Positions 1 through 64,000 of a DNA stretch of 64,000 nt are shown here, one piece after another; positions within the stretch are counted from its first letter, which is position 1; every line of letters begins with the position of its first letter. Origin of the DNA: Gammaproteobacteria bacterium. Lineage in GTDB: Bacteria > Pseudomonadota > Gammaproteobacteria > Burkholderiales > Rhodocyclaceae. The DNA is taken from assembly GCA_029289235.1 (NCBI GenBank), contig JARFTZ010000048.1:124001-188000 (forward strand). Reading direction: 5' to 3'. The translations under genes and the position numbers were made by a program. The notes under the pieces are model-generated. The model did no database searches. It was given only the letters and a program-made list of their open reading frames with translations, and was not told the DNA's origin.

Positions 1-302
1 ATCGCCAGTCGGCCGAAGAACTGGCGCGCTTTCTCGTCGAGAACCAGCTCGCGGCATGCGTCAACGTGTTGTCATCGTGCCGGTCGATCTACCGCTGGAA
101 GGGCGAGGTCGAGGAGACCGACGAAGTGCCGCTGCTGATCAAGACCACGGAGGCGCGCTACGAGGCGCTCGAAGCGGCGATTCGCGCGCGGCACCCCTAC
201 GAGTTGCCGGAGATCATCGCCCTGCCCGTGGCGCAGGGGCTGCCGGACTACCTGGCCTGGCTGGCGGCGGAAACGCAGATGGACAACTGGCTGCCAACAT
301 GA
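1..302 (+). CDS. cutA: CutA divalent-cation tolerance protein, 3' part
   Basis: The open frame enters from the left edge and ends at TGA 300-302, so only about the last 99 residues are present. The visible part has the CutA signature: a conserved Cys in LAACVNV, then IYRWKGEVEE and ELPEIIALPV near the C-terminus. CutA is a small trimeric, ferredoxin-like fold protein linked to copper tolerance; its exact role is unsettled. The stop overlaps the dsbD start by four bases (ATGA), a coupling that is typical because CutA and DsbD are often neighbours in proteobacteria. Confidence 0.9.
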   Translation, partial: RQSAEELARFLVENQLAACVNVLSSCRSIYRWKGEVEETDEVPLLIKTTEARYEALEAAIRARHPYELPEIIALPVAQGLPDYLAWLAAETQMDNWLPT

Positions 303-2062
303 AGCGGGCTTTCTGTTTCGCGCTCTTCTGGTTGCTCCCCACGATTGCGGGAGCGGCCGGGTTGCTGCCGCCCGAGCAGGCGTTTCGGCCATCGGCGAGC
401 GCCCTGGACGGCCAGACCGTGGAAGTGCGTTTCGACATCGCCGACGGCTACTATCTCTATCGCGACAAGTTCCGCTTCGCCGTCGAGCCGGATACGCTGC
501 GCCTTGGCACGCCCGCCTTGCCGCCGGGCAAGGAGAAGATGGACGATACCTTCGGCCAGGTCGAGGTCTATTACCGGGAGGTGGCGATTCGCCTGCCGGT
601 CGAGCGCAACAGCTCGGGGAATTTGCCTCTCGTGTTGCACGTCACCTCGCAGGGGTGTGCCGATCTCGGCGTCTGCTATCCGCCGTTGAAGCAGACACTC
701 AGCGTCGAATTGTTCGACTCGCCCGATCCGTCTGCAGTCCCGGCTGCGCCAGCGGCAGGCAATGACGAATCCGGGCGGATTGCGGCGATGCTCGCGAATG
801 CCTCGTCCTGGTGGGTGGCGATCAGCTTTTTCGGCTTCGGTCTGCTGCTCTCGCTGACGCCGTGCACCTTCCCGATGATCCCGATCCTCTCCGGCATCAT
901 CGTCGGCGCCGGACGCGATGGCCAGCCGGTTTCGCGCGGACGGGCCTTTGCGTTGTCGCTGGCCTACGTGTTCGGCATGGCGCTGACGCATGCCGTCGCC
1001 GGTGTCGCAGCCGGACTGACCGGGACGCTGATCTCAGCCGCACTGCAGAACGCCTGGGTGCTGGGCGGCATGGCGCTGATCTTCGTGGTGCTGGCGCTGT
1101 CGATGTTCGGCCTGTTCGAGCTGCAGATGCCCTCGTTCCTGCAGAGCAGGATTTCCGAGGAGTCCGCGCAATTGCGCGGTGGTCATCTGCCGGCGGTAGC
1201 GCTCATGGGCGCGCTTTCGTCGCTGGTGGTCGGGCCGTGCGTGGCGGCGCCGCTGGCCGGCGCATTGCTCTATATCGGCGGCACCGGCGATGCCCTGCTC
1301 GGTGGCCTGGCGCTGTTCTGCCTGGCTCTGGGCATGGGCGTGCCGCTGCTCGCGGTCGGGTTGTCGGCAGGCAGCCTTTTGCCCAAGGCCGGGCCGTGGA
1401 TGGCGGCGATCAACAAGGTTTTTGGCGTCGTGCTGCTGGCCAGCGCGCTATGGATCGTCAGTCCGCTGATTCCGGTCGTCGCGCAAATGCTGGCCTGGGC
1501 GCTGCTGCTGATCGTTCCGGCGATCTATCTGCACGCCCTCGACCCGTTGCCGCCGCAGGCGCATGGCTGGCAGCGCTTCGGCAAGGCGGTGGGCGTGGTC
1601 ATGTTGCTGACCGGTGCGGCGATGCTGGTCGGAGTGCTCTCCGGCGCCCGTGATCCGCTGCAGCCGCTGGCCCGGATCGGTATGGCCGGCGGCAGCGAGG
1701 TGCGCCCGTTGCCGTTCGAGCGGGTGCGTTCGCTGGCGGAACTCGACGCCCGCATCGCCAGCGCCGGTCGTCCTGTCATGCTCGATTTCTATGCGGACTG
1801 GTGCGTCTCCTGCAAGGAGATGGAGCGCTTCACCTTTGCCGATCCGCGCGTCCGCGCCAGGCTCTCGGGCTGGCTGCTGCTGCAGGCCGACGTCACGGCG
1901 AATTCCGCCGAGGACAAGGCGCTGCTGGCGCACTTCAAGCTCTTCGGTCCGCCGGGCATCGTCTTCTTCGACCCGTCAGGGCGCGAGGTACCCGGGGTGC
2001 GCGTCGTCGGCTTTCAGGACGCCGACGCGTTTCTCAGTTCGCTGGCGGCGACTCGGCTGTGA
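299..2062 (+). CDS. dsbD: Thiol:disulfide interchange protein DsbD
   Basis: 587 residues from ATG 299, chosen because a signal peptide (KRAFCFALFWLLPTIAGAAG) follows at once and the start overlaps the cutA stop. The N-terminal periplasmic domain carries the redox pair in GCADLGVCYPP. The membrane domain has the two buried cysteines in TPCTFPM and VGPCVAAPL. The C-terminal thioredoxin domain has DFYADWCVSCKEME with the CxxC centre. DsbD passes electrons from cytoplasmic thioredoxin across the inner membrane to periplasmic reductases such as DsbC and cytochrome c maturation proteins. All six catalytic cysteines are present and the length is normal. Confidence 0.96.
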   Translation: MKRAFCFALFWLLPTIAGAAGLLPPEQAFRPSASALDGQTVEVRFDIADGYYLYRDKFRFAVEPDTLRLGTPALPPGKEKMDDTFGQVEVYYREVAIRLPVERNSSGNLPLVLHVTSQGCADLGVCYPPLKQTLSVELFDSPDPSAVPAAPAAGNDESGRIAAMLANASSWWVAISFFGFGLLLSLTPCTFPMIPILSGIIVGAGRDGQPVSRGRAFALSLAYVFGMALTHAVAGVAAGLTGTLISAALQNAWVLGGMALIFVVLALSMFGLFELQMPSFLQSRISEESAQLRGGHLPAVALMGALSSLVVGPCVAAPLAGALLYIGGTGDALLGGLALFCLALGMGVPLLAVGLSAGSLLPKAGPWMAAINKVFGVVLLASALWIVSPLIPVVAQMLAWALLLIVPAIYLHALDPLPPQAHGWQRFGKAVGVVMLLTGAAMLVGVLSGARDPLQPLARIGMAGGSEVRPLPFERVRSLAELDARIASAGRPVMLDFYADWCVSCKEMERFTFADPRVRARLSGWLLLQADVTANSAEDKALLAHFKLFGPPGIVFFDPSGREVPGVRVVGFQDADAFLSSLAATRL

Positions 2063-2309
2063 CCGAGGCAGCCACGCCGGCCGTGAGGATGCCGAGTATT
2101 ACCTGCGCATGTTCGGCGGCTTCGCGCCCGAGGCTGGTCAGGTAGCCGCCGTCGACCTGGGTGACGAGGCCCTTGGCGTGCAGGCGCTGCACGGCGGCCT
2201 TGACGTTCTCGTCGGCCGTCTTGTGCACCTTGATCCCCTGCTGTCCGGTGTCCAGATCGAAGCGGATCAGGGTGTTCAGCTCATGAACCAGATCGGTGGT
2301 GAAAGGCAT
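2034..2309 (-). CDS. TIGR02647-like small protein
   Basis: 91 residues from ATG 2309 (MPFTTDLVHELNTLIRFDLD). The sequence resembles the TIGR02647 family of short conserved proteins, recognised from memory of the family and not from a search. It looks like a small winged-helix-like fold (EDENVKAAVQRLHAKGLVTQ style helix, then DGGYLTSLGREAAEHA). The last 29 bases overlap the end of dsbD on the other strand, so the genes are convergent. The upstream in-frame start at 2345 is less likely because family similarity begins at MPFTTDL. Function is unknown. Confidence 0.7.
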   Translation of the reverse strand: MPFTTDLVHELNTLIRFDLDTGQQGIKVHKTADENVKAAVQRLHAKGLVTQVDGGYLTSLGREAAEHAQVILGILTAGVAASVTAESPPAN

Positions 2310-2360
2310 GGTCGTCCCCTGCGGCAAATGGCCGGAAAGCCTCATTCTACGTGAGGTTGT

Positions 2361-3914
2361 TCACGAGCTGCACGAAAGCATCGAGCAACCGGGACGATTC
2401 CTGGCCCACGCCGGCCGTTTTGCGGCGAAGTGCTCCTTGCCCGGCTGCTCCCGGTAGGGGTGGCGAAGGACGTCGAGCAGTTCGTGGATTCCCGAAGCGT
2501 TCCCCTGCTCGGCGCGGTCGATCGCTTCCTGCGTCAGGTAGTTGCGCGGAACATAGCAGGGATTGACGGCGTTCATGCGTGCTTGCCGGAGGGTGTCGGA
2601 TTCGTTGTCGGCACGTACGCGCTCGGCCCAGCGTTGCAGCCAGGCCGCCAGGCCCTCGGCATGCTCGACCTGCCTAGCGGTGTCGTAGAAAGCGGCGCCG
2701 AGCGGCTCCGCCGCAGGGGCGCCCGGGCTGAGATCGGCCAGCCGGCGAAAAAAAAGAGTCATGTCGATTTCCGCGCGATTCAGGAGATCGAAAGCCTCTT
2801 CGAGGAGTTGTGCGTCGCCGTCGCGCCAGCCGGCGAAGCCCAGTTTCGCGGCAAAAGTGCGCTGGAACGCCTGCGTGTAGGTGGCGTTGAACCGGTCCAG
2901 CCCTGCTCCGAATACCTCGGGATCAGGGACAATGGTGCCGAGGGCGTCTGCCAGCCGTTCGAGATTCCAGCGGGCGATCATCGGCTGGCGGGCGAAGCAG
3001 TAGCGCCGTCCCTGGGCATCGGTGGTGTTCGGCGTCCACGCCGGGTCGAAGTTGTCGATCCAGCCGTAGGGGCCGTAATCGATGGTCAGGCCGAGAATCG
3101 ACATGTTGTCGGTGTTCATCACCCCGTGCACGAAGCCGACACGCATCCAGTGCACCATCAGCCGCGCCGTGCGGACACAGATTTCCTCGAACCAGCGCGC
3201 CATCCGTTGCTCCGGATCGCCGCCGATCTCCGGAAAATCCCGCGCCAGCGTGAAATCCACGAGTTGCCTGAGCAGAGCCTCGTCGCCGCGCGCCGCCGGC
3301 AGCTCGAAATGTCCGAAACGGATGAAGGACGGCGCCACGCGGCAAACGATCGCGCCCGGTTCGTCGGCCGGGTGGCCGTCGTAGAACATGTCGCGCTCGA
3401 CGGCTTCGCCGGTGGCGACGAGGGACAAGGCGCGCGTCGTCGGGATGCCGAGATGATGCATCGCCTCGCTGCAGATGAACTCGCGGATCGACGAACGGAG
3501 CACGGCACGGCCATCGGCGCGCCGTGAGTAAGGCGTCCGTCCCGCCCCTTTCAGCTGCAGTTCGAAACGCTGGCCGGCGTGGTTGACGGCCTCGCCGAGA
3601 AAGATGGCACGACCGTCGCCGAGCTGGTCGGCCCAGGAACCGAACTGGTGGCCGCCGTAGCAGGTGGCGTAGGTTTCCATGCCCGGCAGGAGCCCGTTGC
3701 CGGAAAGTGCGGCAAGCCAGTCGGCGGAGTGGAGTTCGCGCTCATCGAGCCCCAGCGTCTCGGCCATTTCCCGCGACCAGGCCAGCAGGCGCGGCGCGGC
3801 CACGGGCGTCGGCGTGACAGGCGACCAGGCGGCCCCGATCACCGGACGCGGGTGATTGCGCGAATCGGTATCGCCGGGCAGTTCACGCACCAGGCGGTTG
3901 TCGAAGTGCAGCAT
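2361..3914 (-). CDS. selO: SelO (YdiU) protein adenylyltransferase
   Basis: 517 residues from ATG 3914 ([15 protein letters not shown]); longer in-frame starts upstream would read through the terminator and 6S RNA candidate. SelO is a pseudokinase-fold enzyme that AMPylates proteins in redox stress. Visible family motifs are [19 protein letters not shown], the Lys in [13 protein letters not shown], and [20 protein letters not shown] in the catalytic and metal-binding region. The C-terminus is CSS, matching the conserved tail in which vertebrate SELENOO has selenocysteine. The gene is transcribed towards the small TIGR02647-like gene's 3' side. Confidence 0.95.
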
Positions 3915-3983
3915 GCGATCTGTTTCCAAAGGATGCGAGCCTTTTGGGCACGATCGCGCTGTACGAGTTCCCCACCGAAGGAA

Positions 3984-4015
3984 ACAGCCCGGGAGGCTTG
4001 CGCCTGCCGGGCTGT
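3984..4015 (-). terminator. Hairpin terminator behind the 6S RNA candidate
   Basis: A perfect 9-bp stem, ACAGCCCGG (3984-3992) with CCGGGCTGT (4007-4015), continues inward as AGGC/GCCT around a TTGC loop. Read on the minus strand it is followed by a short pyrimidine run (TTTCCTT). It lies between the 6S RNA candidate and selO and probably ends the zapB-zapA-ssrS transcript. Confidence 0.7.
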
Positions 4016-4025
4016 CGAATAATGT

Positions 4026-4200
4026 CCCCGCCTGTGCCGTTAGACCGGCATCCTGAACCGGAGTCCAGAGGAGGAAGCCTTCCTTCCGCATCAGGTCCAC
4101 CCGACAGAGGGGCGGACACAACAGCAGTTTCTAAGGTCAGCTACCGATGCCAATTTAGCATTGGTTCAAGGAATCTATGGCCTTGACGAACACTGCAGGG
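4026..4200 (-). ncRNA. ssrS: 6S RNA candidate
   Basis: About 175 nt directly downstream of zapA on the same strand, the classic location of ssrS in beta- and gammaproteobacteria. The minus-strand RNA starts CCCTGCAGTGTT and its far end reads GGCACAGGCGGGG, so the ends pair (CCCUGC/GCGGGG and GUG/CAC). The interior has a CCTTGAACCA element and a later GGTTCAGG element, compatible with the long imperfect hairpin with a central bubble that mimics an open promoter and binds sigma-70 RNA polymerase. Ends are approximate. A covariance-model scan would decide it. Confidence 0.68.
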
Positions 4201-4216
4201 AACAACTGGCGGAAGC

Positions 4217-4561
4217 TCAGAGCAACTTTTCCTGCGGTGCCAGCACCGAGTCGAGTTGTGCTTCCATGCCGGCGATTCTACCCTTAACCGCGTCGATGTC
4301 CAGCCCCCTGGCAACGCGGGTTTCGGGAGGCGAATCAGCAGGCGCCCGTTCCTGCGAGAGGAACTCGTGGGCGATGTTCAGCGCGGCCATCACGGCGATC
4401 CGTTCGGCGATGTTGCTGTGCGTCTTCTCGGCGATCTCGCGCATGCGGGCGTCGACGTAGGCGACGGCGTCCTGCAGCGCGTCACGTTCCTCGGGCGGGC
4501 AGGCGACGCGGTATTCCTTGCCGAGCAGGGTGATGTCGAGATAGTGGCTTTCGTTGGGCAT
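4217..4561 (-). CDS. zapA: Cell division protein ZapA
   Basis: 114 residues. ZapA binds FtsZ and promotes bundling of Z-ring filaments at midcell. The N-terminal ZapA domain is clear (DITLLGKEYRVACPPEERDAL), followed by VDARMREIAEKTHSNIAERIAVMAALNIAHEF, the conserved helix that leads into a C-terminal coiled coil. The gene follows the ZapB-like gene after 8 bases and precedes the 6S RNA candidate. Confidence 0.95.
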   Translation of the reverse strand: MPNESHYLDITLLGKEYRVACPPEERDALQDAVAYVDARMREIAEKTHSNIAERIAVMAALNIAHEFLSQERAPADSPPETRVARGLDIDAVKGRIAGMEAQLDSVLAPQEKLL

Positions 4562-4569
4562 GGGCGGAC

Positions 4570-4779
4570 TCAGGGAATGGCGGTTTCGCCTTCGGGCAAT
4601 CGTTGCGCGAGCTGTTCGAGCCGCTCGCGCGCGGTGTCCATGCGTTCGACAAGGCGTTTTTTCTCCGCCTCCACGGCGGCGAGTTGCTGGCGCAGCAGTG
4701 TGTTTTCTTCCCGCAGCGAGCGGCAGAGGGCTACCGCCTGGGCGATTTTGCTTTCGAGCGCATTGAATTCGTTGAGCAT
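4570..4779 (-). CDS. ZapB/TIGR02449-like coiled-coil protein
   Basis: 69 residues, almost entirely predicted coiled coil with heptad spacing (LNEFNALESKIAQAVALCRS, then LREENTLLRQQLAAVEAEKK). It sits 8 bases upstream of zapA. Small coiled-coil proteins in this position belong to the TIGR02449/DUF904 group and are regarded as ZapB-like division proteins. The divisome role is inferred from position and fold type. Confidence 0.8.
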   Translation of the reverse strand: MLNEFNALESKIAQAVALCRSLREENTLLRQQLAAVEAEKKRLVERMDTARERLEQLAQRLPEGETAIP

Positions 4780-4885
4780 GGGCGGACTATAGGTTTGAAA
4801 AACGAATCAGGTCAAGGAACAAGCGGGGAGTCTAAAGGTGATTTGTCCACTCCGTCCACCTCGGCGAAGTGGCAACCGCGTGCAG

Positions 4886-4891
4886 TATAAT
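4886..4891 (+). promoter_or_regulatory. Candidate -10 element for the btuB operon
   Basis: A perfect TATAAT at 4886-4891 lies about 35 bases upstream of the cobalamin riboswitch, giving a predicted transcript start near 4898. No good -35 hexamer is present at 16-18 bases, so only the -10 is claimed. Confidence 0.5.
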
Positions 4892-4925
4892 CGCCGCTTC
4901 CGTTTCGTCGAGGAACGGAAATCAG

Positions 4926-5124
4926 TTGCGCAAGGTGCCGCCAGGCGGATTCTCCGCCGGCGGTTGAACGGGAAACAGGTGCGCGTCGAGGTGCTGTAAC
5001 GACGCAAGGCCTGTGCTGCCCCCGCAACGGTAAGCGAGTGCGGATGCATCGAGATGCCACTGGGCGAAGACCTGGGAAGGCGATGCGTCAAGACTCGCGA
5101 GCCCGGATACCGGCCTGTGCGCAA
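4926..5124 (+). promoter_or_regulatory. Cobalamin (AdoCbl) riboswitch upstream of btuB
   Basis: The core matches the cobalamin riboswitch consensus: AACGGGAAACAGGTG, then GCTGCCCCCGCAACGGTA, then GCCACTGG, then GGGAAGGC, and a B12-box-like GAGCCCGGATACCGGCC. The ends pair as P1: TTGCGCA (4926-4932) with TGCGCAA (5118-5124). It precedes btuB by about 140 bases, leaving room for an expression platform. B12 binding should repress the downstream uptake and salvage operon. Confidence 0.93.
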
Positions 5125-5262
5125 AGGTGGAAAGTGCCGCGGGGAGGCGGGCACGGACATTCCGTTCGTATCGGGTCCGGGTTGTTGTTTTCTTCCGTCG
5201 GCATCTTTCCTTTTTTGTCTGCCGGCATGCGGGGACGTGTGCCGGTCCGATGGAGATGTCGA

Positions 5263-7089
5263 ATGCAATCCAGACCTGCCCTGGCGGCCGGCGCGCTCGC
5301 GCTGCTCGCCGTTTTCCCGCAAACCGTTTTTGCCGATTCCGAAACCCCCGTCGTTGTCGTGACCGCCACCCGGCAGGCCACGCGCGCCAATGAACTGCTG
5401 TCCGACGTGACCGTCATCGATCGCGCGGCGATCGAGGCCAGCGGCCAGGCGTCAATCACCGACCTGCTTGCCCGGCAGCCCGGCATCCAGACGTCGAGCT
5501 CGGGCGGCCCCGGCACGGCGACGAGTTTCTACGTGCGCGGCGCGCGGCCCGAACAGACCAAGGTGCTGGTCGATGGCGTGCCGCTCAATTCGGTCGATCT
5601 GTCCGGTTCGCCGTTGCGCTTCCTGTCGCTGGCCGATGTCGAACGGATCGAAATCCTGCGCGGGCCGGCCTCGGCGCTGTACGGGGCCGATGCGATCGGC
5701 GGGGTGATCCAGATCTTCACGCGCGGCGGGACGCAAGGGCTGAAGGCCGATGCCTTTGCCGGCTACGGCACGCACAACACCCGGCAGGCGAGTGCCGGAC
5801 TGTCGGGCGGCAACGCGCAGTGGCGCTTCCGCGTGGAGGGCAACCATCTTTCGTCGGACGGCTTTTCCGCGCAGAAGCACGCCTCGAACAAGGATGCCGA
5901 TGACGATGGCTACCGCAATTCCGGCGGAGCTGCCTCGCTTTCGTTCCTGCCGGCCAAGGGGCACGAACTTGGCATCAAGTTCCGGCAGAACGAAGGGACA
6001 ACCCACTACGACAGCGGCAACACGCCGGCCAACGGCACTTTCGACGATCGCGTCGAGTTCGAGACGCAGCAGTGGCAGGTCTTTACGCGCAACCTGTTGA
6101 CGGAGTCCTGGACGAGCAAGTTGCTGTACGGCGAAGCCATCGATTACCAGAAGTCGTATTCCTCATGGTCGCCGGACGGCGACTGGCTACGGACGAAGAA
6201 CAGCCAGACGACCTGGCAGAATGACATCAAGCTGCCGCTCGGGACTGCCTTGCTGGCGGTCGAGCGGCTGAAGCAGACGGCGACGCCGGACGACAACTAT
6301 TCGGCCGCGGCGGAGCAGACGACCGATTCGCTGCTCGCCGGCTGGACGGCAAATTACGGCGCTCACCGCTGGCAGCTCAGCGGCCGCCACGACGACCACT
6401 CCGAATTCGGCGAAAAAGGGACCTACGCGCTGGCCTATGGCTATCAGCTGACCGAGACGCTGCGGGCGCAGGCCAGCTACGGGACGGCGTTCAAGGCGCC
6501 GAGCCTGTACCAGCTCTTCGATTCGTGGTACGGCAACGCGAACCTGAAGCCGGAGGAAGCAAAAAACCGCGAGGCGGCGCTGATCTGGGAGCGCGGCGAG
6601 CACATGGTTTCGGCGACCTGGTATCTCAACAAGGTCGAGAACCTGATCGACTATTCATTCAGCAGCTCGACCTACGAGAACATCTCCAACGCCCGGCTGG
6701 AAGGCGTGACGCTGACCTATGCCGGCCAGTTTGGCGACTGGTCGGTGCGCACCGCGTACGACTGGCTCGACGCGCGCAACGAGGACACCGACCTCCAGCT
6801 CGGCCGCCGCGCCCGCGACAAGGCGACGCTCGCCGTGTCGCGGCGCTGGGGGGCGTGGGATGGCGGCGTCGAATGGGTCGGCGTCGGCCGGCGCTACAAC
6901 ACCAACAGTGAAACCGGCGAGATGGGCGGCTACAGCCTGGTCAACCTGACGGCGCGGTATGTGCTCAGCAAGGAGGTGTCGATCGAAGGCCGGATCAACA
7001 ACCTGTTCGACAAGGACTACGAAACCGTGCGTGGCTACAATACCGGCGGCTTCAACGCCTTTGTCGGTGTTCGCTATCAACCGAAGTAA
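5263..7089 (+). CDS. btuB: TonB-dependent vitamin B12 receptor BtuB
   Basis: 608 residues from ATG 5263, which has GGAG 7-10 bases upstream and starts a signal peptide (ALAAGALALLAVFPQTVFA). The mature N-terminus has a TonB box-like ETPVVVVTATR. The plug domain follows (ITDLLARQPGIQTSSSGG, FYVRGARPEQTKVLVDGVPL, LRGPASALYGADAIGGVIQI). A 22-strand-type beta barrel ends in FVGVRYQPK. It imports cobalamins or corrinoids across the outer membrane. The riboswitch and btuCD partners make the B12 assignment much firmer than homology alone. In-frame starts upstream lie within the riboswitch leader. Confidence 0.94.
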   Translation: MQSRPALAAGALALLAVFPQTVFADSETPVVVVTATRQATRANELLSDVTVIDRAAIEASGQASITDLLARQPGIQTSSSGGPGTATSFYVRGARPEQTKVLVDGVPLNSVDLSGSPLRFLSLADVERIEILRGPASALYGADAIGGVIQIFTRGGTQGLKADAFAGYGTHNTRQASAGLSGGNAQWRFRVEGNHLSSDGFSAQKHASNKDADDDGYRNSGGAASLSFLPAKGHELGIKFRQNEGTTHYDSGNTPANGTFDDRVEFETQQWQVFTRNLLTESWTSKLLYGEAIDYQKSYSSWSPDGDWLRTKNSQTTWQNDIKLPLGTALLAVERLKQTATPDDNYSAAAEQTTDSLLAGWTANYGAHRWQLSGRHDDHSEFGEKGTYALAYGYQLTETLRAQASYGTAFKAPSLYQLFDSWYGNANLKPEEAKNREAALIWERGEHMVSATWYLNKVENLIDYSFSSSTYENISNARLEGVTLTYAGQFGDWSVRTAYDWLDARNEDTDLQLGRRARDKATLAVSRRWGAWDGGVEWVGVGRRYNTNSETGEMGGYSLVNLTARYVLSKEVSIEGRINNLFDKDYETVRGYNTGGFNAFVGVRYQPK

Positions 7090-7107
7090 CAACTGAAGCA
7101 AGCCTCC

Positions 7108-8097
7108 ATGCCCACCCGCCGCCGCGCCCTGCTGATACTCCTCGCCCTCGCCGCGCTGGCGCTGGCGAGCGTGCTGCTGGCGCTGGGGGCGGGGAGCGTC
7201 CGCATTCCGCTGCGCGAAGTGCTGTCGGCGTTGTTCGACGGCTCGGCAAACGTGCACGGCGAAGTGGTGCGCAGCCTGCGCCTGCCGCGCGCGCTGGCCG
7301 GTTTCGCCTGTGGCGGTCTGCTGGCGCTCGCCGGAGCGTTGTTGCAGGTGCTGCTGCGCAATCCATTGGCCGACCCGTACGTGCTCGGCATTTCCGGCGG
7401 GGCGGGCGTCGGCGCGATCCTCGCCATCCTGTTCGGCCTCGGAGCGGCGGCCATCGGCGGCGCGGCGTTCGTCGGTGCGCTGGCAGCGATGCTCGTCGTC
7501 TTCGGGCTGGCGCACGGCGACGGCAGCTGGACGCAGTCGCGCCTGCTGCTCACCGGCGTCATCGTCGCCGCCGGGTGCGGCGCCGTCGTCGCGCTGATTC
7601 TCTCCATCGCCCCCGACCACAAGCTGCACGGCATGCTGTTCTGGCTGATGGGCGACCTCGCGCAGGCGACGAGCCCGCATCTGGCGCTCGGCATGCTTGT
7701 CGCCGTGCTGGTCATCGTCATGCCGTTCGCCCGCGAACTCAACCTGCTGACGCGCGGTGCCGACCTGGCGCAGGCGCTCGGCGTGCAGGTCGGTCGCCTG
7801 CGCCGCGGCATCTATCTCGTCGCCTCGCTGGCAACGGCCGCGGCGGTGACCCAGGCCGGGTCGATCGGCTTCATCGGGCTGATCGTGCCGCATCTGGTGC
7901 GGTTGGCGGCAGGCAACGACCAGCGCCTTCTGCTGCCGGCCTCCGCGCTGGCGGGCGGCAGCCTGCTGGTGATCGCCGACACCTTGGCGCGCACGGTGAT
8001 CGCGCCGCAACAACTGCCGGTCGGCGTGCTGACCGCACTGATCGGCGTGCCGGTCTTCCTTTTCCTGCTGGCGCGAGATGCGCGGCGGAGGGGCTGA
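7108..8097 (+). CDS. btuC: Vitamin B12 ABC transporter permease BtuC
   Basis: 329 residues with about ten hydrophobic segments and typical FecCD/BtuC motifs: LRLPRALAGFACGGLLALAG near residue 55, PLADPYVLGISGGAGVGA near residue 90, and GLIVPHLVRL near the C-terminus. It forms the inner-membrane channel with BtuD. A periplasmic BtuF-type binding protein is not encoded nearby. It starts 18 bases after btuB and precedes btuD closely, so the genes are one operon. Confidence 0.92.
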   Translation: MPTRRRALLILLALAALALASVLLALGAGSVRIPLREVLSALFDGSANVHGEVVRSLRLPRALAGFACGGLLALAGALLQVLLRNPLADPYVLGISGGAGVGAILAILFGLGAAAIGGAAFVGALAAMLVVFGLAHGDGSWTQSRLLLTGVIVAAGCGAVVALILSIAPDHKLHGMLFWLMGDLAQATSPHLALGMLVAVLVIVMPFARELNLLTRGADLAQALGVQVGRLRRGIYLVASLATAAAVTQAGSIGFIGLIVPHLVRLAAGNDQRLLLPASALAGGSLLVIADTLARTVIAPQQLPVGVLTALIGVPVFLFLLARDARRRG

Positions 8098-8098
8098 G

Positions 8099-8878
8099 AT
8101 GACAAGTGCCGGCCCTTTGGTCGAAGTTCGCCAGCTAACGGTGTCGATCGGCCAGCGTACCTTCTGTCGCGATCTCGATCTGTCGTTGCAGCCCGGCGAA
8201 CGGCTGGCCATCCTTGGCCGCAACGGCGCCGGCAAGTCGACGCTGCTCTCCGTCCTCGCCGGGCTGCGTGTGCCGCAAGCGGGCGAAGTGCGGCTCAACG
8301 GGGCGACATATGCCGAACTCGGCGCGCGCCGGAGCGCGTTGCTCCGCGGCTGGCTGCCGCAATCGCGCGGCGACGCCTTCGCCGCGACGGTGCTGGAGAC
8401 GGCGCTGGTCGGCCGCCATCCGCATCTCGACCGCTGGGGCTGGGAATCGACGAAAGACGCGCAGATCGTTCGCGCCGCGCTGGCCGCAGTCGATCTCGCC
8501 GACTTCGAGCAACGCGACATCCAGACGCTCTCAGGCGGCGAACGGCAGCGGCTGGCTATTGCCACGCTGCTGGCGCAGGCGCCGCAGCTGTTCCTGCTCG
8601 ACGAGCCGATCGCCTACCTTGACCTCAAGCACCAGATCGCCATGCTCGAACTCTTCGCCACCGCGGCACGCGAGAACAACGCGGCCGTGGCGATGGTGCT
8701 GCACGAACCGGCGCTGGCCTGGCGCTTCTGCGACCGCGTGCTGCTGGTGCATAGCGACGGCTTGACCGAATGCGGCCCGACCCGGACGATGCTGACTGCC
8801 GAGCGCCTGTCGGCGCTTTACCACTACCCGATGCTGGCCGTCGAATGCGAGGGCCGGATGAGCTTTCTACCGAAGTGA
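8099..8878 (+). CDS. btuD: B12 ABC transporter ATP-binding protein BtuD
   Basis: 259 residues from ATG 8099 just after the btuC stop. The Walker A is GRNGAGKSTLL, the signature motif QTLSGGERQRLAIATLLAQA, the Walker B LFLLDEPIAYLD, and the switch His lies in VLHEP. It powers BtuC. The adjacent permease and riboswitch support B12 over siderophore transport, although BtuCD and iron-siderophore FecCDE proteins are similar. Confidence 0.92.
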   Translation: MTSAGPLVEVRQLTVSIGQRTFCRDLDLSLQPGERLAILGRNGAGKSTLLSVLAGLRVPQAGEVRLNGATYAELGARRSALLRGWLPQSRGDAFAATVLETALVGRHPHLDRWGWESTKDAQIVRAALAAVDLADFEQRDIQTLSGGERQRLAIATLLAQAPQLFLLDEPIAYLDLKHQIAMLELFATAARENNAAVAMVLHEPALAWRFCDRVLLVHSDGLTECGPTRTMLTAERLSALYHYPMLAVECEGRMSFLPK

Positions 8879-8883
8879 ACCGC

Positions 8884-9498
8884 ATGAACGAAAGCAGCAA
8901 GGAAGAACGCCACGCCCAGCGCATGGCGCGCAAGAAGGCCGTGGTCGACGAGGCCATCGCCGCCGCGCAGCAGGAGCGCGGTGTGCTCGTCGTCAACACC
9001 GGAACCGGCAAGGGCAAGTCGTCGGCGGCGTTCGGCGTCGTTGCCCGCGCGCTCGGGCATGGCATGCAGGTCGCCGTCATCCAGTTCGTCAAGGGGCGTT
9101 CCGATACCGGCGAGGAAGCCTTCTTCAAGCAGGCAGCCAATCCGGAAAAATTGCACTGGCATGTGACCGGCGAAGGCTTCACCTGGGAGATTCAGAATCT
9201 CGACCGCGATGTGGCGACGGCGCGGGCGGCCTGGGAGCTGGCCTGCCGCTATCTCGCCGACCCGGATTTCGGCCTCGTCGTGCTCGACGAGATGACCTAT
9301 GCCTTCAAGTACGGCTGGCTCGACCTGCCGGCGGTGCTCGACGTGCTGGCGAAGCGGCCGCCGCTGCAGCACGTCATCATCACCGGCCGCGCCGCACCCG
9401 AGGCGCTGGTCGCCACCGCCGATACCGTCACCGATATGACGATGGTCAAGCATGCGTTCAAGGCCGGCGTCAAGGCCATGCCCGGACTGGAGTGGTGA
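8884..9498 (+). CDS. cobO: Cob(I)yrinic acid a,c-diamide adenosyltransferase (CobO/BtuR)
   Basis: 204 residues. This ATP:corrinoid adenosyltransferase of the CobA/CobO/BtuR family attaches the 5'-deoxyadenosyl ligand to cobalt. The P-loop-like NTGTGKGKSSAAFG at about residues 39-52 is the family hallmark, followed by VIQFVKGRSDTGEE and VLDEMTYAFKYGWLD. A polar helical N-terminal extension (KEERHAQRMARKKAV) is common in this family. The start ATG 8884 lies just after the btuD stop. It acts next to CobB in the same operon. Confidence 0.94.
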   Translation: MNESSKEERHAQRMARKKAVVDEAIAAAQQERGVLVVNTGTGKGKSSAAFGVVARALGHGMQVAVIQFVKGRSDTGEEAFFKQAANPEKLHWHVTGEGFTWEIQNLDRDVATARAAWELACRYLADPDFGLVVLDEMTYAFKYGWLDLPAVLDVLAKRPPLQHVIITGRAAPEALVATADTVTDMTMVKHAFKAGVKAMPGLEW

Positions 9499-9500
9499 AA

Positions 9501-10784
9501 ATGCCTTCATGCCCCGCTTTCCTCGTCGCCGCGCCCGCCTCAGGCCAGGGCAAGACCACCGTCGTCGCCGCGCTGGCGCGACTGCACACCCGCCTCGGCC
9601 GCAAGGTGCGCGTCTTCAAGTGCGGCCCGGATTTTCTCGACCCGCAGATTCATGCCATCGCCAGCGGCGCGCCGTGCCAGAACGTCGACCTGTGGATGTG
9701 CGGCGCGGACGATATCGCCTGGCGGCTGGCCGAAGCAGCGCGTGACGCCGACCTGATCCTCGTCGAAGGCGTCATGGGCCTGTATGACGGCACGCCGTCC
9801 GCCGCCGAACTGGCACGCCAGCTCGGCCTGCCGATTCTCGCCGTGATCGACGGCGCGTCAATGGCCAACAGCTTCGGCGCCATCGCCTTCGGCCTCAAGA
9901 ACTACCGGCCCGGCACCCCGTTGAACGCCGCCTTCGCCAACCGCGTCGGCAGTCCGTATCACGCCGAATTGCTGGAAAAGAGCCTCCCGCCCGATATCGC
10001 GTGGTATGGCGCCCTGCCTCGCGACGCCGAAGCCGCGATGCCGGAACGCCACCTCGGCCTGCTGCCCGCCGCCGAGATTGAAGGATTGAATCAACGCATC
10101 GACCGCATGGCCGACCGGCTGGCGACGACCGCCGCCGCGCAACTGCCGCCGCCGGTCGAGTTCAAGGATGTACCGCCGCCGGCCATCCCTCCCTTGCTGA
10201 AAGGCAAGACGATCGCCGTCGCGCGGGACGCGGCGTTCTGCTTCCTCTACCCGGCCAACGTCGACTGCCTGCAACGCCTCGGCGCGACGCTCCTCTACTT
10301 CTCGCCGCTCAAGGATGCCGCGCTGCCACTTTGCGACGCCGTCTGGCTACCGGGTGGCTACCCGGAACTGCACGGCCCGGCGCTCGCCGGCAACCGGCCG
10401 CTCTGGGCGGCGCTGGCCGCGCACGTCGACGCCGGCAAGCCCTTGCTCGCCGAATGCGGCGGCATGATGGCGCTGTTCGAATCGATGACCGGTATAGATG
10501 GTGACGAATCGCCGCTCGCCGGCCTGCTGCCGGGCAAGGTCGTCATGCAGAAGCGGCTGGCCGGCCTCGGCATGCAGGAAGTCGCGCTGCCCGAAGGTAC
10601 GCTGCGCGGCCATGCGTTTCATTACTCACGCGCCGAAACCGCGCTTGAACCAGTGTGTACCACCGTGCGCGCCGACGGCCGCCCCGGCGAAGCGGTCTAT
10701 CGCCGCCAGCGGCTGACTGCGAGCTACATGCACCTCTACTTCCCGTCGAATCCGGCCGCAGTGGCGCGCCTCCTCCTGGCATGA
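9501..10784 (+). CDS. cobB: Cobyrinate a,c-diamide synthase (CobB/CbiA)
   Basis: 427 residues from ATG 9501, with GGAG 8-12 bases upstream; a GTG at 9495 would overlap the cobO stop and is an alternative. The enzyme amidates carboxylates a and c of the corrin ring using glutamine and ATP. The N-terminal dethiobiotin-synthetase-like P-loop is APASGQGKTTVVAAL, with EGVMGLYDG downstream. The C-terminal class I glutamine amidotransferase domain has the nucleophile Cys in LLAECGGMMALFESM and the His in YMHLYFPSN. Length is normal. Confidence 0.95.
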   Translation: MPSCPAFLVAAPASGQGKTTVVAALARLHTRLGRKVRVFKCGPDFLDPQIHAIASGAPCQNVDLWMCGADDIAWRLAEAARDADLILVEGVMGLYDGTPSAAELARQLGLPILAVIDGASMANSFGAIAFGLKNYRPGTPLNAAFANRVGSPYHAELLEKSLPPDIAWYGALPRDAEAAMPERHLGLLPAAEIEGLNQRIDRMADRLATTAAAQLPPPVEFKDVPPPAIPPLLKGKTIAVARDAAFCFLYPANVDCLQRLGATLLYFSPLKDAALPLCDAVWLPGGYPELHGPALAGNRPLWAALAAHVDAGKPLLAECGGMMALFESMTGIDGDESPLAGLLPGKVVMQKRLAGLGMQEVALPEGTLRGHAFHYSRAETALEPVCTTVRADGRPGEAVYRRQRLTASYMHLYFPSNPAAVARLLLA

Positions 10785-10826
10785 GGAGCTTCGAAATGCG
10801 CGCCTTCACCCAATCAGGACAATCAC

Positions 10827-11774
10827 ATGCCCCGCACTAGCCTTCCCGCATCGTTTTTCGGCATGGTGCTGGGCCTTTCCGGACTGGGACAGGCGTGGCG
10901 TCTGGCCGGGAAACTCTGGGGCATGCCGCCGCTCATCGGCGAAGCGGTGTTGCTGCTGGCCGGGCTGGTTTGGGCCGCCTTGTTCATCGCCTATCTGCTG
11001 CAAGCCTTGCGCCACCCGGCCGCCGTACGCAATGAGTTCCTGCATCCCGTGCAGGGCAGTACGCCGGCGTTGCTGGCCATCTCGACCCTGCTTGTCGTTC
11101 TGGCTGTGTTGCCCTATTCACGGATCGCCGCCTGGTCCCTCACCACGCTGGGGATTGCCGGCCACCTGGCGTTCTCCCTCTGGCATACCGGCACCTTGTG
11201 GAAGGGCGGGCGGGATGCGCACGACACCTTGCCAACCCTCTACCTGCCAACCGTGGCCGGCAACTTCACCAGTGCCGCCGCCCTGGGCGGACTGGGTCAT
11301 GCCGATTGGGGCTGGCTGTTCCTTGGGGCCGGATTCTTTTCCTGGCTGGCGCTCGAATCGCTGATCATCCAGCGTCTGTGGCAACGCAACAGCGTGCCGG
11401 TCATGCAGCGGCCGTTGCTCGGCATCCAGTTCGCGCCGCCGGTGGTCTGCGCCATGGCCTGGCTGATGCTCGCCCCCGACAGCAGCGACCATTGGCTGTT
11501 GATGCTCTGGGGCTACGGCCTGTTTCAACTGCTTCTGGGAATCCGTTTGGGTGCGTGGCTGGGCGAACAACCGTTTGCACCCTCGTATTGGGCCTACACC
11601 TTCGGCATCGCCTCCGCCACGGTGTGCGGGTTGAAACTGGCGCTGGCCGGAGTACCTTCTGCAAAGGTGTTGGCCGTCCCGGTTTTCGTGGGCGCCAACG
11701 GCTTCATCGGTTATCTGGCGTTGCGCACGATGCAGCTGTTTTTTTCCCGGCTATTGCCCAGGCCAATGAACTGA
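10827..11774 (+). CDS. TDT/SLAC1-family transporter (TehA-like)
   Basis: 315 residues with about ten hydrophobic helices. Family-type segments include SFFGMVLGLSGLGQAWR at the start, LPTLYLPTVAGNFTSA in the middle and GIQFAPPVVCAMAWL. TehA/SLAC1 proteins are anion channels or dicarboxylate/tellurite-resistance transporters; the substrate cannot be read from sequence. It follows cobB by 42 bases on the same strand and may share its transcript, but a role in B12 metabolism is not implied. It converges with the leftward polyene operon. Confidence 0.85.
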   Translation: MPRTSLPASFFGMVLGLSGLGQAWRLAGKLWGMPPLIGEAVLLLAGLVWAALFIAYLLQALRHPAAVRNEFLHPVQGSTPALLAISTLLVVLAVLPYSRIAAWSLTTLGIAGHLAFSLWHTGTLWKGGRDAHDTLPTLYLPTVAGNFTSAAALGGLGHADWGWLFLGAGFFSWLALESLIIQRLWQRNSVPVMQRPLLGIQFAPPVVCAMAWLMLAPDSSDHWLLMLWGYGLFQLLLGIRLGAWLGEQPFAPSYWAYTFGIASATVCGLKLALAGVPSAKVLAVPVFVGANGFIGYLALRTMQLFFSRLLPRPMN

Positions 11775-11798
11775 GTGCGAAGGAGACCCAACGGGTTT

Positions 11799-12905
11799 TC
11801 AGGCTGTCTCGGCTGCCACAAAGCGCAGCAACGAATGACTGATGCCCAGGTCGTCAATGGTTTCCGCGAGGCGCAGTCCATTCCGTTCCGCGCATGCTGC
11901 AATTGCGGTTGACTCGTGCATCTTGCTGTTCCCGCTGGCGATCGAGGTGAAGTACGGCGAGGTGTTGATCAGGCAATAGCTGGCGATATCGTATTTTTGG
12001 CGATCCCAGAAGGTGTCAAGGATCCAGATCGACCCCCCGGGGCTGAGCGCCACCGCCGCCCTCCTGAAAATATGGCCGATGGCGTCAAGACTGAAGCAGG
12101 TGAGGAACTGGCTCATCCAGATGGCATCCATTCCACCTGGGAACGGCGCGTCGAAATCGAGGACGTCGAGCGGATATAGCTCGGCACGCGCAATCATCCC
12201 GGCGTCTTCCAGCGTCATCCGGGCCCGGGCAAGCTGAATGGGCAGATCGAGCAGAGTGACGCGGACGTCAGAATCGTGATTCAGACAGCGCAACGTCCAC
12301 TTTCCGGTGTTGGCCCCGATATCCAGCAAACGTCGCGGCTTATGCGAAAAAACAGGCGCAAGCGCCTGGGAGAAGGCGGAATCGGAATAGTAATGGTCGA
12401 AATCGAACCAGCTGGTGCGCGCCGGCTCGGGAAGATCCGAAAGACCTTCGTAGATCGTTCGCCAGTCGCCCAGCGCTTTCAGACCGAGCGGCTTTTCTGC
12501 GCGCAGGCAGGCGTCCAGCCGGAACAGTCCTTCGTAGCAAACGTCATGGATGTAGTTGAGGTTGATCTGGGTCAGCTCGTCGTGAAGGATGTTGTCGCCG
12601 ACGCGGGTAAGCAGGTAGCGCCCGTTTCTCCGCTTGACGACGCCGGCAGACAGCGCCGTTTCCAGCACCACGGAGATGGCGTATTCGGAAAGGCTGCCCG
12701 CCGCCGCCAGGTCGGCAACTGTTGCACCCTCCTCGCCTGCTGTTTCGATGTGCGCCAGCAGCCCGCTTTTCCAGGCGACGCGAACGCACTGGAAGACGAT
12801 CGGACCAAAGGCAATGCGTTGCGCTTCAAAGCGAGCGTCCAGACCGCGCAAGCGTGCGGGGGCGAATTCGATATTCTCTTCAATTGACTCGGTCGTTGCG
12901 TTCAT
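11799..12905 (-). CDS. Class I SAM-dependent methyltransferase with N-terminal winged-helix domain
   Basis: 368 residues and the last gene of the polyene operon. An N-terminal dimerisation/winged-helix-like region (ATVADLAAAGSLSEYAISVV, residues ~60-80) precedes a Rossmann methyltransferase domain with motif I LLDIGANTGKWTLRCL and VTLLDLPIQLARARM. This layout is that of Methyltransf_2 type O-methyltransferases acting on phenolic or small aromatic substrates. It lies 21 bases after the hydrolase-radical SAM gene. By position it may methylate the aryl head or a modification of the polyene; that is inference. Confidence 0.82.
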   Translation of the reverse strand: MNATTESIEENIEFAPARLRGLDARFEAQRIAFGPIVFQCVRVAWKSGLLAHIETAGEEGATVADLAAAGSLSEYAISVVLETALSAGVVKRRNGRYLLTRVGDNILHDELTQINLNYIHDVCYEGLFRLDACLRAEKPLGLKALGDWRTIYEGLSDLPEPARTSWFDFDHYYSDSAFSQALAPVFSHKPRRLLDIGANTGKWTLRCLNHDSDVRVTLLDLPIQLARARMTLEDAGMIARAELYPLDVLDFDAPFPGGMDAIWMSQFLTCFSLDAIGHIFRRAAVALSPGGSIWILDTFWDRQKYDIASYCLINTSPYFTSIASGNSKMHESTAIAACAERNGLRLAETIDDLGISHSLLRFVAAETA

Positions 12906-12926
12906 CGCAAATCTTTCTTTTGGAGA

Positions 12927-14747
12927 TCAGAAACGGGGACAGGCCAGACACGCTTCGGGCGGTTTGTCGCTGAGCATGCGGTCGCGATGCCGGATCATCG
13001 CGGGGCCGTCCCACCAGGCGCCGACGCCGTCGTGGTGGATATTGCCGATGACGGCCTCGGGCTGGCAGTCGCACAGCGTCAGGTTGCCGTCGACATTGAC
13101 CGGAATGCTCTGCCAGGGCGACAGGCAGTGCGTGTGCCGCGTCGCCCGGGCGGCAATGTTTTCGCCACGCAGGAGGAGGTAGTCGAGGTACTGTCGATCG
13201 AGGGCGAACTCCTCCAGTCCGTGCACCGAAAGCACGGGCAGGCGGCGGGCGGCCGCGCGTCTGAGGGCTCGGCGGATCGTGCCGCGCTGCTCCGGGGACA
13301 GCGTGTGATGTAGCGACCTCGCCTGGTTGGACGGGAAGTTCAGGTCGGAAACCATCAGGGCATCGAGCTCGTGTTCGGCAGAAAAATCGACAATCGCCTC
13401 GAACTCGACGACCGTATCTCCCGTGAGCGCGGTGAACGCCGCGGTGCTTATCGCGACTCCGAGACGGCGACGGGTGGCGCTGAATCTCCCGATGTTTTCA
13501 CTGATCCGGGCCATCTCGCTACCGGGGCGAATCCGCTCGGCGATGGCCTGGTCAACCGCATCGAGACTGAAGGTGATTGCCGCGAGGCCGGATCGGCAAA
13601 GCGCCTCCGCCATCTCTGCGTCCAGCAACATCGCGTTGGTGACGAGTCCGACCCGTCGTCCAGCGGCCACCGCGAGCCGGATGAAATCGACGACCTCCGG
13701 ATGCAGCAGCGGTTCGCCGAGGCCCACCAGGACGATCCGGCAGGCATGCGGAAGATGCTCGAGCACGCGGGCGAACTCCTCGCGCGGCATGAATCGCGAT
13801 TTCACCTTGAGCCGTGTCCGCGCGCAGGCGGGGCAGCCCAGATTGCAGCGCGTGGTGATTTCGATGTTGGCGATGGTCGGTTCCGCGCCAGCGATCATGC
13901 CGGGGCGGAACGCTTCACCTCTGGCGCGATGCGCGGCGGGGCTGGCGTCGACATGGCGGGCGGAATCGGGCCACGTGGAAAAGAAGGATCTCAATTCCGG
14001 CATCATGTCGAACAGCAGGCGCTGATTGGCTGTGCATTCCCCCGCACGGGGGCGAACGGCATCATCGACGGCCCGGCAGACCGCGTCGATGGCCATCCCG
14101 GACTTTTCTCCGGTAAAAAGATGATGCCTCGCGCCGGCAATGCGCATTTGCCGCAACGGGCCGTCCAGACGTTTTTCTCGCCAGAGGCCGGCGGCGGCGA
14201 CGGGAACGAGTTCGTCGTCCTCGCCGTGCAGCAGCAGAACTGGCGCCGGAACGGCGATCGGGCCGTGCCGTGCGAGGCGATTGATCAGCGAGACGAGTGC
14301 GCCGACATCATGCAGGAGATTTTCCTGTCCGGCAGTGTGCTCGGCCCAGCGCTGCGCGTAGCCGAGATCGATGAGCGGCGGTGTGGCGCAAAGGACGAGC
14401 AGTCGCAGCGCGTCCAGACTGGCCGGGTCGGTGGTCAGGCGGCGGGCGATTTCGGCGAGCAGCAAGGTGCCGCCGGTCGAATGTCCGAGCAGCACCAGCT
14501 TGCGACCTGCGCTGCGCTGTCTGTCGATGGCGGTCGCCAGCACGGAAAGAAAAGCCGCTTCGTCGAACGGCGGCGAAGCGGAGTTGTCGTGCGCCGGCAG
14601 GCAGAGGTTCGTCACCGCATCTGTTCCGTAACGGCGTGCGATCGCCGCCTCGAGCGTTGCCAGATCGGCGGGGCGGCCAAGATAGCCGTGAACCAGCAGA
14701 ATCCCGACAGCATTGTCGCGCGCTGAGCCCCCTCGGGAGAAGGTCAT
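12927..14747 (-). CDS. Alpha/beta-hydrolase fused to radical SAM/SPASM protein
   Basis: 606 residues. The N-terminal half is an alpha/beta hydrolase: GILLVHGYLGRPADL (oxyanion region), nucleophile Ser in LLGHSTGGTLLLAE (residue ~100), acid in LLLHGEDDELVPV and His in GARHHLFTG. The C-terminal half is a radical SAM domain with CNLGCPACART (CX3CX2C) following ITTR, then GLGEPLLHP. It ends in a short SPASM-like Cys region (CLSPWQSIPVNVDGNLTLCD, and CLACPRF at the end). The gene overlaps the upstream glycosyltransferase by four bases. The domain pairing is unusual; a role in tailoring a polyene is inferred only from the operon. The reading frame is continuous, so this is not an assembly of two overlapping genes. 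Confidence 0.85.
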   Translation of the reverse strand: MTFSRGGSARDNAVGILLVHGYLGRPADLATLEAAIARRYGTDAVTNLCLPAHDNSASPPFDEAAFLSVLATAIDRQRSAGRKLVLLGHSTGGTLLLAEIARRLTTDPASLDALRLLVLCATPPLIDLGYAQRWAEHTAGQENLLHDVGALVSLINRLARHGPIAVPAPVLLLHGEDDELVPVAAAGLWREKRLDGPLRQMRIAGARHHLFTGEKSGMAIDAVCRAVDDAVRPRAGECTANQRLLFDMMPELRSFFSTWPDSARHVDASPAAHRARGEAFRPGMIAGAEPTIANIEITTRCNLGCPACARTRLKVKSRFMPREEFARVLEHLPHACRIVLVGLGEPLLHPEVVDFIRLAVAAGRRVGLVTNAMLLDAEMAEALCRSGLAAITFSLDAVDQAIAERIRPGSEMARISENIGRFSATRRRLGVAISTAAFTALTGDTVVEFEAIVDFSAEHELDALMVSDLNFPSNQARSLHHTLSPEQRGTIRRALRRAAARRLPVLSVHGLEEFALDRQYLDYLLLRGENIAARATRHTHCLSPWQSIPVNVDGNLTLCDCQPEAVIGNIHHDGVGAWWDGPAMIRHRDRMLSDKPPEACLACPRF

Positions 14748-15958
14748 GATTTCTCCAGCTGCGAGACCAGTTGCTCCGCGCCGCGATAGCGACTCAGGTG
14801 CCGGGCCGCCGAGTCGAGACGCTCCGCCAGTCCGCCGTTGGCGAGAAACGCTGCAATTTCGTCGGCCAGTTGCTGCGTCGGGCGTGCCAGGAAAGCGGCA
14901 TCGATGTCCGTGGCGTGACCGCCGAAAACCACGCCGCGCAGCAAGCGATGTCCGCAGCCGATGCGTTCAAGGCACACCCCGTTCTGGGCCTGTTCCGGTT
15001 GCATGGGCAGAACGAAAACGGGGGTGTGCTGGCGCAAGGCCTCGAATATCAGGCCCTGGCCGCCGTGACAGACGACGAGCGCGGCGCGTGGCAGCACCTG
15101 TTCCACTGGCAGAAAATCGAATACGGCGAGGCGTGCCGGGTCCACGGGCAATTCGTCGGGAGCCTGTTGCCCGCCAAGGCCCAACGCGACCGAACACCCG
15201 ATGTGCCAGAGCGCCTCAACGAGATGCGGCAACCATCCCGCCGGCACGCTCCCCGTGCCGAAGGCGACATAGGCAATCGGGCCGCGCAGCGTATCGAGTT
15301 TCTGCAGGTCGACGTCGTGGTGTGGCCAGTTGTGCCAGAGCACCTGCCCGACATGGCAATAGGTCGGCTGCTCTGGCAACGGCTGAAACTCCGGGGTGTC
15401 CCATAGAAACGTGCGTTTCCCTTCAAGGAGTTGCCAGATGTCCTCAATCGCCGGCAGCCCCAGGCGGGTGAGCGCCGGTCGAAGGCGTTGCGCACAGGTT
15501 TCGCGGAAGAAACTCAGCGCCCTGGCCTGTTCCTGTTCGCCCGGCTCGTTTTTTGCGAACCCGAGCACCTCGGCACACGCCGGGGTCATGGCACCGCAGA
15601 TCAGCGAATCGTAGGGAACCCCCGCCAGGGCCGCCGAAACCGGACCGGTGAAGCGAAACACGCCCAACACGGCATCCGGGCGCAGCGTGCGCAACAATTC
15701 GACTTCGGCGTGCACGCAGGCCTCGAAACGCTCCGGTCTGAACCACGAGAAACCGGGCAATGGCGCGGCGTCGGCTTCCTGAATGTCGGGAAGGATGACA
15801 TAACGCCCCTCGCCGATGCGATCCAGAAAAGCCGTGCGTCGGGCCGAGACCGCGAGAAACACTTCGTGCCCGCGCGCTTCGAGTGCGTGACGCAGGGCCA
15901 GGCTTTTTGCGATGTGGGAGAGCGTGTTGTTGCAGGGCGTGAGCAGATAGCGGCTCAT
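14744..15958 (-). CDS. GT1/MGT-type glycosyltransferase
   Basis: 404 residues with a GT-B fold plan. The N-terminal acceptor half begins LTPCNNTLSHIAKSLALRHA and EARGHEVFLAVSAR. The C-terminal donor half has YVAFGTGSVPAGWLPHLVEA and the donor-site CHGGQGLIFEALRQHTPVFV followed by PMQPEQAQNG, the equivalent of the HCG...P...DQ.xNA motif of UDP-glycosyltransferases. Such enzymes glycosylate lipids, carotenoids or polyketides. It overlaps the next gene by ATGA. Canonical APE clusters carry a GT2-acyltransferase fusion and not, to my knowledge, this type, so it is an extra tailoring enzyme. Confidence 0.86.
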   Translation of the reverse strand: MSRYLLTPCNNTLSHIAKSLALRHALEARGHEVFLAVSARRTAFLDRIGEGRYVILPDIQEADAAPLPGFSWFRPERFEACVHAEVELLRTLRPDAVLGVFRFTGPVSAALAGVPYDSLICGAMTPACAEVLGFAKNEPGEQEQARALSFFRETCAQRLRPALTRLGLPAIEDIWQLLEGKRTFLWDTPEFQPLPEQPTYCHVGQVLWHNWPHHDVDLQKLDTLRGPIAYVAFGTGSVPAGWLPHLVEALWHIGCSVALGLGGQQAPDELPVDPARLAVFDFLPVEQVLPRAALVVCHGGQGLIFEALRQHTPVFVLPMQPEQAQNGVCLERIGCGHRLLRGVVFGGHATDIDAAFLARPTQQLADEIAAFLANGGLAERLDSAARHLSRYRGAEQLVSQLEKS

Positions 15959-15998
15959 GCGACCCGTCCCCCTCCTCCCCCGATCTGCGGTGGCAAAC

Positions 15999-16442
15999 TT
16001 ATTCGGCCAGCTTGACGACGGTCCCTTTCAAGGCCACGCCGGACATCAGCGCGCCGCTGCCGCACATGTACTCGGTTTCGCTGCTGCGCTCGTTGTTCTT
16101 GTAGTTGCTCTTGATGTTGATGACCGCATTGCCCCCTTCCTTTTGGGCGCGCTCCTGAAGTTCGAGCACCGCGCTCAGGAACACCCATTCGCACGCTTCC
16201 TTGTCCGACTTGTTGAAGCCGTTGGTCTTCTTGTTGGTTTTCCACTCGCCGAATTCCTTGACGACTCGGGGATGTTTCTGGTTGCCGAAAAACAGCTTGA
16301 TCGACGGGTCGAGCTTGTCCCTGGCGGCTTCGGTCGCCAGGGCGTCTTCCAGCGGATGCATGCGCTGATCGTCGCGGGCGAACGTGTTGGCAGAGGCGGC
16401 CAGTGCGGCGAGGGTGAGGGTCAAAGGCAGGAGTTTGTTCAT
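15999..16442 (-). CDS. Small exported protein of the polyene operon (often misnamed excinuclease subunit)
   Basis: 147 residues with a signal peptide (LLPLTLTLAALAASANTFA). The mature part is Lys-rich (EWKTNKKTNGFNKSDKEACEW) and ends with a segment GGNAVINIKSNYKNNERSS followed by CGSGALMSGVALKGTVVKL. The GGNAV(I/V)xI pattern resembles the core of YbjQ/UPF0145-type small proteins, suggesting a similar small beta-alpha fold. Homologues I recall near such clusters carry a misleading excinuclease ATPase label; there is no ATPase motif here. Likely periplasmic; function unknown. It has two Cys that could form a disulfide. Confidence 0.72.
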   Translation of the reverse strand: MNKLLPLTLTLAALAASANTFARDDQRMHPLEDALATEAARDKLDPSIKLFFGNQKHPRVVKEFGEWKTNKKTNGFNKSDKEACEWVFLSAVLELQERAQKEGGNAVINIKSNYKNNERSSETEYMCGSGALMSGVALKGTVVKLAE

Positions 16443-16480
16443 TTTTGTTTTCTTTCATTGCAGTTGGCGAAAGCCGCCAT

Positions 16481-17686
16481 TCAATCCAGGCGGCGAAAAA
16501 TCAGGCACGCATTGGTGCCGCCGAAACCGAAACTGTTGCTCATGACGGAATCGAAACGGCGCTCTTCGCTGGCGAGCAGGATGGGGAAATCCCGGCACGC
16601 CGGGTCGAGCTCGGATACATTGGCGCAACCGCTGACAAAGCCGCGATTGAGCATCAGCAGAGAAAAAATCGCTTCCTGCGCCGCGGTGGCGGCAATCGAA
16701 TGCCCGCTCAGCCCCTTGGTCGAGGAGAGCGGCGGAATATTACACCCGAATACGGCGCGAACGGCCTCGAGTTCGCTGAGATCGCCGCGCACGGTGGAGG
16801 TCGCATGGGCATTGATGTAGCCGATCGGCGTGTCGGTTTCTGCCAGCGCAAGACGCATGGCCCGGGCGGCGCCTTCCGCGGCAGGGGAAACCATGTCCGC
16901 GCCGTCGCAGCACGCGCCATAGCCGGCGACTTCGCCGTGGATCGTGGCCCCCCTTTTCCGGGCATGCTCGAGTTCCTCCAGCACAAGGATGCCGGCGCCC
17001 CCGGCAATCACGAAGCCGTCGCGACCGGCATCGAAGGGGCGGGAGGCCGTGGCATCGTTGTAGGCCGTGGACAGCGCGCCCATCGCATCGAACAGGGCGG
17101 TGGAAGTCCAGCGAACCTCTTCCGCGCCGCCGGCAAAAACGATGTCCTGCCGGCCGGCGCGAATCAGGTCCACTCCGTTGCCGATGCAGTGGGCCGAGGT
17201 GGCGCAAGCGGAGGTGAGCGAATAGCTGGTGCCCTGGATGCCGAAGGCGGTGGACAGGCAGGCGGAGGTCGTGTTGCCCATCACTCGCGGCACGGTGTAG
17301 GGCAGCACCTTGGCGAGCCCGGACTGGCGCAGCAGATCGGCCGCCTGCACGTGTTCGAACGGGGAGCCGACCCCGGACCCGACGACGAGCCCGGTACGCG
17401 GGTGCGAGAGCAGACGGTTTTCGATGCGCGCGTCGTCCACGGCCCGTCGCATCGCGTGGTAGGCATAGAGCGATGCGTCGCCCATGAACCGGCGAAGCTT
17501 GCGGTCAACCGGCGGCTCGCCAGCGAGGTCGGGGATTCCGGCAACATGGCTGCGCAGCCCCAGCTCGGCGTATTCGGGCACATGCCTGATGCCGGAACGG
17601 CTGTGACGCAAGGCGTCTTCAACCGTGTCCGGATCGTTCCCCAGGCAGGAGACAATCCCCATGCCCGTAACCACGACGCGACGCAC
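16481..17686 (-). CDS. Beta-ketoacyl-ACP synthase (fourth ketosynthase of the cluster)
   Basis: 401 residues from a GTG start at 17686 (VVVTGMGIVSCLGND). The thiolase-fold triad is intact: Cys in TSACATSAHCIG, His in INAHATSTVRGD and His in KGLSGHSIAATAA. The C-terminal NSFGFGGTNACLIFRR is typical of FabB/FabF. It lies beyond the ketosynthase that normally closes the APE gene order, flanked by two small exported proteins, so it is additional. It could extend the polyene, make another acyl chain, or use a different starter; the sequence does not say which. Confidence 0.9.
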   Translation of the reverse strand: MRRVVVTGMGIVSCLGNDPDTVEDALRHSRSGIRHVPEYAELGLRSHVAGIPDLAGEPPVDRKLRRFMGDASLYAYHAMRRAVDDARIENRLLSHPRTGLVVGSGVGSPFEHVQAADLLRQSGLAKVLPYTVPRVMGNTTSACLSTAFGIQGTSYSLTSACATSAHCIGNGVDLIRAGRQDIVFAGGAEEVRWTSTALFDAMGALSTAYNDATASRPFDAGRDGFVIAGGAGILVLEELEHARKRGATIHGEVAGYGACCDGADMVSPAAEGAARAMRLALAETDTPIGYINAHATSTVRGDLSELEAVRAVFGCNIPPLSSTKGLSGHSIAATAAQEAIFSLLMLNRGFVSGCANVSELDPACRDFPILLASEERRFDSVMSNSFGFGGTNACLIFRRLD

Positions 17687-17741
17687 TGCCCTTGTTCCCC
17701 CTGTTCCGATGTTGTGGCGCGATGGCGCGTTGAGCGACAGC

Positions 17742-18158
17742 TCAGTACTTCATGAACTCGACGCGGATCGCATCGCGGAGTTCGCCGACGAACTTGTTGT
17801 AGTGCGGATGAATGACCGGCTTCCCGTCCTCCATGCCATAGCGCATGTTGATGCTGTCCTTGTAGGTGATCGTATAGCGCTCGGCCGTGCTGGCGATGCT
17901 GACGACGATGGTGTGCTTGTTGGCGTTCCAGCTCAGGGAGGCCACCATGACCCCGTCGGGCTGCTGGCCGACAACCCATTTCCGTCCTTCGGCGGCAGTG
18001 CGGATCGCCTGCTGGATCTGCTCGATGGGGAGTGCGTTGCCACTCGTTGTGGCGATGGCCTGTTCAACGACCTCGGTCATCGGCACCGGCGGGCGCGCCA
18101 GGACGGAACCGGACACAAACAGCGCCAGGGCGAACAAAGCGATTCTCAGGGCATTCAT
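17742..18158 (-). CDS. Small exported hypothetical protein of the polyene operon
   Basis: 138 residues with a signal peptide (RIALFALALFVSGSVLA) and no recognised domain. The mature protein alternates beta-strand-like stretches (WVVGQQPDGVMVASLSWN, TIVVSIASTAERYTITYKD) and ends in a charged helix (FVGELRDAIRVEFMKY). The core YTITYKDSINMRYG resembles small periplasmic lipoproteins of unknown function found near lipid-export genes. It lies between two ketosynthase genes in the same direction. Function unknown; export suggests a role in product delivery or envelope. Confidence 0.72.
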   Translation of the reverse strand: MNALRIALFALALFVSGSVLARPPVPMTEVVEQAIATTSGNALPIEQIQQAIRTAAEGRKWVVGQQPDGVMVASLSWNANKHTIVVSIASTAERYTITYKDSINMRYGMEDGKPVIHPHYNKFVGELRDAIRVEFMKY

Positions 18159-18172
18159 GGTTTCCTCCTTTT

Positions 18173-19396
18173 TTACACTCTGCGGAATATGAGCGACGTA
18201 TTGATGCCGCCAAAGGCGAAGTTGTTGCTCATCGTGTATTCAGTATCGATCTCGCGCCCGGTGCCAACAAGGTAATCGAGCGTTCCGCAGGCCGGATCGA
18301 CCTCGGAAAGATTGATCGTTGGCGCAAACCACTTTCGCCGCATCATCTCGATCGTCCACCATGCCTCGATTGCACCGCAGGCGCCGAGCGTGTGACCCAC
18401 ATAGCTTTTCACCGAGCTGATCGGCTTGCCCGGGCCAAGAACGCTTTCCGTCGCGAGCGTTTCCGCGACATCGCCACGGTCCGTCGCGGTACCGTGCGCG
18501 CTGACGTAGCCGATTTCAGAAGGCGGCAGGTCTGCGTCAGCGAGCGCTTGCTGCATGACCACGGCCATCGTCGACTGTTCGGGCTGGGTGATGTGGCTGC
18601 CGTCCGAGTTCGTGGCGAAGCCGATGATTTCCGCGTAGATCCGCGCGCCGCGTGCTACGGCGTGTTCGTACTCTTCCAGCACGAGGGTGGCCGCGCCTTC
18701 GCCGACCACCAGGCCGTCGCGCCGGCGGTCGAAGGGGCGGGGTGTCGTTTCCGGCGTGTCGTTCTGGCAGCTGGCGGCAAACAGGGTGTCGAACACCGCC
18801 GCGGAGGCGACCGACAGTTCCTCGGCGCCGCCCGCCAGCATCATTTTCTGACGGCCGAAACGAATGGCTTCGTAGGCGTAGCCGATGCCCTGGCTGCCGG
18901 AGGTGCAGGCGCTGGACGTCGGAATGACGCGGCCCTTGAGCCCGAAGTTGAGCGCCACGTTGACCGCCGTGGTGTGCGGCATCATCTGGATGTAGCTGGT
19001 CGACGTCACGCCGTCCATCGAGGCGGCCTCGAGCATCTTGCCGAAAACCCGGACCGGCTCCAGGCTGCCCGACGAGGAGCCGTAGGCGATGCCCATGCGC
19101 CCGTCACGGATCGTCGCATCGTCGAGCAGGCCGGCATCGGCCAGCACCATTTCACTGGCGCGCACCGCGAGCAGCGAGACGCGGCCCATCGAGCGCACCA
19201 TCTTGCGCGGATAATGGGCAGGAATCCGGAAATCATCGACAGGCGCCCCCAGACGGGTATTCAACGCCGCGAAAACCTCCCATTCCGGCATGTGGCGCAC
19301 GGCATTGCGCCCTTCGCGCAGGCGCGCCTCGATGTGCTCCCAGCCATCGCCGAGGGCGGTGATTCCGGCCATGCCGGTGACCACGACGCGGCGCAT
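18173..19396 (-). CDS. Beta-ketoacyl-ACP synthase, ApeR-type
   Basis: 407 residues. The ketosynthase triad is complete: Cys in TSSACTSGSQGIGYAYEAI, His in SAHGTATDRGDVAETLA and His in SYVGHTLGACGA. It begins VVVTGMAGITALGDGWE and ends NNFAFGGINTSLIFRRV. Its place after the ketoreductase matches ApeR in canonical APE operons. The start codon shares one base with the ketoreductase stop (TGATG), showing tight coupling. It presumably makes or extends an acyl chain; in E. coli the exact need for ApeR is less clear than for ApeO. Confidence 0.92.
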   Translation of the reverse strand: MRRVVVTGMAGITALGDGWEHIEARLREGRNAVRHMPEWEVFAALNTRLGAPVDDFRIPAHYPRKMVRSMGRVSLLAVRASEMVLADAGLLDDATIRDGRMGIAYGSSSGSLEPVRVFGKMLEAASMDGVTSTSYIQMMPHTTAVNVALNFGLKGRVIPTSSACTSGSQGIGYAYEAIRFGRQKMMLAGGAEELSVASAAVFDTLFAASCQNDTPETTPRPFDRRRDGLVVGEGAATLVLEEYEHAVARGARIYAEIIGFATNSDGSHITQPEQSTMAVVMQQALADADLPPSEIGYVSAHGTATDRGDVAETLATESVLGPGKPISSVKSYVGHTLGACGAIEAWWTIEMMRRKWFAPTINLSEVDPACGTLDYLVGTGREIDTEYTMSNNFAFGGINTSLIFRRV

Positions 19397-20124
19397 CAGG
19401 CCATTCCCCCATTCACCCCGAGCACCTGTCGCGTAATGTACGACGCGTCATCGGACATCAGGAACGACACGGCGGCGGCGACTTCGTCGGCGTGCCCGAC
19501 GCGATTCATCGGCACGACCTTGAGCGCCTCGCCGAGCGGTAGATCGTCGGTCATCTCGGTCTCGATCAGCCCGGGGGCGACGCAGTTGACGGTGATCCCC
19601 CTGCTGGCGAGTTCGACGGCCAGCGCCTTGGTCGCGCCGATCAGGCCGGCCTTGGCTGCGCTGTAGTTGACCTGCCCGCGATTGCCCATGACCCCCGACA
19701 CCGAGGCCAGGGTGACGATCCGCCCGCCGCTCTTTTTGCGGACCAGCGGCATGATCAGCGGCTGGACGACGTTGAAGAAGCCGTCGAGGCTGGTATCCAG
19801 CACACTGTCCCAGTCTTCGCCGCTGAGCGCGGGGAAGGCGCCGTCGCGGGAAATCCCGGCGTTGCAGACGATGCCGTAGTACGCGCCCTTTGCATCGACG
19901 GTCCTTTCGAGAAGACGGGCCGCCGCCTCCCGGTCGCGCACGTCGAACATCAGGAAGTCCGCCTCGCCGCCGCCTGCCTCGATCTCCCTGACCACGCTTT
20001 CCGCTTCGGCCTGCCGGCTGCGGCAATGCACAGTGACCGCCCAGCCATCGCGCGCCAGGCGCAAGGCGATGGCGCGGCCGATGCCGCGACTCGATCCGCT
20101 GATCAGAACTCTTCTTCGCGTCAT
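19396..20124 (-). CDS. 3-oxoacyl-ACP reductase (FabG-like), ApeQ-type
   Basis: 242 residues, short-chain dehydrogenase/reductase. The NADPH-binding motif is ISGSSRGIGRAIALRLARDG at the N-terminus, and CNAGISRDGAF is the NAG motif. The catalytic Ser lies in ASVSGVMGNRGQ and Tyr/Lys in NYSAAKAG, with a family-typical C-terminus (SYITRQVLGVNGGMA). It reduces the beta-keto group in each round of polyene elongation. It overlaps the dehydratase gene by four bases and the following ketosynthase by one. Confidence 0.93.
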   Translation of the reverse strand: MTRRRVLISGSSRGIGRAIALRLARDGWAVTVHCRSRQAEAESVVREIEAGGGEADFLMFDVRDREAAARLLERTVDAKGAYYGIVCNAGISRDGAFPALSGEDWDSVLDTSLDGFFNVVQPLIMPLVRKKSGGRIVTLASVSGVMGNRGQVNYSAAKAGLIGATKALAVELASRGITVNCVAPGLIETEMTDDLPLGEALKVVPMNRVGHADEVAAAVSFLMSDDASYITRQVLGVNGGMA

Positions 20125-20585
20125 TGTGTACCTTCTTGCATGAAAGCCCCGAAATCGTCGGGTTCATAAACCTTCAGTGTCGCCGAGGCCAGCGCCTGGT
20201 CATTGCCGTCGATGCGGCAGTCATAGGCGGCGAGGCCGCTCTCGTCGCGGAAGGATTCCTGGACGTGGACCCGCAGACACTGTCCGGCCGGAAAGCTTGC
20301 CGGCGATGACATCGTATAGCTGCGGGTGCCGAGCAAGGCGCCCATCTTGGGCGGCAGGCCGGCCTGCCGCTTGTTCAGCGCGACGTGTGCGGCGATGGCC
20401 TGGGCCATCAGTTCGATACCGACCCAGCCGGGCATGCTGCCCGTGTCGTCGGCGTACCAGGCCCGCGCTTGCGGCGTATATTCCGCGGCGAGGGAATCCC
20501 CCGAAAAGTCGACAACCCGATCGAGCAGGAGCATCGTGCCGCGATGCGGCAGCAGTTCTTCGATCGGGGGAAAGTCGTTCATCAT
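20121..20585 (-). CDS. Hotdog-fold 3-hydroxyacyl-ACP dehydratase, ApeP-type
   Basis: 154 residues. The hotdog dehydratase pattern is clear: LLPHRGTMLLLDRV supplies the catalytic His, and MPGWVGIELMAQAIAAHVAL the acidic residue on the central helix. It would dehydrate 3-hydroxyacyl-ACP to build the conjugated chain. Two adjacent Met codons (20585 and 20582) are possible starts. It lies between an ApeO-type ketosynthase and the ketoreductase, as in known APE operons, and pairs with a second hotdog domain fused to the ligase further upstream. Confidence 0.88.
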   Translation of the reverse strand: MMNDFPPIEELLPHRGTMLLLDRVVDFSGDSLAAEYTPQARAWYADDTGSMPGWVGIELMAQAIAAHVALNKRQAGLPPKMGALLGTRSYTMSSPASFPAGQCLRVHVQESFRDESGLAAYDCRIDGNDQALASATLKVYEPDDFGAFMQEGTQ

Positions 20586-20597
20586 AGGGTGTTTCGG

Positions 20598-21779
20598 CTA
20601 ACGGGCGTCGCCGATCAAGAGACTGGCGTTGCTTCCACCGAAGGCGAACGAATTGCTCATGCAGATGCGGTTGGATGTCGTGCTGAGTTCTTGCCCGGTG
20701 CCGACGAGGCGCAGCGTCGGCAGCGCCGGATCGGCTTCGCCATCCCACACATGCGGCGGCAGACGGCCGGAACGCAGCGCCAGCCAGCACAGCCCCAGTT
20801 CCAGCGCGCCGGCAGCGCCGAGCGTGTGCCCGGTCAGCGGCTTGGTGCCGCTGGCAGGAATGCCTTCCGGAAAAACGCGGCTGATCGCCCGGCTCTCCAT
20901 TTCATCGTTCTTCGGGGTGGCCGTCGCGTGCATGTTCAGATAGTCGACATCCCCTGCGGACAAGCCGGCGTCGGCCAGCGCGGCGCGCATCGCCGTTTCC
21001 GCGCCGGCGCCTTCCGGATGCGGCGCCGAGATGTGGTAGGCATCGCTGCTTTCGCCGGCGCCGAGGAAGGCGATATCCGATTCGTCGCCGCACATCAGGA
21101 ACAAGGCCGCGCCTTCGCCGATGTTGATCCCCTTGCGCTTGCGGCTCATCGGGTTGCAGAGATCGGTCGAGACCGACTCGAGCGCGGCGAAACCGTTGAT
21201 CGTCAGCTTGCAGAGCGAATCGACGCCGCCGACCAGAACCGCGTCGCACAAGCCGTGGCGCAGGAGACGGCGCGCCGAGACGAAGGCCTTGGCGCTGGAC
21301 GTGCAGGCGGTGGAGACGCAGTACGCCGGTCCGCCGACCTCGAGAAGGCGGGAGAGGAACATCGCCGGCGAGCCGAGTTCCTGCTGAACGTAGCGATAGT
21401 CCGGGGGCAAGCGACCGTCGTTTCGAAGCGCGGCAATGGCCGCTTCGCCCTCGGCGATTCCGGAGGTGCTCGTGCCGAGGACGATGCCGACCCGGTCACG
21501 GCCGAATCGTGCGATGGCTTCGTCAACGTCGGCGCGGATTTGCGCCAGCGCCGCCAGCAGCAGGCGATTGTTGCGGCTGGTGTAATCGGACAAGGCCAGG
21601 GGAATTTCCGGCAAGGTGCCGCGTACGCGGCCGACGCGGGCGGGCACTGCCGGCAGCCAGCCGTCCTCCAGAACCATCCCGCGCGTGTCGCCGCGGAAAA
21701 GCCCTTGCGCCACTTCATCGATGCCGCTGCCAAGGGCGTTGACGATGCCCAGCGCAGGCAGGTAGTACGGACGGTTCAT
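20598..21779 (-). CDS. Beta-ketoacyl-ACP synthase, ApeO-type
   Basis: 393 residues. Cys in CVSTACTSSAKAFVSA, His in NMHATATPKNDEMESRA and His in KPLTGHTLGAAGALELG form a full triad. It begins YLPALGIVNALGSGID and ends NSFAFGGSNASLLIGDAR. By order (after the DUF3261 lipoprotein, before the dehydratase) this is the elongating ketosynthase that pairs with a chain-length factor in the uncommon type II PKS of aryl polyenes. The ATG overlaps the lipoprotein stop by four bases. Confidence 0.92.
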   Translation of the reverse strand: MNRPYYLPALGIVNALGSGIDEVAQGLFRGDTRGMVLEDGWLPAVPARVGRVRGTLPEIPLALSDYTSRNNRLLLAALAQIRADVDEAIARFGRDRVGIVLGTSTSGIAEGEAAIAALRNDGRLPPDYRYVQQELGSPAMFLSRLLEVGGPAYCVSTACTSSAKAFVSARRLLRHGLCDAVLVGGVDSLCKLTINGFAALESVSTDLCNPMSRKRKGINIGEGAALFLMCGDESDIAFLGAGESSDAYHISAPHPEGAGAETAMRAALADAGLSAGDVDYLNMHATATPKNDEMESRAISRVFPEGIPASGTKPLTGHTLGAAGALELGLCWLALRSGRLPPHVWDGEADPALPTLRLVGTGQELSTTSNRICMSNSFAFGGSNASLLIGDAR

Positions 21780-22354
21780 CGTGTGGCCGCGATATCCAGA
21801 TTGGTGATGGAAAACTCGACGCCGGCGGCCGGCAACAGAATGAGCATGTCGCCGGCGGGCGGGCGGCCGCGAGTATACCTGATCACGACAATGTCTTTAC
21901 CGTCCTTGACGAGACGGCGTTGCGCCGGTGCGTCGTTGCTGTCGTCGTCGATCACCTCGGCCCCGTCGAGCCCCGCGCGCACATGTTCGGCGGGCCATGT
22001 CGCGACCTGCACCAGGGCCAGCAACAGCACGGGGTCCGGACCTTTGCCGGGGAATGTTTCGGCAGTGACGTCGCGGTTGTCGAAACTGACCTGGAGCAGT
22101 TTCTGGCCGAAGGGCGTCATGCCGGCGAAGCGGATTCCACCGGCATCCGCCTCCAGTTGCGCGATCATCGTTTCCCGCCGGCTGTCGAAGCTTACGTCGA
22201 CCTTCTGCTGGACATCGAACGGGACGATGGAATCCGTCGTCTGCAGGCAGTAGCGCGGACCGCCGGGCAGCGTCGTGCAGGACGAACCATCGTCGTCACA
22301 GCCGGCGACGAGCAGCGCGACGGCCAGCATGCCAGTCAGCAAAAGCCGCCTCAT
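21776..22354 (-). CDS. DUF3261 lipoprotein, ApeN-type
   Basis: 192 residues. A lipoprotein signal is clear: MLAVALLVAGCDDDG with lipobox Cys at about residue 19. The rest is beta-rich (YCLQTTDSIVPFDVQQKVDV, FGQKLLQVSFDNRDVTAE). DUF3261 proteins recur beside the MMPL exporter and LolA-like protein in APE clusters and are thought to help transfer or anchor the lipid-linked polyene at the outer membrane; the mechanism is unknown. It overlaps the exporter gene by four bases. Confidence 0.82.
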   Translation of the reverse strand: MRRLLLTGMLAVALLVAGCDDDGSSCTTLPGGPRYCLQTTDSIVPFDVQQKVDVSFDSRRETMIAQLEADAGGIRFAGMTPFGQKLLQVSFDNRDVTAETFPGKGPDPVLLLALVQVATWPAEHVRAGLDGAEVIDDDSNDAPAQRRLVKDGKDIVVIRYTRGRPPAGDMLILLPAAGVEFSITNLDIAATR

Positions 22355-24717
22355 CGCGACGCCTCAGGCGCGAAGGACAGCACCATCGGCGCCAGCAGCA
22401 CCGCCACGCAGATGCCGAGCAGCAGCGTAAGGCCGAAGCTGGACAGTGCGGGCATCGAACTGAAGGCGAGCAGGCCGAACGACAGCAGCGTCGTTCCCGC
22501 TGAAAGCAGGACACCGGCCAGCGTCGCCGCCGCGTTCACGCCGCCCTCGCGCAGGAAGATGGCGTAATTGACGCCCACGCCGACCACGAGCATGAAGCCC
22601 ATCAGATTGAACAGTGTCAGTGGCGTGGCCATGTAGCCGAAAGCGCCGAGCACAACGGCCAGCGCGAGAGCGGTCGGCAGCAGCATGAAGGCCGCCTGCG
22701 CAGGGCCGTAACGCAGGCACAGCACGCCGTAGATCAGCACCAGCGCGCCGAGCAGCCAGACGATGCCCCATTGCCGGTACTCCTGGAACAGGCGCGAGAC
22801 GCTGCCGGCCTTGTCGACGAAAGTCACGCCGTCGAGCGCGCCGCTCAGTTCGGCGAGACGCCCCACGTCACGGATGCCTTGCGGCTGGACGATGGCGGCG
22901 AATTGACCGGCGCCGTTGCCCGCGACCTTGCCGAGCCAGAGATGGCGGAAGGGTGTCGACAGCGGCGATTGGAACCAGTCGTCGACCGACAGGACGCGGC
23001 TGTTGCTGTTCGCGAAATCCTCGATCATCCGTTCGGCAAGTTCGTCGCGCAGCGAGGCGTCGGACAGCAGTTCGCGCAAACGGCGTTCGTCCGCAAAGAC
23101 GCTACGCTCCCAGCGTTGCCGGTTATGCGCCTGCCGATTCGCCGAGGGGACGAACATCGATACTCCGAGATAGCCGCTGAGAACGCTCTTGTCGTCATCT
23201 CCCGCGAGCGGAGCGAGCTTTTCCAGCAGCCGCTCCTCGTTGTGCAGCACCTCCTCGGGTGTTTTTCCTTCGACAAGGAAGAACTGGCTGCTGTTGCCGA
23301 AGCCGGTGAGTTCGCGGATTTTCTCCTCCTGCGCGACCAGTGCCGGCGGCCTGGAGATCAGGATGCGAACATCATCGTTGCTGGCCAGGCGGCTCCAGCC
23401 CGGAGCCGAGAGCGCGAGCAGCGCGGCGGCGGCGGTCAGGCAGGCGCGCCGGCCGACATGCTTCTTCCAGCCGACGAGAAAGCGGCGGGGCAAGGCGACG
23501 GCGGCTTCCGGGTCGCGCTTGCCCGGCGCCTTGAGCAGCCATGGGAGCAGCAGGAAGACCGAGGCGCACGCCGCACTCAACCCGACCAGCGCGAACAGGG
23601 CGATCTGCGACAAGGCCGGGAAAGGCGCCAGCATCAACGCCGCATAGCTGAGCAGGCTGGTCGCCAGCGCCGTCAGCAGCCCCGGCGCGATGCGCCGCAG
23701 CCCCGCCATCGGCTCCCAGCCATTGCCCGCGCCGAGGTGCGCGGCGAAGTACTGCACGGCGTAGTCGATGGCTTCGCCGATCAGGCTGGCGCCGAAGACC
23801 AGGGTGATCAGGTGCAGCTCGCCGTGGACGGCCACGGTGACCGTCGCCGCCGCAGCGACCCCGAAGCCCACCGAGAGCAGGCCGAGTCCCAGCGGGCGCA
23901 ACGAGCGGAAAACGAGATAGAGCAGGAGCAGCATGCCGAGCAGCGAGCCGGCACCGATGAAATCCACTTCCCGCTCGGCACTCTGGCGGGCCGCGCCGGC
24001 ATAGAAAACGGTGCCGGTGCGCAACACCTCCAGGCCAGGGAAATCCTGCTTCAGGCGCGCTTCCGCACCTGCCACTGCCGCCGCGACGCGCGTCTGGATC
24101 GACCCGTCGTACGCCGAGCCGGGCAATACGGCCGAGACCATCGCCCAGACATTCCCGCCGCTGCGCGCAACGAGCAGCCCGTCCTGCGTCTCCAGGCGGA
24201 GCGTCTTGAGCGGCAGACCCGCCAGCCAGGCGTCGCCGAAGCCGAAGGGATCGTCGGCCAGCGGGTAGCCCGGGCCGAACTGGAACGGCGTGTAAAGTTT
24301 GCGCTGCAGGCGCTCGACGAGGTCAGATGAGGCGGCCCGGTCGCCATCACCGAGCAGGTTGAAGCGGTAGGGGAAGTAGAAGCGCGCCAGTTGCTGCGGA
24401 TCGAACGGCGGAATTTCATCGACTACCGAGCGAAAAACCTCGCTGGCGCGCAGTTGAGCACCGAAGTCGCGGGCGGCCTTGCCAAGTTCGAGGGTGTCCG
24501 CTTTCGGGCGGCCGATGAGAAAAATCGCCCGGTCGCCCGCCGCTTCGGCGAGTCGGCTGACGGCGTGTTCCGCCACCGGGTTGCGCTCGGTCGGCGGCAG
24601 CAGCGCCAGCAGGTTGCTTTGCAGCGGCAGCGGCCCGGCGAACTGCACTGCGGCGGCGATCGCCAGCACGACGGCCAGCGTCAGCCAGAGCAGCGCGCGC
24701 AGCCGCATGCCGTTCAT
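22351..24717 (-). CDS. MMPL/RND-family exporter, ApeM-type
   Basis: 788 residues with two homologous halves, each one N-terminal helix, a large periplasmic domain and a five-helix block (for example EVDFIGAGSLLGMLLLLYLV, then GEAIDYAVQYFAAHLGAG; and later FNLMGFMLVVGVGVNYAIFL). This is the RND/MMPL plan, usual size for APE-type exporters. Such proteins move lipid-linked products from the inner membrane. It shares one base with the LolA-like gene (TGATG) and pairs functionally with it and the DUF3261 lipoprotein. Confidence 0.92.
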   Translation of the reverse strand: MNGMRLRALLWLTLAVVLAIAAAVQFAGPLPLQSNLLALLPPTERNPVAEHAVSRLAEAAGDRAIFLIGRPKADTLELGKAARDFGAQLRASEVFRSVVDEIPPFDPQQLARFYFPYRFNLLGDGDRAASSDLVERLQRKLYTPFQFGPGYPLADDPFGFGDAWLAGLPLKTLRLETQDGLLVARSGGNVWAMVSAVLPGSAYDGSIQTRVAAAVAGAEARLKQDFPGLEVLRTGTVFYAGAARQSAEREVDFIGAGSLLGMLLLLYLVFRSLRPLGLGLLSVGFGVAAAATVTVAVHGELHLITLVFGASLIGEAIDYAVQYFAAHLGAGNGWEPMAGLRRIAPGLLTALATSLLSYAALMLAPFPALSQIALFALVGLSAACASVFLLLPWLLKAPGKRDPEAAVALPRRFLVGWKKHVGRRACLTAAAALLALSAPGWSRLASNDDVRILISRPPALVAQEEKIRELTGFGNSSQFFLVEGKTPEEVLHNEERLLEKLAPLAGDDDKSVLSGYLGVSMFVPSANRQAHNRQRWERSVFADERRLRELLSDASLRDELAERMIEDFANSNSRVLSVDDWFQSPLSTPFRHLWLGKVAGNGAGQFAAIVQPQGIRDVGRLAELSGALDGVTFVDKAGSVSRLFQEYRQWGIVWLLGALVLIYGVLCLRYGPAQAAFMLLPTALALAVVLGAFGYMATPLTLFNLMGFMLVVGVGVNYAIFLREGGVNAAATLAGVLLSAGTTLLSFGLLAFSSMPALSSFGLTLLLGICVAVLLAPMVLSFAPEASR

Positions 24718-25373
24718 CAGCGCCCGCTCCCGTCGTTTTCCGTCCCGAAAAGCGTTGCTTCCGCGTCGTTGAGTGCCGCGGCGCCCTGCGAATTGCTCAG
24801 GCGGATTCGGGTGTCGTCACCGCCGGCCTCGCTGATGCGGATTTCCTCGACGAAGCGGCCGCCGGACAGCTCCATGCCGCTCAGAAACCGGGCGAGCTGC
24901 GACTGGCGCGGCGTAAGTGCGATGGACCATTGCGCCGGCGTGCCCTGCGCGGCGACATCGAAGTATTCGCGCAGCGCATCGGAATTGGCACCGAGCATGG
25001 CGCGGAAAACCCGGCCGACCTGCGCCAACCCGGGCACGTCGCGCGTTTCGCGCACGCGGCGGACGCTGTCACCGCCGCTGCCACCAATTTCGACGATCTT
25101 CGTCTCGCCGAGCACGTAACTGACGCGGTAAGGCTTCTCGATCTGCCAGAGGACGCCGTGCTGGCGCGAGAAGGTCAGGTGGCCGGAAGTGACCAGCGGA
25201 CGCTTCAGCGCGGCCATCTGCTTGGTCTGCACGAACTCGGCGCGGACGACCTGGAATTGCTCGATCTGTGCACCGATCTGGTTGAGCACATCCGCAGCGC
25301 GGGCCGGCAGGGGAGAGACAAGAGCGGCCGTAGCAATCATCAGACCGACCAGCAGGGAACGGATTTTTTTCAT
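24717..25373 (-). CDS. LolA-like periplasmic lipid carrier, ApeL-type
   Basis: 218 residues with a signal peptide (LLVGLMIATAALVSPLPARA). The mature part has the LolA-family pattern (VRAEFVQTKQMAALKRPLVT, SGHLTFSRQHGVLWQIEKPY), a half-barrel that shields lipid acyl chains. LolA-like proteins in polyene clusters probably ferry the product across the periplasm between the MMPL exporter and the outer membrane. An intergenic palindromic repeat separates it from the thioesterase upstream. Confidence 0.88.
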   Translation of the reverse strand: MKKIRSLLVGLMIATAALVSPLPARAADVLNQIGAQIEQFQVVRAEFVQTKQMAALKRPLVTSGHLTFSRQHGVLWQIEKPYRVSYVLGETKIVEIGGSGGDSVRRVRETRDVPGLAQVGRVFRAMLGANSDALREYFDVAAQGTPAQWSIALTPRQSQLARFLSGMELSGGRFVEEIRISEAGGDDTRIRLSNSQGAAALNDAEATLFGTENDGSGR

Positions 25374-25396
25374 TGAAGCCTCACTGCAAATGCTCC

Positions 25397-25466
25397 GTCA
25401 TCCCGGCGCAGGCCGGGATCCAGTCTGTGCTCCGAAAAACTGGATTCCGGCCTTCGCCGGAATGAC
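25397..25466. repeat. Palindromic repeat copy 1 (GTCATCCCGGC ... GCCGGAATGAC)
   Basis: A 70-base inverted repeat with left arm GTCATCCCGGCGCAGGCCGG and right arm CCGGCCTTCGCCGGAATGAC, related to six other copies in the window. It lies between the LolA-like gene and the thioesterase, where it could form a strong hairpin in the operon mRNA. Confidence 0.9.
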
Positions 25467-25502
25467 AAACGGGGGGTGTGCAAGCGGTGGATGTTGAATT
25501 TT

Positions 25503-25922
25503 TCACAGTGAACACGCCTTTTCGATGTTGGCGAAGACGATCGGCGGCGAGACGAATTGCAGTTCGCGCGTCGTGGCGTCGACGGCGACCTGAGTCGTGT
25601 AACCTTTGGTCAGGCGTTCGCCGGTTTCGATATCGCTGATCTCGTAGCCGATCTTGATGCGGTTCTCGTATTCGAGCAGCGTCGCCCGCACGCGCAGCGT
25701 CTGGCCGTAGAGCGCCGGGCGGATGTACTTGAGGTGACATTCGACGATGGGCCAGAGATAGCCCGAGGCCTGCATCTGCGGGTAGTCGTAGTCGAAGCGA
25801 CGCAGCAGGGCACAGCGCGCGATCTCGAAGTATTTGACGTAATGGCCGTGCCAGGCCACGTTCATCGCATCGACATCGTGGAACGGCACTTCGACGTCAA
25901 TGCTGGCGGTCAGCTCAGACAT
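25503..25922 (-). CDS. 4HBT-type acyl-CoA/ACP thioesterase, ApeK-type
   Basis: 139 residues, hotdog thioesterase of the 4-hydroxybenzoyl-CoA type: VEVPFHDVDAMNVAWHGHYV holds the catalytic Asp region and YFEIARCALL the following helix. It could release the finished polyene acid or edit misprimed carrier proteins. The first eight bases overlap the ammonia-lyase end. The 3' side carries the palindromic repeat. Confidence 0.9.
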   Translation of the reverse strand: MSELTASIDVEVPFHDVDAMNVAWHGHYVKYFEIARCALLRRFDYDYPQMQASGYLWPIVECHLKYIRPALYGQTLRVRATLLEYENRIKIGYEISDIETGERLTKGYTTQVAVDATTRELQFVSPPIVFANIEKACSL

Positions 25923-27480
25923 GCGGATACAGCTCCCAGTGTGCCTGCCGGATCAGGCAGGTCAGTTGACGCAGTTCGGCTTCCAGCGGACGGTCCTCGT
26001 CGAGGAACGCGGAATGTTCGGTGACGTTGCTCATGAAAGCCGCGACCTCTGGCATCAACGCGGTCGGCTCGGTATCGACCAGACGCTGACGCAGACGGAC
26101 ACCCTGCACGCTGGCCAGCGTCAGCGCCGCGGCGACCTGCTCGGTCAGGTCGAGGACGCGCAGACAATCGCGTGCCGCAATGGTGCCCATGCTCACCTTG
26201 TCCTGGTTGTGGCACTCGGTCGAGCGCGAGAAGACGCTGGCCGGCATCGTCAGTTTCAGCGCTTCGGCGGTCCAGGCCGAGGCGCCGATCTGCACGGCCT
26301 TGAAGCCGTGGTTTATCGGCGCACGCGTGACGCTGCTGCCGGACAGGTTCTGCGGCAGGCCATGGTTGAACCTGCTATCGACGAGCAGGGCCAGCTGGCG
26401 GTCCATCAGGTCGGCGAGGTTGGCGACGGCGGTCTTCAGCGCGTCCATGGCGAAAGCGATGTGGCCGCCGTAGAAATGGCCGCCGTGCAGCACCAGTTCG
26501 GCATCGCCGTCGATCAGCGGATTGTCATTGGCGCTGTTGAGCTCGTTCTCGATGTCGCGGCGCATCCAGGTCAGCGCATCGCGGGCGACGCCGATCACGT
26601 GCGGCGCGCAGCGGATCGAATAGCGGTCCTGCAGGCGAATGACCTCCTTGTCGTCGGGATGCAGATCGGCGTAAATCCACGCGGCTGCTTCGTTCTGCCC
26701 GGCGTGCGGCTTGGCGGCGAAGAGGCACGGATCGAAATGGCCGCGATTGCCGCGCAGGGCGATCGACGCGAGCGCCGTCAGCCGGCAGCAAAGACGGCTC
26801 AGCGATTCGGCGCGTTGCCAGGCGAGGCAGGCCAGCGCGGTCATCACGGCGGTGCCGTTCATCACTGCCAGCCCCTCCTTCGGCGCCAGCCGGAGCGGCG
26901 GCAGCCCCAGTTCATCGAGCACCTCGAGCGCCGGCCGGCGTTGTCCGGCAAAACGGACGTCGCGTTCGCCGATCAGCGCGGCGGCGACGTAGGAGAGCGG
27001 CGTCAGGTCGCCGCTGGCGCCGACCGAGCCTTCGGCCGGGATGAACGGCAGGACGCGATGCCGGATCAGCGCCGCCAGCTGCTCGAGCAGCTCCCAGCGC
27101 ACGCCGGAATAGCCCTGCGCCAGCGAGTTCAGGCGGCAGACGAGCACGGCCAGCGTCTGCTCGTCGTCCAGATACTCGCCGAGGCCGCAACCGTGGTAGC
27201 GCGTCAGGTGCAGCGGCAGTTCGGCGACGAGTTCGGGCGGGATGCCGACGGTGCAGGAGTCGCCGTAACCAGTGGTGACGCCGTAGACGACCCCGTTGTT
27301 GGCCAGCAGGCGTTCGAGATACTGCGCGCCGCTGCGAATGCGGCGTGCGAACTCGGGCGCGCCGGACAGCGACACGCCGGCTTCGCCGCGCGCGACGCGC
27401 AACACGTCCTCGATGCGCAGCCGCCGTTCGCCGACGGTTACGTGCGTTTCGAGTGTCTTCGGAGATGTGCCAATGTTCAT
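25915..27480 (-). CDS. Aromatic amino acid ammonia-lyase (HAL/TAL family)
   Basis: 521 residues. The MIO cofactor is formed from the Ala-Ser-Gly triad in GSVGASGDLTPLSYVA. Other signatures are GVTTGYGDSC, the QDRYSIRCAP stretch and NSANDNPLIDG. The substrate-selectivity pair, by alignment to HAL (Ser-His) and bacterial TAL (His-Leu), reads Tyr-His here (HLTRYHGCGLG). The likely product is a cinnamate-type starter (4-coumarate if tyrosine is used) for the adjacent ligase, as in flexirubin and some APE pathways. Substrate cannot be fixed from sequence; plain histidine catabolism is unlikely because no hut genes are near. Confidence 0.88.
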   Translation of the reverse strand: MNIGTSPKTLETHVTVGERRLRIEDVLRVARGEAGVSLSGAPEFARRIRSGAQYLERLLANNGVVYGVTTGYGDSCTVGIPPELVAELPLHLTRYHGCGLGEYLDDEQTLAVLVCRLNSLAQGYSGVRWELLEQLAALIRHRVLPFIPAEGSVGASGDLTPLSYVAAALIGERDVRFAGQRRPALEVLDELGLPPLRLAPKEGLAVMNGTAVMTALACLAWQRAESLSRLCCRLTALASIALRGNRGHFDPCLFAAKPHAGQNEAAAWIYADLHPDDKEVIRLQDRYSIRCAPHVIGVARDALTWMRRDIENELNSANDNPLIDGDAELVLHGGHFYGGHIAFAMDALKTAVANLADLMDRQLALLVDSRFNHGLPQNLSGSSVTRAPINHGFKAVQIGASAWTAEALKLTMPASVFSRSTECHNQDKVSMGTIAARDCLRVLDLTEQVAAALTLASVQGVRLRQRLVDTEPTALMPEVAAFMSNVTEHSAFLDEDRPLEAELRQLTCLIRQAHWELYPHV

Positions 27481-29189
27481 GAGTCTTGCCGTGCCCCGTC
27501 AGTGGCAGGGGCGCCGCCCTGCCAGAAGTCGTAGAAATTGAACCATTGCTCCGGCACCAGCCGGCAGTAGTGCTCGAGCCGTTGCGCATAGCGCTGGAGG
27601 TACTCCTGAAGGCGTACCAGTCGTTCGCGGCGCGGCAAGTCGATCCGCTCGGCGAAGCGCTCCAGATGAATCCGGTAACCAGGTTGGCTGCCCTGCGTCT
27701 CGCGCAGGCCGAACACCAGATAGACCGGGCATTCGAGCAGGCTGGCGAGGATGAAGGGGCCGTGCGCGAACGGGGCCGGGCTGCCGAGAAAATCCACGCG
27801 GCTGACCCGGTGGCTGCTTCGCTCGGCCGGCGGGGTGCGGTCGCCGACGATGACCACCAATTCGCCGCGATCGATCTTCTCCTTCAGCAGGATCGCCGTG
27901 TCCGCCCCCAGGTGTGAGACTTGGATCATGTTCACGCCGAATTCGGCGTTGGCCTGCTTGAGCATGTCGTTGAAGCGCTGGGCATGCTCCGTAAAAACGA
28001 CGGCATTGACCGTCGCCTGGCGTTCGTTGACCGCCAGTGCACGCATCATTTCGAGGTTGCCGAGATGCGCGCCGATCAGCACCGCACCCTGCCCGCTATC
28101 GAGCAGCCGGTGCAGCTCGGGGCGGTCGGGAAAGTTGACCTGCCGGCTTCCCAGTTCGCCGAGCCAGGCCGCCAACTTGTCCAGCCCGGACTGGCCGAAC
28201 GCCAGCATGTGCCGGAAGCTGTCGCGCCAGCCCGGTTCCGGCCAGCCGTTCAGGCGATTCACGCGGCGCAGGTAGTCGAGCGAGGCAGTACGGGCTTTTT
28301 TTCCGGTGAGGAAGAAGTAGCCGATGATCGGGTAGAGCAGCCAGCGCGCCACCTGCGGACCGAGCAGGCGGTAGCAGGCGAAGACGGTCTTCAGACCGAG
28401 CACGCTGCCGCGTTCGGCGAGGCGCGACCAGTGCTGCCCGGCGGCGCGCCGGCCGAACAGCTTGCGCGTGAGCAGCACCGGCAGGCGCAGCAGCATGCCG
28501 CAGGTCAGGCGCGTGTGCATCTTCGAAATGCGCAGGTTGTCGCGCAGCATGTCGAAGTGCGACAGGCCGTCCTCGGGATAGGTCACGCGCGTGTCGACGA
28601 CCAGGAACTCGAGTCCTTCCCAAGCCAGCCGGACGAAGATCTCGATGTCGAAATCCATCCGCGTCGGTATCTCGACGCGGTCGATCAGCGCACAGGTCTC
28701 AGCCAGCGGATAGAGCCGGAAGCCGCACATCGAGTCGATGATCGACGGGTTCAGCGTTTCGACGCAGACCCAGAAATGGGTGATGTAGCGGCCGTACAGC
28801 CGTCCCTTCGGCACCGACGCGTCATAGATCGGCTGGCCACAAACGAGCGCCAGCGGATGGGCAGCGCTGAGTTCGAGGAAACGCGGGACATCGGCCGTGT
28901 CGTGCTGGCCGTCGGCGTCGATCTGCAGCGCGTGGGTGAAGCCGGCGGCCAGCGCCTCGCGCATGCCGCGCATCACGGCAGCGCCCTTGCCGCCGTTCTG
29001 CGGCAGGCGAAACAGGCGGACCCGCGGGAACTCCGCGGCAAGGTCGGCGAGAACCCGCTGCGTGGTCTCGTCGCTGCCGTCGTCGACGATGAGGATCGGC
29101 AGGGCGTAGCCGGCGAGCCGTTCGACCGTCGCGCGGATGCTGCGCCAGTGGTTGTAGATCGGGATCAGCAGGCAGGGCGAGAAGGTCAT
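27477..29189 (-). CDS. Glycosyltransferase family 2 fused to LpxL-like acyltransferase, ApeJ-type
   Basis: 570 residues. The N-terminal GT2 domain has LLIPIYNHWRSIRATVE, IVDDGSDETTQ and the acidic metal motif LQIDADGQHD. The C-terminal HtrB/LpxL-like domain has LIGAHLGNLEMMRALAV (HX4E type) and VVIVGDRTPP. Such fusions are standard in APE clusters and are believed to attach the polyene to a lipid/sugar anchor. ATG 29189 overlaps the upstream stop (ATGA), which fixes the start in preference to the longer in-frame start. Confidence 0.9.
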   Translation of the reverse strand: MTFSPCLLIPIYNHWRSIRATVERLAGYALPILIVDDGSDETTQRVLADLAAEFPRVRLFRLPQNGGKGAAVMRGMREALAAGFTHALQIDADGQHDTADVPRFLELSAAHPLALVCGQPIYDASVPKGRLYGRYITHFWVCVETLNPSIIDSMCGFRLYPLAETCALIDRVEIPTRMDFDIEIFVRLAWEGLEFLVVDTRVTYPEDGLSHFDMLRDNLRISKMHTRLTCGMLLRLPVLLTRKLFGRRAAGQHWSRLAERGSVLGLKTVFACYRLLGPQVARWLLYPIIGYFFLTGKKARTASLDYLRRVNRLNGWPEPGWRDSFRHMLAFGQSGLDKLAAWLGELGSRQVNFPDRPELHRLLDSGQGAVLIGAHLGNLEMMRALAVNERQATVNAVVFTEHAQRFNDMLKQANAEFGVNMIQVSHLGADTAILLKEKIDRGELVVIVGDRTPPAERSSHRVSRVDFLGSPAPFAHGPFILASLLECPVYLVFGLRETQGSQPGYRIHLERFAERIDLPRRERLVRLQEYLQRYAQRLEHYCRLVPEQWFNFYDFWQGGAPATDGARQDS

Positions 29190-30910
29190 GCGGCACCGCC
29201 GAAGAGAATGCGTCCGGTGGAATACTTGCGCTGCGGCGTGGCGTAAGCGAACTCGAGACGCTGGCGGGCGGCATCCCAGGTCAATGAAAGCTGGAGCTTC
29301 GTTCCCGGGAGGATGACGCCGAGAAACTTGAGGTTTTCCAGCGCCGAGAAGTGGCCGGTTAACGCTAGGTGTCGGCGCGCAAAAAACACCGCCCAATCGA
29401 CCTGAACAACACCCGGCAGGAGGGCTGCGCCGGGGAAATGACCGGCGAAGTGCGCGATGTCGGACGTGACATGCAGATCGAGCACGACGTGATTCCGGTT
29501 CCCTCCGGCAAAGTTGACGGCGGTGACTTCTGGCAGCAGCGCTGGTTCGGGAACGACGTCAGGCAAATCGAACAGCGCCGCCAACGCGGCAGCGGCGACC
29601 TTGCCGCGCTCGTTGGTCGGCAACTGGTCGGGAAAGCGCCAGTGGCGCGGCAGCAGCACCGCGTCGAAATGGTTGGCGAGATGCGTACGCAGCGTCTGCG
29701 CGACGGCGCGTTTGCCGGACGCTTGCAGCGCTGCTTTGCCTTGTGCATTGAGTACCACAACGGCGCCGATACTCTGACGACGCCCGTTCAACGCGACGGC
29801 AGCGGACGAATCGACCCAGCCGTGGGCGAGCAGCCGGGATTCCATGTCCGGCAGGGACAGTCGCTTTTCCTCGATCTTGACGATGCGGTCGAGTCGGCCG
29901 AGCAGGCGGAAGCGGCCGTCGGCCTGCAGGGCGATGCCGTCATCCATTTCCCACGGTGCGTCGTCCGCGAGAAAGGGCGAGCGCAGCGTCAGCGCGCCGG
30001 TATCCGAGGCGGACACCGTGTGGCAGAGGAACGGTGTCCACAAGTCGCCATCGGCCCCGACTTGCTGGCGCCAGGCGACGCCGCCGGTTTCGGTGCTGCC
30101 GAAGACTTCGATCGGCGCTTCGCCCAGGCCGTCGGCCAGCGCCCTGGCCGCACTGCCCGGCAGCGGGCCGCCGGAGGAGAAGACGGCGACCGGCTTCGGT
30201 TGCAGCGCCGCCAGCGGCAGCAAGTCGGGCAGACGCGTCAGCTGGGCGGGGCTGGAGATCAGTGCCGCGCGGCCGAAGACGGCGAGGCGTTCTTCCAGCA
30301 TATCCGGATGGGCGCAAGTCACGGCGTCGAAAACCCGGCCGCTGGCCAGCGGCCAGAAAACCCGGAAGAGCAGGCCGTAGATGTGCTGATGCGGCGCGGT
30401 CGCCAGAATCGCCGCCGCGCCGATCTTTTCGCCCCACAGCGATTCAAGGACCGCGACTTCCGCGTCGAACTGCGCCAGCGTCTTGCGCACCCGCTTGTGT
30501 TCGCCGGTGCTGCCCGAGGTGTACAGGTCGATGATCGCCCGGTGCGGATCGATCGCCGCAAGGGGGGACGTCAGCGAGGCGTTGTCGACCGTCAGCGTGT
30601 CCAGTCGGGCGTCGAAGGCCGCGGCTAGCGCATCCAGCGTTCCCGGGCGGGTGTTCGGCGGAATGACCGCCTGCTTCCCGGCGAGCAGGAGCGCGAAAAG
30701 TTCGGCGGTGAAGTCGAGCGGGTCGTCGCTGGTCAGTAGCCAGCGCTTTTCAGGATGTTGCCGCAGCGTGGCGGCGAGACGGGAAACCCGCACGGAGAAG
30801 TCGCGCCAGACGATCAGGCGCTGTCCGTCACGGGCTACCGGGTGATCGTCGGGGCGCCCCCGATTGAACAAGTCGGGCAGGGCGATCAGGTGAGGGGCGA
30901 AATTCGTCAT
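29186..30910 (-). CDS. Acyl-CoA/ACP ligase fused to a hotdog dehydratase-like domain (ApeH-ApeI type)
   Basis: 574 residues from ATG 30910, which overlaps the upstream stop. The N-terminal ANL adenylating domain (to ~residue 450) has the P-loop LYTSGSTGEHKRVRKTLA and EVFGSTETGGVAWRQ. The last ~110 residues form a hotdog domain with SDIAHFAGHFPGAALLPGVV, the active-site type of ApeI dehydratases. The ligase would activate the aryl starter (coumarate-like) and load an ACP; the hotdog part would act in the dehydration step. In E. coli these are, to my recollection, separate genes, here one polypeptide. Confidence 0.88.
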   Translation of the reverse strand: MTNFAPHLIALPDLFNRGRPDDHPVARDGQRLIVWRDFSVRVSRLAATLRQHPEKRWLLTSDDPLDFTAELFALLLAGKQAVIPPNTRPGTLDALAAAFDARLDTLTVDNASLTSPLAAIDPHRAIIDLYTSGSTGEHKRVRKTLAQFDAEVAVLESLWGEKIGAAAILATAPHQHIYGLLFRVFWPLASGRVFDAVTCAHPDMLEERLAVFGRAALISSPAQLTRLPDLLPLAALQPKPVAVFSSGGPLPGSAARALADGLGEAPIEVFGSTETGGVAWRQQVGADGDLWTPFLCHTVSASDTGALTLRSPFLADDAPWEMDDGIALQADGRFRLLGRLDRIVKIEEKRLSLPDMESRLLAHGWVDSSAAVALNGRRQSIGAVVVLNAQGKAALQASGKRAVAQTLRTHLANHFDAVLLPRHWRFPDQLPTNERGKVAAAALAALFDLPDVVPEPALLPEVTAVNFAGGNRNHVVLDLHVTSDIAHFAGHFPGAALLPGVVQVDWAVFFARRHLALTGHFSALENLKFLGVILPGTKLQLSLTWDAARQRLEFAYATPQRKYSTGRILFGGAA

Positions 30911-31473
30911 CCCGTCTTTCGCATGATGAACAGGCGACGATAGAGCCACTCGCCGGCGAACAGGGCACCCATCAACAGGTAGGCGATGAAGCCGTTGTAG
31001 AGCGCCCAGTCGTCGCGGCTGGCATACAGCGCCGTCCAGGCGGCGGCGGCGCCGTTGGCGACGAAGAAGGCGCACCAGAGCTGGGTCACGCGCCGCGTAT
31101 AGCCGATGGCCGCCGCAGGCAGGTCGGGCTCGCCGAGCCGCGCGAAACGCTCGACCATCGACGGCGGAACGAGCAGCGAGCCGCCGAAGAGCAGCAGCAT
31201 CCCGAGGTTGACCGCCGCCGGGTACAGCCGCAACAACAGCTCGCTATTGGTGGCCGCCGTTGCTCCCGCGAGCAGCAGCAGTCCGCCGAGGATCGCCAGG
31301 TCGATGCGCGACAGGCTCGCCAGCAGGCGGGTCGCCTGCCGGCTGCGCCGCATCAGGAGAACCGCCACGAGTACCAGCGCGACATGGCGCGGCTCGGCGA
31401 TGCGCAGCCCGAAAAAAATGGCGACTGGATAAAGCAGCCAGGATAGCGGGGAAAGCAGTTGCTTCAGTCGCAT
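30907..31473 (-). CDS. Polytopic membrane protein, ApeG/COG4648-type
   Basis: 188 residues with about five to six hydrophobic stretches (LLYPVAIFFGLRIA, HVALVLVAVLLM, IDLAILGGLLLLAGATAA, LGMLLLFGGSLLVPPSM, WCAFFVANGAAAAWTALYA). COG4648-type proteins of this size occur between ACP and ligase genes in APE clusters. Function unknown; an inner-membrane role in assembly or transfer is likely. The stop overlaps the ligase start. Confidence 0.78.
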   Translation of the reverse strand: MRLKQLLSPLSWLLYPVAIFFGLRIAEPRHVALVLVAVLLMRRSRQATRLLASLSRIDLAILGGLLLLAGATAATNSELLLRLYPAAVNLGMLLLFGGSLLVPPSMVERFARLGEPDLPAAAIGYTRRVTQLWCAFFVANGAAAAWTALYASRDDWALYNGFIAYLLMGALFAGEWLYRRLFIMRKTG

Positions 31474-31510
31474 CGGGTCGCCGGGTCGAAGAGGAGACGC
31501 ACGATCGACG

Positions 31511-31756
31511 TCAGCCGGCCATCAGTTGCTTGACGGTGCTGATCACGTCGCCGACGGTACGAACCGTCTTGAAATCCTCGGGCTTGATGCGCTTGCCGGT
31601 CAGTTGTTGCAGCTTGATCGCCAGATCGACGGCATCGATGCTGTCGAGGTCGAGTTCCTTGAAAAGGTTCGCTTCCGGAACCACGCGCTCCGGGCTGATC
31701 TCGAAGGACTCCTCGAGGATTTCCTTGAGTTTGTCGAGGATTTGTTCGTCGTTCAT
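31511..31756 (-). CDS. Acyl carrier protein, ApeF-type
   Basis: 81 residues from ATG 31756 (MNDEQILDKLKEILEESFEI). The 4'-phosphopantetheine site is Ser in LDLDSIDAVDLAIKLQQ. It is acidic and helical as usual for ACPs. It is one of two tandem ACPs that carry the growing polyene between ketosynthase, reductase and dehydratases. The longer in-frame start at 31921 would lie inside the other ACP gene and is rejected. Confidence 0.93.
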   Translation of the reverse strand: MNDEQILDKLKEILEESFEISPERVVPEANLFKELDLDSIDAVDLAIKLQQLTGKRIKPEDFKTVRTVGDVISTVKQLMAG

Positions 31757-31784
31757 GTTTGTCTTGCCCAGTAAAAACGTTGAC

Positions 31785-32051
31785 TCAGACGGCTTGTGTC
31801 TGTGCCTTGACCAGTTGCGCCAGGCTATTGACCGAGCGGAAATGCTCGCGGTTGCCCGCGTCGTTGGCTTCGAGTTGCACCTTGTACTTCTTGCGCAGGG
31901 CGATGCCCAGTTCCAGCGCATCGATCGAGTCGAGACCGAAGCCGCCGTCGCCGAACAGCGGGATGTCGTCGGCGATGTCTTCCGGTTGCGTGTCTTCGAG
32001 GTCGAGCGCGTCGATGATGAGGCGCTTGATTTCCTGTTTCAGCATGTCCAT
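31785..32051 (-). CDS. Acyl carrier protein, ApeE-type
   Basis: 88 residues. The phosphopantetheine Ser lies in GFGLDSIDALELGIALRKK. The N-terminal MDMLKQEIKRLIIDALDLED is longer than the other ACP. The gene overlaps the acyltransferase end by 13 bases and is 28 bases upstream of the second ACP gene. Two different ACPs side by side are a hallmark of APE clusters. Confidence 0.92.
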   Translation of the reverse strand: MDMLKQEIKRLIIDALDLEDTQPEDIADDIPLFGDGGFGLDSIDALELGIALRKKYKVQLEANDAGNREHFRSVNSLAQLVKAQTQAV

Positions 32052-32824
32052 CGAGTGAGTTCCTGACTAAAAAAACCTTCAAGTGCCCGCGTCAGCTTGC
32101 GGGCGGCGATCGTTTGCGTTTCGCACGGTTCGACCCAGTGCTCCGGGCGCACGGGGTCGAGTACGCGGATGCGCAGGTGGAAGCGGCGCGGCGGAATCTG
32201 ATACCACTTCTCGCGCTTGGTCAGCGTTGTCGGATTGCAGTCGATGATCACGGGGATGACCGAAGCCTGGCTCCGCAAGGCGATATGGGAAGCGCCGCGC
32301 TGAAAACGCAGCGGCTCGCCGGGGCTGGTACGCGTGCCTTCGGGAAAAATGATCAGCGGTTTGCCATGGCGCAGATCGCGGGCGCAGTCGTCGATCAGGC
32401 TGTCGGAATCCGAGTTGCTGAGGTAACCGGCGGCACGGACCACGCCGCCGAGGAAGGGATTCAGCCACAGCGACTGCTTGACCACGCAACTGGCGTCGGG
32501 CATCAACGAGATCAGCGCCACGACATCGATCAGTGTCGGATGATTGGCCAGCACCAGCATGCCCCCGCAGTCACGCAGCTTTTCCGCCCCGTCCACCTCC
32601 ATGCGCATGATGCCGACCGTTTCCATCAGCCAGAGGAAGGCACCGAAGGATTTGTGAATGATCCAGCGCGTTCTTTCGGCGCGTGTGCGTCGACAGGCCG
32701 CGCTTACGGCGGGGAAGACGAATGCCCAAAGCGCGAAACCGCCCAGGCTGAAGATCGCAAAGCACCCTCCGGTCGCGACCAGCCGCCAGCAGTAATTCAG
32801 ACGGGAAAACATCAGGCCTCCCAT
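32039..32824 (-). CDS. Lysophospholipid acyltransferase-like protein (PlsC family), ApeD-type
   Basis: 261 residues from ATG 32824, which overlaps the upstream stop (ATGA). An N-terminal hydrophobic helix (VATGGCFAIFSLGGFALWAF) anchors it. The PlsC motif NHPTLIDVV (HX4D) at about residue 95 and FPEGTRTSPG further on are both present. It probably moves an acyl chain to a lipid acceptor during assembly of the membrane-anchored polyene. Confidence 0.9.
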   Translation of the reverse strand: MGGLMFSRLNYCWRLVATGGCFAIFSLGGFALWAFVFPAVSAACRRTRAERTRWIIHKSFGAFLWLMETVGIMRMEVDGAEKLRDCGGMLVLANHPTLIDVVALISLMPDASCVVKQSLWLNPFLGGVVRAAGYLSNSDSDSLIDDCARDLRHGKPLIIFPEGTRTSPGEPLRFQRGASHIALRSQASVIPVIIDCNPTTLTKREKWYQIPPRRFHLRIRVLDPVRPEHWVEPCETQTIAARKLTRALEGFFSQELTRWTC

Positions 32825-33555
32825 CAACCGTTCTTTTCCCAGCGCCAGGTGCGACCGCCTTCGCTCCACGCGCCCTCGCCTTGGTCGAGGGCGCGGATAA
32901 AGGCTTTTGCTTGCGCTTCGTTGCCCGGGGGGGCGCCGGTGGCGAGGGAAGTACAGGCAACGCGTGTCGACGCCGAGGCGTCGAGCAGCAGGCCCAACAC
33001 CAGCGTTGGCCGGTCAAGCGGTTCGCCCGTCTCGTAGTCCGCCGGGGCCGGTTCGTCGGCATAGAGGTAGAGCACCGGCAAGTCGGGCCTTTCGGCGAGT
33101 TGCAGGCAGGCCTCCAGCAAGCCATACCCGAAACTCGCCGTCCCGGCGGAGATGGCCGTGGAGGGCGCGGTATTCTTCTGCAGGATGGAGAACAGTCCCG
33201 CACTGGCGTTGAGCACGGACATGCTGAACAGGGTCGGCGAGAGTTCCTCCCCGGTCGCAAGGCTTTCCAGCATTTTTGTCGTGCGCGCGAGTTCGCCGTG
33301 GCGCGAGGCGAAAACGATCCGCGCACGGGTGACGTCCCGCACGCAATCATGCGCAACATGCAGCACGATCCTGGCCAGCGAGCTGAGACGCCGCCTGAGC
33401 ATCGGTTCGACGAAGCCGACCTCCGGAACCCGCGCCGGAGCGCCCTCGTCCGTGATGGACTCCCAGACCGAGCGGCGGGCGATCGGTGCAATCAATGGCA
33501 GAACAACAGAATGCAAGGTCAGGACTTTCTCGCGATGAAGCTCCAGGCGGGCCAC
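32824..33555 (-). CDS. Ketosynthase-like chain-length factor (PF13723-type), ApeC-type
   Basis: 243 residues if a GTG at 33555 is used; a TTG at 33516 has a better purine-rich upstream stretch (GAGAAAG), so the start is uncertain. It is the shortened ketosynthase-like family with VPEVGFVEPMLRRRLSSLAR near residue 45 and ISAGTASFGYGLLEA where a true ketosynthase would have its Cys. The missing Cys marks it as a chain-length factor partner, as described for the APE type II PKS. It is the first gene of the operon; its promoter region lies in 33556-33767. Confidence 0.85.
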   Translation of the reverse strand: MARLELHREKVLTLHSVVLPLIAPIARRSVWESITDEGAPARVPEVGFVEPMLRRRLSSLARIVLHVAHDCVRDVTRARIVFASRHGELARTTKMLESLATGEELSPTLFSMSVLNASAGLFSILQKNTAPSTAISAGTASFGYGLLEACLQLAERPDLPVLYLYADEPAPADYETGEPLDRPTLVLGLLLDASASTRVACTSLATGAPPGNEAQAKAFIRALDQGEGAWSEGGRTWRWEKNG

Positions 33556-33604
33556 GGGCTTGTGCTGGTGACAAATGGTTGGCCCGGACGACCGAACCGG
33601 CGGG

Positions 33605-33637
33605 CCGAATTATATCGGCTGAAAACGCAGCAAACCA
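33605..33637 (-). promoter_or_regulatory. Candidate promoter of the polyene operon
   Basis: On the minus strand, TATAAT (33614-33609) is a perfect -10. It sits inside an inverted repeat, GCCGA/TCGGC, flanking it at both sides, so an operator overlapping the promoter is possible. A weak -35-like TGGTTT lies 17 bases upstream (33637-33632). The spacing to the candidate start codons is short (about 45-90 bases). Motif-based only. Confidence 0.42.
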
Positions 33638-33767
33638 CATTCCAGACGGGTCTTTCATAGCGACGTTCGCGGACGAAAATGGTCGGGCAATCGCTCCTGT
33701 ATTTTGGCGCACAGCTGCTATGCTGAATTGACGCCCGCGTCGGGTCGCTTCTTGCTGCGGAGGAAAA

Positions 33768-35117
33768 ATGAAACGCCTTTTCTTCCTCGTTTCCGTAGTC
33801 GTTGCCATGCTGCTTTCGCTGCCGGCGAGCGCCGCCACGGTCAAGGTCGCCGAGATCCACGGAGCAATCAGCCCCGCGAGCGCAGCATATTTCCTGCGGG
33901 CGCTCGACGAAGCGCAACGGGCTCGCGCCGACCTGCTGGTGCTGCGGCTGGACACGCCGGGCGGGCTCGATTCGTCGATGCGCGAAATGATCCAGGGGAT
34001 TCTGGCGTCGCCGGTGCCGGTGGTCATCTGGGTGGCGCCATCGGGGGCGCGGGCGGCGAGCGCGGGGACGTACCTGCTCTATTCGGCCCACGTGGCGGCG
34101 ATGGCGCCGGGAACGAATCTGGGGGCGGCGACGCCGGTGGCGATCGGCATCGGCGGGACCAAGCCGGGCGAGGACAAATCCGAGAAGGGCAAGAACGATG
34201 CGCCGTCCGGCAACGCGATGGAGCGCAAGTCCATCCACGATGCCTCGGCGTACATCCGCAGCCTGGCGCAACTGCGCGGGCGCAACGCCGAGTGGGCGGA
34301 GCGCGCGGTGCGCGAGGCGGAGAGCCTATCCGCCGAGGAGGCGAAGAAGCAGAACGTGATCGACTTCATCGCTACGGATCTGCCCGAGCTGTTGCGCACC
34401 GCGAACGGGCGCAAGGTCACGGTCGCTTCCGGCAAGGTGACGCTGGCGCTCGACGCGGCGGCGGTGGAGGCCATCGCGCCGAACTGGAAGGAACGCCTGC
34501 TGGCGTCGATCGCCGATCCGAACATCGCGCTGATCCTGATGATGCTCGGCGTTTACGGCTTGCTCTTCGAGTTCTACACGCCGGGTTTCGGCGTCGCCGG
34601 GATCATCGGCTCGATCTGTCTGTTGCTCGCGGCGTATGCCCTGGCCATGCTCCCGGTCAATGCCGTCGGCGTGCTGCTGTTGCTGCTCGGCATCGCCTTG
34701 ATGGTGACGGAGGCGTTCCTGCCGAGCTTCGGCGCCTTCGGTATCGGCGGCATCGCCGCCTTCGTTGCCGGGGCGCTGATGCTGATCGACGGCGAGGTGC
34801 CGGGGATGCAGATTTCGCTGGGCCTCATCGTGCCGCTCGCGGTGGTCAGCGCGCTGCTGCTCGGGGGGGCGGCGGCGTTCGCCTTGCGTGCGCGGCGGCA
34901 TCCGGTCGTGTCGGGCGTCGAGGCGATGCTCGGCGCCTCCGCGGTGGCGCTGGAATCCTTCAAGCAGGAAGGCTGGGTGCGCGCCTCCGGCGAACGCTGG
35001 CGGGCGCGCAGCTCGGCACCGCTGCGCAGCGGCGAGAAGGCACGGATAGTCGCCGTCGAGGGGTTGCTGCTGGTGGTCGAACCGGAAGGCAAGAGTGAGA
35101 AAGGAGAAGGAAAATGA
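33768..35117 (+). CDS. nfeD: NfeD/ClpP-class membrane serine protease
   Basis: 449 residues with a signal peptide ([20 protein letters not shown]). The ClpP-like N-terminal domain has [20 protein letters not shown] and the nucleophile Ser in [12 protein letters not shown], followed by a Lys in [10 protein letters not shown] (Ser-Lys dyad type). Four helices near residues 255-380 and a C-terminal OB-like NfeD domain follow. NfeD proteins partner slipins, and the stop codon overlaps the slipin ATG. An AGGAGG-like site (GGAGGAAAAA) precedes the start. Confidence 0.94.
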
Positions 35118-35914
35118 TGATCTGGGACACCAACTGGGGCATCGGCTGGGACATTGGCTGGAGCGGCGCGATCCTGCTGCTGGTGATACTGGCCGTGGCC
35201 AGCATCCGCATCCTGCGCGAGTACGAGCGGGGCGTGGTGTTCCTGCTCGGGCGCTTCTGGCAGGTAAAGGGGCCGGGCATCGTGATCATCGTGCCCGGCA
35301 TCCAGCAGATGGTGCGCGTGGATCTGCGCCTGGTGGTGATGGACGTGCCGAGCCAGGACGTGATTTCGCGCGACAACGTCTCGGTGCAGGTCAATGCGGT
35401 AGTGTATTTCCGCGTCGTCGATCCTGAGAAGGCGATCATCCACGTGGCCAATTTCTTCGAAGCGACCTCGCAACTAGCGCAGACAACGCTGCGTTCGGTG
35501 CTCGGCAAACACGAACTGGACGACATGCTCGCCGAACGCGAGCGGCTCAACGTCGACATCCAGCAGATTCTCGACGCGCAGACCGATTCGTGGGGCATCA
35601 AGGTGACCAACGTCGAGATCAAGCACGTCGACATCAACGAGTCGATGGTCCGCGCCATCGCCCGCCAGGCCGAGGCCGAGCGGGAGCGGCGGGCCAAGGT
35701 GATCCACGCCGAGGGCGAACTGCAGGCGTCGGAAAAACTGCTGGAAGCGGCGCAGGTGCTCGCCCGGTCGCCGCAGGCCATGCAATTGCGCTACCTGCAA
35801 ACGCTATCGAACATCGCCGGCGACAAGAGTTCGACGATCGTTTTTCCGATTCCGCTGGATATGTTCGATGCCGTGTCGAAGGCGCTGGCGGAGAAAAAAA
35901 CCGGCGGCCAGTGA
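35114..35914 (+). CDS. Slipin (stomatin/SPFH family)
   Basis: 266 residues. A membrane helix ([20 protein letters not shown]) leads into the SPFH domain ([40 protein letters not shown]). A long charged helix follows ([20 protein letters not shown]) and the end is typical of bacterial slipins. Slipins form oligomeric membrane scaffolds and are cleaved by the coupled NfeD protease in archaea; the two genes overlap by ATGA. Confidence 0.95.
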
Positions 35915-35927
35915 TGGTGGTGTGAAA

Positions 35928-35950
35928 AAGCCCGCCGATTGGCGGGCTTT
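35928..35950. terminator. Bidirectional terminator between slipin and argG
   Basis: AAAGCCCGCC (35928-35937) and GGCGGGCTTT (35941-35950) form a perfect 10-bp stem with a short ATT-type loop. A and T tracts on either side serve both the rightward slipin transcript and the leftward argG transcript, which converge here. Confidence 0.88.
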
Positions 35951-35970
35951 GGGTGTTGCGAAAGGGGCGC

Positions 35971-37413
<1,443 letters not shown>

Positions 37414-38130
37414 TTATTCCCGCGGCCGGGGCGGGTCGGTGTCGGTGAGCGCCTTGAGCACCGGCGAGTAGAACTCGCGCCGGGCGAGAACGACCACGAT
37501 GACGATCGTGGCGAGGATGAACAGCCAGGGCGAGACCATCCACGACATCACCGCCATGCCGAAATAGTAGGCGCGCAGGCCGCGGGTGAAATCGTTGCCG
37601 GCGCAGGAATTGACCGCGGCGAATTTCTGCGCGTAGTTCTCCATCTCTTCCGGCCCGCCTTCCTGCGGCACCGAACCGAGGGTAATCGACAGCAGGTTGA
37701 ACTGGCGCAACGACCAGGTGAACTTGAAGTAGGCCACGACGAAGATGCCGATCAGGATCAGCAGCTTGATCTCGGTGGCCTCGCGCGACATGGAGCGCGC
37801 GAACGGCAGATCGGAGGCCAGCGCCATCAGCTGATCGAGGGCGCCGAGCGCGGCGAACAGCGCGGCGATGATGTAGATCGAGGTGTTGGCGTAGAACGAC
37901 AGGCTTTGCAGCAGGTTGTTGATCAGCGCCACGTCGACGATGCGCGGGTTGCGCGTGAGCATGACCCGCCCCCACTGCAGGCGCAGCTTGTGCGTTTCCT
38001 CGAGCAGGCTCTTGCGCCCGCTCCAGCCGCGCTCGACCACCTGCTCGAAACCGAGCCAGCAGGTAAGGAACCAGATCAGTCCGATCCAGTCGAGCCAGGT
38101 GAACTGGGCGAGGAATTTTTCGAGAAACAT
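37414..38130 (-). CDS. DUF599 membrane protein
   Basis: 238 residues with four to five hydrophobic segments (WLDWIGLIWFLTCWLGFEQV, SIYIIAALFAALGALDQL, IKLLILIGIFVVAYFKFTW, WLFILATIVIVVVLARR). DUF599 family motifs include MLTRNPRIVDVALINNLLQS and NDFTRGLRAYYFGMAVMSWM. These proteins of unknown function are common in proteobacteria. It lies downstream of the SUMT gene on the same strand after a 57-base gap and is not known to act in B12 synthesis. Confidence 0.88.
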   Translation of the reverse strand: MFLEKFLAQFTWLDWIGLIWFLTCWLGFEQVVERGWSGRKSLLEETHKLRLQWGRVMLTRNPRIVDVALINNLLQSLSFYANTSIYIIAALFAALGALDQLMALASDLPFARSMSREATEIKLLILIGIFVVAYFKFTWSLRQFNLLSITLGSVPQEGGPEEMENYAQKFAAVNSCAGNDFTRGLRAYYFGMAVMSWMVSPWLFILATIVIVVVLARREFYSPVLKALTDTDPPRPRE

Positions 38131-38187
38131 GGATCGCGGCCCTTTTGCGGCGGCGGTGCCAATGCGGCGCGCCGGACTGCGCGCATC

Positions 38188-38931
38188 TTAGCAAGAGTGC
38201 ATCAGCTGGACCACCGAGCCGATGACGATCAGTGTCGGCGGCTTGACCTTGTTCTCGCGCGCGACCTCGGGCAGCGTGGCCAGCGTGCCGGGGTAGGCCT
38301 GCTGGTTCGGCCAGGTGGCTCGGTAGAGCAGCGCGGCCGGGGTGTCGCCGGGCAGGCCGGCGGCCTGCAGTTCGCGCGAAATCGTCTCGAGGCCGGTGAC
38401 GCCCATGTAGATCACCACGGTCTGTCCCGGGCGGGCCAGCGCCGGCCAGTCGAGGTCAACGGTGTGATCCTTGAGGTGGCCGGTGACGAAGACGCAGCTC
38501 TGCGCGTGATCGCGGTGGGTGAGCGGGAAGCCGAAGCTGGCGGCGGCGCCGAGCGCGGCGGTAACGCCGGGGACGATGTCGACCGGGATGCCGGCGGCCA
38601 TCAGCACGTCCATTTCCTCGCCGCCGCGCCCGAAGACGAACGGGTCACCGCCCTTGAGGCGGGCGACGTGCTTGCCTTCCCTGGCTTTCGCGACCAGCAG
38701 CTCGCAGATTTCTTCCTGCGGCAAGGTGTGGTTGCCGGCCATCTTGCCGACGAAGATGCGTTCGGCGGTCGGCGCGACCAGGTCCATGACGCCGGGGCTG
38801 ACCAGGTTGTCGTAGATGACGACGTCGGCTTCGCCGAGCAGGCGGGCGCCCTTGAGGGTGATCAGTTCGGCGTCGCCGGGGCCGGCTCCGATGAGGGCGA
38901 CGCGGCCGGTGGTCTTCTGTGCGTTGGTCAT
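38188..38931 (-). CDS. cobA: Uroporphyrinogen-III C-methyltransferase (SUMT)
   Basis: 247 residues. It converts uroporphyrinogen III to precorrin-2, the branch point to cobalamin and siroheme. Family motifs are ALIGAGPGDAELITLKGARL, VIYDNLVSPGVMDL, RLKGGDPFVFGRGGEE and VIYMGVTGLE. There is no fused CysG dehydrogenase/ferrochelatase domain. It closes the leftward cob operon and so could be made to serve B12 specifically under riboswitch control. The symbol cobA is used in the SUMT sense, not the adenosyltransferase sense. Confidence 0.94.
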   Translation of the reverse strand: MTNAQKTTGRVALIGAGPGDAELITLKGARLLGEADVVIYDNLVSPGVMDLVAPTAERIFVGKMAGNHTLPQEEICELLVAKAREGKHVARLKGGDPFVFGRGGEEMDVLMAAGIPVDIVPGVTAALGAAASFGFPLTHRDHAQSCVFVTGHLKDHTVDLDWPALARPGQTVVIYMGVTGLETISRELQAAGLPGDTPAALLYRATWPNQQAYPGTLATLPEVARENKVKPPTLIVIGSVVQLMHSC

Positions 38932-38958
38932 GGCGGGTCTCCAGTCAGTATGTGGGCA

Positions 38959-39951
38959 TCAGGCTTCAGCGCCCTCTTCCGTTTCGTCTTCTTCAAGGTC
39001 AAGCGGCTCGGCGAGCACGGCGGCGATGTAGTCTTCCGGCAGGCGGTAGGCCTTGGCCAGCACGGCCGGCGACAGACCGTCGGCGTGGGCGGCGTGAATG
39101 GCTTCGAGCCAGCCGTTGAGACCCGTCGAGAGCGAGATGCCGCGCTTTTCGCCGTCGCGTGCGGCGCTGTTGCCAATTTCGACGTCGTATTTGTTGGCGT
39201 AGCCGCGCGGGGTGATCATCAGGCCGTGCTTGACGTAGGTATTGGAGTTGCCGATCAGCACCGTCGACAGCATGCCGATGTCGGCGTCAAGCATCGCGCC
39301 GAGCGTGGTGAACTGGATGTTTTGCTTGGCGCGGAAGGCCGACTTGACGACGGCGACCGGCGTGTCCGGGTCGCGGTGGCGCAGGAAGATGCGCCGCGCT
39401 TCCTGGATTTGGCGCGTGCGCTTGCCGCTCTTCGGGTTGTACAGTGCGACGACGAAGTCGGCGTAGGCCACCGCGTCGAGGCGGCGGGCGATGGTCGGCC
39501 ACGGGGTCAGCAGGTCCGAGAGCGAGATGGCGCAGAAGTCGTGCGTCAGCGGCGCGCCGACCAGCGAGGCGCAGGTGTTGATTGCCGAAGCACCGGGGAT
39601 GATCTCGACGGCAATGCCGGAATCCGGTGTCCAGCCAGCCTGGAACAGCACCTCGAAGGTCGGGCCGGCCATGCCGTAGACGCCGGCGTCGCCAGAGGAG
39701 ACGATCGCCACCTTCTTGCCGAGCTTCGCCCGGTCGTAGGCTTCGATGGCGCGGTCGAGTTCTTCGGTCATCGCCTTCTTGATCACTTCCTTGCCGTCGA
39801 GCAGGTCCTTCACCAGGCGGATGTAGGTGGCGTAGCCGATCACCGTATCGGCTTCGGCGATGGCGGCGCGGGCGCGGCCGGTCAGGTAGTCGTGGCTGCC
39901 CGGGCCGAGGCCGACGAGCATGATCTTTCCGTGGGAGATGGCTTGATTCAT
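38959..39951 (-). CDS. cbiH: Precorrin-3B/cobalt-factor III C17-methyltransferase (CbiH/CobJ)
   Basis: 330 residues from ATG 39951, which overlaps the preceding stop by four bases; a longer start is noise. It is a ring-contracting SAM methyltransferase (GKIMLVGLGPGSHDYLTGRA, VSSGDAGVYGMAGPTFEVLF, IIPGASAINTCASLVGAPLT). A C-terminal extension of about 70 residues (LSPAVLAKAYRLPEDYIAAV) goes beyond the ~240-residue core and is seen in some proteobacterial homologues. CbiG and CbiD nearby make the anaerobic, early-cobalt variant likely. Confidence 0.93.
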   Translation of the reverse strand: MNQAISHGKIMLVGLGPGSHDYLTGRARAAIAEADTVIGYATYIRLVKDLLDGKEVIKKAMTEELDRAIEAYDRAKLGKKVAIVSSGDAGVYGMAGPTFEVLFQAGWTPDSGIAVEIIPGASAINTCASLVGAPLTHDFCAISLSDLLTPWPTIARRLDAVAYADFVVALYNPKSGKRTRQIQEARRIFLRHRDPDTPVAVVKSAFRAKQNIQFTTLGAMLDADIGMLSTVLIGNSNTYVKHGLMITPRGYANKYDVEIGNSAARDGEKRGISLSTGLNGWLEAIHAAHADGLSPAVLAKAYRLPEDYIAAVLAEPLDLEEDETEEGAEA

Positions 39952-40343
39952 TCGGGAATCCTTGCGATGGAGACGGTGGCATTGCGGCCGTCGGGGCCGC
40001 AATGCCGGTGTTTTTCGATGACGAGGTGTTTTCTGTCGGTGCCGGCGGCGAGCAGCGCGGCGGCTTCGGAGACCGAGGGCGTGCCGGTGTGCTTGCGCAC
40101 GGTTTCCGAGGGGTTGGGAACGTCTATCGTCGCCAGTTCTTGCGCCGTGTAGAAACGGATGGTCCAGCCCTGCTCCGTAGCGAGTTGCAGCAGCGCCGGT
40201 TCGTCGGCTTTCAGGTCGATGCTGGCGACGGCCTGAATGTCGCTCCAGGTGGCGCTACACGCGGCCAGCGCGGCGCCGATAGCGGTTTTGACCGTGGCGA
40301 GCGGCGTGTTTCGGTCGCAGCCGAGGCCGAGAGCGATCTTCAT
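39948..40343 (-). CDS. cobE: CobE / CbiG C-terminal domain protein
   Basis: 131 residues matching the CbiG C-terminal (CobE) domain: LGLGCDRNTPLATVKTAIGA at the start, VASIDLKADEPALLQLATEQ and KHTGTPSVSEAAALLAAG later. In CbiG this domain is fused to the hydrolase part; here it is a separate gene just after it, overlapping by four bases. It helps in opening of the delta-lactone at the cobalt-precorrin-5A stage, though its own role is less clear. Confidence 0.9.
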   Translation of the reverse strand: MKIALGLGCDRNTPLATVKTAIGAALAACSATWSDIQAVASIDLKADEPALLQLATEQGWTIRFYTAQELATIDVPNPSETVRKHTGTPSVSEAAALLAAGTDRKHLVIEKHRHCGPDGRNATVSIARIPE

Positions 40344-41083
40344 GACCCACTCCCCGGACGGTAGATGACGCAGCGGCCGGCGAGCTTTTCTCTGTAGTCG
40401 GCGGGCATCGGGCGCAGGCTGATCCAGAGGACGGCAGCGAATTTTTCCGGGGCGACGTCTTCCAGCGTGTCAAACTGGGTGACGTTGGCCGGCCGGGGCC
40501 CGTGGCGCCCATTGGCGTGATTGGTCCACCAGTCCGTGCTTCCGGCTTCCTGGACCAGCGCGACGGGTTCGTCATTGACCACGGCGGCGCTGGCGTGGAC
40601 AAGTTCGTCGTGCGTAGCTTCGAAGGTCCAGCCGAGTTCGCGGCCGAGCAGGTCGACGGCGATGGTTTCGCGCGAGTCGGACGCGGTGGTCAGCACAGCC
40701 TGGGCAGCGAGCACTTTTGCCAGATGCCCGGCCAGTGCGTTGGCGCCGCCGAGGTGGCCCGAGAGTACCGGAATGACGAATTTCCCGCCTTCGTCGAGGA
40801 CAATCACGGCCGGGTCGGTTTCCTTTGACTGCAGGTACGGTGCGATCATCCGAACCATCGCGCCGAGCGAAAAAATCGCGACGAGAGCGTCGTAGGCTGT
40901 GAACATCTTGCCCAACTGTTCGCCGGTCTTGCATTCATAGGTATGTGCCTTGCCAGGTGCGGCGGCTTGTGCTTCCGCCGCGAATTTCTCCGGGGCGAAC
41001 AGTTGCGCGCCGGGCAGCGCGGCGACGACGCGGCCGGCCGTGGCGATGCCGTGCCGGGTGATCGAAATTACCGCAACGTTCAC
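40340..41083 (-). CDS. cbiG: Cobalt-precorrin 5A hydrolase CbiG (N-terminal and central domains)
   Basis: 247 residues from a GTG at 41083 that overlaps the upstream stop (GTGA). The reading frame upstream is noise. Motifs are VISITRHGIATAGRVVAALP at the start, FSLGAMVRMIAPYL, then VLDEGGKFVIPVLSGHLGGA and LTTASDSRETIAVDLLG. The enzyme opens the ring A acetate lactone, releasing acetaldehyde, and is diagnostic of the anaerobic pathway. The C-terminal domain is the next, separate gene. Confidence 0.92.
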   Translation of the reverse strand: MNVAVISITRHGIATAGRVVAALPGAQLFAPEKFAAEAQAAAPGKAHTYECKTGEQLGKMFTAYDALVAIFSLGAMVRMIAPYLQSKETDPAVIVLDEGGKFVIPVLSGHLGGANALAGHLAKVLAAQAVLTTASDSRETIAVDLLGRELGWTFEATHDELVHASAAVVNDEPVALVQEAGSTDWWTNHANGRHGPRPANVTQFDTLEDVAPEKFAAVLWISLRPMPADYREKLAGRCVIYRPGSGS

Positions 41084-41379
41084 ACCCGCCCCCGTTCGGC
41101 CAGCGTTGCCTTGCGTTCGGCCGTGTAAGCCCACCAGGGCTGGGCATCTCCACCATCCATGAAGCGGGTGATCGAAATGAAGACGTCGAGCATGCACGGG
41201 TCGACGCGCTGCTGCTGAACGATGCACAGTTGCTCGTAAAGGGCGTAGGGGTCGGCCGCGCGCAGATGCTCGGGGCGCGTGATGCCGAGGCGACGCAAAT
41301 CCTCGGCACAGGCCTTGCCGATATTCGGCAGGTCGGTCAGCGAACGCAGGCGTTCTCGACTTACCTTGGCCGGACTCAT
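41080..41379 (-). CDS. Helix-hairpin-helix protein (Cdd1/PF11731-like)
   Basis: 99 residues. The N-terminal half has helix-hairpin-helix features (LRSLTDLPNIGKACAEDLRR, LGITRPEHLRAADPYALYEQ), and the rest is DVFISITRFMDGGDAQPWWA. This is the Cdd1/pathogenicity-locus (mitomycin-resistance annotated) family, whose function is unknown. It overlaps cbiL by four bases upstream and cbiG by four downstream, so it is translationally coupled inside the corrin operon. Confidence 0.8.
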   Translation of the reverse strand: MSPAKVSRERLRSLTDLPNIGKACAEDLRRLGITRPEHLRAADPYALYEQLCIVQQQRVDPCMLDVFISITRFMDGGDAQPWWAYTAERKATLAERGRV

Positions 41380-42161
41380 GCCGCCGCGGCCTCCTGCGCT
41401 TCCTTGCGCCGGCGGCAGCCGCGGCGCAGTTCGCCGCGCTCACGCTTCGGGTTCTGCACCAGCAGCAGCGACAGATAGTTGACCGTTGCGCCTTTCAAAC
41501 TTGCGAGATCGCGGATGACGCGCTCCTCGGGTGAACCGACCTTTTCGATGAAGCAGCTGGTTTCCAGCAGGCCGCGACGCTCCAGCAGTTCGATGACTTC
41601 ATCGAGAAGCGGCTTCACCTTGAGCAGGATCAGTGTGTCGAACTCGTCGAGCATGTGGTCGATGACGCCGGTGCCATAGGCGGTCGGGATGATCGCCAGC
41701 GTTTCGTCTTCCTCGGCCAGCGGCATGCCGGTGGTGGCCGCAGCGGCGGCGAAGGAGGAAACGCCGGGAATGGTCTCGACCTCGATTTCGGGCACCAACT
41801 CGCGCACGACGCGGGCGAGGTGGCCGAAGGTGGCGAAGGTCGAGGCGTCGCCTTCGACGAGGAAAACGAGATCGCGTCCCTCGCCGAGCAGTTCGACGGT
41901 TTGCTGCGCGGCGCGGACCCAGGCCTTGCCCAGCGCTTCGGCGTCGCGGGTCATCGGGAAGACCAGCTCGACGGCATCGCCCGGGATGGGCAGGCCGCCG
42001 CGCTCGACGATCGACAGCGCGTAGGAGACTTCCTCGGCTTTCTTTACCGGGTAGATCCAGCGCGCGCCGGATTGCAGCACGGCCCAGCTGCGGCGGGTGA
42101 TCAGTTCGGGATCGCCGGGGCCAAGCGAGGCGCCGATCAGTTTTCCGTAGGTTTTGTTCAT
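41376..42161 (-). CDS. cbiL: Precorrin-2/cobalt-factor II C20-methyltransferase (CbiL/CobI)
   Basis: 261 residues from ATG 42161 (MNKTYGKLIGASLGPGDPEL), preferred over the in-frame start six codons upstream. Motifs: SLGPGDPELITRRSWAVLQS, LVFLVEGDASTFATFGHLAR, VETIPGVSSFAAAAATTGMP. It methylates C20 of the macrocycle. The C-terminal tail is Arg/Glu/Ala-rich (KRERGELRRGCRRRKEAQ). A short copy of the palindromic repeat lies just upstream. Confidence 0.93.
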   Translation of the reverse strand: MNKTYGKLIGASLGPGDPELITRRSWAVLQSGARWIYPVKKAEEVSYALSIVERGGLPIPGDAVELVFPMTRDAEALGKAWVRAAQQTVELLGEGRDLVFLVEGDASTFATFGHLARVVRELVPEIEVETIPGVSSFAAAAATTGMPLAEEDETLAIIPTAYGTGVIDHMLDEFDTLILLKVKPLLDEVIELLERRGLLETSCFIEKVGSPEERVIRDLASLKGATVNYLSLLLVQNPKRERGELRRGCRRRKEAQEAAAA

Positions 42162-42189
42162 GGGTGCGTGCCTAATCATTGGAAGTTGC

Positions 42190-42239
42190 CGTCATTCCGG
42201 CGAAAGCCGGAATCCAGGATTTCAATCGCCGGAATGACG
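42190..42239. repeat. Palindromic repeat copy 2 (short form)
   Basis: 50 bases: CGTCATTCCGGCGAAAGCCG and then CGCCGGAATGACG. It is the shortest copy, lacking the middle CTGGATTCCGG segment of the others, and sits in the cbiET-cbiL gap within the operon. Confidence 0.88.
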
Positions 42240-42272
42240 GAGAAAAAACGGTTGGGCGGGTAAATTGAAACG

Positions 42273-43550
42273 TCATGCTTCGCACTCTCTCGCAGTGACG
42301 ATCCACACCGGGTTCTGCGCCGCCATGCGGTGCATGTCGAGAATCGGCTGGCTGCGACTGGCCTGCAGCTGGACGACGTCCCATTCAGCGTTCAGTTCGG
42401 TCAGCGTCGCGGTGGCGGTGGCCAGGTTTTCCAGCGTGACGAAGTTCATCACCAGCCGGCCACCGGGTTTCAGGCGGCCAAGAATCAGGCGGATCAGCGC
42501 GCCGAGTTCGCCGCCGGAGCCGCCGATGAACACCGCGTCCGGGTCGGGCCAGGTGTCGAGATGTTGCGGCGCCTTGCCGTCGAACAGCGAGTAGTTGCTG
42601 ATCCGGAAACGCGCCGCGTTGGCGCGGGCGTTGGCGGCGTCGCCTGCAGCCTTTTCGATGGCCCAGACGTGGCCGTTCGGCGCGAGCCGGGCCGCTTCGA
42701 GACCGACCGAACCGGAGCCGGCGCCGATGTCCCAGACCGTGGCATCGGGGCGGATACGCAGCTTGGCGAGCGACAGGGCGCGCGCTTCCTGCTTGGTGAT
42801 CAGTCCCTTTTCCGGGCTGCGCTGGATGTATTCCAGATCGTCGAGGCCGAAGCTGGGCGTTCCCGCCTCTTCCGTGCGCTGCACCAGGACGACGTTCGGC
42901 TCGGGGAAACTCATCGTGGCCGCTGCCTCGAGAGACAGGTCGGCGAACAGTTGTTCGTCCGGCAACTGCAGACGGCAGGCCACCGACAGGCGAACGTCAT
43001 CGCTGGCGTAACCGGCGGTGAGCAGCGCACGCGCGAGGCGCGCCGGGCTGTTCTCGGGGCCGGTGAACAGGAAAACCTGCGGGTGCAGCGCAATGGCGCG
43101 CAGCGCGGGGTAGAGGCCGTGGGCGGGCGTCGCGCCGACGAACCATTCGCCGGCGTCCTTGCTGTGGCAGGAGGCGATCCTGATGTCCTGCCAGGGTTGC
43201 CGGAAACGGGCGCAGGCGAGTTGCAGCGTCGAGACGTTGGGCAGTATCTCGAGCGGGGCGTCGAACTTGGCAGCCAGCCAGGCGCCGAGGCCGTGGCAGA
43301 GCGGATCACCGGTGGCGAGGATGGCGACGGAACGGCCTTCCGCCAGTGCGGCCTGTGTCCATTCCGGCACCTTGGCCAGCAAGCCGTCCATGTCGTGGCA
43401 AACGGCTTCGTCGCCCAGATGCGGGCGGACGAGGTCGAGCGTGCGGCCGGCGCCCATGACGACACGCGCATCGTGCAGCCGTGCGCGCGCGGTATCGGAC
43501 AGCCCGCTCCAGCCGTCGTCGAGAATGCCGACCAGGGTGCAGGCGGTCAT
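42273..43550 (-). CDS. cbiET: Bifunctional precorrin-6Y C5,15-methyltransferase/decarboxylase (CbiET/CobL)
   Basis: 425 residues. The N-terminal CbiE part has GILDDGWSGLSDTARARLHD, then ILATGDPLCHGLGAWLAAKF. The C-terminal CbiT part, from about residue 240, has TKQEARALSLAKLRIRPDAT and the SAM motif VWDIGAGSGSVGLEAARLAP, with PDAVFIGGSGGELGALIRLI later. It methylates C5 and C15 and removes the C12 acetate carboxyl. The E and T parts are fused as in CobL. Confidence 0.94.
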   Translation of the reverse strand: MTACTLVGILDDGWSGLSDTARARLHDARVVMGAGRTLDLVRPHLGDEAVCHDMDGLLAKVPEWTQAALAEGRSVAILATGDPLCHGLGAWLAAKFDAPLEILPNVSTLQLACARFRQPWQDIRIASCHSKDAGEWFVGATPAHGLYPALRAIALHPQVFLFTGPENSPARLARALLTAGYASDDVRLSVACRLQLPDEQLFADLSLEAAATMSFPEPNVVLVQRTEEAGTPSFGLDDLEYIQRSPEKGLITKQEARALSLAKLRIRPDATVWDIGAGSGSVGLEAARLAPNGHVWAIEKAAGDAANARANAARFRISNYSLFDGKAPQHLDTWPDPDAVFIGGSGGELGALIRLILGRLKPGGRLVMNFVTLENLATATATLTELNAEWDVVQLQASRSQPILDMHRMAAQNPVWIVTARECEA

Positions 43551-43569
43551 GGCAGGCTCCGGAATCGTA

Positions 43570-43637
43570 CGTCACCCGGGCGAAGGCCGGGGTCCAGTCT
43601 GCGGCCGTTCTGGATTCCGGCCTTCGCCGGAATGACG
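43570..43637. repeat. Palindromic repeat copy 3
   Basis: 68 bases with left arm CGTCACCCGGGCGAAGGCCG and right arm CCGGCCTTCGCCGGAATGAC. Located between cbiD and cbiET, in the operon. Confidence 0.9.
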
Positions 43638-43656
43638 CGGGGTGGATGGTTCGACG

Positions 43657-44808
43657 TCAACACGTTTCCTCCTCTTCCACGCGCACGATGAATTCCCCGT
43701 CGAAATCACAGGCCAGCACGGTCAGGTTGTACGCGCCGGGATAGCAGGCTTTCAGGCTGCGGATGGCCTTTTTTGCCAGCGCCCGGTGAAAATCGACGGA
43801 CAGCCCGAGCGCGGCCAGCCGTTCGGCGGCGAAGCGCGCGGTTTCGGCGTTGCGGATTTGCTCGACGAGGTCGGGTGCGGCTCCCACTTCTTGCGCGCAA
43901 CCGGCGAGCAGGTCGCGGTCGATGGCGGCCTTCCAGGCATGGGTGACGGCCAGCCCTTGCCCCATCTTGGTCAGTTTGCCGGCCATCGCGCCAATATAAA
44001 CGCGAGCCATCTTGCGCTTGACCGCCGTCTGGAACGCCGCCTTGACGAAATCGCCCATCTGCACGAAGCAGGCCTCGTCGAGGTCCGGCAGCTGGCGCAT
44101 GGCGAACTTTTCGCTGCGGCCACCGGTGGTGAAGACGATCGAGGTCTGCCCCTGGTTGGCGGCGACGTCGACGGCCTGCACGACGCTGGCGCGGAAGGCC
44201 GCCGTGGAGTAAGGACGGACGATGCCGGTGGTACCGAGGATCGAGATGCCGCCGAGGATGCCGAGGCGGGCGTTGAGCGTCTTCTTCGCCATTTCCGCGC
44301 CGCCGGGAACGGAAATCGTGATCTCCAGCCCGTCGTGGTCGAGCAGTTCACCGGCGACGGCGCGCGCGTTGTCGACGATGTTGCGCCGTGGCACCGGATT
44401 GATTGCCGGGCCGCCGACCTCCAGCCCAAGGCCCTCCTTGGTGACCGTGCCGACGCCTTCGCCGCCCTTAAGCATGATCTGGCCGGCGGCGCCGGGCAGA
44501 CGGCGCACCTCGGCGGTCAGGTGCGCCCCATTCGTCGCGTCCGGATCGTCGCCGGCATCCTTGACGATGACGGCACGGGCCGAGTTGGGGTATTCCGCGT
44601 CAGCGACGTGGCCTTCCAGTACGGCAAAGGTCACGTCCTGCCCGTTTGGCAACTGGCTAACGATGCTGGCCGGCACCTCGCCGGTCAGCAGGCCGAGCGT
44701 CGCCGCGCGGGCGGCGGCGGCGGCGTTGGCGCCGGTGGTGAATCCGCTGCGATGGCCGCGCTTGCGCTTGCCGTCACCCTTGCGGATTTTCTCGGGGGCG
44801 TCGCTCAT
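43657..44808 (-). CDS. cbiD: Cobalt-precorrin-5B C1-methyltransferase CbiD
   Basis: 383 residues. Signature SGFTTGANAAAAARAATLGL is the N-terminal CbiD motif, followed by KDAGDDPDATNGAHLTAEVR, LKGGEGVGTVTKEGLGLEVG and GGISILGTTGIVRPYSTAAF. CbiD is specific to the anaerobic route. It starts just one base after the end of cbiC's coding region (44810). Confidence 0.95.
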   Translation of the reverse strand: MSDAPEKIRKGDGKRKRGHRSGFTTGANAAAAARAATLGLLTGEVPASIVSQLPNGQDVTFAVLEGHVADAEYPNSARAVIVKDAGDDPDATNGAHLTAEVRRLPGAAGQIMLKGGEGVGTVTKEGLGLEVGGPAINPVPRRNIVDNARAVAGELLDHDGLEITISVPGGAEMAKKTLNARLGILGGISILGTTGIVRPYSTAAFRASVVQAVDVAANQGQTSIVFTTGGRSEKFAMRQLPDLDEACFVQMGDFVKAAFQTAVKRKMARVYIGAMAGKLTKMGQGLAVTHAWKAAIDRDLLAGCAQEVGAAPDLVEQIRNAETARFAAERLAALGLSVDFHRALAKKAIRSLKACYPGAYNLTVLACDFDGEFIVRVEEEETC

Positions 44809-44809
44809 C

Positions 44810-45478
44810 TCACCGTTTCTGTTCGGCTTCGGCGAGGGCGAGCAGGGCGTGGATCGCCGCGACGACCAGCGTCGAGCCGCCCTTGCGCCCCTTGATGGTG
44901 ACCCACGGCACTTCGTCGACGGTCATCAGCAGATCCTTCGACTCGGCGGCCGAAACGAAGCCGACCGGCATGCCGACGACCAGCGCCGGACGCACGCTGT
45001 CCTCGCGGATCAGGCGGATGATTTCGAGCAGCGCCGTCGGCGCGTTGCCGATGCCGACGATGGCGCCGTCGAGCTGGCCGAGGCGGTGCGCCTTGCGCAT
45101 CGCCTGCACGGCTCGCGTCGTGTCGTGGAGGTGCGCCAGTTCGATGACGTCCAGATCGGAGATGTAATGGTGCGTGCTCATGCCGAAGTGCTTCATGCGC
45201 GGCTTCGACAGGCCGACGCAGATCATCTCGACGTCGGCGACGATGGGCGTACCGAGCCTGAGCACGGCTTTCAGGCCGGCCTGCATGGCGTCCGGGTGGA
45301 AGGTGGTGAGCCCGTTGAAGTCGAAGTCGGCATTGGCGTGGATCATCCGCCGCACCAGCGGCCATTGCTCGGCGGTGTAGGCGTCGTGCGGCCCGGCCTC
45401 GGCGTCGATGATCGAGAACGAGTCGTGCTCGATGGCACGCCCGGCGGCGGTGATCTGTTCAGTAACGGTGTTGGTCAT
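44810..45478 (-). CDS. cbiC: Precorrin-8X/cobalt-precorrin-8 methylmutase CbiC
   Basis: 222 residues. CbiC/CobH motifs: ANADFDFNGLTTFHPDAMQA, MSTHHYISDLDVIELAHLHD, IVGIGNAPTALLEIIRLIRE, VGFVSAAESKDLLMTVDEVP. It moves the methyl from C11 to C12 forming cobyrinate. The usual His near the start of the substrate site is in the THHY segment. Confidence 0.93.
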   Translation of the reverse strand: MTNTVTEQITAAGRAIEHDSFSIIDAEAGPHDAYTAEQWPLVRRMIHANADFDFNGLTTFHPDAMQAGLKAVLRLGTPIVADVEMICVGLSKPRMKHFGMSTHHYISDLDVIELAHLHDTTRAVQAMRKAHRLGQLDGAIVGIGNAPTALLEIIRLIREDSVRPALVVGMPVGFVSAAESKDLLMTVDEVPWVTIKGRKGGSTLVVAAIHALLALAEAEQKR

Positions 45479-45497
45479 CGTCGTGGCTTTGAAAGTC

Positions 45498-45593
45498 CAC
45501 CACAGAAGCGCGGAGACGCAGAGGTAACGCAGAGAAAGGCGTTTGTGAACTTCTTTCTCTGTGTCTTCTCTGTGCCTCTGTGTCTCTGTGGTG
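45498..45593. repeat. Second palindromic repeat type (CACCACAGA ... TCTGTGGTG)
   Basis: About 96 bases. The left arm begins CACCACAGAAGCGCGGAGAC and the right arm ends TGCCTCTGTGTCTCTGTGGT; arms are imperfect. It is A/G-rich (GCAGAGGTAACGCAGAGAAA) and unlike the GTCACCCCGG family. Found in the cbiC-cbiF intergenic gap. Confidence 0.85.
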
Positions 45594-45607
45594 ATAGGTT
45601 TTCATGA

Positions 45608-46390
45608 TCAGGCCACTGTCGCCTTGCGGAAACGGTGGGTGAATTCGGGGTCGTAGAGCTTGGAGCGCACCAGCGATTCCCAGTTCGCGGCGCCGAGCGT
45701 CGGGCTGGCGACGATCATCGCCTGGCTGCCGATCTTCTCCGCCTGGCACTTCTGCTTGATGTCGGCCAGCGTGCCGCGCACGATCTTTTCCTGCCCCGGC
45801 CAGCTGGCCTTCTGCACGACGAGGATCGGCGCGTCCTCCTGCCATCCGGCGGCGCGCAGGGCGCTCTGGACCTCATGCAGCAGGGTGATCGACAGGTAGA
45901 TGCACAGCGTGCAGTGGTGCGACGCCAGCAATGCAAGATCCTCGCCCTCGGGCATCGGGGTGCGCCCGGCGGTGCGGGTGAGGATGACGGTCTGGGTGAC
46001 TTCCGGCAGCGTCAGCGTTTCGCCGGCGGCGGCCATGGACGCCATGGCGGAAGAGACGCCCGGCACGACGGCCCACTCGACGCCGGCGGCGGTGAGCGGG
46101 CGGGTCATTTCGATCAGCGCGCCGTAGAGGCCGGGGTCGCCGGTCTGCAGACGGATGACGGTTGCGTTCCGGCTGGCCTGGTCGAGCAGCCAGGCGACCA
46201 TCTCTTCGAGGGTCATGTCCTTCGAGTCGCGGATTTCGCAGCCTGCCGGCGCGTAGCGCGTGGCGGCCTGATCAACGAGCGAGCCGGCGTAAAGGATCGC
46301 GCCGGCCTGTTCGATCAGCGTGCGGCCCTTGACGGTGATCAGGTCGGGGTCGCCGGGGCCGGCGCCGACAAACCAGATTTTTCCGGGCAT
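45608..46390 (-). CDS. cbiF: Precorrin-4/cobalt-precorrin-4 C11-methyltransferase (CbiF/CobM)
   Basis: 260 residues. Motifs: IWFVGAGPGDPDLITVKGRT, GAILYAGSLVDQAATRYAPA, RLQTGDPGLYGALIEMTRPL, VPGVSSAMASMAAAGETLTL, ILTRTAGRTPMPEGEDLALL. It methylates C11 after ring contraction. It starts 28 bases downstream of cbiO on the same strand. A palindromic repeat separates it from cbiC. Confidence 0.94.
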   Translation of the reverse strand: MPGKIWFVGAGPGDPDLITVKGRTLIEQAGAILYAGSLVDQAATRYAPAGCEIRDSKDMTLEEMVAWLLDQASRNATVIRLQTGDPGLYGALIEMTRPLTAAGVEWAVVPGVSSAMASMAAAGETLTLPEVTQTVILTRTAGRTPMPEGEDLALLASHHCTLCIYLSITLLHEVQSALRAAGWQEDAPILVVQKASWPGQEKIVRGTLADIKQKCQAEKIGSQAMIVASPTLGAANWESLVRSKLYDPEFTHRFRKATVA

Positions 46391-46418
46391 CAGTCGATTC
46401 TCCCGAGGTGAGTAGCGG

Positions 46419-47270
46419 TCATTGGAAATCCTTTTCGGAGGCGTTCAGTTGTGAGATCAGCTCGCCCATCGCGCGCGGCTGGCTGTCGGTCGGCAGCAGT
46501 TTCCGGGCGACGAGCAAGCGGTGCAGTTCGACGAGCCCGGGCATCGGCAGCCGCGCGGCGGCGAGCGCCTCGGCGTGCTCGGGCAGGGCCGCGGCGTCGA
46601 AGGCGGCGGTGCAGCGGCCGCCGGCGATCAGGTGGATGCGGTCGGCCCAGCGGTAGGCAAAATCGATGTCGTGCGTGGCGAGCAGCAGGGTGATGCCCTG
46701 CGCATGCAGGCCGTCGAGGACGGCGAGCAGTTCGGCGCGCATGGCGTGGTCGAGACCGGCCATCGGCTCGTCGAGGATAAGCAGGCGCGGTTGCATGGCC
46801 AGCACGCCGGCGATGCAAACGCGCTTCTTCTGGCCGAAGGAGAGGTTGTGCACCGGCCGGTCGGCAAACGGCGCCATGCTCACGGCCTGGAGCGCCTGCT
46901 CGACGCGCTCGCGCACGGTCGCCATGTCGAGGCCGAGGTTGAGCGGGCCGAACGAGACGTCCTCGCGCACGCTGGCCGAGAACAGTTGCTGGTCGGGGTT
47001 CTGGAAAACGAGCCCGACTTCGCTGCGCAGGGCGCGCAGGCCGGCGCGGCTGTAGTCGACCGGCTGGCCGGCGTAGCGAACGACCCCTTGCTGCGGCTTG
47101 AGCAGGCCGTTGGCGTGCTGGAACAGTGTTGTCTTGCCGGCGCCGTTGGCGCCGATCAGCGCGTTGCGGCTGCCGCGCGCGATGGTCAGCGAGCAGCCGG
47201 CGAGGCCGGCGTTGCCGTCCGGGTAGCGAAAGGCGACGTCGGCGAATTCGAGAAGAACGTCGGTGGTCAT
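46419..47270 (-). CDS. cbiO: Cobalt ECF transporter ATP-binding protein CbiO
   Basis: 283 residues. Walker A is GANGAGKTTLFQHANG, the Q-loop FQNPDQQLFSASVREDVSFG typical of ECF ATPases, the signature NLSFGQKKRVCIAGVLAMQP and the Walker B LLILDEPMAGLD. It would power cobalt uptake with CbiQ and a CbiM-type S component. The ATG overlaps the cbiQ stop. The substrate is assigned from the riboswitch and operon. Confidence 0.9.
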   Translation of the reverse strand: MTTDVLLEFADVAFRYPDGNAGLAGCSLTIARGSRNALIGANGAGKTTLFQHANGLLKPQQGVVRYAGQPVDYSRAGLRALRSEVGLVFQNPDQQLFSASVREDVSFGPLNLGLDMATVRERVEQALQAVSMAPFADRPVHNLSFGQKKRVCIAGVLAMQPRLLILDEPMAGLDHAMRAELLAVLDGLHAQGITLLLATHDIDFAYRWADRIHLIAGGRCTAAFDAAALPEHAEALAAARLPMPGLVELHRLLVARKLLPTDSQPRAMGELISQLNASEKDFQ

Positions 47271-48013
47271 CGCAGCGTCACCGCAAGGAGGACCAGCGCC
47301 AACACGCCGAGGCAGGCCAGCGTGATGTCGCGTCTGCTGTTGGCGTATGCGGGTTCGAGGAAACGGAACGCGCCGTCATTGTTGCGCGACTGGGCGGCGA
47401 CATTCAGATCGTGCGCGCGTTGCCAGATCTGCAGCGTCAGGTTGGCGGTCAGGCTGCCGAGCGAACGCAATGTCAGCGCCGGCGTCGCGTAGCCGAGGCG
47501 GGCAGCCTGCGCCGTGCGCGTGTCATGCAGCGCCTCGGAGAAAACGAACAGCATGCGGTAGCAGAGGACCATGATCTCGAGCAGGACCTCCGGCATCTTC
47601 AGACGGCGCAACAAGGCAATCAGGTCGACCAGGGGAGTCGTCAGTGCGAGAAAGAGCAGTGCACTCAGGGCGGCACAGGAGCGGGCCGCGAGTTGCAGGA
47701 CTGGTGACCAGCCGGCGGGCAGCCAGCGCACGGTGAAGCCGCCGTTGGCGGGCGCGAAGTCGAGCGAGTAGGCCAGCGTCAGGCAGCCGAGCAGCAGGAA
47801 GCCGAGCGGTGGCAAGGCAACGCGCAGGAAGCGAGCGGCCGGTACGCCGGCGCCGAAGACAGCCGTAATAACGAGCAGCAGGGCGACGAGCGCGGCGGTC
47901 GCCGGTTGTGTCGCGGTGAACGCGGCAATCAGGGCGCCCAGGGAGAATAGCCCCTTCGCCGCCGGCGTGACACGACGCCAGCGGTTGCTGTAGGCGCATT
48001 GCTCGATCAGCAT
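47267..48013 (-). CDS. cbiQ: Cobalt ECF transporter T component CbiQ
   Basis: 248 residues from ATG 48013 (MLIEQCAYSNRWRRVTPAAK), which opens with the N-terminal polar helix typical of CbiQ; upstream in-frame codons have no better start. Five to six hydrophobic segments follow (LFSLGALIAAFTATQPATAA, FLLLGCLTLAYSLDFAP) plus the coupling helix with the ARG-like QAARLGYATPALTLRSLG motif. CbiQ couples CbiO to the S unit. CbiM and CbiN are not seen beside it; the riboswitch is directly upstream. Confidence 0.88.
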   Translation of the reverse strand: MLIEQCAYSNRWRRVTPAAKGLFSLGALIAAFTATQPATAALVALLLVITAVFGAGVPAARFLRVALPPLGFLLLGCLTLAYSLDFAPANGGFTVRWLPAGWSPVLQLAARSCAALSALLFLALTTPLVDLIALLRRLKMPEVLLEIMVLCYRMLFVFSEALHDTRTAQAARLGYATPALTLRSLGSLTANLTLQIWQRAHDLNVAAQSRNNDGAFRFLEPAYANSRRDITLACLGVLALVLLAVTLR

Positions 48014-48255
48014 CGGCCGGCCGTCCGCGGCGAGGCGCCACGCGAAAGGCGCTGGGCTGGAATCTGATGACTGACGACGCGCATGAACTTCCCTGACAGT
48101 GACGACGGACAAACAACGGTGCAGGGATTCGGTGGGATCAGCTCGGAAGACAAGCCGTCAAAAAGCGGAGTGCTGCTGCGGGAAAATTGCAGCGGCGAGC
48201 CAGACGGCGAATCTACAGGACCGTTCCCCTCACCCCGAGGATTGGCACCACATGC
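48014..48255. other. Leader between the riboswitch and cbiQ, no gene seen
   Basis: About 240 bases of untranslated leader. It contains a small hairpin-forming stretch (GCTGC ... GCAGC on the minus strand) but no convincing CDS in the cob direction; a CbiM or CbiN fragment was looked for and not found. It may hold the expression platform. Confidence 0.6.
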
Positions 48256-48452
48256 GTTCCGGGCCGGTCTTCTGACTCGCCTTCGTCCTCCTCCGGCGCC
48301 TTCCCATGCAAAAAATGTCGCACAGTGGCGTGTTGCCGGAATCGTCTGGCCTACAGCAGCGGGGGGCTGTGCCGGAATGGCCATGCGATGAAAAACGCGC
48401 GGCGCCACCGGCTTCCCGTTTCACCGCGACCGACGGATACCGGGCGCGGAAC
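48256..48452 (-). promoter_or_regulatory. Cobalamin riboswitch upstream of cbiQ operon
   Basis: On the minus strand the core elements are all present in order: AACGGGAAGCCGGTGGC, CACAGCCCCCCGCTGCTGTA, GCCACTGTGCG, GGGAAGGCGCC, and B12 box GAGTCAGAAGACCGGCC. The ends pair as GTTCCG (48452-48447) with CGGAAC (48261-48256). This should switch off cobalt uptake and corrin synthesis when B12 is plentiful, matching the btuB riboswitch. Confidence 0.95.
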
Positions 48453-48474
48453 CTGAAACGCGCGCCAGTATACG

Positions 48475-49578
48475 CTAATCGCGAACGCTGCGGCGTCTCC
48501 GTGGCTGTCGGATATCCACAGCCGGGGGCTCTTCTTCATAGAGGTGTTCCGCCCACTCGCCCCAGACTGCCCAGGCGACCGCAAGGACGATCGGGCCGGC
48601 GAACAGCCCGACCAGACCGAAGGCCAGGATGCCGCCGAGTACGCCGAACAGCACCAGCAGGAAAGGAATGTCGCTGACGCTGCTGATGAAGAACGGGCGC
48701 AGCACGTTGTCGATCTGACTGACCACGGCGGCGCCCCAGATCCAGACGCCGATGGCCGCGCCGGTTTCGCCCTGGGCGAGCAGGATGGCTCCCGAGGCGC
48801 CCCAAGCGAAGGGGGTGCCGAAGGGGATCAGCGCGAACAGCGCCGTCATCAGCCCCAGGGTCACCGGCGAAGCCAGACCGGCGACCCAGTAGCCGGCGCC
48901 GGCAGCCATGCCCTGCACCAGCGCGGTGAGCAGGATGCCGTACACCACTGCGCGCGTCGTCGACGCTGCGGCGGCGAGGTAATCGTGCGTGCGCTTGCCG
49001 ATGAACCGCGCCATGACGTGGCTCAGCTCGTGGATGATCCGTACCCCGTCACGATAGAAGAAGAACAGGATGACCAGCACCAGCACCAGCCGGATCAGGG
49101 TTCTCCCGAGGCCGCCGGCCAGGATCGCCGCCTGCGAGAAATGGCCGGACAGCCAACCTTTGAGGGTGTGAGCCACGCCTTGCGGGTCGCCGAGCAACTG
49201 CAGGCGCTGTTGCGCCAGCCAGTCGCCGAGCCAGGGGATGTCGCGGAGAAAGGCGGGGATATCCGGTGGATTGGCCATGAAGGCGCGCAGACCGTTGTAG
49301 ACCGTGGACACCTCCTGCTGCGCCAGCCAGGCCAGCCATAGCAAAGGCGCGAACAGCGTGATGGCGGCAATCGTCGTGGCCACGCCGGCGGCCAGCGCGT
49401 CGCGCCCCCCGCATTTCTGGCGCAGCTTGTCGGCCAGCGGCCAGGTAGCGTAGGCCAGGATACAGGCCCAGGCAATCAGCCCGATGAACGGGCGCATGAC
49501 GATGAAGACCAGGATGGCCAGGCCGCAGAAGCCGAGCCACGGCGCGATGCGACGATTGATGGGCGAGGAGAAGGGCAT
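48475..49578 (-). CDS. AI-2E/PerM family transporter
   Basis: 367 residues from ATG 49578 (MPFSSPINRRIAPWLGFCGL); the longer in-frame start lies beyond the terminator hairpin. Six to eight hydrophobic segments are visible (FCGLAILVFIVMRPFIGLIA, LIRLVLVLVILFFFYRDGVR, VLFGVLGGILAFGLVGLFAG). AI-2E/UPF0118 proteins are exporters or channels of uncertain substrate. It ends just before the riboswitch region, so it is transcribed towards it; the cob promoter must lie inside or just after its 3' end. Confidence 0.9.
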   Translation of the reverse strand: MPFSSPINRRIAPWLGFCGLAILVFIVMRPFIGLIAWACILAYATWPLADKLRQKCGGRDALAAGVATTIAAITLFAPLLWLAWLAQQEVSTVYNGLRAFMANPPDIPAFLRDIPWLGDWLAQQRLQLLGDPQGVAHTLKGWLSGHFSQAAILAGGLGRTLIRLVLVLVILFFFYRDGVRIIHELSHVMARFIGKRTHDYLAAAASTTRAVVYGILLTALVQGMAAGAGYWVAGLASPVTLGLMTALFALIPFGTPFAWGASGAILLAQGETGAAIGVWIWGAAVVSQIDNVLRPFFISSVSDIPFLLVLFGVLGGILAFGLVGLFAGPIVLAVAWAVWGEWAEHLYEEEPPAVDIRQPRRRRSVRD

Positions 49579-49715
49579 GCGTGAAACGGGGCTGGCAGAA
49601 CGCGGTCTGCGGAAGGCCGTAGGATACGCTTTCGCCGGTTCCGGCGCATCCGCTCTGGCAGCGAGGGGGGGCGCGAGAAAACCGGCTTCCCTGCGCGCGC
49701 TTCCGGCAGCCTTCA

Positions 49716-49769
49716 AAAAAAGAGGATGGTCGTAGCAAGAATGTATCGGGTTTCTTGCTATGACCATCC
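49716..49769 (-). terminator. Strong terminator of the TRAP/kinase operon
   Basis: An 18-bp stem pairs GGATGGTCGTAGCAAGAA (49724-49741) with TTCTTGCTATGACCATCC (49752-49769), with one G-U pair. On the minus strand it is followed by a run of seven T (plus-strand A run about 49715-49721). It lies between the kinase gene and the AI-2E transporter. Confidence 0.9.
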
Positions 49770-49894
49770 AGGTCAGGAGATCTGCTGAATCGCTACTGAC
49801 TTTGCCGTGACTGTCGTCCCGCGCCACGACACTTTCCGCGGTTCGTCTGCGCTTCCATGGCGATTCAAAAATGCTGCACGGCTCCACAACTCAA

Positions 49895-49922
49895 GGCGGC
49901 GGGCGTGGGGGCGCCCGCCGCC
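49895..49922 (-). terminator. GC-only hairpin just after the kinase gene
   Basis: A perfect 11-bp stem (GGCGGCGGGCG with CGCCCGCCGCC) with a six-base loop sits 7 bases past the kinase stop. It has no T tract, so alone it is a poor intrinsic terminator; it may stabilise the 3' end, with the stronger terminator about 130 bases on. Confidence 0.45.
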
Positions 49923-49929
49923 CGCCGCC

Positions 49930-51636
49930 TCAGCCCTTGATCGCTTCGGCGACGACGCGGGCGCAGAGCGCCAGCGAGATGGCGCCGGCGTCCGGGTAGC
50001 CGAGGCTGCGCTGGGTGTGCGACTTGGCGCGGCCGAGCTTCGGGGTGAGTTGCGCAGTGGCTTCACCGGCCTTGGTCGCCACGTCGGCAGCGATCGCCCA
50101 GGCTTCGGCAAGCGTCTTGCCCTTGCCGACTTCCTCGTTCAGCGTCGCGGCGAAAGGAACGAACGAGTCGACCAGCGTCTTGTCGCCGACCTTGGCGCCG
50201 CCGAGGCGCATGATGGCTTCGAGACCGGCCTGAGCGCCCTTGGCGACGGCGTCGGCAGTCATCTCGGCTTCGTCGCTGAGCTGGGTGCTCCAGATGCGCA
50301 GGGCGAGGCCCCACAGCGCACCGGAAGCGCCGCCCGCGCGGTCGGCCCAGGCGTTGGCGGCAGTCGCCAGCACGCTGGCGGCGCCGGCACCGGCGGCCGC
50401 GGCCTTCTGCGCGGCTTCGGCAGCCGCGGCGGAACCGCGGGTCATGCCCTGGCCATGGTCGCCGTCACCGGCGCGGGCATCGATGCGCCCGAGTTCGGGT
50501 TCGGCTTCGCGCAGCGCCGTGGCGACCTTGGCGAGCACGCCGGCGATGCACTTGCCGTTTTCCTTCGACGCGGCGGACGCCGGACCGAACTTGAGTTCCT
50601 CTTCCTTGTCCTCGAACGCCGGTGCGGGTTGCGTCGGGATGATCGCGCCGCGGCGGAGCACCGGCGCGTCGCACGGGGCGCACCAGAGCTGTTCGAGTTC
50701 GTCGTCGAGCCAGGTCAGGGTCAGCGAGCAGCCGGCCATGTCCATGCTGGTGACGTATTCGCCGACTTCCGGCTCGACCGCGGTGAGCCCGGCTTTCTTC
50801 AGTTCGGCTTCGACGCTGACCCAGAGGACGAACAGTTCTTCATACTTGGTGCAGCCGAGGCCGTTGAGGATGACCGCGACGCGGCCCTTGCAGTCGGCCG
50901 GCTTTTCCTGGACCAGCTTGTCGACCAGCATCTTCGCCAGCGCGCTGGCCGGCATCATGTCTTCTTCGCTGATCCCCGGTTCGCCGTGGATGCCCAAGCC
51001 CACGCCAATGCGCTGCGCCGGCACGGTGAACAGCGGCTCCTTGGCGCCCGGCAGGGTGCAGCCGCTGAAGGCGACGCCGAATGACACGGTGTTCTTGTTG
51101 GCCTTGATCGCCACGCGCTCGACGTCGTCGAGCTTCATGCCGGCTTCGGCGGCCGCGCCGGCGATCTTGAAGACGGCGAGGTCGCCGGCCACGCCGCGAC
51201 GCTCGTTGGCCTTCTCGGCCGGGGCGCTGGCGACGTCGTCGGTCACCGGCAGGACACGCACGTCGACGCCTTCCGAGATCAGGCGCTCGGCGGCGAGACC
51301 GAAGTTGAGCACGTCGCCGGCATACTTGCCGAAGCCGAGCAGGACGCCGCCGCCGCGGTTGGCCTTGCGGCAGACGTTGGCCACGAGGTGTGTCGACGGC
51401 GAGGCGAAGACGTCGCCGGCCACCGCCGCATCGGCAAGGCCCGGTCCGACGAAGCCGGCGAAGGCCGGATAATGGCCCGAGCCGCCGCCGACGACGATCG
51501 ACACCTTGCCTTCCGGCGTGGCGGTCGAGCGCACGACGCCGCCGATCACGGGGCGCACGTGGCGGGCATAGACGGAAGCGAAGCCGGCCAGGGCGGTCTT
51601 GGCGAATTCTTCGGGATTGTCGTAGATGCAGGTCAT
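49930..51636 (-). CDS. DhaK-DhaL two-domain kinase (dihydroxyacetone/erythrulose kinase family)
   Basis: 568 residues. The N-terminal DhaK domain has GGGSGHYPAFAGFVG (His for covalent ketone binding is in place), KYAGDVLNFG (catalytic Asp) and GLGIHGEPGI (second His). The second His of the common GHEPxH motif is Phe here (GHYPAF). The C-terminal DhaL ATP domain has AGDGDHGQGMTRG for metal binding. Single-chain DhaK-DhaL kinases use ATP to phosphorylate a ketose such as dihydroxyacetone or erythrulose. Its neighbours (isomerase, dehydrogenase, TRAP) suggest a sugar other than dihydroxyacetone, but this is inference. Confidence 0.9.
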   Translation of the reverse strand: MTCIYDNPEEFAKTALAGFASVYARHVRPVIGGVVRSTATPEGKVSIVVGGGSGHYPAFAGFVGPGLADAAVAGDVFASPSTHLVANVCRKANRGGGVLLGFGKYAGDVLNFGLAAERLISEGVDVRVLPVTDDVASAPAEKANERRGVAGDLAVFKIAGAAAEAGMKLDDVERVAIKANKNTVSFGVAFSGCTLPGAKEPLFTVPAQRIGVGLGIHGEPGISEEDMMPASALAKMLVDKLVQEKPADCKGRVAVILNGLGCTKYEELFVLWVSVEAELKKAGLTAVEPEVGEYVTSMDMAGCSLTLTWLDDELEQLWCAPCDAPVLRRGAIIPTQPAPAFEDKEEELKFGPASAASKENGKCIAGVLAKVATALREAEPELGRIDARAGDGDHGQGMTRGSAAAAEAAQKAAAAGAGAASVLATAANAWADRAGGASGALWGLALRIWSTQLSDEAEMTADAVAKGAQAGLEAIMRLGGAKVGDKTLVDSFVPFAATLNEEVGKGKTLAEAWAIAADVATKAGEATAQLTPKLGRAKSHTQRSLGYPDAGAISLALCARVVAEAIKG

Positions 51637-51654
51637 GTCAGGTCCCCCTTTGAC

Positions 51655-52599
51655 TTAGCGTGGCAGGATGGTGCGGAGATAGTCGCGGTTCATCGCACAG
51701 ACGGTGAGGCTGTCGCCACCGTAGTGTTCGCACAGGAAGGCGCTCTTGTAGCCATGGGCGAGGGCCTTCTGGATCGCGACGCGGTAGTTGATGATGCCCA
51801 GCGCGAGCGAGGTCGGATAGGAACAGATCAGGTTTTGCGCCGGATCCTCGATGCGCATGTAGTTCTTGACGTGCCAGTACTTGGCGTAGGGCACGAGCTT
51901 GTCGATCATCGACGCCCAGTGCTCGACCGGCCGGTGGAGGCGGACGAGGTTGCCGATGTCGGCGTTGATGCCGACCGCCGGCACGTCGACGTCGTTGACG
52001 AACTTCACGGCGCCGTCGGCGGTGCCGATGTAGGTGTCTTCGTACATTTCCAGGGAGACTTCGATACCCAGCTCCTGGGCGTGCTTGCCGAGTTCGCGGA
52101 TGCGGCTGACGGCCTTCTGGTAGGTCGCCGGATCATCCGGGTTCTTGACGCCATCGGCTGTCCAGAACCAGAGGTGCCTCTTCTGTTCTTCGGTGAATTC
52201 GCCGAACAGCCCGAAGGAGACAGCCTTGGCGCCGATTTCGGCGGCAGCGTCGATCACACGGTGGTTGTAGGCAAGGTAGGCGTCAGCATTGACCGGATCG
52301 ATGACGCTGGCCTTGCGCGTCGTCGAGATCGCCGGGATGGTCAGCCCGACCGTCTTGACGACGTACATGAAGTCGCGCAGGCGGCTCGGGGAGAGGTCGG
52401 CCACGCGGACCCAGCTGTCGCTCGGATCGAATTCGGTGAACCCCGCGTCGACCACCTGCTCCAGCGTCGCGGCCCAATGATCGGCCGGCTGGTCCTGCAC
52501 CAGGCTGCCGTCCGGCAACACGCCGGAGAAGCCGTTCATCGCCGCCGCGATCGGCCAGTTGTCTGCGGATAGTCTGTTAGTCATTTCTCGTTGAGTCAT
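51655..52599 (-). CDS. Xylose isomerase-like TIM barrel protein
   Basis: 314 residues if ATG 52599 is used; ATG 52584 five codons downstream is also possible, as neither has a clear ribosome site. Family features of AP_endonuc_2/xylose-isomerase-like proteins include IPAISTTRKASVIDP, EVSLEMYEDTYIGTADGA, VGINADIGNLVRLHRP and KYWHVKNYM, with acidic and His residues positioned for a metal site. Such proteins epimerise or isomerise sugars, sugar phosphates or hydroxy acids. In the erythrulose kinase pathways I recall, a similar protein isomerises the sugar phosphate made by the DhaK-family kinase. Confidence 0.82.
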   Translation of the reverse strand: MTQREMTNRLSADNWPIAAAMNGFSGVLPDGSLVQDQPADHWAATLEQVVDAGFTEFDPSDSWVRVADLSPSRLRDFMYVVKTVGLTIPAISTTRKASVIDPVNADAYLAYNHRVIDAAAEIGAKAVSFGLFGEFTEEQKRHLWFWTADGVKNPDDPATYQKAVSRIRELGKHAQELGIEVSLEMYEDTYIGTADGAVKFVNDVDVPAVGINADIGNLVRLHRPVEHWASMIDKLVPYAKYWHVKNYMRIEDPAQNLICSYPTSLALGIINYRVAIQKALAHGYKSAFLCEHYGGDSLTVCAMNRDYLRTILPR

Positions 52600-52632
52600 T
52601 TTAAGAATTTGAATTGTCGAAAAAGAAACGTT

Positions 52633-53694
52633 CTAACGGCTTAAACTTGAGATAGGCTCTAAGAGGATCTTTGTTCCTAATCCTTTTTCAAAGTTATTAA
52701 ATCCTTCTTTCCAACGGTCAAGTGGAAGGACTTCAGAAACAAGAGGCAAGATCTGAATTCGTTTATTTTTAAGAAGCTTTATTGCCAAATTCCAGTTAAG
52801 CCAATTCTGACCCAGTGAGCCAGTTACCTTTGCCTCCTTATATGCTATTTGCTCGAAGTCAATGTCAATAGGTTTTCCGAAGAGACCGACCTGTGTGTAT
52901 TGCCCCCCTCTGCGCAATAGTTGCAGCCCCTGTCTTGCGGCGGCGGGAGCCCCTGAGCATTCGAAAACGATATCTACTCCACTACCGTTGGTGAAATCGG
53001 AAATGTATCTATTGACATCTGCCGTCTCTAGGTTGAGCGTATGGTGTATCCCTAAGGACAAAGCTAGTTCTAACCTTTGTTGGTCTTTATTCGTTCCGAT
53101 TAGAATTACCCTTCCTCCACAGAGTTGCGCTAATTGAGCCGTTAGTTGCCCAATTAGCCCAGGCCCCATTACAACGACAGTGTCCTCCGGCTTGACTCTG
53201 GTAAGCTCGATTGTTGCCTCAATTGCACAACACAAAGGTTCTAAAACAGCGCCTTCGTGAAAACTTACGTTATCTGGAAGTATTTGAACATTAGCCTCAG
53301 GAATTACGATGTAGTTTGCAAAAGCCCCGTCATACCAGTAGCCAATCAATTTTTTGTGCTGGCAAATATTGGTTTTCCCTGATTTACAATTGATGCAAAT
53401 TCCACAGGTTTTAAAAGATGTGATTGCCGAAACACGATCCCCCACCTTAACGTTCTCAACCCCTTCTCCAATCTTTGAGACCACCCCCGAAAACTCATGT
53501 CCTGTTATTACTGGCGGTTTCATCGCAAGTGCGATATCTGAGTGGTAAATATGCAAGTCGGATCCACATATTCCTGTTGCTGCAATGGCAATTTGCACCT
53601 CTCCAGCTTTGGGCTCTGGAACCGGGAGCTCCTGAAGCTCCATATTTCCCTCGCCACTCGAGGTTTTCACTAGTCCAATCATTTTTTCGTTCAT
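52633..53694 (-). CDS. Zinc-dependent medium-chain alcohol/polyol dehydrogenase
   Basis: 353 residues from ATG 53694, which has GGAAG 8 bases upstream; the first in-frame ATG further up is not preferred. The catalytic zinc ligands lie in TGICGSDLHIYHSD and TGHEFSGVV, and the four structural zinc cysteines in CGICINCKSGKTNIC. The NAD(P)-binding segment VVVMGPGLIGQLTAQLA follows. Sorbitol/threonine dehydrogenase-like in layout. The gene is strikingly AT-rich (about 32-40% GC in lines counted by hand) beside GC-rich neighbours, so recent acquisition is likely. It may oxidise a polyol to the ketose used by the kinase. Confidence 0.88.
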   Translation of the reverse strand: MNEKMIGLVKTSSGEGNMELQELPVPEPKAGEVQIAIAATGICGSDLHIYHSDIALAMKPPVITGHEFSGVVSKIGEGVENVKVGDRVSAITSFKTCGICINCKSGKTNICQHKKLIGYWYDGAFANYIVIPEANVQILPDNVSFHEGAVLEPLCCAIEATIELTRVKPEDTVVVMGPGLIGQLTAQLAQLCGGRVILIGTNKDQQRLELALSLGIHHTLNLETADVNRYISDFTNGSGVDIVFECSGAPAAARQGLQLLRRGGQYTQVGLFGKPIDIDFEQIAYKEAKVTGSLGQNWLNWNLAIKLLKNKRIQILPLVSEVLPLDRWKEGFNNFEKGLGTKILLEPISSLSR

Positions 53695-53873
53695 TTCGTG
53701 TCTTCCTATGGTAGAAACTGCACAAAGCATGTGGATGAAAGAGTTTGGTGTTAATCGTAGTAATTAATTTGCCTAGCCAGCTGTTGCGAGATGCCAGCTA
53801 CGCCAATACAAATTTTTAAAAAGAGTCATAGAGATTCGGATCCGTTAATTGCAGATACCTTTGAGGGAAAAAA
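53695..53873. other. AT-rich intergenic stretch between dctM and the dehydrogenase
   Basis: 179 bases, AT-rich like the dehydrogenase gene, with no gene seen. It could carry a separate promoter for the dehydrogenase, or mark a junction of an acquired segment. No direct repeats at its ends were recognised. Confidence 0.5.
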
Positions 53874-55151
53874 TCAAAGATTTGGCAACCAGGTGGTGAC
53901 GGCCGGCACGAAGGTCACCAGAAGGAGCGCGACAAGCAAGGCGGCATAAAGCGGCAAGCTCTCGCGGACGAATTCGCCGACCTTGGTACCCGTGATCGCG
54001 TTGGCGATGAACATCACCGTGCCCATCGGCGGGGTCAGGCAACCGATCGCCAGGTTCAGGATCATGATGATGCCGAACTGGATCGGGTCGATGCCGAGCA
54101 GTTTCACCGTCGGCATCAGCAGCGGCACCAGCACGATGATCGCCGCGTTGCCCTCGATGAACATGCCGAGGATCAGCAGCAGGATGTTCAGCGCGATCAG
54201 GAAGGTCACCGGACTCGCAGAGAAGCTGGTGATGAAGCGGGCCACATCCTGCGCCACCTGTTCCCAGGTCAGTATCCAGGCGAACGCCGAGCAGGCCATG
54301 ATGATCAGCATCACACCGGCGGTCGACCGTGCCGTCTCGAGCAAGGCGAGCTTGATGTGCTCGAACTTCATTTCCTTGTACACCAGCGAACCGATGATGA
54401 TCACGTAGAGCACGGCGACGGCGCCGGCCTCGGTCGGCGTGAACACGCCAATGCGAATGCCGCCGACAATGACCAGGATCAGCACCAGCGCCCCGGAGGC
54501 TTCCTTGAGCGCATCCCACAATTCGCCCAGGCGCGGCCCGTGATCACGCACCGGCTTGTAGCCGCGCACGCCGGCGACGATGCGGATCGCCACCATCAGC
54601 AGAAAGGCACAGAGCAACCCGGGAACCACGCCGGCCATGAACATCTTGCCGATCGACACGTCGGCGACGTAGCCGTAGATGATCAGCGCGATGCCCGGCG
54701 GGATGATCGGGGTGATCAGCGAACCCGCTGCGGTCACCGCGGAGGAAAACGCCTTGTTGTAGCCGAGCTTGGTCATCTCCGGCACCAGCATCTTGCACAG
54801 CATCGCGCAGTCCGCCAGGTTGGACGCCGACATGCCGCCCATCAGCGTGGACAGCAGCACGTTGGCCTGCGCCAGACCACCCTTGAAGTGCCCGGTCAGC
54901 ACCTCGGCAAGCTTGAGCATGCGCCGGGTGATGCCCGTGTAGTTGAGCAGGTTGCCGAGGAAGATGAAGAACGGAATCGCCAGCAGCGTCACGTTCTCGC
55001 CGGCGCCGATGATGCGCTGCGCGGCGATGATCGGCGACGCGTCGCCGGCAAGGAAAAAATAGGCCAGAACCGCCCCGATGACGGCAATGAACACCGGCAG
55101 GTTGATGGCAAACCCGACCAGCAGTAACAAGCATGCAATACCCACGGCCAT
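53874..55151 (-). CDS. dctM: TRAP transporter large permease DctM
   Basis: 425 residues with about 11-12 hydrophobic helices (IACLLLLVGFAINLPVFIAV at the start). TRAP large-subunit motifs include LLAIPFFIFLGNLLNYTGIT, SAVTAAGSLITPIIPPGIAL (near residue 145) and ILNLAIGCLTPPMGTVMFIA. It is the channel-forming subunit of a sodium-coupled periplasmic-binding-protein-dependent importer. dctQ ends one base before it begins. Confidence 0.95.
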   Translation of the reverse strand: MAVGIACLLLLVGFAINLPVFIAVIGAVLAYFFLAGDASPIIAAQRIIGAGENVTLLAIPFFIFLGNLLNYTGITRRMLKLAEVLTGHFKGGLAQANVLLSTLMGGMSASNLADCAMLCKMLVPEMTKLGYNKAFSSAVTAAGSLITPIIPPGIALIIYGYVADVSIGKMFMAGVVPGLLCAFLLMVAIRIVAGVRGYKPVRDHGPRLGELWDALKEASGALVLILVIVGGIRIGVFTPTEAGAVAVLYVIIIGSLVYKEMKFEHIKLALLETARSTAGVMLIIMACSAFAWILTWEQVAQDVARFITSFSASPVTFLIALNILLLILGMFIEGNAAIIVLVPLLMPTVKLLGIDPIQFGIIMILNLAIGCLTPPMGTVMFIANAITGTKVGEFVRESLPLYAALLVALLLVTFVPAVTTWLPNL

Positions 55152-55152
55152 G

Positions 55153-55620
55153 TCAGTTGTCTCCCCTGGCAGTTTTCTTGATGTCGCCGATCAGGTGCAG
55201 GAGCAGATAAAAGGCCATCCAGAAGGCACCGACCGGCACGGCCAGGTCGATGTAGGTGTATTTGAAGCCGAGAATCGGCGTGATCTTGTCGCCGGCGGCC
55301 ATCGACAGTTCGAGGCCGAGCCAGCCGAACGTGGCGAGCACGACGATGCCGACGACATCGTTGAAATAGCCGATATAGCGTTGCAGCGGTTTCGGCAGAT
55401 TGACCACCAGCGCGTCGATGCTGACATGCCCGCGCCCCTTCATCGCCGACGCGGCGCCGAACATGATGGCCCAGAGATAGAGGGCGATGAGCACTTCCTC
55501 GATCCACTGCAGCGGATCGTTGAGGATGTAGCGCATGAACACGGCCAGAATGGTGATCACGACGATGGCGACCGTAAACAGCTTGGCCAGCCAGTCGTCG
55601 AGATTTTTCAGAAATCCCAT
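55153..55620 (-). CDS. dctQ: TRAP transporter small permease DctQ
   Basis: 155 residues with four hydrophobic helices (LFTVAIVVITILAVFMRYIL, ALYLWAIMFGAASAMKGRGH, IGIVVLATFGWLGLELSMAA, VPVGAFWMAFYLLLHLIGDI). RYILNDPLQWIEEVLIALYL is the DctQ signature. It pairs with DctM. The genes are separated from dctP by about 290 bases of repeat DNA. Confidence 0.93.
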   Translation of the reverse strand: MGFLKNLDDWLAKLFTVAIVVITILAVFMRYILNDPLQWIEEVLIALYLWAIMFGAASAMKGRGHVSIDALVVNLPKPLQRYIGYFNDVVGIVVLATFGWLGLELSMAAGDKITPILGFKYTYIDLAVPVGAFWMAFYLLLHLIGDIKKTARGDN

Positions 55621-55712
55621 GAGGACACCTTTTGATAATGAATTTCCAGCTGAATTTCCAGCCCCTCAGGGGCCGACAGACAATCACAGGCGATCGGGAA
55701 CGCCTCCAAAAT

Positions 55713-55900
55713 CCACCGCAAAGACGCAAAGGTTGCGCAAAGGAAGGAAGGGGGGCTGATCACGGAAGTACCGAAGACTCCGTCACCCCGGCGAAGGCCG
55801 GGGTCCAGTTCGTTGCATTTTCTGGATTCCGGCCTTCGCCGGAATGACGAATCTTCAATAAATCAGCGCTCCCTTTGCGCCTTCGCGCCTTTGCGGTGGG
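55713..55900. repeat. Third repeat type (CCACCGCAAAGACGC ...) enclosing palindromic repeat copy 4
   Basis: Left arm CCACCGCAAAGACGCAAAGG starts at 55713. Its inverted partner CCTTTGCGCCTTCGCGCCTT ... GGTGGG lies at 55870-55900. Between the arms, 55781-55849 is a full copy of the CGTCACCCCGG palindrome plus the AATCTTCAATAAATCAGC tail. Located between dctQ and dctP; no gene here. Confidence 0.88.
55781..55849. repeat. Palindromic repeat copy 4
   Basis: 69 bases, left arm CGTCACCCCGGCGAAGGCCG and right arm CCGGCCTTCGCCGGAATGAC, followed by an AATCTTCAATAAATCAGC tail shared with copies 6 and 7. Confidence 0.9.
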
Positions 55901-55911
55901 TATATTCCCGC

Positions 55912-56901
55912 TTACTTCAGGTACGACTGGACCTTGTCATACAGACCCGGCGTCCATTCCGGGAAGTGCGTATAGGTCGGCTTGGCGGCCTCGCGGAACA
56001 GCTTGCGATCGACTTCGATCACCGTCACGCCTTCCTTCTTCATCTTTTCGATGGTCTCCTTCTCGGCGACCTGGATGATGTTGGTCATGAAATTGCCGGC
56101 TTCGTCGGCCGATTCGGTCAGCGCCTTCTGGATGTCAGCCGGCAGCTTCTTGAAGTACGACTCGCTGGTCACCCACTGGCTGACGTTGTCGAGGTGGCCG
56201 GAGAGGATCAGGTACTTGGCCGGCTCATGGTGCTTCTGGCCGTACAGCACCGGGATCGGGTTCTCGGCACCGTCGATCACGCCGGTGGTCAGCGCCGGAT
56301 AGACTTCGCCCAGAGGCATCGGCGTCGGGGTGGCACCCATCGTCTTCATCGCGTCGATCTGGATGCGGTTGTTCGGCACGCGAATCTTCAGACCCTTCAG
56401 GTCTTCAGGCGTCTTCACCGGCTTCTTGGTAACCATGTGACGGGTGCCGTACAGCCAGTTCGAAGTCAGGATGCGGAAGCCCTTGGCCGCCAGCTTGTCG
56501 TTCATTTCCGCGAACCACGGCGTCTTGGCCAGCTTGAAGATGTCCTTGTAGTCGTTGCCCAGGTACGGCCCCATCAGGATGCCGAAATCGGGAACGTAGT
56601 CGGCGAAGAAGCCGCCGTCGGCGATGGTGATGATCGCGCTGCCAAGCTTCATCTGCTCCATCACGTCCTTCTTCGAGCCAAGCTGCGAGCTCGGATACAG
56701 CTTCAGTTCCCCCTTGCCGCCGGTCTTCTGCGCGAACAGCTTGGCCCACTCGTTGACCGCCTTGTCGATCGGCTCGCCCGGGTTATTCTCGTACGCGATC
56801 TTGATCGAATACTGGGCGGAAATCGCATTGCCCATGCCAAAGCACAAAGCGACGCCGAGCAGCATGCCCAGCAGTTTCTTGTTGGCGCGAATGACGTTCA
56901 T
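55912..56901 (-). CDS. dctP: TRAP transporter substrate-binding protein DctP
   Basis: 329 residues with a signal peptide (LLGMLLGVALCFGMGNAISA) and the DctP fold: IKIAYENNPGEPIDKAVNEW, the conserved TMGATPTPMPLGEVYPALTT region with the family Arg nearby (PEDLKGLKIRVPNN), and GVIDGAENPIPVLYGQ. It captures the substrate in the periplasm for DctQM. A GAGGAGG ribosome site precedes ATG 56901. A sigma-54 promoter lies upstream. Substrate not readable; a sugar acid, polyol or ketose is suggested by the neighbouring enzymes. Confidence 0.93.
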   Translation of the reverse strand: MNVIRANKKLLGMLLGVALCFGMGNAISAQYSIKIAYENNPGEPIDKAVNEWAKLFAQKTGGKGELKLYPSSQLGSKKDVMEQMKLGSAIITIADGGFFADYVPDFGILMGPYLGNDYKDIFKLAKTPWFAEMNDKLAAKGFRILTSNWLYGTRHMVTKKPVKTPEDLKGLKIRVPNNRIQIDAMKTMGATPTPMPLGEVYPALTTGVIDGAENPIPVLYGQKHHEPAKYLILSGHLDNVSQWVTSESYFKKLPADIQKALTESADEAGNFMTNIIQVAEKETIEKMKKEGVTVIEVDRKLFREAAKPTYTHFPEWTPGLYDKVQSYLK

Positions 56902-56982
56902 GAGTCCTCCTCATTGGTATTGGTTGAAATGACGTGCCAAACGTGATCGCAAACGTGACCGTGTTTGCACCAGGGGTATTTA

Positions 56983-56998
56983 GCAATACGCGTGCCAT
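56983..56998 (-). promoter_or_regulatory. Sigma-54 (-24/-12) promoter of dctP operon
   Basis: On the minus strand the sequence is TGGCACGCGTATTGCT: TGGCAC, five bases, TTGCT, an exact fit to the RpoN consensus. It implies a transcript start near 56972, giving a leader of about 70 bases before dctP. It needs an activator with a GAFTGA loop, which the divergent gene supplies. Confidence 0.92.
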
Positions 56999-57037
56999 TT
57001 GCAACTCATTGATTTTTATATACCGCTTCGTCTGCTT

Positions 57038-57076
57038 ATTTCATTTCTGAAACACATGAAATTGCACTAATGAAAC
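57038..57076. promoter_or_regulatory. Candidate upstream activator sites for the sigma-54 regulator
   Basis: ATTTCAT (57038-57044) and ATGAAAT (57056-57062) are exact inverted repeats with the small palindrome TTTCTGAAA between, and a further AATGAAAC half-site at 57069-57076. They lie about 40-80 bases behind the -24 box, a normal place for binding of a bacterial enhancer-binding protein. Inference from position and symmetry. Confidence 0.6.
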
Positions 57077-57117
57077 AAAGCAGGCATCATCGCCCCTTGA
57101 GGAAAGGCTGAAACATT

Positions 57118-57186
57118 CGTCACCCCGGCGAAGGCCGGGGTCCAGTTTGTTGCATTTTCTGGATTCCGGCTTTCGCCGGAATGACG
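57118..57186. repeat. Palindromic repeat copy 5
   Basis: 69 bases between the activator sites and the regulator gene, left arm CGTCACCCCGGCGAAGGCCG, right arm CCGGCTTTCGCCGGAATGAC. It may separate the regulator's own promoter from the shared control region. Confidence 0.9.
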
Positions 57187-57232
57187 AATTCCCTCTCCCT
57201 GACGCATATCACCCACACAAGAAGATCACGCC

Positions 57233-59095
57233 ATGCAATCCATCCTGCTGCTCAGCCCGATGCAGAGCATCTCGAACACCGCCCCGGACGTTGCCCGCGA
57301 GCTGGGCATCCGCATCGAGATCAGGGACTCCGACGACGCCAGCGTGGTACGTCATATTGGCGAATACCCGGAGGCCGAGGTTGTCGTCACCCGCGGCGGT
57401 TTCGCCGAGCTGGCGAAGCGCGTGCCCGGCATCACCGTCGTCGAGATCGCCATGTCGCTCAACGAGCTGCTCAGCAACCTGAGCACGCTGACCGGCAAAG
57501 GCTTCAGCCGCATCGGCATCGTCAGCCACCCCAACCTGTTCAGCGGCGCGGCCGGCAACTTCAACATCCTCGACGCGCAGGTCAGCATCCGTCCGCAGGA
57601 AAGCGAAGAAGCCATCGCGGCGATGGTCCGGCAGATGGCCGAAGAAGGCTTCCAGGCGTTCCTCGGTTGCCGCGTCGCCTTCAACACCGCGCGCGAACTG
57701 GGGCTTGAAGCCGTGTTCCTGGAAAGCGGCAAGACCTCGCTGCGCGCCGCGCTGCGCGAGGCCATGCGCATCATCAAGGCCAAGGAACAGGAGAAGCTGC
57801 AGGCCGCGCAGCTGGCGGCGATCATCGACAACATCGACGAGGCGGTGATCGCCTTCACCCCCGAGCACGAAGTCAACTTCTTCAACCGCCACGCGCGCCG
57901 CCTCTGCGCGGTCAGCCCGGCCAGCCCGCCCGATTTCGAACACGCCCTGTCAGTACTCGATTCCGGCGAAAAGGAACTCGTCACCTCGATCAACGGCAAC
58001 AACGTCATCGCCCGCAGCATCCCGCTGGAGTTCGACAACGCCGTGCGCGGCAAGGTCATCACCCTGCACGAGGTCACCCGCATCCAGGCCTCCGAATCGA
58101 AGATCCGCTCGTCGTTCCACAAGAAGGGCCTGTATGCCCGCTACCACTTCAGCGACGTGATCGGCGAGTCCGAAGCGATCCGCCAGCTCACCGCCCGCGC
58201 CAAGACCTACGCCGGGCACGACTCGAACCTGCTGATCTACGGCGAGACCGGGACCGGCAAGGAAGTCTTCGCGCAGAGCATCCACAACCACAGCCGGCGC
58301 AAGCAGGGACCGTTCGTCTCGGTCAACGTCGCCTCGATTCCGCCGAGCCTGCTGGAAAGCGAACTGTTCGGTTACGTCGACGGCGCCTTCACCGGCGCGC
58401 GAAAGGGAGGGAAACCCGGGCTGTTCGAACTCGCGCACGAAGGCACGCTGTTTCTCGACGAAATCGGCGAGCTCGCCCCGGAAATCCAGAGCCGCCTGCT
58501 GCGCGTCCTGCAGGAACGCGAAATCATGCGCATCGGCGACGACAAGATCATCCCGGTCGACGTGCGCATCATCTCCGCCACCAACCGCGACCTGTTCCAG
58601 CAGACGCAGACCGGCGCCTTCCGCCAGGACCTCTACTACCGCCTGCACGTCGTCGGACTGCGCCTGCCGCCGCTGCGCGCGCGCGCCGAAGACATCCCGG
58701 CGATCTTCGAACACTACCTGCGCCGCTTCGCCAGCCAGGCCGGGCGCGATGCCCGCCTGACCGACCCGGCAAGAGATGTGCTGCAGACCTACGCCTGGCC
58801 CGGCAACATCCGCCAGCTGCGCAACGTCGCCGAAGTCGTGGCCTACGGCGACGACGAAGTGATCGACGCCCGCCACATCCATGAAGTGCTGGGCGACCAG
58901 GAGCGCGCCTCGTCGCGGACCGACTTCATCACCATCCCCGAATGCGCCTCCCTCAAGCAGATGGAATCGGAGATTCTCCGCAACCTGCTGGCCAAGTACC
59001 CTGCCGACGAAGTCTGCACGCGCCTCGGCATCAGCCGCGTCACGCTATGGCGGAAGATGAAGAATCTGGAGATTTCATCCGCCAGCGGGCTGTAA
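57233..59095 (+). CDS. PrpR_N-type sigma-54-dependent activator
   Basis: 620 residues. The N-terminal ~200 residues are a PrpR_N-type sensing domain (NTAPDVARELGIRIEIRDSD, VVVTRGGFAELAKRVPGITV). A PAS-like region follows (IIDNIDEAVIAFTPEHEVNF). The AAA+ domain has Walker A YGETGTGKEVFAQS, the sigma-54 loop GAFTGARKGGKPG and Walker B GTLFLDEIGEL. A C-terminal Fis-type helix-turn-helix (EVCTRLGISRVTLWRKM) ends the protein. It is divergent from the TRAP operon and is the evident activator of the RpoN promoter there. The effector is probably a catabolite of the imported compound, sensed by the PrpR_N domain. Confidence 0.93.
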   Translation: MQSILLLSPMQSISNTAPDVARELGIRIEIRDSDDASVVRHIGEYPEAEVVVTRGGFAELAKRVPGITVVEIAMSLNELLSNLSTLTGKGFSRIGIVSHPNLFSGAAGNFNILDAQVSIRPQESEEAIAAMVRQMAEEGFQAFLGCRVAFNTARELGLEAVFLESGKTSLRAALREAMRIIKAKEQEKLQAAQLAAIIDNIDEAVIAFTPEHEVNFFNRHARRLCAVSPASPPDFEHALSVLDSGEKELVTSINGNNVIARSIPLEFDNAVRGKVITLHEVTRIQASESKIRSSFHKKGLYARYHFSDVIGESEAIRQLTARAKTYAGHDSNLLIYGETGTGKEVFAQSIHNHSRRKQGPFVSVNVASIPPSLLESELFGYVDGAFTGARKGGKPGLFELAHEGTLFLDEIGELAPEIQSRLLRVLQEREIMRIGDDKIIPVDVRIISATNRDLFQQTQTGAFRQDLYYRLHVVGLRLPPLRARAEDIPAIFEHYLRRFASQAGRDARLTDPARDVLQTYAWPGNIRQLRNVAEVVAYGDDEVIDARHIHEVLGDQERASSRTDFITIPECASLKQMESEILRNLLAKYPADEVCTRLGISRVTLWRKMKNLEISSASGL

Positions 59096-59120
59096 ACACC
59101 TTAGGAAGTTCTGAAATATT

Positions 59121-59189
59121 CGTCACCCCGGCGAAGGCCGGGGTCTAGTTCGTTGAATTTTCTGGATTCCGGCCTTCGCCGGAATGACG
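59121..59189. repeat. Palindromic repeat copy 6
   Basis: 69 bases between the sigma-54 activator and the YbjQ-like gene (convergent), with the same flanks as copy 7: CTGAAATATT on the left and AATCTTCAATAAATCAGC on the right. Confidence 0.9.
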
Positions 59190-59214
59190 AATCTTCAATA
59201 AATCAGCACGTCCC

Positions 59215-59538
59215 TTACTCGACAACCACCGCCGTCCCGCTCGCCGAAACCATCAGCATGCCGTTCTTCTCGCCGAGCACCTCGTAGTCGATATCGATGC
59301 CGACGACGGCGTTCGCCCCCAACTCCGTCGCCTGTTCGGCCAGTTCGTCGAGCGCGTACTGCCGCGCCTTGCGCAGTTCCTTCTCGTACGAACCCGAACG
59401 CCCGCCGACCAGGTCGCGGATGCCGGCGAACATGTCCTTGAAGATATTGGCGCCGAGCACCGCCTCGCCGGCGACGATGCCGCGGTACGCCGTGATGCGC
59501 TTGCCTTCGATCGTCGGGGTTGTCGTCAGATGAACCAT
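59215..59538 (-). CDS. YbjQ/UPF0145 family protein
   Basis: 107 residues from ATG 59538 ([20 protein letters not shown]), preceded by GGAGGTTTTG; longer in-frame starts are noise. The family core is visible: [20 protein letters not shown] and [17 protein letters not shown]. These small pentameric proteins are annotated as putative heavy-metal-binding; role unclear. It is divergent from tamA with about 75 bases between. Confidence 0.92.
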
Positions 59539-59613
59539 CAAAACCTCCATCGCAGGTGAGTTGGACACGAGGGTCAGCGTAGCACGACCGGACTCCGCGG
59601 GTAGAATGCCCCG

Positions 59614-61305
59614 ATGACATCGCGTTTCCGGTTTTTGCCCCGCCTCGCGGGCGCGTTGCTGCTGGCGCTGGCGGTTTCCGCCTCCCGCGCCGAGATCGTG
59701 CTGCACGCGCCCGAACCGATCACCGCGCTGCTAACCCCCTACCTCCCCGAGCAGGCGATTTCACCGCGTCGCCTGCAGACGATGCTCGAAGAAATACTGG
59801 CGACCGAGGGGTATTTCTCTCCCGCGATCAAAACGCGCGAAGAAGGCGAAACGCTGCGCGTCGATATCGAACCCGGCCCGCGTACCCGCATCACCGACGT
59901 CGACCTGACGATCGACGGCCCTGTCGCCGAATCGGTCAAAACCCAATTGCAAGCCGGCTGGCGCCTGCCCGCCGGCGAGCCGTTCCGCCAGCAGGACTGG
60001 AGCACCGCCAAGCAGCAGATCCTCGGCGAACTTCTCGCCAGCGACCACGCCGACGCACAATTGATCGACAGCGAGGCGCGGATCGACAGCGAAACCCGCC
60101 AGGCCAGCCTGCGCGCGCATTACGACGCCGGCCCGCGTTACCGCTTCGGCACCTTGCGTGTCGATGGACTGCACCGCCATTCGCCCGAACTGGTCGCCCG
60201 CTACAACCGCGCCGCAAAGGCGGGCGACCGCTACAGTGAAGCGCGACTCGGCGAACTGCAGCGCACGCTGCAGGCAACCCCCTACTTCTCCTCGGTGCGC
60301 GTAACGATCGATCGGGAGAACGCCGCCGCCGACGAGGACGGCCGAACCGCGCCCGTCCTCGTCACGGTGCGCGAACGCCCCGCCCATCGGTTCGGCATCG
60401 GCGCCGGCGTCAGCACCAACACCGGCGCGCGGGTCGAAGCGACCTACCATACGCCCGACCTGTTCGGCCAGTCCTGGGCGCTCGACGGCGGCCTGCGCAT
60501 CGAACAGAAGAAACAGACCGCCTACGCCGATGTATTCCTGCCCCCGGATGAAAAAAACCGGCGGCACGGGTTCGGTGCGCTGGCCGAGACCTCGGACATC
60601 GAGGGGCTGAAAACGCGCCGCCACGCCTTCGGCGTGCAAACCGTCCAGCCGCGCGGCAGCGTCGAACAACGCCTCTCGCTGAACTGGCAGGAAGAACGGC
60701 GCACCCCCGACGGCGCGGCGCAGAGCACCAACCAGGCGCTGGTACCCGACGCCATGTGGACCTGGCGCAACATCGACGACCCCCTCGATCCGCGCCGTGG
60801 AACCGTGCTGCAGGCGAGCATCGGCGGCGCGGCGAAAGCGCTGCTCTCCGATCAGGACTTCCTGCGCCTGCACGGCCGCTGGTTGCAGTACCTGCCGCTC
60901 GGGCAGCGCGACACGCTCGCCCTGCGCGTCGAAATCGGCGCAACCCTGGCTGACTCCCGGCAAGGCATTCCACAGGACTACCTGTTCCGCGCCGGCGGCG
61001 CCGGCTCGGTGCGCGGCTACACGTATCAGAGCCTGGGCGTCAAGGAAGGCTCGGCCACCGTCGGCGGCCGCTACCTCGGCATCGCCAGCATCGAGGCCAC
61101 GCACTGGTTCACCCCCGAGTGGGGTGCGGCGGCGTTCATCGATGCCGGCGACGCGGCCGACACGGCCGGCGACCTGAACCTCGCCGTCGGCTACGGCCTC
61201 GGCGTTCGCTGGCGCAGCCCCGCCGGCCCGATCGGCGCCGACCTCGCCTACGGCCAGCGCACCGGCGAGCTGCACATCCACTTCGCGCTGGCGATTCCGT
61301 TCTAG
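59614..61305 (+). CDS. tamA: Translocation and assembly module outer-membrane protein TamA
   Basis: 563 residues with a signal peptide ([17 protein letters not shown]), POTRA domains ([20 protein letters not shown], then [20 protein letters not shown]) and an Omp85-type C-terminal barrel with [19 protein letters not shown] (the VRGY motif) and a terminal Phe. TamA acts with TamB, in the next gene just two bases on, in export of some outer-membrane proteins and lipids. Confidence 0.95.
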
Positions 61306-61307
61306 CC

Positions 61308-64000
61308 ATGACCGCCCGCCGCCTGCTCGCCGCCTTCGCCCTGATTCTGGCCACCCTGTGCACCGGAACAGCCTGGCTGCTGACGACGGAAGGTGGCCTG
61401 CGCGCCGCCGTCCGGTTGGCCGGCATGGTTGTCGGCGACCGCTTGCACGTCGCTTCCCCGCAAGGTCGCCTGCTTGGCCCCCTGAAAATCGGCGAAGTGC
61501 GCTGGACCGATCCGGAGCTGCAACTCTCCGCCAGCCGCGTCGAACTCGACTGGTCGCCGGCAGCGCTGCTCTCGCGCCGGCTGCACATCGCCGCACTGCG
61601 TATCGACGCACTGCAAATCAAGCCGGCACCATCAGAGGCGCCCGCCGCGTTGCCGAGCGACCTGACGCTGCCGCTGGCAATCAACGCCAAGCACGTCGGA
61701 ATAGCCGAGCTGCGTTGGGACGACAGCCTCAGCGTCACCGACATTTCGGCCGGGTTGTCCAGCGATGGCCGCCGGCATCGCCTCACCGACGTCTCCGCGC
61801 GCATCGCCGACACCGCTCTGTCGGGCAGTCTCGAGCTCGACGGTGCAACGCCCTTTCCCGTCGCGGCGCAGGCCCGGGCGCACGGCCTCGTCGCCGAACA
61901 CTCCCTCGCCGTGACGCTCGATGCGCAAGGCTCGCTCGAACGCCTGACCGTCTCCGTTTCCGCGCAAGAGGGCATCGCCGGCGAGGCAAACGCGGTGATC
62001 GCCCCCTTTGCCGCCACGCCGCTCGTCGCAGCCCGCGTCGCCCTGCGCGACATCGACCCCGCCGCGTGGCAGACCGATGCACCGCACGCCCGGCTGGCCG
62101 TCAATGCCGAACTGTCACGGACGAACGACGCGCTGACCGGCGACATTGCCGTTGCCAACAGCACCCCCGGCCCGATCGACAAGAACAAACTCCCGCTGGA
62201 GACTGCCCGCTTTCGCCTCGTTCCCGAAAACAACGATCTGCGCATCGACGCCATTGCGCTGACGCTCCCCGGCGGCGGGAGTTTGCACGGCAGCGGCCGC
62301 TTCGCCCAGGAAACGCTGACGCTCGACCTCGACGCTCGCCGGCTCGACGCCGCACGCATGGCCTCCACCCTCGCCGCCACACGACTCGACGGGCCACTCA
62401 AGCTCTCCCTCGGCGCGGAGCGGCAACGCGGCGAACTCTCCTTGCACGACACGCGTTTCAGCCTCAGGGCGCAAGTCGAACACGCCGGTGGCATGCTGAC
62501 CTTTGACCGCATCAACCTCGCCTCAGGCGACGCGCGCCTGCGCGCCACCGGCACGTTCGGCCTGCAACGGGAACGCTCATTCTCCGTCCGCGGCGAACTG
62601 CGCCAGTTCGATCCGTCCCGATTCATCGACGTACCGCAGGCGCAGGACACACTGAAATCTTCGTCACCCCGGCGAAGGCCGGGGTCCAGTTTGTTGAGTT
62701 CTCTGGATTCCGGCCTTCGCCGGAATGACGAATCTTCAATAAATCAGCGCACCCCGAAAGAAACAACACGGATCAACGCCCGCTTCGACGCCGAGGGACG
62801 ACTGGCCCCCGCCCCCATGATCGACGGACATTTCGAACTCAAGGAAAGCCGCTTCGCCGGCCAGCCGCTCGCCGGCAGCGGTCGCCTGACGCTCGCCTGG
62901 CCGAACGTCTCGCTTCTCGACCTAACCATCACCGCCGGCGAGAACCACCTCACCGCAAAAGGCAGCTTCGGCCGGCCGCAAGACCGCCTCACCCTGCGCA
63001 TCGACGCCCCGCGCCTGGCGCCGTTCGGGATCGACGGCAGCCTCAGCGGAAAGATCGACCTCGGCGGAACGCCCGAGCAGCCGACGCTGGCGCTCGACCT
63101 CGCCGCACCTCGCCTTGGTCACCCCGCACTGGGCCGCATCGACAACCTATCGGTGCAGGCCCGTCTGAGCGAAGCACCCGAAGCACCACTTGCCCTGAAC
63201 CTGACCGCAAGCCGCTTCGGCAACCCGACCCTGCCCGCCCCGGCCACCGGTCTGCGCGCCAGACTCGACGGAAGCCGGCAAGATCATCGCCTGGAATTCA
63301 ACGCCAGGCTCGGCGACCGGACCTTGCAGCTGGCGGCCACCGGCGGCCTGGCCGCCGACCGGCACTGGCGCGGCACCTTGCGCGAACTGCGCGTCGACAT
63401 CACCGACGGCCCACGCCTCGCGCTGAGCGAACCGACGCCGCTCGACGCCGGCGCCAGCGGCTGGTCCGTCGGCCCGGCGCGCCTGACCGGCAACGCCCCG
63501 GACTGGCAGGCGGAACTGCGCGCCAGCACCGACATCCGCCGGCTGCGCGCCGACCTCACGGGAAGCGGCACCTACATCGGCCGCTTCGGCGGCAGTCTCG
63601 ACGCCGGCATGGACGGCCCGTGGGCGCTCGCTCCCAGCGCGCCCTGGCTCGGCGAACTGCGCCTCGAAACGGACGACCTCGCCTGGCTGGGCGGCCTCCT
63701 CGGCGACGGCTGGCGCACCGGCGGCCGCTTCACGGGCACCCTGGCGCTGGCGGGAACCCCGGCACACCCGGAGGCCAGCGGCCGCTTCCAGGGCGACCGT
63801 CTGCTCGTACGCCAGTCCGAACAGGGCCTGCATCTGCGCGATGGCGAACTCGCCGCGACACTCGACGCCAACCGCCTGCGCATCGAAAAACTCTCCTTCG
63901 CCAGCGAACTGAGCGCGCCGCCTCGACCGCTGCGTGTGGCATTGGGTGACGAAGCACAGCGTTTCGAAACACCCGGCCGGCTCGCCATTTCAGGCGACCT
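61308..64000 (+). CDS. tamB: TamB (YtfN-like) translocation protein, 5' part, with in-frame repeat insertion
   Basis: 897 codons are visible from ATG 61308, open to the window end. It has an N-terminal signal/anchor helix (LAAFALILATLCTGTAWLL) and long repetitive beta-strand segments typical of TamB/AsmA-like bridge proteins that carry lipid across the periplasm (e.g. VHVASPQGRLLGPLKIGEVR type strands). Codons about 62652-62750 are a palindromic repeat read in frame, giving a Ser/Arg-rich segment (SSPRRRPGSSLLSSLDSG, then LRRNDESSINQ) that is unlike the rest. The frame continues intact after it. The full protein is probably over 1100 residues. Confidence 0.9.
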   Translation, partial: MTARRLLAAFALILATLCTGTAWLLTTEGGLRAAVRLAGMVVGDRLHVASPQGRLLGPLKIGEVRWTDPELQLSASRVELDWSPAALLSRRLHIAALRIDALQIKPAPSEAPAALPSDLTLPLAINAKHVGIAELRWDDSLSVTDISAGLSSDGRRHRLTDVSARIADTALSGSLELDGATPFPVAAQARAHGLVAEHSLAVTLDAQGSLERLTVSVSAQEGIAGEANAVIAPFAATPLVAARVALRDIDPAAWQTDAPHARLAVNAELSRTNDALTGDIAVANSTPGPIDKNKLPLETARFRLVPENNDLRIDAIALTLPGGGSLHGSGRFAQETLTLDLDARRLDAARMASTLAATRLDGPLKLSLGAERQRGELSLHDTRFSLRAQVEHAGGMLTFDRINLASGDARLRATGTFGLQRERSFSVRGELRQFDPSRFIDVPQAQDTLKSSSPRRRPGSSLLSSLDSGLRRNDESSINQRTPKETTRINARFDAEGRLAPAPMIDGHFELKESRFAGQPLAGSGRLTLAWPNVSLLDLTITAGENHLTAKGSFGRPQDRLTLRIDAPRLAPFGIDGSLSGKIDLGGTPEQPTLALDLAAPRLGHPALGRIDNLSVQARLSEAPEAPLALNLTASRFGNPTLPAPATGLRARLDGSRQDHRLEFNARLGDRTLQLAATGGLAADRHWRGTLRELRVDITDGPRLALSEPTPLDAGASGWSVGPARLTGNAPDWQAELRASTDIRRLRADLTGSGTYIGRFGGSLDAGMDGPWALAPSAPWLGELRLETDDLAWLGGLLGDGWRTGGRFTGTLALAGTPAHPEASGRFQGDRLLVRQSEQGLHLRDGELAATLDANRLRIEKLSFASELSAPPRPLRVALGDEAQRFETPGRLAISGD
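62662..62730. repeat. Palindromic repeat copy 7, inside tamB
   Basis: 69 bases with the same arms as copies 4-6 and the same AATCTTCAATAAATCAGC tail. Flank to flank (about 62652-62750) it is close to 99 bases, a multiple of three, so tamB stays open. Confidence 0.92.

Follow-up and report, generated by a model that had tools for sequence, protein, structure and literature searches.

A paired glycosyltransferase and hydrolase-radical SAM fusion as a putative optional tailoring cassette of aryl polyene gene clusters

The gene order of the aryl polyene (APE) systems apeA-R of E. coli CFT073 and Xenorhabdus runs from ApeA to ApeR, as given in the E. coli gene table of PMC8253772. Arcuflavin from Azoarcus sp. 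BH72, a betaproteobacterial xanthomonadin-like polyene, is encoded in two unlinked loci described as containing methyltransferase, exporter, LolA, ligase and acyltransferase genes together with a XanB2-type chorismatase, a halogenase and dialkylresorcinol genes, with ammonia-lyase not among the genes listed there (PMC3949708). In Table 1 of the same paper, radical SAM genes are absent and arcE is the sole glycosyl transferase, with its type left unspecified. The excerpts of PMC9231227 and PMC9902471 name both aryl polyene and radical SAM, with no link between them. Literature searches retrieved no record combining an aryl polyene gene cluster, a glycosyltransferase and radical SAM, none linking Propionivibrio with aryl polyene and none on hydrolase-radical SAM fusions naming alpha beta hydrolase, and a search for glycosylated APE returned matches for aryl polyene lipid only.

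Here, we analysed a stretch of 64,000 nucleotides (hereafter, the window; contig JARFTZ010000048.1, positions 124,001 to 188,000) from a Rhodocyclaceae genome (GCA_029289235.1). Its pigment locus is predicted to fall into the same chemistry class as arcuflavin and has in common with that system genes for a methyltransferase, an exporter, a LolA protein, a ligase and an acyltransferase. A FlxJ-type methyltransferase and a starter ammonia-lyase are shared with the flexirubin (Flx) cluster, both matching their NCBIfam models below the curated cut-offs; in contrast to flexirubin, none of the ten window proteins scanned with NCBIfam was recognised as a dialkylresorcinol gene product.

The aryl polyene gene cluster of the window

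The window contains a gene cluster of the APE type, predicted to make a yellow membrane pigment, which extends from 33555 to 18173 on the minus strand and comprises an ApeC to ApeR set:

32824..33555, minus: ApeC-type ketosynthase-like protein/chain-length factor (PF13723, 188 bits)
32039..32869, minus: ApeD-type acyltransferase (PF01553, 74 bits)
31785..32051, minus: acyl carrier protein 1, ApeE/F (PF00550)
31511..31780, minus: acyl carrier protein 2, ApeE/F (ACP-like by eye; homologues at the equivalent place in relatives)
30907..31473, minus: ApeG-type membrane protein (position, homologues in relatives; weak PF04279 match under the cut-off)
29186..31075, minus: AMP-ligase and ApeI dehydratase fusion, ApeH-ApeI (PF00501, 58 bits; PF22818, ApeI-like, 64.8 bits)
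27477..29396, minus: ApeJ, family 2 glycosyltransferase plus lipid A-type acyltransferase (PF00535, PF03279)
25915..27480, minus: aromatic amino-acid ammonia-lyase (PF00221, 533 bits)
25503..25922, minus: ApeK thioesterase (PF13279)
24717..25373, minus: ApeL, LolA-like (PF19574)
22351..24717, minus: ApeM, MMPL/RND exporter (PF03176)
21776..22354, minus: ApeN-type lipoprotein (position, lipobox-like start by eye, homologues in relatives)
20598..21779, minus: ApeO ketosynthase (PF02801/PF00109)
20121..20585, minus: ApeP dehydratase (PF22817, ApeP-like, 73.5 bits)
19396..20124, minus: ApeQ ketoreductase (PF13561)
18173..19396, minus: ketosynthase at the ApeR position (NF006587, 727 bits, over the cut-off)

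The set thus includes a ketosynthase with a truncated ketosynthase/chain-length factor partner, a second ketosynthase, acyl carrier proteins (ACPs), a ligase, a ketoreductase, an exporter with its LolA-like partner and dehydratases of both the ApeI and the ApeP type, whose scores exceed the respective cut-offs of 28.5 and 27 bits. For ApeD, the mechanically chosen start lies 46 bp inside the upstream gene, which makes a start further downstream probable, and the starts of ApeH-ApeI and ApeJ are likewise uncertain (overlaps of 169 and 211 bp). All genes named in an earlier sequence-only reading of this DNA were recovered where it had placed them and in the same order. Its statement that the order is almost exactly canonical holds for the succession from ApeC to ApeR, whereas, compared with E. 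coli CFT073 and Xenorhabdus, the front genes ApeA and ApeB are absent, ApeH and ApeI are fused, the ammonia-lyase is inserted between ApeJ and ApeK, and a fourth ketosynthase, two exported proteins, a glycosyltransferase, a hydrolase-radical SAM fusion and a methyltransferase are added at the end. The ammonia-lyase, whose top NCBIfam model is tyrosine ammonia-lyase with a score under the cut-off, probably supplies the starter unit. The cluster belongs to an ammonia-lyase-containing APE type that relatives within the same family carry as well.

Genes downstream of ApeR

Six genes follow the ApeR-position ketosynthase:

17742..18158, minus: small exported protein 1, exp1 (signal-peptide-like start by eye)
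16481..17686, minus: fourth ketosynthase-family gene, KS4, FabB-like (PF00109/PF02801; NF005935, 566 bits, below the cut-off of 630)
15999..16442, minus: small exported protein 2, exp2 (predicted YbjQ/DUF74-like fold)
14744..15958, minus: cassette gene 1, GT-B glycosyltransferase of the GT1/macrolide type (PF04101, 23.2 bits, cut-off 22)
12927..14747, minus: cassette gene 2, alpha/beta hydrolase-radical SAM fusion with a C-terminal SPASM/twitch-type domain (Pfam)
11799..12905, minus: FlxJ-like SAM-dependent methyltransferase (NF053543, 436 bits, E 7e-131)

A longer overlapping frame at 15955-16458 was ruled out as the exp2 gene (GC3 0.40). The sequence-only reading had taken overlaps of four or fewer bases at many junctions as a sign that these genes belong to the same transcript as the core. 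With mechanically chosen starts, such overlaps are mostly a feature of the core (ApeJ/ammonia-lyase -4, ApeL/M -1, ApeM/N -4, ApeN/O -4, ApeP/Q -4 and ApeQ/R -1) and occur in the tail just between the glycosyltransferase and the fusion (-4), the other tail genes being separated by 14, 55, 38, 40 and 21 bp; the core itself has a gap of 129 bp between ApeK and ApeL. In a consensus scan of 11500-18300, no sigma-70-type promoter-like site was returned where 1.1 would be expected, and terminator-like sites numbered 12 against an expectation of 6.5 (sd 2.8); six of these lie on the minus strand, within genes. A single transcript covering core and tail is plausible.

The last five genes had further been expected to be conserved together with APE genes as one tail, which did not hold, as KS4, exp1 and exp2 occur without the glycosyltransferase-fusion pair. 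In six mapped APE clusters that lack the pair (G086, G024, G273, G284, G141 and G260; G092, G139 and G088 were left out), KS4 is present in all six, exp1 in three and exp2 in four, and a single five-gene tail was rejected on these counts. Among the mapped clusters, exp2 was not assessable in G284 because the contig stops 158 bp past KS4, and the locus of G092 (L073), which covers ApeC to ApeM only, was excluded from the cassette-free counts and the tree. Within the carriers of the pair, KS4 was found in five of seven, with none at the Lysobacterales loci and with the Accumulibacter contig stopping ~0.8 kb beyond ApeR. Since they are present in pair-free APE clusters, KS4 and the small exported proteins are ordinary components of this subtype. 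The same observation weighs against the idea that the tail from KS4 to the methyltransferase forms a second assembly line for another lipid on the same ACPs, a second lipid product on the same carriers having also been raised in the sequence-only reading. KS4 would provide an extra FabB-like ketosynthase with active-site motifs that look intact by eye, but neither a second ligase nor a second reductase or dehydratase could be recognised among the tail genes and no positive evidence for such a product was found, which makes it a highly improbable explanation.

The methyltransferase resembles FlxJ rather than belonging to that family, with 436 bits against the curated NF053543 cut-off of 560 over model positions 7-349 of 352. 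It adjoins the pair in three carriers (the window, Propionivibrio soli and an Accumulibacter MAG, where it is convergent) and lies one gene away in a fourth. Its presence in 6/7 carriers compared with 3/9 searched cassette-free APE genomes (Fisher one-sided p = 0.055) does not establish it as a third cassette gene.

The glycosyltransferase-fusion cassette

The glycosyltransferase (hereafter GT1) contains a GT-B C-terminal donor-binding domain and an N-terminal histidine, His15, which we take to be the catalytic residue. His15, H298-G-G and E322-Q323 are invariant in all seven carriers. Its sequence matches in the PDB are GT1-type enzymes, whereas PF06722 and PF00201 stay under their cut-offs and TIGR01426 (MGT) scores 45 bits without reaching the threshold of 260. 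Of the proteins of the cluster that were scanned with Pfam and NCBIfam, none was recognised as the product of a sugar-nucleotide gene.

All three parts of the fusion score over their Pfam cut-offs: PF12697 for the alpha/beta hydrolase (27.8 bits, cut-off 26.3), PF04055 for the radical SAM domain (80.6 bits) and PF13186 for SPASM (34.7 bits, cut-off 21.5). Ser90, Asp178/Glu179 and His208/209 are invariant in 7/7 carriers and, from their motif and order, would form the hydrolase triad. Equally invariant is the CX3CX2C motif of the radical SAM superfamily (C301, C305 and C308). The full motif of the SPASM subfamily has seven cysteines; the fusion, which ends at residue 606, has C541-X12-G-X4-C559, C561 and C600XXC603, and its C terminus is by this pattern a shortened, twitch-like SPASM form. 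These five cysteines are conserved in every carrier, though identity to the window protein drops to 44%.

In the PDB, the radical SAM part matches an unnamed radical SAM protein best by sequence and a tetraether-lipid synthase second best; MoaA, NifB and PqqE match as well, so that these matches do not point specifically to a sugar substrate. Solved relatives acting on sugars include BlsE and BtrN by sequence and DesII by fold, the latter being the top-ranked radical SAM fold match (4 of the best 50 rows) with a poor superposition (TM-score 0.31 to the query, rmsd 12.4). Because the sequence matches to this group span the radical SAM core only, and we know of no hydrolase domain in BtrN, DesII or BlsE, their reactions are not transferable to the fusion. 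The predicted model has a mean pLDDT of 65 and is poor past residue 508 and in the cluster loop at 298-305; hence, no active-site argument is drawn from it.

Full-length cassettes, with GT1 followed by the fusion on the same strand, are present in seven genomes, overlapping by 4 bp in six and abutting (0 bp) in one, and all seven also encode an ApeM homologue. In five of them the cassette lies within the APE cluster, at five different positions and once inverted:

Window: between exp2 and the methyltransferase
L031 (= L058): ACP/ApeM
L059: after ApeJ; contig ends 655 bp further on
L034: ApeM/ApeN
L041: inverted, between the methyltransferase and ApeN

In P. soli the cassette is located ~197 kb from the APE cluster with the methyltransferase alongside, and in the Lysobacterales MAG cassette and APE cluster are on separate contigs. 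A distribution mostly apart from APE genes, which the sequence-only reading had named as its counter-case, is thus not what GT1 and the fusion display. A pattern scan of genome contigs yielded eight loci, of which five full-length relatives were used and three partial ones (27-33% identity) left out. The 19, 15 and 14 kb examined around the weak family matches to GT1 (G091) and to the radical SAM part (G151 and G072), respectively, contained no APE gene.

The full-length fusion was found in 3/59 relatives and is rare in the family, with four of 249 sampled genomes, the same four that have a strong GT1 match; the radical SAM part only (E <= 1e-20) was detected in eight further genomes of the 249. 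Of the 13 sampled genomes whose ApeM is closest (at least 47% identity), four carry a full-length fusion and the other nine showed none, indicating that the pigment does not need the fusion (five candidates per genome scored in this family survey). At E <= 1e-60, the class sample (1/369) and the order sample (1/399) returned the window itself in both cases, the two samples overlapping and misses being possible with three candidates scored per genome.

The coincidence of fusion and GT1 in the same four of 249 genomes has a chance of 6e-9 under the assumption of independent genomes, which they are not. ApeM occurs in 4/4 sampled carriers compared with 86/249 genomes with any ApeM match (1e-30), which is weak on its own (p = 0.014), and the comparison of carriers with the 13 genomes with the closest ApeM is stronger (5e-6). 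Under random placement in a 3.5-Mb genome, with relatedness ignored, the chance that at least five of seven cassettes fall within a 40-kb zone is 4e-9.

Sporadic distribution and the two unlinked carriers would also suit a mobile or selfish gene pair that makes a separate metabolite and hitch-hikes in APE clusters. GC3 of GT1 (0.755), the fusion (0.777) and the methyltransferase (0.726) is somewhat below that of most core genes, as such a pair might show, but the core genes ApeC, ApeD and ApeH-I resemble them in GC3 and codon scores. Against hitch-hiking also stand the five positions inside APE clusters, the APE genes found in all carriers, the lack of a fusion match in plasmid records at E <= 1e-20, and pairwise fusion identities that track the APE-core identities (Spearman 0.87, 7 genomes), and we consider it improbable. 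The trees conflict in part: those of the fusion and GT1 group the genome of L034 with G218, and the APE-core tree groups G218 with the Rhodocyclaceae MAG, at weakly supported nodes.

Proposed role in pigment tailoring

As the pair recurs at different places inside the APE clusters of several other bacteria, it probably decorates the pigment, and a role in APE tailoring is likely. That GT1 and the fusion form an optional tailoring cassette acting by the chemistry outlined here is proposed with moderate confidence. The sequence-only reading had suggested a polyene modified by sugar, methyl and possibly a radical step; GT1 and the fusion are indeed tied to APE clusters, whereas the methyltransferase also occurs in pair-free genomes. 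The APE core would make an aryl polyene from a cinnamate- or coumarate-type starter, the FlxJ-like methyltransferase may methylate the aryl head, and GT1 could attach a sugar, most likely at the aryl hydroxyl. The radical SAM domain might then abstract hydrogen to change the attached sugar or the adjacent chain, as in a dehydrogenation, an epimerisation or a similar reaction, the hydrolase domain may take off or transfer an acyl or ester group, and the decorated polyene would exit via ApeM/L/N. A radical step on the sugar rather than the chain is possible, if somewhat doubtful.

Alternatively, the cassette might decorate the lipid or glycolipid anchor that carries the polyene, with GT1 extending the head group and the lipase-like domain removing an acyl chain, while the radical SAM domain would modify either the lipid tail or the sugar. 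Such a target agrees less well with GT1/macrolide-type enzymes, whose usual acceptors are small aromatic compounds or polyketides. The rank of tetraether-lipid synthase among the sequence matches of the fusion would fit an anchor, as would its fold matches, of which 46 of the best 50 listed are alpha/beta hydrolases with monoglyceride lipases foremost, although likeness in this fold is no evidence on substrate. ApeD and ApeJ have moreover been proposed to attach APE to a lipid, possibly a glycolipid (PMC8253772). Overall, decoration of the anchor instead of the polyene seems unlikely, and for GT1 taken separately we slightly favour the polyene itself over its lipid anchor as acceptor.

More speculatively, and in our view rather doubtful, the fusion would be the first radical SAM enzyme of aryl polyene biosynthesis and represent a new radical SAM family, carrying out with its own GT1 an oxygen-sensitive radical step on the glycosylated polyene or its sugar, with the hydrolase licensing release, to yield a new class of aryl polyene glycosides in anaerobic or micro-aerobic bacteria. 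If tailoring by the cassette is confirmed, radical chemistry would join this pigment class and a new radical SAM family would be defined. A strictly paired, small cassette that recurs across these clusters offers a concrete handle on pigment tailoring, and one of its carriers, Propionivibrio soli SG131, is a named strain.

Composition of the aryl polyene locus

The window (C48:124001-188000) lies in a genome of 3.8 Mb in 63 contigs and carries its aryl polyene (APE) core on the reverse strand, starting at 33555 with ApeC, ApeD, two ACPs, ApeG, an ApeH-ApeI fusion, ApeJ and an aromatic amino-acid lyase, and continuing with ApeK, ApeL, ApeM, ApeN, ApeO, ApeP, ApeQ and a ketosynthase in the ApeR position to 18173. 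The canonical order proposed in the sequence-only reading holds from ApeC to ApeR, but compared with the E. coli order, as given in PMC8253772, ApeA and ApeB are absent at the front and the aromatic amino-acid lyase is inserted. In itself, the APE cluster is ordinary.

Tail genes and palindromic repeats in the window
17742-18158, reverse, small exported protein 1 (exp1)
16481-17686, reverse, fourth ketosynthase-family gene (KS4)
15999-16442, reverse, small exported protein 2 (exp2)
14744-15958, reverse, GT1 glycosyltransferase, cassette
12927-14747, reverse, hydrolase-radical SAM fusion, cassette
11799-12905, reverse, methyltransferase
25374-25502 and 42192, 43612, 55824, 57161, 59164, 62705, TCATTCCGGCGAAGGCCGGAATCC-type palindromic repeat (motif count)

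The tail had been read as one unit with overlaps of four or fewer bases at many junctions. Within the tail, only GT1 and the fusion overlap (4 bp), the remaining junctions being gaps of 14 to 55 bp. The frame 15955-16458 was rejected as a gene, with a GC3 of 0.40 vs 0.73-0.86 in the other called cluster genes. Co-conservation of the whole tail likewise failed: when the 22 cluster proteins of the window were mapped (tblastn, 1e-4) onto six cassette-free clusters (G086, G024, G273, G284, G141 and G260), KS4 was found in all six, exp1 in three and exp2 in four, and these genes therefore belong to this APE subtype. The tail is composite. The methyltransferase, which aligns to the FlxJ model along almost the entire length but scores under the curated cut-off, occurs in six of the seven genomes with a full-length fusion (carriers) and in three of nine other APE genomes.

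Conserved across clusters of this APE subtype, the small exported protein exp2 is predicted to adopt a YbjQ/DUF74-like fold. Its model is confident (mean pLDDT 86) and by fold most resembles a Bacillus cereus protein and members of the DUF74 family (E values from 1.3e-3 upward, probability 1.0); a below-threshold match to Pfam YbjQ agrees with this. Two of its cysteines are invariant across eight sequences.

The TCATTCCGGCGAAGGCCGGAATCC-type motif is a dispersed repeat, present at seven places in the window vs 0.01 expected by chance. One copy lies inside the 129-bp ApeK/ApeL gap, where a second, similar palindrome was seen by eye; the repeat finder listed nothing within this gap.

Pairing and placement of the GT1-fusion cassette

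Full-length fusion was found in seven genomes including the window.

Other carriers, with fusion identity to the window
P. soli (G006), 61%
Accumulibacter MAG (G011 = L035), 44%
Rhodocyclaceae MAG (G098 = L031), 65%
G218, 63%
Pseudomonadota MAG (L034), 62%
Lysobacterales MAG (L033), 58%

GT1 lies directly upstream of the fusion in all seven, with a 4-bp overlap in six genomes and the two genes abutting in the seventh. In the family sample, 4 of 249 genomes encode the full-length fusion and the same four hold the strong GT1 matches (at least 728 bits). A fifth, weak GT1 match (G091, 111 bits) had no APE gene in the 19 kb fetched, and that genome had no ApeM match at 1e-30. Given this co-occurrence and adjacency, GT1 and the fusion behave as one unit.

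The proposed tie to APE genes was borne out for this pair: all seven carriers encode an ApeM homologue, and in five the cassette lies within the APE cluster, each time at a different position.

Cassette positions inside APE clusters
Between exp2 and the methyltransferase
Between an ACP and ApeM
After ApeJ, with the contig end next
Between ApeM and ApeN
Between the methyltransferase and ApeN, inverted

The P. soli cassette, together with the methyltransferase, is at 5.4-9.5 kb of a contig that has its APE cluster at ~207-224 kb, and in the Lysobacterales MAG cassette and cluster are on separate contigs (336931 vs 109205 bp). Under a rough placement model, applied to carriers that are not independent, the probability that five or more of the seven fall inside APE clusters is 4e-9. 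That the cassette has entered APE clusters repeatedly, or been shuffled inside them, would be hard to explain without a functional link. In G218, the APE genes are split over two contigs (L059 and L060), one with the ligase/ACP/ApeJ part and the cassette, the other with the ammonia-lyase and ketosynthase part.

Pairwise sequence identities correlate between fusion and APE core (Spearman 0.87) and between GT1 and core (0.77). The trees of cassette and core disagree at nodes with weak support, and carriers and cassette-free clusters are intermixed. These observations fit a cassette of long standing that was lost many times or regained several times.

Fusion protein and putative chemistry

None of the seven fusions deviates at the hydrolase Ser-Asp/Glu-His residues, in the radical SAM CX3CX2C motif or at five C-terminal cysteines, so selection probably acts on both halves. 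The C-terminal domain scores as SPASM and also has an NCBIfam twitch-domain match below cut-off; as in twitch-type enzymes, the final part of the complete seven-cysteine SPASM motif is missing. Sequence matches to solved structures include an unnamed radical SAM protein, a tetraether lipid synthase, cytosylglucuronate decarboxylase, MoaA, BtrN, NifB and PqqE. Among radical SAM enzymes, DesII ranked highest by fold, though it superposed poorly. The Pseudomonadota MAG fusion (L034:10001-11995) has a ~50-residue insert in its hydrolase domain, absent from the other six. Among the open PMC papers searched, no report coupling an aryl polyene cluster to a radical SAM enzyme was found.

What the sequences establish directly is gene linkage and residue conservation, and nothing beyond. 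Given the GT1 partner, the simplest reading, in which every step is inferred, is that GT1 would glycosylate the aryl head of the polyene, with methylation preceding or following; the sugar or adjacent chain would then undergo a radical change, and the hydrolase would remove an acyl or ester group. A serious alternative is that the cassette acts on the lipid anchor rather than on the polyene.

P. soli also has nucleotidyltransferase-like genes (L039:1494-4469; resembling ManC and RmlA by eye) at a distance of 0.9 to 3 kb from its cassette and methyltransferase, and these may hint at the sugar donor. Elsewhere in the window, an alcohol/polyol dehydrogenase-like gene (52633-53730) in a dip to 50% GC, close to TRAP-transporter-like and dihydroxyacetone-kinase-like genes (named by eye), was possibly acquired.
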